Of a stretch of 20,095 nt of DNA, positions 1-20,095 are shown one piece after another. Location of the stretch: positions 1 through 20,095 of the IMG/VR virus record IMGVR_UViG_3300021964_006196; one strand, given 5' to 3'. The translations under genes were made by a program, and so were the position numbers. Origin of the DNA: a virus. How positions within the stretch are numbered: position 1 is the first letter of the stretch; each line of letters opens with the position of its first letter. Below the pieces are notes generated by a model that was not told the origin of the DNA, did no database searches, and saw only the letters and a program-made list of their open reading frames with translations.

Positions 1-746
1 TTGACAACAGTGATAACTGGTGGGATTCATTTGAAAAACTATTACCATTCTTTAGACGTGTAGAGTTTGCGGGTGGCGAACCGTTAATGGATCCGTATCA
101 TTACAAGATACTAGATAAACTTGCACAGTATGGCGACCAAATAGAGTTGAAATATGCTACAAACGGTACTACGCTAGGTATAAAAGGCGGACGCACTATA
201 CACGACTATTGGCCTAAGTTTAAAAGCATTGCTGTAAACGTAAGCATAGACGGTATACACGATGTCTACGAATACATTAGAGGCAACGGCAAGTTTAGCG
301 AAATAGAAGAAAACATCAAAGTGTTTAAAGAGTTTCCTAATGTAAGCAGAGTAGTTGGTGCATTTACTGTACAAGCAAATAACATTATGCAGATTGACAA
401 AGTTATTGATTACTTTATTAATGAGTTAGGTATTGTGTTTTACTCGCATCGTGTAAACTATCCAATGTCGCTTTCTGCACAAGTACTGCCTCCAGAACTA
501 AAGAAGCAGGTTGTAGAACGTTTAGAACAAATGAAAACAGAAGTTTTAGAATATCCTCTAGTACAACAACATAAACTATTAGAGCAAGTTACACTACAAC
601 AGATACAAGACAATATCAACTTCTTAGAAGCAAAGTGTATGTACGAAACACATTGGAATGACTGCGTAGAGTTTAACAAGCGTTTAGATGCAACTCGCGG
701 ACAAGATTTCCTTGCTACTAATCCGGAGTTTGCTGATTATGTTTAA
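1..746 (+). CDS. Radical SAM protein, 5'-truncated by window edge (group A)
   Basis: The reading frame is open from base 3 to the TAA at 744-746 and begins outside the window. An ATG at 87 lies downstream of the core motif and is not the start. The visible part begins just before a GGEP motif (within VEFAGGEPLMDP), the SAM-amino-group-binding strand of radical SAM enzymes. It continues with TNGT and SIDGI..VYEYIRG, both typical of the core barrel. The CxxxCxxC iron-sulfur motif must lie upstream of base 1. The C-terminal tail (LDATRG, then NPEFADYV) matches the tails of the proteins at 4691-5803 and 7786-9198, so I place it in group A, whose other members carry an N-terminal auxiliary cysteine set. 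Its last 8 bases overlap the next gene (ATGTTTAA). The substrate is unknown. Confidence 0.9.
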   Translation, partial: DNSDNWWDSFEKLLPFFRRVEFAGGEPLMDPYHYKILDKLAQYGDQIELKYATNGTTLGIKGGRTIHDYWPKFKSIAVNVSIDGIHDVYEYIRGNGKFSEIEENIKVFKEFPNVSRVVGAFTVQANNIMQIDKVIDYFINELGIVFYSHRVNYPMSLSAQVLPPELKKQVVERLEQMKTEVLEYPLVQQHKLLEQVTLQQIQDNINFLEAKCMYETHWNDCVEFNKRLDATRGQDFLATNPEFADYV

Positions 747-1548
747 TCTAATATTAACAAACGGTAATGAAGATGTTAGCATACCTTTCGTAGTAAGAGA
801 TACTGCTATTGCTAACAAGTGGTTTGAAGAACTGTGTCAACATTATGACTTGTTTGAAACAGATAGATTTACTAACTGGGGTACACATAATCTAATACCA
901 GAACTTAATGAGTGTATTACTAGAATAAATCAACACGGAGTTTACATTGATAGATATATTAGCAGTGCAAGTACTGATATTCAAGGTGATCTAAACTACC
1001 TACACAAGTTCTTTGAAGACCTACGAGGTGATGTTAATACAGGCACAGAATGGTTTAACAATGCTCCTAAAGATATACAAGAGTCTGTTGAACGTTTCAA
1101 CATATTAATACACAAACTAGAAGCAGAACTAAGGACAAAGAATCATCCTACAGTAGTTGTTACATTTAAAAATCGACCAATAGTTTATCTTACAAACGAA
1201 GATATGAAATATTTTACATTTCGTTGGACACACGGTACAGTTTACATCAACTATTGCCAGGTAGGAAAAACAGTATTAGATGTTTTTAAAGATAAAGATA
1301 GCATTGCCGAAGGTGTACGGCCGCAAGAGTATTACAGTGCAGACTTTATGGTTAAGTTTGGACCTACTATACCTTACTGGCAATACATATTAAGAAAGAT
1401 ATACATAAACTTTTGGCTTACACGTCAAAAGTTTGATTTTAAACATAATAACTTAGGAATGATACCCGTTGCAGACTTGCAACATAAAGTAGATATGTCA
1501 TTTTTAAAAACGTTTAATAAAGTTAAGGGTGTAGAATGTATAAAGTAG
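739..1548 (+). CDS. Protein of unknown function between radical SAM genes
   Basis: This 269-residue protein is not recognised. I chose the ATG at 739, which overlaps the preceding stop as ATGTTTAA with GGAG at 725-728 ahead of it. An in-frame ATG at 688 would add 17 residues lying wholly inside the previous gene. The protein is soluble-looking, with no signal peptide or membrane segment. The N-terminal half looks helical (HKFFEDLRGDV, FNILIHKLEAEL). The C-terminal half looks strand-rich, with TVVVTFKNRPIVYL followed by YCQVGKTVLDVFKDKDS and YYSADFMVKFG. It contains only three cysteines and no iron-sulfur pattern. It sits between radical SAM genes on both sides with translational overlaps (8 bases before, 13 after). 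It could therefore be a substrate, scaffold or partner of those enzymes. That is inference from position only. Confidence 0.88.
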   Translation: MFNLILTNGNEDVSIPFVVRDTAIANKWFEELCQHYDLFETDRFTNWGTHNLIPELNECITRINQHGVYIDRYISSASTDIQGDLNYLHKFFEDLRGDVNTGTEWFNNAPKDIQESVERFNILIHKLEAELRTKNHPTVVVTFKNRPIVYLTNEDMKYFTFRWTHGTVYINYCQVGKTVLDVFKDKDSIAEGVRPQEYYSADFMVKFGPTIPYWQYILRKIYINFWLTRQKFDFKHNNLGMIPVADLQHKVDMSFLKTFNKVKGVECIK

Positions 1549-2444
1549 AAAGTCGTTGGGATCATCAAGACAGTATACACGTTGAATGGAATATAGGTAA
1601 ACGCTGTAATCTAGACTGTACATATTGTCCTGCAGAAATACACGATAACTTTAGCCCACACACCGAAGTTAAAGTTATGACAGACGCTATTGATGCACTT
1701 GCAGAAATAGGTAAACCTATACGATTAAGTCTAACAGGCGGAGAACCTTGTGTACATCCCCATATTATAGACATAGTAGATCATGCTGTTCAGCGTTTAG
1801 ACTGGGTTAACATTACAACTAACGGAACACTACCACATAAACTGTACGGCAGACTACCAGTTAATCATTATGTGTTTAGTTTACATGTAGAAGATGACGA
1901 CAACTGGGAACGTTGTTTGAACAATGTACTATACTGGACGCAACTAAACGAAATGGAAAGAGGAATACCGTTTCAAGTTAATCTAATGGCACATCATGAA
2001 CATATGGATAGAGTAAAACGCTGTGCTATCTTGTTTGACGGTCATAATATTCCATTTGTAGTAAGGCGTATACGTTGGACAGAAAAGCACGATTGGTTTG
2101 ACGACATGCGTTATCAACCTAAAGACTTACAATGGATACTAGATCAAAAGTCTACAGCCAAGCCAAACTGTGTAGTAGACGATGACGAACTAGTACATGC
2201 TAATGATATTATTAAAGAACAACGAAATCAGTTTGAAGGATGGTCGTGTGCTGCTGGAATAGAAAGTTTAATGATAAACTGGGACGGTGAAGTACATCGA
2301 GCTACATGCAGAGTAGGTGGGAGCTTGGGTAACATATACAAAGGAGACTTTGAACCTCCAGAAGATTGGGTTACTTGCACACGCAAATGGTGTACTTGTG
2401 CTGCTGACATTCCCTTAACAAAGGTTGCAGATGCTACAGACTAG
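1536..2444 (+). CDS. Radical SAM enzyme with C-terminal auxiliary cysteines (group B)
   Basis: A complete 302-residue radical SAM protein. The 4Fe-4S motif is C24-x3-C28-x2-C31 (CNLDCTYC) and GGEP is at 68-71; ITTNGT follows. After the barrel comes an auxiliary-cluster region: C238 (in GWSCAAG), C258, C281, C286 and C288, spaced C-x19-C-x22-C-x4-C-x-C. This resembles SPASM/twitch domains, which bind extra iron-sulfur clusters in peptide- and sugar-modifying radical SAM enzymes. The residues after the core cysteines (AEIHDNFSPH) resemble those in the proteins at 2431-3492 and 5796-6830. The ATG at 1536 overlaps the previous gene by 13 bases, with AAGGGTG just upstream as a possible ribosome binding site. 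The substrate cannot be assigned. Confidence 0.93.
   Translation: MYKVESRWDHQDSIHVEWNIGKRCNLDCTYCPAEIHDNFSPHTEVKVMTDAIDALAEIGKPIRLSLTGGEPCVHPHIIDIVDHAVQRLDWVNITTNGTLPHKLYGRLPVNHYVFSLHVEDDDNWERCLNNVLYWTQLNEMERGIPFQVNLMAHHEHMDRVKRCAILFDGHNIPFVVRRIRWTEKHDWFDDMRYQPKDLQWILDQKSTAKPNCVVDDDELVHANDIIKEQRNQFEGWSCAAGIESLMINWDGEVHRATCRVGGSLGNIYKGDFEPPEDWVTCTRKWCTCAADIPLTKVADATD
2420..2424 (+). promoter_or_regulatory. Ribosome binding site deciding the start at 2431
   Basis: AAAGG lies 6 bases before the ATG at 2431, inside the 3' end of the preceding gene. From the alternative TTG at 2425 there would be no spacer at all, so this site favours the ATG. Confidence 0.6.
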
Positions 2445-3492
2445 TGCTATAAATCTAACAGGTCCTGAACGCTTAATGGTTACATGGGACACAGGACGCA
2501 GATGCAACTTTGATTGTAGTTACTGCGAAATAAGTCGTCATGATAACATAAGTTCTCCTCACAGTTATGAAGAACTGTTGCGTACATTTGAGTTTGTAAA
2601 AGAGTATACCAGCATATACACAGATCTAGTTAACATAAACTTTACAGGCGGCGAACCTACAGTTAATCCTGCATTTTGGCAACTAGCAGAACACATTAAC
2701 AATACAGAAACACGTTTTAGATTAAGTTTAACAACTAACGGTGCTTGGCATCCTAAGAACACTGACCGTATAGCAGAACTATTTGAAGGTGTAACTGTAA
2801 GTTATCACACAGAGGGTCATGCTAAACTAAAACAACAAACGCTGGACAACATCAAACTGTTACATGCTAAAGGTCTGTGGTTACAAGTCAATGTAATGCT
2901 GCACACAGACAACTGGGCAGAAGGTGTACAAGTTTGTGAAGAACTAAAAGAGTTAGGTATTAAACACAATCCTCGTCCTATAGGTGACGGCAACATAGAA
3001 CGCAAAGGTTGGTTTCCTGACACAGACGGAAGTTGGCGTAGGACAACACACGATTATACAGACGAACAGCAAGATTGGTTTTACAGTTATACCAATGTAG
3101 CAAAACCCAGTGAAGGGACCAAAGCAGGAACAGAACTAGGACGTAAATGCTGTGGTGGTCGTTGTTTACAAGGCAAAGTAAATGACAAATGGCAACCAGT
3201 TGAGCTAGTTGATACACATTTTAAAGGGTGGTTTTGCAGCGTCAACAAGTACTTCTTACACATCGATCAACACACGGGCAATGTGTATCACCATCAGACT
3301 TGTCAAGCACTACACGACGGTCTTAGAGGCCCTGTAGGCACCCTTAAAGACACTGATAGTATACTTGCTTATGCAAACGCAAACAAAGATCGTACAATAG
3401 TATGTCCTAATGATCGCTGTGGTTGTGGTATGTGTGTGCCTAAGGCTAAAGAGTTATCCGACTATACAGCTATACTCGCCAAAAACATCTAA
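2431..3492 (+). CDS. Radical SAM enzyme with extended cysteine-rich C-terminus (group B)
   Basis: A 353-residue radical SAM protein. The core motif is C25-x3-C29-x2-C32 (CNFDCSYC), with GGEP at 73-76 and LTTNGA after it. The C-terminal part is rich in cysteine: a CCGGRC patch at 240-245, GWFC with C269, C291, then C325-x4-C330-x-C332-x2-C335 followed by VPKAK. This could hold one or two auxiliary clusters. The same landmarks recur in the protein at 5796-6830, so the two are clear paralogues. I prefer the ATG at 2431: AAAGG at 2420-2424 lies 6 bases before it. A TTG at 2425 would add two residues. The gene overlaps the upstream gene by 14 bases. Its 3' end overlaps the opposite-strand gene at 3454-4698 by 39 bases, tail to tail. 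Confidence 0.93.
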   Translation: MLQTSAINLTGPERLMVTWDTGRRCNFDCSYCEISRHDNISSPHSYEELLRTFEFVKEYTSIYTDLVNINFTGGEPTVNPAFWQLAEHINNTETRFRLSLTTNGAWHPKNTDRIAELFEGVTVSYHTEGHAKLKQQTLDNIKLLHAKGLWLQVNVMLHTDNWAEGVQVCEELKELGIKHNPRPIGDGNIERKGWFPDTDGSWRRTTHDYTDEQQDWFYSYTNVAKPSEGTKAGTELGRKCCGGRCLQGKVNDKWQPVELVDTHFKGWFCSVNKYFLHIDQHTGNVYHHQTCQALHDGLRGPVGTLKDTDSILAYANANKDRTIVCPNDRCGCGMCVPKAKELSDYTAILAKNI

Positions 3493-4698
3493 GAACTTTT
3501 TCTCTCTACGCTTATCATATTCTGATACAAACAAGTTAAAGTCTTGCAACTGTGTTTCTGTAGGTTGCTTATCAAACTCTGCCAGTACAAAATCAAAACG
3601 CTGAACTGTTTCTCTGTTAAAATGTTTTTTAAGTTTTTCGCGACTTGCTTCTAGTACGGGTCTCCACACTTTTGGAGCCAGTGATACATGTAAAAAGTTA
3701 GGATGTCTTACATAACTGATACTAAGTGTAACTCGGCCGCACTCTTTTTTAAGAGCAATCATATCGTCTAAGAATCTAGAAAAACTAGTAATACTTAATA
3801 CGTTGTACGCACACATTAAGTTTAATCTTAACTTAGGTAATGCAGATAATACATAGTAACAGTTTAGCAACCATTCTCGATAGTTTAATCCGTCACGAAC
3901 ATACTCTGCTTGTCCGCCATAACTTTCACCGCTAGTTGCAATCTCAACACGTTTAACACTCTTTTGTACTTTTTTAAGCAGTTCAATAAAGTTAGCAATA
4001 ATATGTTTTGGTGCACCTAGGTTGCTGTTGATTACAACTGTAAGTTTTTTATTAGGATGATCGGCAATGTAATCTAAAAGTTTTTCAGTGTGTCTACTCA
4101 GCATAGGTTCGCCACCAGTAATCCGAAGTGTATGCAGTTTGTCATACATAGTAGGCAGGTATTCCCAGAACGCTTCGATGTAAGGATTGTGTTCTCTATC
4201 TAGTATTTGTTTTTCGTGTATTTGATTATAACTGTCTGAAGTAGGGTATGCACCAAGGTTGGATATTTCGCTAGTCCACAAACTGCTAAACTGCGGACCA
4301 CAGTATGCACACTTAAAGTTGCACACGTTTGAAAAACTAACTTCAAGCATTGTAGGATCGTATCTATCAGTGGCAATAATATCTTTACGATACGGCCAAC
4401 TGTCACGCTTCTTGCTCATTAAAACACGATCACTATATTTTTCTGTTTCTTCTACACGCCAACAATAATCACATTCGCTAGGACGTTCTCCATTGAGCAT
4501 TTGATTTCTAACACTGCGTTTGTATGAGCTATTGTGCAATGCACTAGGATCTGCTTGTACTTCTTCAACAGGAACAACGTGCGGATTAGGATGATGACAA
4601 CTGTGATTCTTTCCTATGCCTAAATGCATTGTGCTGTTGGTCCACTTTGCTAAACATAGACTTTCGCCTAGTTTATTTTTTACATACCAGTTAAACAT
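3454..4698 (-). CDS. Radical SAM protein with N-terminal twitch-like cysteines (group A)
   Basis: A 414-residue protein with auxiliary cysteines before the radical SAM core. The N-terminal set is C15 (LCLAKW), C34 (HSCHHP), C76 and C79 (ECDYCW), which fits an N-terminal twitch-type iron-sulfur site. The core motif is C126-x3-C130-x2-C133 (CNFKCAYC) and GGEP is at 195-198. It is closely paralogous to the protein at 15179-16561: both have PSALHN, NPY..A.WE, LRITGGEP and a tail with EYDKRR/EHDRRR. That tail match supports the TAA at 3454 as the true end, although the last 39 bases lie opposite the 3' end of the gene at 2431-3492. The ATG at 4698 overlaps the upstream gene as ATGTTTAA and has GGAG (CTCC at 4706-4709) 7 bases before it. 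It is the last gene of the leftward run. Confidence 0.93.
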   Translation of the reverse strand: MFNWYVKNKLGESLCLAKWTNSTMHLGIGKNHSCHHPNPHVVPVEEVQADPSALHNSSYKRSVRNQMLNGERPSECDYCWRVEETEKYSDRVLMSKKRDSWPYRKDIIATDRYDPTMLEVSFSNVCNFKCAYCGPQFSSLWTSEISNLGAYPTSDSYNQIHEKQILDREHNPYIEAFWEYLPTMYDKLHTLRITGGEPMLSRHTEKLLDYIADHPNKKLTVVINSNLGAPKHIIANFIELLKKVQKSVKRVEIATSGESYGGQAEYVRDGLNYREWLLNCYYVLSALPKLRLNLMCAYNVLSITSFSRFLDDMIALKKECGRVTLSISYVRHPNFLHVSLAPKVWRPVLEASREKLKKHFNRETVQRFDFVLAEFDKQPTETQLQDFNLFVSEYDKRREKKFLDVFGEYSCIVG

Positions 4699-5803
4699 TT
4701 AGTATCTCCGCAACTATAGGAAATGTATCTTTAAAAGACTCATTTCGTATTTTGTCTATACCATTTATATAATGGTTACGTTGTTCTTCTATGTTGTCTA
4801 CATTTCTAAAAGTAGTTGTCATATATTTTTTAATCTGTGTATCTATTATATTATCCGATAAGCGATTAGTTACTTGTTCTTTCTGATAATCTGTTAACAC
4901 ACTTAAATCAAATACAAATGGATCTCTTACAAAGTTTACAAATATGTTTTTAGTAGGACACCAATCTAAAAACTGTTGACTAGATAAACAGTTAAAAATA
5001 CTAACAGTATACACAACAGATATATCTAGAAAATCATATTGCAATGCATCTATAAAGTTGTCAGCAACTTTGTTCCATTTTACTGGATGGCGCTGATAGG
5101 TAAACTCATCTTCTACACCGTCTATTGAATACATAAGCGAAACAGATTTAAACTGTTTAAAAATGTCAATCATTTTTGTTGTTAGTTTGACTGTTCCGTT
5201 AGTAATAATCCTTACTTGAACATATTCTGCTCTGCCATTATCTATTAAGTGAGATAGTAGTTCAAAGTTTTCTTTTATAATAAAAGGCTCGCCGCCGCTA
5301 ATGTATAATGTATCTAGTTGTCCTAGGCCAAGTTTTAGTTCACTCCAAACTTTGTCGTTTTTAAACCACTGTGCATTTCTTCCTTGATTTCTCAAATAAC
5401 CAAATAGTTCTTGTTCATCTGGTTCCCATAGATGGCTATTTGTACTTGCACATATTCTGCATTTCATATTGCATTTGTTGCCTAGTTTTATATCTATAAG
5501 AAAAGGATCCCAAGGCAGTGTGCTTTTTATTTTAGAAAGGTAGTTGCTATATTTTCTGTTTTCTTGTATTCTACGACTTTCAAGTCCTGCTTGTTCTTGT
5601 AGCATACACTTTCTGCATCCTTCGGGAAACTTGCCGTCTAAAAAGTCTTGTCTTACTTGTGTATACTTTTCTCCCAAGTATGCTTCTAGTATTGTTTGTT
5701 CGTTTAAGTCGCCAACAAATCCGTCATATTCGCAACAAGGTCTAATCATGCCCATTGCACCTAAATCAATCTGCGACCAAGGAACTATACAAATATTACT
5801 CAT
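4691..5803 (-). CDS. Radical SAM protein with N-terminal twitch-like cysteines (group A)
   Basis: A 370-residue protein. The N-terminal auxiliary set is C5 (ICIVPW), C23-C24 (RPCCEY), C63 and C66 (GCRKCMLQE). This is the pattern C..PW, then PCC, then P..C..C, known from twitch-domain radical SAM proteins with the twitch at the N-terminus. The core is C111-x3-C115-x2-C118 (CNMKCRIC), with GGEP at 170-173, then ITNGT and YSIDGVEDEF. The C-terminal tail (GIDKIRNESFKDTFP) is shared with the other group A proteins. The start ATG at 5803 overlaps the upstream stop by 8 bases (ATGAGTAA). I see no convincing Shine-Dalgarno sequence, so translation may depend on termination-reinitiation. The substrate is unknown. 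Confidence 0.93.
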   Translation of the reverse strand: MSNICIVPWSQIDLGAMGMIRPCCEYDGFVGDLNEQTILEAYLGEKYTQVRQDFLDGKFPEGCRKCMLQEQAGLESRRIQENRKYSNYLSKIKSTLPWDPFLIDIKLGNKCNMKCRICASTNSHLWEPDEQELFGYLRNQGRNAQWFKNDKVWSELKLGLGQLDTLYISGGEPFIIKENFELLSHLIDNGRAEYVQVRIITNGTVKLTTKMIDIFKQFKSVSLMYSIDGVEDEFTYQRHPVKWNKVADNFIDALQYDFLDISVVYTVSIFNCLSSQQFLDWCPTKNIFVNFVRDPFVFDLSVLTDYQKEQVTNRLSDNIIDTQIKKYMTTTFRNVDNIEEQRNHYINGIDKIRNESFKDTFPIVAEILNV

Positions 5804-6830
5804 ACTTTTGCATTATCCTAATATAGTCTGTTTTGTCTTTTGCTTTTGGCGCACATATGCCACACCAACATCTTGATTTTTTACAAACAATAGTATCTGT
5901 TTTTCCTACACGCTGTAATATAGAGTTAGTGTCTTTAAGATTTCCTATAGGACCCACTTCACCATCCCAGTTCATGCGACAGTCTTTGTTAGTAAAAACT
6001 TCGCCAGTAGTTTGTCTAATATACAAAAAATACTTGTCAACACTACAATGCCAACCCTTAAAACGATTGTCAACATATTTTGTACATCCTGTATTGTTAC
6101 ACATTTCTTGTCCGCCGCAGCAAGCACGACCTTGTGATGATAAATCAATGCCGCCAGTAAGTACTGCTGCTGCCATCTTTAAAGCACTTACAGATTCTTT
6201 GCCAGTTAGATATGCTGCTTGTTCTTTGTTGTATTTGAAACGCCAATCAAACCAATCATGATCTATTTGACGCTTTTCATATCTAATATTATTCATTTCA
6301 CAAAACTCTACCATGTTAACACAAGTATCCCAATGCTTAGGATGCATAATAATACTAACATGAAAGTTTTTGTTTTGCTCTTGCAAGTATAGTAGGTTTT
6401 CTCTTACTTGTATATGCTGTTTAGGTAATGCTTCTGCATGAAAGCTAACTGTAAAGTATTCTAATAAGTCTACTACTTTAGCCCATAAGCGTTTACCTAC
6501 TACTGCGTTTGTAATAGTACCTATGCTTAGGTTCCAATCTAAACCTTCTTTCTTTTGTTTTGCATACTCTAGTATTTCAAGTATATCAGGATGGAATAGA
6601 CTTTCCCCACCTAGTATGTTTAGACTTGCTTGCTTGTGCTTGCGTGACTGCATTTGTATGCTAACATAGTCTACAATAAAGTCAAGTGTTTTTAAACTAT
6701 CTTCAAGTGACGGATGAGGTATGCTGTTGTTATGACCATCGCCGCAGTAACTACAGTCAAGATTACACTTTAGAGTGCTTTCCCACTCTATGTGAAAGTA
6801 GTTAGGTTCTACTGTGTCTAAGAAATCCAT
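5796..6830 (-). CDS. Radical SAM enzyme, paralogue of 2431-3492, with GGES motif (group B)
   Basis: A 344-residue protein. The core is C22-x3-C26-x2-C29 (CNLDCSYC). The usual GGEP reads GGES (74-77), a tolerated but uncommon change. The C-terminal half repeats the landmarks of the protein at 2431-3492 in the same order: RACCGG, a further cysteine patch, RFKGWHCSVDKYFLYI, GPIGNLKDTNSIL and C316-x4-C321-x-C323-x2-C326 followed by APKAK. The two genes lie on opposite strands near the convergent junction at 3.5 kb, so they are diverged duplicates rather than a recent tandem copy. The start overlaps the upstream gene by 13 bases and its stop overlaps the downstream start by 8. The substrate is unknown. 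Confidence 0.93.
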   Translation of the reverse strand: MDFLDTVEPNYFHIEWESTLKCNLDCSYCGDGHNNSIPHPSLEDSLKTLDFIVDYVSIQMQSRKHKQASLNILGGESLFHPDILEILEYAKQKKEGLDWNLSIGTITNAVVGKRLWAKVVDLLEYFTVSFHAEALPKQHIQVRENLLYLQEQNKNFHVSIIMHPKHWDTCVNMVEFCEMNNIRYEKRQIDHDWFDWRFKYNKEQAAYLTGKESVSALKMAAAVLTGGIDLSSQGRACCGGQEMCNNTGCTKYVDNRFKGWHCSVDKYFLYIRQTTGEVFTNKDCRMNWDGEVGPIGNLKDTNSILQRVGKTDTIVCKKSRCWCGICAPKAKDKTDYIRIMQKYE

Positions 6831-7789
6831 TTGTTACATACCACTTCTTCATTACATCCACAAATACGTTTTGTGCAAGTTACAGGCTCTATTCTAGGAC
6901 TAAAGTTTTGTATAAAGTTTAAATCGTAGATATTATAATGTGTGTCAGCACCGTACAGCACTTGTTGACAGTTTCCAGTTATTCTACCATCGCCGAATAT
7001 TTTGAGTAAGTCAACACCTAAGTTGCACTGCCAGCCTTCGAAATAGTTTAAGTTGTTTCTTGTTATCCAACTATCGTTGTCAACAGTAATAACTTCACCG
7101 TCTTGTTGTGTTATTTCTACTCGTGTTTGTTCTTTGTTAACTGTGCTGTGATACCAGTCCATGTCAGGATACTGTTTAATAGTATCATCAAAATATTTGA
7201 GTTGTTCGTCTGTGTATCTGTGCATGCCGCCAAAGTGTACAATCTTTGCAATGATCGGCCATTTGTGCTTTGCATTATTTTTTAAGTATTCTACGTTGCT
7301 CACACACTTGTCAAAGTGATAAGGATCTATTAGTACATCTGCATTTACAAATACGCCTCGTTCATATAATAAGTCGCAAACTTTTATGATCTTGTCTAGT
7401 TTTGCATACTCGTGATGTACGCTAATACCTACATTGTCAAAGTTGTGTGCTTCACGTTTCCACCAACTTAATGCTTTACTACCATTTGAACTCATTTCTA
7501 TTAGTGTACCAAACTCTTGTTTTAAGTATGTACACAGTTCAGGCAAGCCTTTCCACAGTGTAGGTTCACCGCCAACAAAGAAAATGTTGCTTTTAGGCTT
7601 ACCGTTGTTACGATAATGTTCTAATAGGTGTCCTAGATTCTGTTTGACTATGTCAATATCAGGCCAAGGCTGATCGCCTTCGTTACTGCCCGGAAAACAG
7701 TAGTGGCATTTATGATTGCAGAGATTGCCTAGCATATATTCTATGCGTAGCGTATCACTAGGCTGATTATTCTTTACTCTTACAATCAT
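6818..7789 (-). CDS. Radical SAM enzyme with C-terminal auxiliary cysteines (group C)
   Basis: A 323-residue protein. The core is C24-x3-C28-x2-C31 (CNHKCHYC), followed by FPG; GGEP is at 73-76 and SSNGS follows. Auxiliary cysteines are at the C-terminal end: GWQC, a second cysteine 19 residues on, then C305-x4-C310-x-C312 and C318. The LG..CN..C.YC.P signature and the strand-plus-FEGWQC layout resemble the protein at 11647-12660, so I group these two. The start is ATG at 7789 in a 4-base ATGA overlap with the upstream stop, a classic translational coupling arrangement. The only strong purine run upstream (GGAG) is about 14 bases away. Confidence 0.93.
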   Translation of the reverse strand: MIVRVKNNQPSDTLRIEYMLGNLCNHKCHYCFPGSNEGDQPWPDIDIVKQNLGHLLEHYRNNGKPKSNIFFVGGEPTLWKGLPELCTYLKQEFGTLIEMSSNGSKALSWWKREAHNFDNVGISVHHEYAKLDKIIKVCDLLYERGVFVNADVLIDPYHFDKCVSNVEYLKNNAKHKWPIIAKIVHFGGMHRYTDEQLKYFDDTIKQYPDMDWYHSTVNKEQTRVEITQQDGEVITVDNDSWITRNNLNYFEGWQCNLGVDLLKIFGDGRITGNCQQVLYGADTHYNIYDLNFIQNFSPRIEPVTCTKRICGCNEEVVCNKWIS

Positions 7790-9198
7790 AGCAAATGTGC
7801 TAACTCCGGAAATACTTTTGCTGCACTCACACCTCGAATAGCATCTAGTTTGTTTGTGTACTCTTTGAAGCCGGGTAGTAAGTGGCTGTTATCTTGTGCA
7901 TCCATGTGATTAAGAACTGCTTCCCAACGTTTCCAACCGTATGGATTGTGTTTCCAAAAATCGTCATCTTGTCTGTAGTTGTTCCACAGCCAGTCTTTAA
8001 AGTCCATAAAACGTTCACGCACTTCTTGCTTATCTTCTAATGGTAGAATCTGTATGCTTAAAAACGTAGGAATGTATAATAAGTGCATGTTGACTAAACC
8101 GCCGCCCATTTGTGTTCCGCCTGGAACAGTGCCTACATTTAGTTTTTTAAACCCACTATCTAGTTTCCACTTCATAAAGTCTGGCAAATGTTTTACATTG
8201 AATATCTGTATTGCTGTTGCTAGACTTGTTTGTATGTTGTCTGGAGTGTTATCAAGCATATGTAAAGTTTTTTCTACAGTTTCAAAGTCTGTAGGGTAAC
8301 GTATGTATTCGTCACGTTCATGACTTGCATCCATGCTGATAGCAAACTTAACTTTTCTAAACTTGCTCCATAGTTCAATCAAATCATCATCGACTAGCAA
8401 TCCGTTAGAGTTATAACGTAACAGTATTTTGTCTTGATAACCTTGACGTACTATTTCTTCAATAAACTGTTTGTGTTCTTTGATCATTAAAGGCTCGCCG
8501 CCTGCAAAGTACACTTGTCTTAGGTTAGGAATCTGAGCATACATTTCTTCCCAGAATGTATCCTTTTCATGCCACTTATTATTAAACTCTTTTTTATCCC
8601 ACTGCATCTGCTGTTTAACAGATTCGTTATCAAGTTGTGGAAATAGTTGCTGCCAATCTTTAACCCATTTTGAACTATCATGCGGACTGCACATTACACA
8701 CTTAATATTACAAGTATGTCCTAATCGCAAGTCTAAGTATTTTAAGTTTTCAGGAACGGTTCCGTCTTCTCGTGTTTGGCGTACTAGTTCAGGAATGTCT
8801 ACACCATCTTCGTACCATGTACCGCTTTCCCATACACGTTTACTTGCTACACCTTTAGACTCTTCTTCAAAGCACTTACGACAACTAGCAGGTATCTCGC
8901 CTTTGAGCATAGTTGTGCGTACACTTCGCATGTAGTCATTGTTCCATGCTTCCATAGGTGTTTCACGACCAAAGTTTGCAGGCTTGCCGTTTTCCATTTT
9001 AACAAGTCCTACTTCGTGATCATTACCTGCACCACTTGCGTTTGCACTACAGCATAGTCGCATGTCGCCGTTAGGTCTTGTAGCAAAGTGTATCCAGGGT
9101 AGTACACAGAAAGTAGGCGTACCTGACTGTTGTTCTATGATACGCTGATACTTTCCTAGTTGTGTATCCTCTGGGTGATACCAATACTTATTCGACAT
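7786..9198 (-). CDS. Radical SAM protein with N-terminal twitch-like cysteines (group A)
   Basis: A 470-residue protein from the ATG at 9198. This start has AAGGAG 7 bases upstream, the best ribosome binding site in the window. An upstream in-frame ATG at 9261 would add 21 residues buried in the previous gene and is not preferred. The N-terminal auxiliary set is C31 (FCVLPW), C49-C50 (RLCCSA), C106 and C109 (SCRKCFEEE). The core is C163-x3-C167-x2-C170 (CNIKCVMC), with GGEP at 233-236, then YNSNG and SMDASHERDEYIRYP. The tail (LDAIRG, then FPELAHLL) matches the partial protein at 1-746. It is the longest of the single-domain radical SAM proteins here. The gene follows the PP-loop fusion with an 11-base overlap. 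The substrate is unknown. Confidence 0.93.
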   Translation of the reverse strand: MSNKYWYHPEDTQLGKYQRIIEQQSGTPTFCVLPWIHFATRPNGDMRLCCSANASGAGNDHEVGLVKMENGKPANFGRETPMEAWNNDYMRSVRTTMLKGEIPASCRKCFEEESKGVASKRVWESGTWYEDGVDIPELVRQTREDGTVPENLKYLDLRLGHTCNIKCVMCSPHDSSKWVKDWQQLFPQLDNESVKQQMQWDKKEFNNKWHEKDTFWEEMYAQIPNLRQVYFAGGEPLMIKEHKQFIEEIVRQGYQDKILLRYNSNGLLVDDDLIELWSKFRKVKFAISMDASHERDEYIRYPTDFETVEKTLHMLDNTPDNIQTSLATAIQIFNVKHLPDFMKWKLDSGFKKLNVGTVPGGTQMGGGLVNMHLLYIPTFLSIQILPLEDKQEVRERFMDFKDWLWNNYRQDDDFWKHNPYGWKRWEAVLNHMDAQDNSHLLPGFKEYTNKLDAIRGVSAAKVFPELAHLL

Positions 9199-11062
9199 TG
9201 TTTTGCTCCTTAGCCCAGTTGCGTTCTTGACACCAAAAGCACTCTCCGCACTCTGGCACATACTTTCCTTGCATATAGTTTTTGTAGTCTAAATGTTCAA
9301 AGTCACCTTCGCAACTACGTGTAGTATGAAACAAGTCCATAATGTCGTTGTCAATGTATTGTTTTACAATCCAATCTTTTTCAACATACAAAAAAGGATG
9401 ACATGCTAATGTTCCTTCATGCTTTTTAACTAGTTCGTTAGCATCAGGATATTCTACATCTCTGTCAGGCATTCCTTTACTAATACTAGTATCACTAGGG
9501 TTTTTAGTTTTTGCGCCAAACCAGGCATCAAACTTATGCTCGTTAGCAAGCCATTCGGCATGAGATCTAACAATGATTTGATCTCCGCTTCTAATGTTAC
9601 CATACTCGTCTATAATGTGGGCGCCTTTATCACTGTACTCTAGTTCTGGTGGTACAAAGTTTTCATGGCGTACAAAGTTTATATTTGGGAAACGTGTTCT
9701 TAGCCAACTGAACACTCTAAAGCTATCATAACGTTGCCACGGTCTAGTTTTCCATAATCTAATATGACTAATCATATGGAAAGTAACTTGTTGATCAGGT
9801 TCTACAAAACTTGCAAGTAGATATGCTAACAATGCACTATCTGCGCCACCGCTTAAACTAATACCTACACTAGTCCACTCTTTATCAAAAGGAATAAACA
9901 AGGTTCCTGTTTTCTTAAACTTAGTCATATCAAACTCACCATTTAAGTAAGCATGATTAACTTCATTAATAAGTCCTTTTGGTCTTACTTCAATCTGCTC
10001 TTCGATTTGATCTGTAGGCTTTGAAAGATTGTTTTCTTTTAATACTCCGCATGTTCTAGCACACTTAATAAGTTTATGTTCACCTTCCCAATACTTGTGC
10101 CATACGTTTTGCCATATATCAGAGTTTATAATATCCTTTACTGATGTGTTTAACGCACAAGTGTCACCCAGTTCTGCAACTAGTTCTTTATGCTGGTCTA
10201 ACATTTCTTCCATAATGTGTTGTGTATTAGGCTGTTCATATGTTAAGTTATACGGAACTGCTCCTAAAAAGCAACACGGATAAACATTACGGTAAGCATC
10301 AATGTAAATCTCTTTATTACGCAATACTGCGCACTCGATCTTAGATTCTTTTACAATAGTTTTATAGTTGTCTATTACTTCTTGCGTTACATAACTTAGT
10401 TTTGACCCAGTTGGTGCTTCTAGATAATCTACAGTATTTCCGTCTTTGTCGTATACTGGAAACTTGTCATCTGCAATAAATCTTGCACTATTTTTGTGAT
10501 GGAATAAACTAAATCCCATACGCTCTGCTGTTTCTTTTGCTTTGTCAACTTGATGTTCATTATGTTTAAAACGTATAAACGCCCATTCTGCTGTGCCGCC
10601 AGCATCAATAAATGCTTGTGCATTAGCAATAATCTTGTTATAGTCAGTACCGATGCGATATTTGCTGTGTGTATCTTCTAAACCGTCAATAGCAAAAATA
10701 ACAGCATGTCTGTTAGGCATTACTCTGGCAAGATCTCTCCACCAATCTAAACTTCTAGCACTTGCGTTTGTATGTACACGAATATAAACATCAGGATTTA
10801 CTCCTGCTGCATATTCTATCATGTCTTTTAGGTCTTGATTAACAATAGGATCTCCATAGTTTCCGCAAAAGTAAAAACTTTTTACTTGCATTAGCACTTC
10901 TGGAGACATTATTTGTTTAAACTCGTCTAGTGTCCAATCTTTGCCATTAATAAGAGGGTTGTCTTGTCCGCCGTGATAGTTGCGGCTGCACATTGGACAA
11001 CTTGCTTGACATCTATTAGATATTTCTAAATGTATTTGTCGTAGCTCACTAAACTTAAACAT
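9188..11062 (-). CDS. Radical SAM / PP-loop ATPase fusion protein with QueC-like cysteine cluster
   Basis: A 624-residue two-domain protein. Residues 1-340 are a radical SAM enzyme: C18-x3-C22-x2-C25 (CQASCPMC), GNYGDP at 67-72 in place of GGEP, then FAIDGLEDTH. SPASM-like cysteines follow at C244, C263-C264, C334 and C338. Residues from about 390 to 624 form a PP-loop ATPase domain with SLSGGADSALLAYLL (P-loop SGGADS at 404-409). It ends with C584 and C605-x2-C608-x2-C611 (ECGECFWCQER). QueC, the PP-loop enzyme that makes preQ0, has a similar C-terminal zinc-binding cysteine set, so this half may be QueC-like. The radical SAM half is not a QueE. Some PP-loop enzymes adenylate a carbonyl group to introduce nitrogen or sulfur; the fusion suggests coupled steps on one substrate. 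GGAAG precedes the ATG at 11062, which overlaps the upstream stop as ATGTTTAA. Confidence 0.93.
   Translation of the reverse strand: MFKFSELRQIHLEISNRCQASCPMCSRNYHGGQDNPLINGKDWTLDEFKQIMSPEVLMQVKSFYFCGNYGDPIVNQDLKDMIEYAAGVNPDVYIRVHTNASARSLDWWRDLARVMPNRHAVIFAIDGLEDTHSKYRIGTDYNKIIANAQAFIDAGGTAEWAFIRFKHNEHQVDKAKETAERMGFSLFHHKNSARFIADDKFPVYDKDGNTVDYLEAPTGSKLSYVTQEVIDNYKTIVKESKIECAVLRNKEIYIDAYRNVYPCCFLGAVPYNLTYEQPNTQHIMEEMLDQHKELVAELGDTCALNTSVKDIINSDIWQNVWHKYWEGEHKLIKCARTCGVLKENNLSKPTDQIEEQIEVRPKGLINEVNHAYLNGEFDMTKFKKTGTLFIPFDKEWTSVGISLSGGADSALLAYLLASFVEPDQQVTFHMISHIRLWKTRPWQRYDSFRVFSWLRTRFPNINFVRHENFVPPELEYSDKGAHIIDEYGNIRSGDQIIVRSHAEWLANEHKFDAWFGAKTKNPSDTSISKGMPDRDVEYPDANELVKKHEGTLACHPFLYVEKDWIVKQYIDNDIMDLFHTTRSCEGDFEHLDYKNYMQGKYVPECGECFWCQERNWAKEQNNVE
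9206..9211 (-). promoter_or_regulatory. Strong Shine-Dalgarno site for the gene starting at 9198
   Basis: On the minus strand this reads AAGGAG, 7 bases before the ATG at 9198 and inside the 3' end of the fusion gene. It decides the start in favour of 9198 over the in-frame ATG at 9261, and it shows that the translation machinery here recognises canonical Shine-Dalgarno sequences. Confidence 0.75.
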
Positions 11063-11657
11063 GTTTTCTTCCTATAATCATATAACGTTGATACTTAGGT
11101 AACTCCATTACACCTTTCCACATAGGTGTAATATTGCTCATTTTAACAAAATCATCTAAGTCAACTGAACATCGTATGTGTTCTTCTAGCTCAAAGTAGT
11201 TATTACTCTGCAATACTATGAGAGAGCTGTCTGGCTGATTGTTTAACCATTGCTCGTATTGTTCTTGTGTAACGTGTTCACAACTTGTATTGATAACAAT
11301 GTCAGCAGCTTCCATATGATAGACCATATCCTCTGTTACTGCACGAAACATACCCCTCATTTCGTATGCTTTATTCATTGTATTTGCAGTTTCTTCGCAT
11401 ACAGGGTCAATATCTACACTTGTGATTCGTCCAACATTAATGCGGCTATTAAAAATAAGACTAGCAAGAACTCCATTCCACCCTCCATATATAACAATGT
11501 TATTACGATATTGACTAACATAGTTTTCAAGTGTTTCTATTAGCCATTGCTTGCTGTGTATTTGTCCTTTCCAGAAACTTTCAAGTGTACGATATCGATC
11601 TTCGCTATTGCGAATAGCGTCCATCCAGTATAATACGTCTTCTAGTTCAACTTTCAT
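11055..11657 (-). CDS. Methyltransferase-like Rossmann-fold protein
   Basis: A 200-residue protein from the ATG at 11657, chosen because AAAGG (CCTTT at 11664-11668) lies 6 bases ahead of it. A longer start at 11687 would add ten residues inside the previous gene. Features fit a class I SAM-dependent methyltransferase fold: a glycine-containing motif I (IVIYGGWNGVLAS, residues 54-66), an acidic motif II strand end (TSVDIDP, 79-85), and a motif IV-like strand DIVINTSCEHV (119-129). The first loop, GGWNG, departs from the usual GxGxG, so SAM binding is probable rather than certain. There are no membrane segments or obvious target-recognition domain. It lies between two radical SAM genes with 11-base and 8-base overlaps, so it probably acts in the same pathway. 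The methyl acceptor is unknown. Confidence 0.85.
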   Translation of the reverse strand: MKVELEDVLYWMDAIRNSEDRYRTLESFWKGQIHSKQWLIETLENYVSQYRNNIVIYGGWNGVLASLIFNSRINVGRITSVDIDPVCEETANTMNKAYEMRGMFRAVTEDMVYHMEAADIVINTSCEHVTQEQYEQWLNNQPDSSLIVLQSNNYFELEEHIRCSVDLDDFVKMSNITPMWKGVMELPKYQRYMIIGRKHV

Positions 11658-12660
11658 TTTTAGCCTTTGGTATTTTTGAATCTGCACTACTTACACAACT
11701 AGGTGTAATGCATGTTTTTGGTTTATCAAACAGTTTAAAACCTTCTGTAACAGTACCTAGTGGTTCATCGTGACAACTATAACTACGTTTTACTTGATTT
11801 TCACGTATAACTATTCCTTGATAGCCTGCGTTACAAGTCCAGCCTTTGAACTTGTTAAATCCAAAAGCATTTAACCGCTCTGCTTGATCTAAGTTATATT
11901 TGTTTCCGCTACGGTCTTGTAGTTCAACTTGATATAACGGTATCAACTCTTTGTATTCGTCTGGGATTCTTTGTGGGAATCCTGTTTGCATGATTGAGAT
12001 TTGCTCATCTGTGTAGCCTCCAACCACGCTTGTGGCGGTATCATTGGACTGTGGTTTGAGAGTAACATTGATACCTCTGGCGGCAAATCGTTCAAGGCGT
12101 TCGTAAAGCTCTTGAAACCTTTCTGGAACCATAACTTGATTGATTGTAACAAAGGTTCCTCCTTTCATTAACTGTAAACACTTGTCTCCAAACTCTTGCT
12201 CGTTTGCAAACTCGTCATGAAAACTTGCGGTTACACTTCTACGTTGCAAAGTACTTGTTGCATCTAACCACTTTGCCCACCATTTGCTGCCAGGACTTAG
12301 ATTTGTGGTCATGTGTATACTTTGATATTCGGGTGCTGTATCACTACAGTAATACTCTATAAGTTCCCCAAAGTATTTATAGGCTGTAGGTTCGCCACCA
12401 CTAAAACTAAAATGAAAGTTTTTAAACCCATTAAGCTGTGCTTGGTACTTTATATTGTCTATTGTTTGTTTATATACATCTAAAGTTTGATGATCAGGCT
12501 TATCTGATCTAGCATACGGCCAACAATAGCTACAGTTGTAGTTACAAAATCTACCTAATATCCAAGAGACTGTAAAGAGATCTGTGTTAAGCAAGGTCTT
12601 TTGACCAAACTTAACAATATCATCGAACGGTATTTCTTGAAAGTTAGCTTCATTTGTCAT
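11647..12660 (-). CDS. Radical SAM enzyme with incomplete auxiliary cysteine set (group C)
   Basis: A 337-residue protein. The core is C39-x3-C43-x2-C46 (CNYNCSYC), followed by WPYA; GGEP is at 88-91 and TTNLSPGSKWW follows. The C-terminal region has GWTC, a cysteine 20 residues on, then C317-x4-C322. Where relatives continue with C-x-C, this one has C322-V-S324, so at least one auxiliary ligand is missing. It still ends in IPKAK, like the VPKAK/APKAK of the group B pair. The ATG at 12660 has no Shine-Dalgarno sequence. It lies directly at the predicted transcription start of a consensus-like promoter, so the message may be leaderless. It is the first of eight tightly overlapping genes running left to 3454. 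The substrate is unknown. Confidence 0.92.
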   Translation of the reverse strand: MTNEANFQEIPFDDIVKFGQKTLLNTDLFTVSWILGRFCNYNCSYCWPYARSDKPDHQTLDVYKQTIDNIKYQAQLNGFKNFHFSFSGGEPTAYKYFGELIEYYCSDTAPEYQSIHMTTNLSPGSKWWAKWLDATSTLQRRSVTASFHDEFANEQEFGDKCLQLMKGGTFVTINQVMVPERFQELYERLERFAARGINVTLKPQSNDTATSVVGGYTDEQISIMQTGFPQRIPDEYKELIPLYQVELQDRSGNKYNLDQAERLNAFGFNKFKGWTCNAGYQGIVIRENQVKRSYSCHDEPLGTVTEGFKLFDKPKTCITPSCVSSADSKIPKAKNES

Positions 12661-12667
12661 TTGTTTT

Positions 12668-12696
12668 ATTATAGCACACTCTTTTAGAAATGTCTA
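12668..12696 (-). promoter_or_regulatory. Sigma70-type extended -10 promoter for the leftward radical SAM operon
   Basis: On the minus strand, TAGACA (12696-12691; 5 of 6 matches to TTGACA) is followed by a 17-base spacer and TATAAT (12673-12668), with TG one base before the -10 (TGcTATAAT). The -35 lies just inside the 3' end of the dehydrogenase gene. Usual spacing puts the first transcribed base at about 12661, one base before the ATG at 12660. The near-consensus elements make this the clearest promoter in the window. Host RNA polymerase recognition is assumed, not shown. Confidence 0.7.
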
Positions 12697-13913
12697 GTAT
12701 TTCCGTAATGTATTACTGTACTTGCATTACTCGAAAACTTACGCCAGGGGTCTACAACTACACTACCTGCTGGTATTACACAGTATAGCATGTCTGTATT
12801 ATCACCTTCTTCTTGCATATACTTGTAAGTTGTACTAGCACTATGCGCCATAAGCATTACACATGGTTCCGATGGCTCATTGTTATCACCTGTTAATGGA
12901 TCTATATAAGTAGGTGCAAAGCCGTGTTTTTTGCAATAATGTCCTACTAAGATACTATAACTTCCATCTTCATACGGAACGCCAGGTTTATACGCCTTTC
13001 CGTGAATGTAAATGGGCATGTTCTTTTCATTGGCAATGTCTACTAGTTTAAGTGCAAGATTTTCTGCCTGTATTTCACGAGCATTCATAATGCTGTCAAA
13101 CAAGTCGTAACCTAAACCCAGTTCGTGTGCCATATAACGCAATGCAATATTATCACGAGGATGACATGCACCACCGTCGCCCATACCTGCTGTCATATAT
13201 TGTGGACCCATAATACGCATTGTACTTTGTGCTAGTGCATCTGTTACAACGTCAACATTAATGTTACCCTGTTTTTCAGCAACATCTTGTATCATATTAA
13301 CTAAGCCAATCTTAGCACTGATAAATGTATTGTAGAAAACTTTAATACATTCACACTCGTCCCAAGTACCAACTATATAACGAGGATCGTTTTCCATTAC
13401 AGTCTTATAAAAATCTACAAGCTGTTTAGCATCACCTGTTTCAGTACCATCTTCTGTACCAATCATTACCATTTCAGGATTAACCATATCCCATGCTACA
13501 CTGCCCATAGCAATCAAGTAAGGGTTGTAAACAAAACGTGTGTTAGTTACTAGCGGTACAAAGTGACTTCTAGTAGTACCTGGTAATACTGTACTAATAA
13601 GGACTAGTAACTGATCTTTGTTCATGTACTTGTTTGCTTCTTCTAGTACATGTTGAACAATAGCGTATCCAAAGTCTTTAGGCTCTAAATGTGCAGTGGG
13701 TGCTCTACCATCATAATCCGGATCGTGAGGAGTAGGCACTGCAACAAATACAATATCTCTATCTTCTACGCATCCTTTTATAGTAGGAAACATTGTAACA
13801 TCATTACTTGTTCTTTTAGCAATATCATATGCTGTTACGTTATGTCCTTTTTGTGCTACTGCTTCAGCACAAGGCATTCCGAGTTTTCCAACGCCAATAA
13901 AGCCTATGTTCAT
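12684..13913 (-). CDS. UDP-glucose/nucleotide-sugar 6-dehydrogenase family protein
   Basis: A 409-residue NAD-dependent nucleotide-sugar dehydrogenase relative. Family members oxidise UDP-sugars twice, from alcohol to acid (for example UDP-glucose to UDP-glucuronate). Visible landmarks: Rossmann GxGxxG (G7, G9, G12), ISTVLPG with the conserved Thr108, CIKVFYNTFISAK with Lys191 and Asn195, the catalytic Cys250 in GGACHPRD (247-254) with Asp254, and GKAYKPG in the C-terminal domain. Length is normal. Oddly, the family's NPEFL.EG segment reads NPYLIAMG (130-137), so both usual glutamates are gone (Tyr132, Met136). The Arg of the usual D.RESS segment is also absent (PYEDGSYS). This suggests an altered substrate or reaction. 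AGGA lies ahead of the ATG at 13913. A 23-base gap with a promoter separates it from the radical SAM run. Confidence 0.92.
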   Translation of the reverse strand: MNIGFIGVGKLGMPCAEAVAQKGHNVTAYDIAKRTSNDVTMFPTIKGCVEDRDIVFVAVPTPHDPDYDGRAPTAHLEPKDFGYAIVQHVLEEANKYMNKDQLLVLISTVLPGTTRSHFVPLVTNTRFVYNPYLIAMGSVAWDMVNPEMVMIGTEDGTETGDAKQLVDFYKTVMENDPRYIVGTWDECECIKVFYNTFISAKIGLVNMIQDVAEKQGNINVDVVTDALAQSTMRIMGPQYMTAGMGDGGACHPRDNIALRYMAHELGLGYDLFDSIMNAREIQAENLALKLVDIANEKNMPIYIHGKAYKPGVPYEDGSYSILVGHYCKKHGFAPTYIDPLTGDNNEPSEPCVMLMAHSASTTYKYMQEEGDNTDMLYCVIPAGSVVVDPWRKFSSNASTVIHYGNTRHF

Positions 13914-13963
13914 CTTTTATCCTCATAAATATCTTAGTTAACTGAGTATTTAATGGAAATAAA
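13914..13963. promoter_or_regulatory. Divergent intergenic region with imperfect palindrome
   Basis: This 50-base gap is the larger of the window's two non-coding stretches and separates two divergent genes. An imperfect palindrome, CTTAGTTAACTGAG (13933-13946; perfect core AGTTAACT, one T-G mismatch pair), sits near the middle and could be an operator. On the plus strand CATAAATA (13924-13931) is one base off the T4-type late promoter TATAAATA, at a workable distance from the ATG at 13964. I see no convincing sigma70 promoter for the dehydrogenase. Assignments are tentative. Confidence 0.45.
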
Positions 13964-15196
13964 ATGGAACACTTACAGGACTGGCTTAAAGATGATGATT
14001 ACTTTAGAGTTTGCCCCTCTGAAATAGGATGTTTTCATCACTACAAAAAACATCTACCGCATTTTAAAAAAGGGGTATACGACAGGATGCCCGTAATGTT
14101 CGCACACTACTCGTATAACAAAAGGTGGCTTCCTACTAGTGATGTTTTTGCAACTGTAAAACCTGAGTTTCTTGCAAAGATTAGAGCTAAAAAATGTATG
14201 TTTGTATTAGACGGAACACACGAAGGCTGGGCGCCAGAAGAACAGTCAGTAGCGATGGCACTTTATTTTAGTGCAATACGTCATAACATTGATCCTGCAA
14301 GTGTTGTATTTTTAAGTGGTAATCTTAGAGAAAAAGCAAACTTTAGATTATTCTACAATGGGCGCAACGACAGAGTTAACCCTATTAGTATTATTGAGAT
14401 TATGCACTGGGATACTTTTCAAAAAGTAATGATGACTGAAGGAAAGAAAAAGTTTGGACGCTATAACAACCTAGTACAAAACTATCAAGGTAAGTTCTAT
14501 CTAAATCTCAGTAGAAGAAAGAGATTTTGGCGTAGTTATTGTACATACAAACTACACGAAGCTGACATTGCAAAATATGGACTATTAAGTCACGATAAAC
14601 TAGATCAACGAGAATACAAAAACAACAAGTTTTATACTGCTGAAATGCAGGAGTTCATGTCAAAAAACACTCCACTTACAGTTGACACTGATGACTTTGA
14701 AACTAACTGGGCATACGATCTCGGAGTAGGTCTACATAGTCAAGTACTGTTTAACTTAACTTCAGAAACACTACAAAGTGACTGGAACGAAACAAGTTTG
14801 TTTTATAGTGAAAAAACATTTAAGCCTATTGTACAAAAAACTCCAGTTATTATTTGGGGGCAAACAGGGCAAAACTATAATCTACAAAGATTAGGTTACA
14901 AGTTATACACTGATTGGTTTGACTACGACTTTGACTTTGAACCAGATATCATCAAACGATGGAATAAGCTAGAAAAAGAACTAGTGCGTGTATGTACTAT
15001 GCTGTCTAAAATGACACGTACACAGCAAATAGATTGGTCAATACAAAATACAGAAGTGTTAGATTATAATCACCATCGTGCAGACTATAATGATTATACT
15101 ATTAGCGAGTTTTTAAGATTTGTTGATCACTGTCAACTAGTGCTAGCAGGAAAGCAGCCCTCAGATGAGGACTACGTTTCAAAAAATGTTTCTTAA
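13964..15196 (+). CDS. Glycosyltransferase-like protein (GT-B / GT10-like C-terminal motif)
   Basis: A 410-residue cytoplasmic protein. The best clue is the C-terminal block SEKTFKPI (282-289), TPVIIWG (293-299) and then LQRLGYKLYTDWFDYDFD. An E-K-x-x-K/A-P-x-x-x-x-x-P-V/F-I-x-x-G arrangement of this kind is found in fucosyltransferase-like GT-B proteins and in many marine phage proteins annotated as glycosyltransferases. The preceding FNLTSETL fits the nucleotide-sugar site. The N-terminal 250 residues show FVLDGTHEGW and KFYLNLSRRKRFWR but no family I can name. It is the only plus-strand gene in the right half: divergent from the nucleotide-sugar dehydrogenase and overlapping tail to tail by 18 bases with the radical SAM gene at 15179. 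It may consume the dehydrogenase product, which is inference. The acceptor is unknown. Confidence 0.85.
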   Translation: MEHLQDWLKDDDYFRVCPSEIGCFHHYKKHLPHFKKGVYDRMPVMFAHYSYNKRWLPTSDVFATVKPEFLAKIRAKKCMFVLDGTHEGWAPEEQSVAMALYFSAIRHNIDPASVVFLSGNLREKANFRLFYNGRNDRVNPISIIEIMHWDTFQKVMMTEGKKKFGRYNNLVQNYQGKFYLNLSRRKRFWRSYCTYKLHEADIAKYGLLSHDKLDQREYKNNKFYTAEMQEFMSKNTPLTVDTDDFETNWAYDLGVGLHSQVLFNLTSETLQSDWNETSLFYSEKTFKPIVQKTPVIIWGQTGQNYNLQRLGYKLYTDWFDYDFDFEPDIIKRWNKLEKELVRVCTMLSKMTRTQQIDWSIQNTEVLDYNHHRADYNDYTISEFLRFVDHCQLVLAGKQPSDEDYVSKNVS

Positions 15197-16561
15197 CTCA
15201 GGAAATGTTTCGTCAAAGTTTGTATTTCTTCTGCGGTCATGTTCTTTAAACCAAGCAACAAAATCTTTACGTCCTATTTCTAAAGTTTTATCATCGTAAG
15301 TTGTAGTACGCATATAGTCAACTACACGTCTAAACTTTTCATATTCTAGTTTAGTAAACTTATTAACATCGTAGTCATCTAGATTAGTCTTAATAAACTC
15401 TAAATGACTTTCCATATAACTCATAAAACTTTTAGGAAGTATATTCATATCATACTGAATAGGTTCTTTTAAATACGGAGTATCAAATCGTATTCTTCTA
15501 GTACCAGTTTGATATTTTTCACGCCATTCTAAAAACTTTTCTAATAAAGACTGGAACGTTGTAACACTTAGAACATTAAATGTAACCATAAAAGTAATAG
15601 GCTGATCTGTTTCGGTCATCCAAGTGTCAAAGTTCTTTTCCCATACAGTTAGGTCTAGATTAGTTCTAATATATTCTGCAGGCTTTCCCCAAGTGTCTAA
15701 ACTTGTAAAGAGTTTAAACTTTTTAATCTTATTTTCTTTTACTAGCTTGTTTACTTTATCCGCTAAACGCTTTACAAGTACATTTTTAACAGCAAGATTA
15801 CTGTTAATGTTTATTTCGAGATTTGGCTTAGGATTTGCATCAAGATCTTCTAGCAGTCTCCAAGTACTTTGTTGCAGCAACGGTTCGCCACCAGTAATGC
15901 GTAATATGTTAAGTGTCTTACTAACTTCCGGCCACCATTCCCACCAGGCTTTTACATAAGGATTTTCTTCTTCCTTTTTGTATATACGCATACGACGAGT
16001 ATCAAAAGCGTGATTTTGTACCATATCATACGGGCCAAAGTCTTCTATTTCTTTGAAATAGCTACTACTTGCTTTAGGATGACAATATCCGCATCGCAAG
16101 TTACATTCGTTACCAAACGATACTTCAATGTATTCAGGATTAATATCATACAACCAATCATTTGCAACAATCTCGTTCAATCGATCTTTTGTATAAATGC
16201 CTGCATTACGTTCGTGTCTATCGCTTACATAGTCTTTGCCCATACACTCAATGTTCCAGCAATATTTGCATCCGTCTGGTTGCTTGCCTTCTAGCATTTC
16301 TTTTCGTTGTGCTTTCTTTTCCATTGTATTATGTAATGCACTAGGATTGTTTTCTAGTTCATGCAACGGAATCATGTGAGGGGCAGGATGATAACAACTG
16401 TGCGTTTCGCCTGTTTGTAAATAGATAGTAGTATGATGCCATTTAGCTAAACAAAATGTTGGAGAAACTGTGTCTGTAATCTGCTTTACTTCGGTCATAC
16501 GATCAATAGGATCTTTAACAATCTTTAATCGACGTGCAAGTTTTTTAACTAGTTTATTCAA
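15179..16561 (-). CDS. Radical SAM protein with N-terminal twitch-like cysteines (group A), TTG start
   Basis: The frame gives 460 residues from a TTG at 16561, or 439 from the ATG at 16498. I favour the TTG because AAGGA lies 10 bases before it and it forms an 8-base overlap (TTGAATAA) like other junctions here. The ATG has no good ribosome binding site. The extra N-terminus is lysine/arginine-rich (LVKKLARRLKIVK). The auxiliary set is C37 (FCLAKW), C56 (HSCYHP), C98 and C101 (GCKYCW). The core is C153-x3-C157-x2-C160 (CNLRCGYC), with GGEP at 224-227. It is the close paralogue of the protein at 3454-4698, but lies about 10 kb away in the glycosyltransferase run, so radical SAM chemistry and glycosyltransfer may be linked. 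Its 3' end overlaps the opposite-strand gene by 18 bases. Confidence 0.9.
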   Translation of the reverse strand: MNKLVKKLARRLKIVKDPIDRMTEVKQITDTVSPTFCLAKWHHTTIYLQTGETHSCYHPAPHMIPLHELENNPSALHNTMEKKAQRKEMLEGKQPDGCKYCWNIECMGKDYVSDRHERNAGIYTKDRLNEIVANDWLYDINPEYIEVSFGNECNLRCGYCHPKASSSYFKEIEDFGPYDMVQNHAFDTRRMRIYKKEEENPYVKAWWEWWPEVSKTLNILRITGGEPLLQQSTWRLLEDLDANPKPNLEININSNLAVKNVLVKRLADKVNKLVKENKIKKFKLFTSLDTWGKPAEYIRTNLDLTVWEKNFDTWMTETDQPITFMVTFNVLSVTTFQSLLEKFLEWREKYQTGTRRIRFDTPYLKEPIQYDMNILPKSFMSYMESHLEFIKTNLDDYDVNKFTKLEYEKFRRVVDYMRTTTYDDKTLEIGRKDFVAWFKEHDRRRNTNFDETFPELRNIF

Positions 16562-17468
16562 TGTCTATAAATCCTTGTCCTGTTCTGTCAGTGTTAGTAT
16601 AACTTTCTTTAAACATTTCACTTTGTACAGGAGTTAGCGGCTTGTCTACCGGTACGCCTAAGTCGCGTTGCAATGTGTGTCCTTGTTCTACAATAAGTTC
16701 TTTAATGTTACTGTCATTCACTTCTTGCGATACTTTTGTTTCCCAGAGTTTATTTAGGTAAGTAAAATCACGGACATTAACATAGTCCCAATCCGTTAGA
16801 TTTGTCATTATACAACCTTGTCGAGCACCGTACATTGCCCACATACCATTTTCAACATCAGCGCCTACCATTTGCCAAATCATTAATCTGTGATAGTTTT
16901 GCCAGTATAGTTCTTGAGTAAATGTCGAAGCATTAAACTTTTTACCTTGATCTAAGCTCATTTTAACACCTTCACGAAATCCTGCTCTCCAGGCTTGCCA
17001 AGGCGATGCATTGTTATAAACTTTTGAATAACAACTGTTCATCTGTATGTAATCTAGATTCCAACAAAACTCTACTTGTGCAGCAATGTCATTTGATTCA
17101 CTTGCTTCGTGTGTTTTCATGTTTAATACAACTTCTTTTGGCCAACACTTTAGTCCGCCATTGCCATACATTAACCCGTTTACTACGTTGTATCCGCACC
17201 AACTAAGTACAGCATTATTCATATAAGGATTTTGTTTAAAATCTATTTCTTGTTCTAAGAAGTCTGCATAGATTTTGTTATCACCGTCAACTGTAATAAA
17301 ACGTTCTGTCTCACTTAGTTCAGCACATGCTTTGTGTGCGGCATCTGATCCTTCTACACCGTGTACACGTTTAGCCCAGGGTGCTTTCTTTAACAGGTCT
17401 GCATAGTTTTCATCAGCATTGGGTTCGTCGTAGGACAAGTATATAATATCAATATCACGTATTTTCAT
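16554..17468 (-). CDS. GT-A-like glycosyltransferase, single module
   Basis: A 304-residue protein from the ATG at 17468; a TTG two codons upstream (17474) is less likely. It begins with a strand and motif IDIIYLSYDEPNADENY, then KRVHGVEG and a metal/nucleotide-binding-type DGD (61-63, in ITVDGDNKI). This is the layout of a GT-A glycosyltransferase N-terminus. Further on come NPYMNN, YGNGGLKCWPKE, WQAWRAGFREGVKM and IWQMVGADVENGMWAMYGARQG. All recur in the C-terminal module of the upstream gene, so this is a one-module member of the same family. The sugar donor and acceptor are unknown. It overlaps the upstream gene by 14 bases and the next radical SAM gene by 8. Confidence 0.87.
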   Translation of the reverse strand: MKIRDIDIIYLSYDEPNADENYADLLKKAPWAKRVHGVEGSDAAHKACAELSETERFITVDGDNKIYADFLEQEIDFKQNPYMNNAVLSWCGYNVVNGLMYGNGGLKCWPKEVVLNMKTHEASESNDIAAQVEFCWNLDYIQMNSCYSKVYNNASPWQAWRAGFREGVKMSLDQGKKFNASTFTQELYWQNYHRLMIWQMVGADVENGMWAMYGARQGCIMTNLTDWDYVNVRDFTYLNKLWETKVSQEVNDSNIKELIVEQGHTLQRDLGVPVDKPLTPVQSEMFKESYTNTDRTGQGFIDIE

Positions 17469-18804
17469 TTTCAAACTTCTCTTTTAACCAATCAAAATCG
17501 TTGATCTTTTTAAGAGCTTCGGCATTGCCAGCATTTGCTTCGCCGTACTCTTGTCCTTGTTTTGCGCCCATTTGTGCATACTTTCCGTATCTTCTGTTAG
17601 CACCTTCAAACTGCCATTGCGTTAGTCTATATTCAGTTTCATCATCATGTTGTCTGTCTATTGATTTAGATGATAACTTAACACATTCTCTAAATGCGCT
17701 TTTCCATGTGTTAAATGGATCTGTATTAAATGATGTTATGTTTGACACAAGTGGCATAGGTTTAAAGTACGGGCTAATACTTGTAGTCATATCTGCTGTA
17801 TTAGTATTCATTATTAGTGTGCGTTCTCTAGGTAACAGTTTAACACCACCGTACCCGTATGTCAAATCGTTTACAGGATTTTTAGAACGCCATACATGAA
17901 CAAACTCAAGCTCTGCATCAGGAACACTGTATGTAAACTTAAACTCTTCATCTACTTTAGCATCACCGTCAACTACCCAAAACATAGGTGTAGTGCAAAG
18001 TTTTGCTGCTTCAATGTGTGCATTATGTATACCCTTAACACCGTCAACTCGCTGTGCTCTAGGAAAACGTGCTTTTAGTGCTTGCCAGTTTTCTTCTGCA
18101 TTAGGTTCATTGTAACTTATAAACACAATGTCATATCGACTTGCTTGGTTCTCTTTGATATGTCCGCTAATCCTGTGTGGGCTCTTGTACACTGTTTTAT
18201 AGAACATACTTTGCAAAGAGTTATAAGGCTCATAATGAATAGGAAGTTCAGCATACTCAAGTCTAGACAAATGTATTCTTAAAGCATCTCTTGCTCCGCT
18301 AATCGAATGTTCTCCATTTTTAACATCGGCTCCAATATTTGCCCATATTAAAAGTTTTTTTCTATCACTACTTGTAATCGTCGATAATGTTTTTCCGTTT
18401 AGTATTTTTTCAACTTCTACATATCCACTTTCATATGCTTGCTCTGCTGTATTAGCATGATAAACAGTTGACCCTACTTCAGTGACACTAAAAGAAAACT
18501 TGTTACCACCTACCCAAGATACGCCAGACGTTATGTAAGGAAGATGGTTAACAATGCTTCTATTTTGCCAATGTACTGTAGCATCCTTTACAGTTTCTTC
18601 AAATATAGCAGGTTTAGACATGAACCATTCTGACAACTTTGCGTTGTCTGTTAACACAAAATAGTTATTTTTAGGTAAAGTCTTAGTTCTTATAATCCAC
18701 GGAATCGTATTACGTGCATCATAAAAGTTTTCTTCTGCGTTTGGAGACCCAGTATCATAAAAGTAAAAATCATAATCTGTCAATCTTAGCTGAAAGTCAC
18801 TCAT
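17455..18804 (-). CDS. Two-module GT-A-like protein with a degenerate N-terminal module
   Basis: A 449-residue protein with two copies of the module found in the next gene. The C-terminal module (about 223-449) is intact: YDIVFISYNEPNAEENW, QRVDGVKGIHNAH, VVDGDAK with DGD at 279-281, NPVNDLTYGYGG and WKSAFRECVKL. The N-terminal module (about 1-215) keeps SPNAEENF, an SWVGGNKFSFS segment and IWANIGADVKNGEHSISGARDA. Its DGD is replaced by TDN (VLTDNAKL, 50-57) and the VxGVxG segment is shortened. That half has probably lost catalysis and may serve in binding or structure. No signal peptide or membrane segment is visible. The protein overlaps its upstream neighbour by 8 bases (ATGAGTGA) and its downstream neighbour by 14. 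Confidence 0.87.
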   Translation of the reverse strand: MSDFQLRLTDYDFYFYDTGSPNAEENFYDARNTIPWIIRTKTLPKNNYFVLTDNAKLSEWFMSKPAIFEETVKDATVHWQNRSIVNHLPYITSGVSWVGGNKFSFSVTEVGSTVYHANTAEQAYESGYVEVEKILNGKTLSTITSSDRKKLLIWANIGADVKNGEHSISGARDALRIHLSRLEYAELPIHYEPYNSLQSMFYKTVYKSPHRISGHIKENQASRYDIVFISYNEPNAEENWQALKARFPRAQRVDGVKGIHNAHIEAAKLCTTPMFWVVDGDAKVDEEFKFTYSVPDAELEFVHVWRSKNPVNDLTYGYGGVKLLPRERTLIMNTNTADMTTSISPYFKPMPLVSNITSFNTDPFNTWKSAFRECVKLSSKSIDRQHDDETEYRLTQWQFEGANRRYGKYAQMGAKQGQEYGEANAGNAEALKKINDFDWLKEKFENENT

Positions 18805-19315
18805 ACAACACTCCTACATTTGTAACATGAGCCGGAACAAAAATATCTAACTGCTTGTTGGGTGTTATCGGATAAACGCTAATATTAGGTTGACACACAA
18901 CAACATCGTATAAAATATGAAAACAGTCTTTTTCACAAACATACAGAACCGAACTGCTATCAAAGTCTCCGTGTAGTGTCAACGAACCAGTAGTTTGATT
19001 AATACTAACCATATTTGGCATTTGTGTTTGAGGAACTTTATAAAACGAATGACTAGTTGTAATATCTACAGCAGAATCTGCTTTTTGCAATACATATTTG
19101 TCACCTAGTTGTACAGCTTTATACTTATTTTTCATCAACTGACCGCTGAGAAACTTTTCGGCTAAATCAACGTCGATTTCAATAGTATTTTCAGGTGGTT
19201 CTCCTGCGCCAGTAAACACAGATGTTAAGCGTCCGTCTTCAGCAAATGATACATAAAACTTTTGTTGCTGTATTACTTGCTGGTGTCTCATTATTTCTGC
19301 TAGTCTATCAATCAT
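18797..19315 (-). CDS. Small protein of unknown function
   Basis: A 172-residue protein that I do not recognise. The first 20 residues look like a polar helix (MIDRLAEIMRHQQVIQQQ). A strand-rich body follows: FYVSFAEDGRLTSVF, IEIDVDLAEKFLSGQ and YKAVQLGDKYVLQK. The last 70 residues appear beta-rich (GSLTLHGDF, LYVCEKDCFHILYDVVVC). The small mixed fold with short beta strands could suit a virion or adaptor protein, but nothing in the sequence shows this. It is coupled by 8-base overlaps to a GT-A glycosyltransferase upstream (ATGATTGA) and the two-module GT-like protein downstream, so it belongs to the same transcription unit. It could be an acceptor or a chaperone for the glycosyltransferases; this is a guess from position. 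Confidence 0.82.
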   Translation of the reverse strand: MIDRLAEIMRHQQVIQQQKFYVSFAEDGRLTSVFTGAGEPPENTIEIDVDLAEKFLSGQLMKNKYKAVQLGDKYVLQKADSAVDITTSHSFYKVPQTQMPNMVSINQTTGSLTLHGDFDSSSVLYVCEKDCFHILYDVVVCQPNISVYPITPNKQLDIFVPAHVTNVGVLYE

Positions 19316-20087
19316 TAAATAACTCCTTAATACTAGGAGTTATAAAGTCATCTTCTACATAATGAAGAATGTCATTAAGCATATATGTATCAAGCATAGG
19401 CTGTCCTTTAAAGTTATATAAAGGAATGCGACTAGTTACTGTTTCCGACTGTTTTTCCCAATCTTGTGCTTTAGGCTTTAAATGTATAAAAGTTGGCACA
19501 AGGCTGTTGTCGGTTGTTTTGTGTGTTAAGTCTAATAAATGAATAGCGAGTGCCATTGTTAAATCAAAACTTTGTCCTGATTGAAACATGTTTTTTAAGA
19601 ACTTACCATAGTATACTTTCCAGTTAAGGGTAATGTCTTTAACTAGATTAAACACTTGTTTTGTCTGTGGCGTTTTCTTAAAATAATAAAATGCTGTATA
19701 CAAGTTTGGCATTTTGTTTTTTACAAATGTCTTTCTATAATATTCGCTAGTAACTACATCATTTCGATATGTTAGTACATTGCTAGTAAAAAACATGTCA
19801 TGATGTTTAAACTTGTCCCACCAGTGATCAACATTTCTACAAAACAGCATGTCTGCGTCTAAAACTACTGTTTCGTCATACGGACTTAAATCATAGGCTT
19901 GCCAACGATTTTCTATTTTCCATTCACTATTTTTTGCATGATCTGTTTTAATATCATCACTAGTAATAATAGTTACATTGTTTATGTTGTTATACTTTTC
20001 AATACTTGCTTTCAACAACTCTGCTTGTTTAACATAATCTGTTTTGCCATTATTTTGTGCAAAGATAAGGTATCCTTTACTGCTCAT
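19308..20087 (-). CDS. GT-A-type glycosyltransferase with DxD motif
   Basis: A 259-residue protein from the ATG at 20087. A TTG at 20093 would add two residues and the frame stays open to the window edge, but the sequence after this ATG (SSKGYLIFAQNNGKTDYVKQAELLKASI) reads like a normal glycosyltransferase beginning. After a Rossmann-like half comes YDETVVLDADMLF with the DAD metal/nucleotide-sugar site at 77-79. The layout, with an early strand, an N-R-W-QAY segment and DAD, resembles GT8-like glycosyltransferases. MPNLYTAFYYFKK would be the acceptor-side strand. No membrane segment is seen. It starts the visible part of the leftward glycosyltransferase run. The donor and acceptor cannot be read from the sequence. 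Confidence 0.88.
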   Translation of the reverse strand: MSSKGYLIFAQNNGKTDYVKQAELLKASIEKYNNINNVTIITSDDIKTDHAKNSEWKIENRWQAYDLSPYDETVVLDADMLFCRNVDHWWDKFKHHDMFFTSNVLTYRNDVVTSEYYRKTFVKNKMPNLYTAFYYFKKTPQTKQVFNLVKDITLNWKVYYGKFLKNMFQSGQSFDLTMALAIHLLDLTHKTTDNSLVPTFIHLKPKAQDWEKQSETVTSRIPLYNFKGQPMLDTYMLNDILHYVEDDFITPSIKELFND

Positions 20088-20095
20088 TTTCAAAC
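20077..20095 (-). CDS. Probable last codons of an upstream gene running off the window
   Basis: On the minus strand from 20094 one frame reads Phe-Glu-Asn-Glu-Gln-stop, ending with TAA at 20079-20077. It would overlap the ATG at 20087 by 11 bases, as is usual here. The gene at 17455-18804 ends similarly (KFENENT) across its own next start, and both starts share the bases GTTTGAAAATG. The gene beyond the edge may therefore be another member of that module family. The evidence is only five codons. Confidence 0.3.

Follow-up and report, generated by a model that had tools for sequence, protein, structure and literature searches.

What does a virus gain from carrying eleven radical SAM (rSAM) genes almost side by side? 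As Fe-S enzymes, rSAMs are demanding, and, to our knowledge, they are rarely stacked so densely; a phage lineage in which purifying selection maintains between five and eleven distinct rSAMs must profit from their joint product. The window analyzed here, the whole of an IMG/VR record of 20,095 bp, comprises nineteen tightly packed frames, including eleven intact, almost consecutive rSAM frames, and represents part of the genome of a large aquatic bacteriophage of the T4-like type. The viral origin is borne out by the conservation of the gene set in viral relatives. The 159.6-kb relative G001 encodes a T4-type major head protein, tail sheath, terminase and UvsX, and its capsid protein is approximately 70% identical to those of jumbo T4-like phages. 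No close relative among phage isolates was detected for the three window proteins that were searched, the results being distant partial matches or none.

The radical SAM genes of the array

An earlier sequence-only reading of this DNA had recognized eleven intact rSAM frames, ten with a CxxxCxxC core and the eleventh truncated but retaining GGEP, and our analysis of the sequence confirms this count. The exception, g01 (positions 3-746, plus strand), has its 5' part cut by the window edge; the full-length version in G001 is 422 aa long and contains CNLKCRMC. A GGEP or GGES motif is present in 10 of the 11 frames, including the truncated g01, the equivalent position in g10 being occupied by CGNYGDP. 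All eleven proteins match Pfam PF04055 (E ≤ 5.2e-6), and nine exceed its gathering score of 29.5, with g10 (27.4 bits) and g15 (27.2 bits) just below. There are no internal stops among the window frames.

The previously proposed division into four sequence groups is roughly right: blastp comparison yields five N-twitch proteins with N-terminal auxiliary cysteines, a group with C-terminal auxiliary cysteines (g03, g08 and g12) that is accompanied by a more closely related pair (g04 and g07), and g10, which stands alone. As the earlier reading noted, the auxiliary cysteines lie before the core in some of the proteins and after it in others. The five N-twitch proteins are the only ones in the window to pass the 170-bit cut-off of NF033640 (N-terminal-twitch rSAM), a family name without an assigned reaction, whereas the other six rSAMs fail it. 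They are g01 (187 bits); g05 (3454-4698, minus strand; 290 bits), which is nearest to g15; g06 (4691-5803, minus; 300 bits), which forms a long branch in the tree and for which no close ortholog was found among the relatives; g09 (7786-9261, minus; 395 bits); and g15 (15179-16561, minus; 314 bits). The g09 protein is strongly conserved, with 45-95% identity in alignment A2, and its translation may in fact begin at a later ATG. The proteins with C-terminal cysteines are g03 (1536-2444, plus; PF04055, 4.8e-12), g04 (2425-3492, plus; 9.5e-14), g07 (5796-6830, minus; 2.6e-7), g08 (6818-7789, minus; 6e-12) and g12 (11647-12660, minus; 1e-12). The PDB matches of the window rSAMs are generic core matches. 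A defense function was considered and rejected, the similarity to viperin being confined to the generic core, with a best window score of 48.1 bits against NF038283 (cut-off 180 bits) and at most 50.7 bits against the PADLOC pVip model.

The g10 frame (9188-11062, minus; PF04055, 4.4e-6) joins an rSAM (g10N) to a QueC-like PP-loop domain (g10C), the latter with a weak match to the QueC-like phrog_1550. This fusion, noted in the sequence-only reading, is indeed present in the window, but the two halves are separate genes everywhere else we compared: of 266 g10N-type ORFs, the window's is the only one in which they are joined, so that the fusion may be peculiar to the window virus or may be an indel or assembly effect. 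The PP-loop protein resembles QueC and other PP-loop enzymes in its SGGxDS signature and QueC-type Cys motif but differs from them in scoring below the Pfam QueC gathering threshold (16.2 vs 22); a PDB profile search with this protein retrieved no clear relative.

A conserved core and variable accessory members

Twenty large viral contigs contain 6-15 rSAM matches apiece. Gene co-occurrence was assessed in 19 dereplicated viral loci anchored on g09 and in 21 anchored on g10N; because similarity to g09 or g10N was the criterion for picking these loci, the counts, which use full-length g01, describe phages that have these genes and not the whole lineage. Five rSAMs (g01, g03, g09, g10N and g12) and g11 (11055-11687, minus) are found together in all 19 g09-anchored loci, and g08, a β-hydroxylase-like gene (F12) and the QueC-like PP-loop gene are each present in 18. 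Among the g10N-anchored loci, g11 occurs in 18, g03 and g12 in 17, and g01 and g09 in 16. The AlphaFold model of g11 (pLDDT 84) matches the class I methyltransferase fold (Foldseek E 9e-10), and F12 matches a β-hydroxylase of the caprazamycin, that is, nucleoside-antibiotic, type (2.4e-19). The co-inherited set is therefore composed of five rSAM types, a methyltransferase-fold protein, a β-hydroxylase-like protein and a QueC-like PP-loop protein, and further rSAMs that differ between phages are added to it. The order of the core genes is similar across divergent contigs. The accessory members (g02, g04-g07 and g13-g15) vary in presence among loci; of the 19 g09-anchored loci, g04 was detected in seven, g05 and g07 in four each, and g13 in only five. 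The last of these genes (12684-13913, minus) encodes a UDP-glucose dehydrogenase-like protein (PF03721, PF00984; phrog_9148, 1.8e-95), and two others, g02 (688-1548, plus), of unknown fold, and g14 (13964-15196, plus), encode uncharacterized proteins without Pfam or PHROG matches.

In phylogenetic trees, g01, g04, g05, g07, g08 and g12 form one clade each, and so do g09 and g03 save for a few divergent paralogs. The rSAM types are old, distinct enzymes, and the separate ortholog clades reject recent tandem duplication as the origin of the array. The dN/dS values of the rSAMs with orthologs, estimated for the window versus two relatives with g06 left out, range from 0.05 to 0.23, which bears out the earlier suggestion that these genes are maintained by selection and, along with the lack of internal stops, rejects the possibility of decayed copies for the genes compared. 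Neither of the two outcomes that had been named as arguments against a single system, scattered single genes and decayed copies, was seen: the frames are undecayed, and the core genes co-occur across related contigs, in 19 of 19 loci, and are not scattered singly.

Genomic context of the array

In the relatives, the array is flanked by backbone genes on one side and by a block of tail-fiber genes on the other; the fiber genes are outside the window itself, and the adjacency is known from these relatives. Genes of the g15, g16 and g18/g19 types, as well as F18 and F19, adjoin the fiber genes there. In the window, g16 (16554-17474, minus) encodes a possible GT-A-like glycosyltransferase, the best Foldseek matches of its AlphaFold model (pLDDT 89) being glycosyltransferases, at weak scores (E 2.6e-4, TM ~0.32). 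It is followed by g17 (17455-18804, minus), which by sequence is a relative of g16 in family F1 with two domain copies; g18 (18797-19315, minus), a small unknown protein that evolves fast (dN/dS 0.30 vs G007); and g19 (19308-20093, minus), which matches phrog_1903, a family of unknown function (2e-9), and in view of its LDADM motif is a possible GT8-like protein. Relatives of g19 adjoin fiber genes in other phages.

The array is absent from G175, a 210-kb relative that keeps the fiber-adjacent gene set and carries a g15 copy with 64% identity; where the array would be, this genome has genes for a UDP-glucose dehydrogenase, an NDP-sugar epimerase and a 2OG oxygenase. This makes the array an accessory cassette of a fiber-adjacent locus whose theme is sugars. 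Variable islands beside tail fibers with sugar genes, which define host recognition clusters, are found in the relatives, and this location supports the previous observation that the array lies alongside nucleotide-sugar genes.

Two other features of these genomes deserve mention. In G001, a second group of genes at 112.6-122.7 kb (L171, 12630-19398 onward), whose products have Cys-rich N-termini and include rSAM-like members, adjoins another giant fiber gene; one member passes phrog_1802 (2.7e-24) and others match phrog_31457. In G176, a g13-like UDP-glucose dehydrogenase gene at 95.8-99.4 kb (L356, 821-4421) is apparently split, with an intein-like stretch and an extra ORF between the halves.

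Relatives in cellular genomes

A g10N scan of genome contigs yielded 20 loci. Two contigs from marine MAGs, G023 C3 (L242-L244) and G024 C6 (L245-L247; rSAM gene run at 13.8-34 kb), contain T4-like fiber genes along with rSAM arrays and are probably misbinned phage contigs. Other loci, including those of Bdellovibrionia, look chromosomal. The g12 gene was identified in 15 of 144 Bdellovibrionia genomes, in one case on a contig of more than 640 kb, and often has g10N and/or g09 adjacent to it; the CVSSADSK motif of g12 is invariant in alignment A4, in which the Bdellovibrionia homologs are included. In places, these relatives adjoin genes for GT2 or AT3-type SGNH proteins, and in a Bdellovibrionaceae MAG a homolog of g02 adjoins g10N. 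A link to pilin-like neighbors was dropped, being limited to two genomes and lacking Pfam support, and literature searches for the exact family name and for Bdellovibrio rSAM clusters returned nothing specific. One contig of a Bdellovibrionales MAG (G031 C275, L238-L240) combines many rSAM genes with three PP-loop genes and a NodU-type carbamoyltransferase gene.

Predicted function of the array

The joint travel of the core genes beside fiber and sugar genes points to one shared pathway. In our leading, still tentative reading, to which we assign a probability of about 0.4, the array is a single co-inherited cassette whose enzymes would tailor a nucleotide sugar or a glycan, step by step and by radical chemistry, for the virion or host surface. 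The rSAMs would act sequentially on a nucleotide-sugar-derived or glycan intermediate that the PP-loop enzyme, converting a carboxylate, the oxygenase, by hydroxylation, and the methyltransferase, by methylation, would modify further; the adjoining glycosyltransferases would then attach the product to the phage fiber or the host envelope. That the array is one multi-enzyme system, as had been proposed, is supported by the conservation of the set, the old, separate ortholog groups, the low dN/dS and the location. A surface-sugar pathway in particular is suggested by the constancy of the core (19/19 and 16-18/21 dereplicated loci), the separate clades evolving under constraint, the fiber-adjacent place with g13 inside the array, the sugar genes in the array-less G175, the glycosyltransferases nearest to the g16 model, the nucleoside-antibiotic β-hydroxylase matched by F12, and the GT2 and AT3-type SGNH neighbors in Bdellovibrionia. 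Against it stand the weak fold match of g16, the presence of g13 in only five of the 19 loci and the generic nature of the PDB matches of the rSAMs. Thus, of the three targets originally suggested, a sugar, a nucleotide or a virion protein, the evidence leans to the sugar or glycan.

Proximity to fiber genes is equally compatible with a scheme in which the rSAMs would directly alter residues of a large protein of the phage, the adjacent tail fibers being the likeliest target, through epimerization, cross-linking or methylation; RiPP maturases perform comparable modifications on peptides, and g09 has a weak profile match to the peptide maturase SkfB (E 0.0048). We nevertheless regard this scheme as unlikely. 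No RiPP-maturase model reaches its cut-off, and peptide maturation loses ground because neither a precursor gene nor an RRE was found: the PqqD/RRE domain (PF05402) is missing from 14 related contigs, and the largest intergenic gap in the window is 50 nt, which leaves no separate precursor gene in the window gaps that were searched, a distant one being possible. Production of a diffusible small molecule, for instance an inhibitor or signal that resembles a nucleoside or sugar and acts during infection, seems quite unlikely: the mixed enzyme set resembles a natural-product cluster, and the closest relatives with solved structures, for F12 and g10N, belong to pathways of nucleoside antibiotics (the Cpz10 group and BlsE, respectively), but the BlsE match spans only the generic rSAM core and no exporter or resistance gene was recognized in the window.

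A role in the modification of nucleotides or phage DNA, in which the QueC-like enzyme would be part of a deazaguanine-type pathway, is very unlikely. The QueC-type Cys motif of the PP-loop protein, a QueD-type PTPS gene in 6 of 12 related contigs and the location of QueD near the rSAM module of Campylobacter phage CP220 would fit such a role; it is disfavored because the QueE and QueD partners are missing or distant, no window rSAM reaching a QueE cut-off and the PTPS gene, where present, lying away from the array (G001 and G007, both fragments, have none). Least probable of all is a loose collection of unrelated cargo accumulated in a hypervariable region. The accessory members do come and go, and some related phages lack the array altogether, but the core is constant and similarly ordered in divergent contigs. 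Returning to the surface-sugar pathway, we consider it possible, if doubtful, that at least five successive rSAM steps produce a chemically new fiber or envelope decoration that has a smaller chromosomal counterpart in the predatory Bdellovibrionia.

Comparison with previously described phages

The sequence-only reading held that known rSAM clusters have one to three members, which is wrong for phages. The Campylobacter phages CP220 and CPt10 have been reported to encode 11 and 12 rSAM proteins (Timms et al. 2010, PMC2853527), and 12 radical SAM genes have been described in the marine T4-like genome TARA_ERS488813_N000010 (Nishimura et al. 2017, PMC5332604), so that the suggestion of an array without precedent finds no support. 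Host recognition clusters of pelagimyophages likewise include rSAM cassettes (PMC7029224). The passages on these phages in the three reports assign no reaction to the rSAMs.

Like the window virus, CP220 and CPt10 are related to T4, and in CP220 five rSAMs and two genes with NDP-sugar-transferase domains follow the baseplate genes. However, the Campylobacter phage module includes a possible glycine amidinotransferase, for which there is no corresponding Pfam match among the window proteins, and similarity to the window is limited to g10N, at about 24%. The pelagimyophage cluster is a comparable variable island with tail fibers, glycosyltransferases, UDP-glucose dehydrogenase and rSAM cassettes, but the account of it (PMC7029224) describes, in the part concerned, no conserved multi-rSAM core, and the capsid of the window relatives is closer to that of jumbo T4-like phages. 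What is new here is the defined core, the old ortholog groups, the exchange at a fiber-adjacent sugar locus and the Bdellovibrionia relatives. Given the fixed core and its bacterial relatives, what had been an observation that T4-like phages carry many radical SAM genes becomes a defined, expressible and testable pathway.

The likeness to TARA_ERS488813_N000010 is one of description: that genome belongs to a marine phage of the T4-like type and has a dozen rSAM genes plus a gene for an Fe-S carrier, the rSAM count being given in the relevant passage among Fe-S genes, without a core set, locus or function. Some of the contigs analyzed here share the carrier: A-type Fe-S carrier genes (PF01521) were detected in 5 of 14 related contigs (G004, G005, G006, G175 and G176), and their products could help in loading many Fe-S enzymes.

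Follow-up and report, generated by a model that had tools for sequence, protein, structure and literature searches.

A radical SAM/PP-loop fusion in a T4-like phage unites two members of a larger gene cassette with a probable role in making or attaching an unusual chemical group

What does a phage do with a radical SAM enzyme and a PP-loop ATPase encoded in a single frame? The window analysed here (20,095 nucleotides, positions 1 to 20,095 of IMG/VR record IMGVR_UViG_3300021964_006196) represents part of the genome of an uncultured T4-like phage. The original prediction proposed that one of its genes makes a radical-derived product and then activates it with ATP, possibly as a new route to a modified base, sugar or peptide. 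The predicted joined frame proved intact, with an ATG start, no internal stops and every named motif present. The cysteines and SGGADS lie where predicted, C219, C240, C243 and C246 of the PP-loop domain corresponding to full-length C584, C605, C608 and C611, and S39 to S404. Because these motifs do not vary across the 59 radical SAM relatives or the 51 PP-loop sequences, they are not due to chance. The gene is organised as follows:

9188..11062, minus strand: fused ORF, 624 aa, with a twitch/SPASM-type radical SAM half and a QueC-superfamily PP-loop half (frame, domain models, family matches)
9983..11062, minus strand: radical SAM half, residues 1-360, family rSAM0 (alignment of 59 sequences; AF2 pLDDT 94.0; PDB matches)
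10988..11011, minus strand: CX3CX2C cluster motif (C18, C22, C25), invariant in 59/59
9905..10003, minus strand: linker, about residues 354-386, mostly missing from split relatives, with an in-frame ATG at 9928
9188..9904, minus strand: PP-loop half, residues 387-624 and stop, divergent QueC superfamily (alignments; AF2 pLDDT 91.8; QueC 3bl5; PF06508)
9836..9853, minus strand: PP-loop SGGADS, residues 404-409, invariant in 51/51
9230..9313, minus strand: Zn-type cysteine site C584-E585...C605-x2-C608-x2-C611, with CE, invariant in 51/51

In hundreds of related viral contigs the two halves are separate genes, and in the closest relatives of the window they form a split pair with a 4-bp ATGA overlap. 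A search for the same domain architecture, suggested with the original prediction, recovered the fusion from the window only, among 117 loci with the PP-loop gene. Absence from all relatives, together with the look of an assembly error, had been named as refuting the prediction; the absence holds (1 of 117 loci), but the joint is unlike such an error, and this origin was rejected. The coding frame is continuous across the joint, codon-position GC resembles that of the flanks, and about 30 residues are present that split relatives lack, so that a single-base slip cannot explain the fusion. The fusion is one contig's merging of two genes from a larger cassette, and the functional unit is the cassette, not the fusion. 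Besides the fused gene, ten more radical SAM matches lie inside the same 20 kb, in the following neighbourhood:

3..746, plus strand: radical SAM gene truncated at the edge of the contig, clustering with family c4 (44/44 loci)
1536..2444, plus strand: radical SAM gene, family c3 (43/44 loci)
2425..3492, plus strand: radical SAM gene, family c13
3454..4698, minus strand: twitch radical SAM gene, NF033640
4691..5803, minus strand: twitch radical SAM gene, NF033640
5796..6830, minus strand: radical SAM gene
6818..7789, minus strand: radical SAM gene
7786..9261, minus strand: twitch radical SAM gene, NF033640, family c1 (43/44 loci), E 4.8e-118, overlapping the 3' end of the fused gene
11055..11687, minus strand: cassette gene of about 200 aa, probably methyltransferase-like (weak), family c2 (31/44 loci)
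11647..12660, minus strand: radical SAM gene, family c5 (32/44 loci)
12684..13913, minus strand: UDP-sugar dehydrogenase-like neighbour, cluster 33 (7/44 loci)
15179..16561, minus strand: twitch radical SAM gene, NF033640

Across 44 loci taken around the PP-loop gene, the partner radical SAM gene is present in all 44, three further radical SAM genes in 44, 43 and 43, and an Asp/Asn-hydroxylase-like enzyme in 41, while gene order around the PP-loop gene differs between cassettes. Both halves belong to one conserved, widespread phage cassette, whose probable role is to make an unusual chemical group or to attach one. In mirror-tree comparisons, correlations of pairwise distances between cassette genes were low (0.1-0.5), with distances near saturation and paralogues possibly mixed; at this saturation, the PP-loop gene follows its fused partner no better than it follows other cassette members. 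The T4-type late promoter TATAAATA occurs once in the window, under chance expectation, and upstream of the hydroxylase gene in 7 of 60 cases at a fixed 12-13 nt, with other permutations of the motif giving similar counts. Two further clusters (c9 and c12) resemble 2OG-Fe(II) oxygenases by an HxD...H motif only, with no profile support.

The radical SAM half is of the twitch/SPASM type and not a QueE, in agreement with the original reading of its auxiliary-cluster cysteines. Alignment of the 59 relatives shows C18, C22, C25, C244, C263, C264, C334 and C338 to be invariant, and both CX3CX2C and the C-terminal auxiliary-cluster cysteines sit on a conserved fold, whose AF2 model matches SuiB (19.6), BlsE (18.8), SkfB (18.6), MoaA (18.0) and anSME (17.9) in the PDB. 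Small-molecule enzymes (BlsE, MoaA, DesII and BtrN) score near the peptide enzymes. No QueE profile is found among the family matches of this half, and a separate, genuine QueE is encoded in relatives.

The PP-loop half is of QueC type by fold and by its Zn-type cysteines, as predicted. The proposed structural comparison returned B. subtilis QueC (3bl5) as the top match (Z 14.6, 3.6 A, 179 residues), with QueC 2pg3 (14.1), Cap9 9nto (13.5), TilS 1ni5 (13.2) and QatC 9y01 (13.1) among further matches; NcsA, TtuA, LarE and TilS fill the top Foldseek rows, 1-3 Z units under QueC. PF06508 matches 27 of 29 family members (best 2.3e-6), TIGR00364 matches the family weakly and NF041925 (QatC) weakly matches 1 of 51 members (0.0046), while against the curated QueC cut-off of 22 bits the window member falls below (13.7) and one G006 relative above (24.6). 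SGGADS, HPF(x)4K and CE...CxxCxxC are invariant in all 51 sequences. None of the QueC motifs YxQxHxxE, VPxRN and YPDC was found in the family by the 51-sequence alignment and hhalign, which sets RSGDQ against VPGRN of E. coli QueC and, against YPDC, a variable segment closed by an invariant R169; both the Tyr of YPDC that stacks on deazaguanine and its Watson-Crick Asp are substituted and not conserved. The PP-loop half has the SGGxDS of QueC and lacks its zinc motif, these three motifs and a score at its cut-off; of the Cap9 and QatC motif sets it has only parts. Judged from the alignments, the QueC residues for 7-carboxy-7-deazaguanine (CDG) are lost from this half and some Cap9- or QatC-like traits are present, which may be shared by chance or ancestral.

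That the PP-loop half is a phage QueC, yielding preQ0 or 7-amido-7-deazaguanine and completing the 7-deazaguanine pathway, would agree with QueC as its nearest solved structures, with the weak PF06508 and TIGR00364 matches, and with the FolE and QueE encoded in the nearest large relative (G001). Yet this is very unlikely, given that YxQxHxxE, VPxRN, YPDC and the zinc-region Tyr, several of them essential in QueC by mutagenesis (PMC13329287), are absent and that the gene sits in the radical SAM cassette, away from FolE and QueE. The proposed search for FolE, QueD and DpdA relatives was borne out in part: FolE, QueE and/or QueD occur in many records carrying the PP-loop gene, but PF01702 (TGT family/DpdA), a profile that may miss divergent phage DpdA, had no match in 15 records, nor did any other gene there exceed the QueC cut-off. 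A QueE-centred control found the PP-loop gene in 1 of 15 long QueE-bearing records; its absence from the other 14 means that the 7-deazaguanine link is not supported, and we dropped it as main evidence. Together with FolE and a phosphoribosyltransferase near QueE (49 and 43 of 80 loci), this absence indicates that CDG is used otherwise. The QueE-then-QueC-like route to a modified base is not supported, given these 14 records, the missing QueC motifs and the separate QueE, and the PP-loop half is, in our reading, not a preQ0 synthase. It is also distinctly unlikely that a Cap9-like PP-loop half attaches CDG, made by the phage FolE, QueD and QueE, to a protein amine. The CE and PF(x)4K motifs known from Cap9 (PMC13329287), the deazaguanine genes of many carrier records and the want of another QueC-level or TGT-family gene in 15 records would favour such deazaguanylation; against it stand the replaced, unconserved Tyr and Asp of YPDC, the QueE-centred counts, and Synechococcus phage BUCT-ZZ01, which has FolE, QueD, phosphoribosyltransferase and QueE without any PP-loop or cassette match.

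A sulfur transferase or tRNA-modifying enzyme of the TilS, TtuA/NcsA or LarE kind, in which the four cysteines would bind Zn or an Fe-S cluster, is highly improbable: TIGR02432 (TilS) weakly matches all 51 members (best 1.9e-6) and such enzymes lead the Foldseek rows, but the window member's match is limited to the P-loop start (residues 34-68), QueC and Cap9 top the VIA alignment, and the C-terminal cysteine site is common to QueC. Possible, if somewhat unlikely, is small-molecule or glycan tailoring, in which the cassette would supply an unusual sugar, or a nucleotide-sugar, with which to decorate tail, LPS or DNA, with a BlsE/DesII/BtrN-like radical SAM half and a PP-loop half that amidates a sugar acid. 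Neighbours resembling UDP-sugar dehydrogenase and glycosyltransferases in the window and in one relative (L003), BlsE among the best structural matches, and the nucleotide-diphospho-sugar transferases of the related radical SAM cluster in Campylobacter phage CP220 point this way, as does the lack of a conserved precursor peptide. However, the sugar dehydrogenase family occurs in only 7 of 44 cassettes, the core set holds no recognised sugar enzyme, and its Asp/Asn-hydroxylase-like member suggests protein or amino-acid substrates.

What was observed directly is the fusion, the folds, the conserved positions, the joint occurrence of the cassette genes and the missing QueC substrate motifs. Beyond these, we tentatively propose, as a plausible reading, that each half performs one step of a phage tailoring pathway: radical chemistry in one, ATP-driven amide-type ligation in the other. 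The T4-like phage cassette comprises core radical SAM enzymes, about five in number, together with an Asp/Asn-beta-hydroxylase-like oxygenase, the PP-loop enzyme and often a methyltransferase-like protein. The radical SAM half would cleave SAM at its CX3CX2C cluster, hold an auxiliary [4Fe-4S] cluster in its twitch/SPASM-type tail and take a hydrogen from the substrate. The PP-loop half would bind ATP at SGGADS, presumably adenylate a carboxylate and pass it to a putative nitrogen acceptor, with a four-cysteine site that is probably structural, as in QueC; the radical step may precede ligation or follow it. The original idea of a radical product followed by ATP activation survives in general form, although its unit is the cassette and not the fusion. 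A protein or peptide target is more likely than a free base and slightly favoured over a glycan. No small ORF that could be a short RiPP-like precursor recurs in over 15 of about 157 loci; the substrate may instead be a distant or large protein. Since the cassette of the nearest large relative lies next to tail-fibre genes, the first candidate is a virion protein or one used in host recognition. A speculative and rather doubtful extension would be that the PP-loop enzyme is a third type of QueC-fold ligase, born in phages and distinct from Cap9 and QatC, and that together with the radical SAM enzymes and the hydroxylase it equips proteins of the virion or the host with a group that has no precedent.

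QueC-fold protein modification in anti-phage defence has recently been shown for Cap9 and proposed for QatC; here, a divergent QueC-fold family occurs in phages, always with a radical SAM set, in hundreds of aquatic viral contigs. Its product, if identified, would explain about 20 kb of radical chemistry in some T4-like aquatic phages and give a new ATP-dependent ligase, and the natural fusion is a ready single-chain construct for asking whether both enzymes share a substrate. The open-licence literature yielded no previous description of a phage cassette with radical SAM and PP-loop genes, and one scan of bacterial genome contigs gave one short doubtful match and no confirmed bacterial homologue of the PP-loop family.

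Radical SAM cassettes are known from a T4-like EVG with 12 radical SAM genes (PMC5332604) and from the host-recognition cluster of a pelagimyophage (PMC7029224). These, like Campylobacter phage CP220 and Pelagibacter phage Mosig, are T4-like and carry several radical SAM genes near tail-fibre genes, as here, where tail-fibre genes directly adjoin the cassette in a 159-kb relative and long tail-fibre-like ORFs lie about 30 kb or more from it in another (G003); Vibrio phage K566 is a further isolate with a related radical SAM cluster. A PP-loop relative was found in no phage isolate. The radical SAM half shares barrel, auxiliary-cluster tail and invariant cysteines with SuiB, SkfB, anSME, BlsE, MoaA and BtrN, but only about 12-17% identity, and its GGE-like motif is C66-GN-F/Y-GDP with an invariant Cys. 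Canonical QueC (PF06508 cluster 1; 3bl5, Erwinia 2pg3) has the same fold, SGGxDS, K165-equivalent Lys and C-terminal four-cysteine site, whereas its YxQxHxxE, VPxRN and YPDC are missing here; where QueC has C(x)8CxxCxxC with CY, including the essential Tyr Y189 of the zinc region (PMC13329287), the window has C(x)20CxxCxxC with CE, and QueC lies beside queD/queE rather than in a radical SAM cassette. Cap9 reportedly has CE and PF(x)4K, and QatC HP and a long first spacing (PMC13329287). With Cap9 of type IV CBASS (9nto), the PP-loop half has the fold (Z 13.5), CE, PF(x)4K and SGGxDS in common, but it is longer, lacks YxDC and RN, departs from the cysteine spacing CE(x)6CxxCxxCxD and is phage-encoded in a radical SAM cassette, with no CD-NTase noticed nearby. 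With QatC of qatABCD (9y01, 9y02), it shares the fold (Z 13.1), the loss of the YPDC Tyr and Asp, HP, a long CxxC spacing and a multi-gene context; D(x)4R(x)7WxR, P(x)4TK and the CxxRR end of C(x)19CGxCxxRR are not found in the PP-loop family, which, unlike QatC, retains the fourth cysteine.

In this IMG/VR virus record of 20,095 bases, the gene from which the analysis starts reads as follows.

9188-11062, minus strand: intact open reading frame of 624 amino acids, a radical SAM half followed by a PP-loop half.

The fusion proposed in the original prediction stands as a single intact frame with a coding-like joint, an in-frame linker of ~30 residues; a frame search found both halves in one frame only here and in 0 of 116 PP-loop-bearing loci of relatives. 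In the closest relatives (e.g., loci L001, L003, and L009), the halves are two genes overlapping by 4 bases (ATGA). The linker region carries an in-frame ATG at 9928, so that the PP-loop half may also be translated separately. Viral contigs yielded at least 598 relatives of the full protein, most of the best 80 matching residues 1 to ~360 only, and at least 579 with the PP-loop profile; in relatives, the PP-loop half is its own gene of ~240 amino acids near a radical SAM gene. A scan covering the genomes of ~85,000 species of bacteria and archaea gave only one short, doubtful match, and that of phage isolates nothing above chance.

The fused gene belongs to a larger cassette. Eleven PF04055 radical SAM matches lie within the 20 kb of positions 1-20095, ten of them outside the fused frame, and several neighbors are NF033640 twitch enzymes (E about 1e-86 to 1e-118). 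The core shared by many viral contigs comprises about five radical SAM families. Of the loci retrieved with the PP-loop profile, 44 have 8 kb or more on each side; in these, the family of the fused radical SAM half is present in all 44 and other radical SAM families in 44, 43, 43, 32, and 24, alongside an Asp/Asn-beta-hydroxylase-like family (41/44; PF05118, best 7.6e-7; PDB 7v4f, 4.4e-19), a kinase-like family of ~229 amino acids (41/44; e.g., 20254-20943, minus strand, in locus L010) weakly similar to protein kinases (TTK) and the kinase part of Kae1-Bud32, and a probable methyltransferase family of 200 amino acids (31/44). Gene order differs between loci: the PP-loop gene is most frequently upstream of, and coupled to, the twitch radical SAM family c4, and less often coupled to the fused partner or radical SAM family c1. 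Thus, the fusion links two cassette members and is not what defines the cassette.

Other observations concern individual cassettes. The fused partner gene is tandemly duplicated in loci L039 and L040, and ~10 related loci contain a small ORF (MAKDDIIEL...TKGRVTYRL) similar to translation initiation factor IF-1. Amidinotransferase (pentein)-like genes occur (clusters 38 and 48; 17509-18570 in locus L177); Campylobacter phage CP220 has such genes, so annotated, within its radical SAM cluster, and some cassettes hold similar-looking ORFs. Of 60 distinct regions upstream of the hydroxylase-like genes, 7 carry TATAAATA at a constant distance of 12-13 nt from the start; this possible T4-type late promoter is not significant against motif permutations.

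The N-terminal half matches the radical SAM family (Pfam, 4.4e-6; phrog_21308, 2.7e-21) and, far under their cut-offs, many NCBIfam maturase models. Its AlphaFold2 model (59 sequences; pLDDT 94.0) is closest to SuiB (Z 19.6), BlsE (18.8), SkfB (18.6), MoaA (18.0), and anSME (17.9), with peptide and small-molecule enzymes nearly tied. The invariant cysteines comprise C18/C22/C25, C244, C263, C264, C334, and C338, together with C66 of the GGE-like motif; the pairs C244-x18-C263 and C334-x3-C338 presumably resemble the BtrN twitch auxiliary site.

The C-terminal half matches PP-loop families weakly in profile searches; PF06508 is matched by 27 of 29 members (best 2.3e-6), with the window member under the cut-off. 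The predicted structure (AlphaFold2, 51 sequences; pLDDT 91.8) has a QueC-type fold: VIA-align places QueC 3bl5 first (Z 14.6), followed by QueC 2pg3 (14.1), Cap9 9nto (13.5), TilS 1ni5 (13.2), and QatC 9y01 (13.1). Since rows no more than 1 Z apart count as tied, the fold does not cleanly separate QueC, Cap9, TilS, and QatC. Foldseek hits in BFVD are mostly phage 7-cyano-7-deazaguanine synthases. Profile alignment to Escherichia coli QueC with column counts (numbered by PP domain; full-protein positions are 365 higher) identified SGGADS, R134, HPF(x)4K197, TRSCEG, and C219/C240/C243/C246 as invariant. Where QueC has VPxRN, the family has SG[D/N]; the place of YPDC is taken by a variable stretch that ends with the invariant R169, and CE stands in for CY. 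Given these replacements and the essentiality of Y35, R99, Y131, and Y189 in E. coli QueC (PMC13329287), preQ0 activity is unlikely, judging from the residues.

A 7-deazaguanine route for the fusion is not supported either. Cassette carriers often possess FolE, QueE, and/or QueD, and besides PP-loop family members, no genes over the QueC cut-off were found in 15 records. The QueE-based control argues against a specific link with the PP-loop gene, which occurs in only 1 of 15 long control records, although these are fragments picked for similarity to one QueE. QueE neighbors include FolE (49/80) and a phosphoribosyltransferase (43/80), and Synechococcus phage BUCT-ZZ01 (genome minus the last 6 kb) has the same module and lacks the cassette. 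Together, the control, the neighbors, and BUCT-ZZ01 indicate that the 7-carboxy-7-deazaguanine (CDG) module serves its own purpose, perhaps DNA modification. T4-like phages carry this phosphoribosyltransferase-FolE-(QueD)-QueE module without QueC, which suggests conversion of CDG to a nucleotide that is perhaps destined for DNA:

L082, 657-3652 (G001, the 159-kb nearest relative): module without QueC.
L098 (relative G003): module without QueC.
L181, 19843-22623 (BUCT-ZZ01): module without QueC.

In the nearest relative, the cassette adjoins tail-fiber genes, with baseplate genes further along; a second radical SAM gene group (L087-L088, 112.6-122.7 kb) follows a tail-fiber-looking ORF of 3920 amino acids. 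Radical SAM clusters have been noted in T4-like environmental genomes (PMC5332604) and in the pelagimyophage host-recognition cluster (PMC7029224).

We propose that the fused protein would perform two coupled tailoring steps within the larger cassette, namely radical C-H chemistry by the radical SAM half and AMP-forming amide-type ligation by the PP-loop half, both predicted. A glycan or small-molecule target would fit the glyco-enzymes near this cassette copy and the lack of a precursor peptide in the searched loci; however, a protein or peptide has a modest edge over a glycan, given a hydroxylase-like gene in the core, traits like those of Cap9/QatC, and the tail-fiber neighborhood. The PP-loop half shares CE and PF(x)4K with Cap9 of type IV CBASS, and HP and the long spacing with QatC of qatABCD. 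Cap9 joins CDG to a protein N-terminus (PMC13279940), and for the function of the PP-loop half these parallels are suggestive only.
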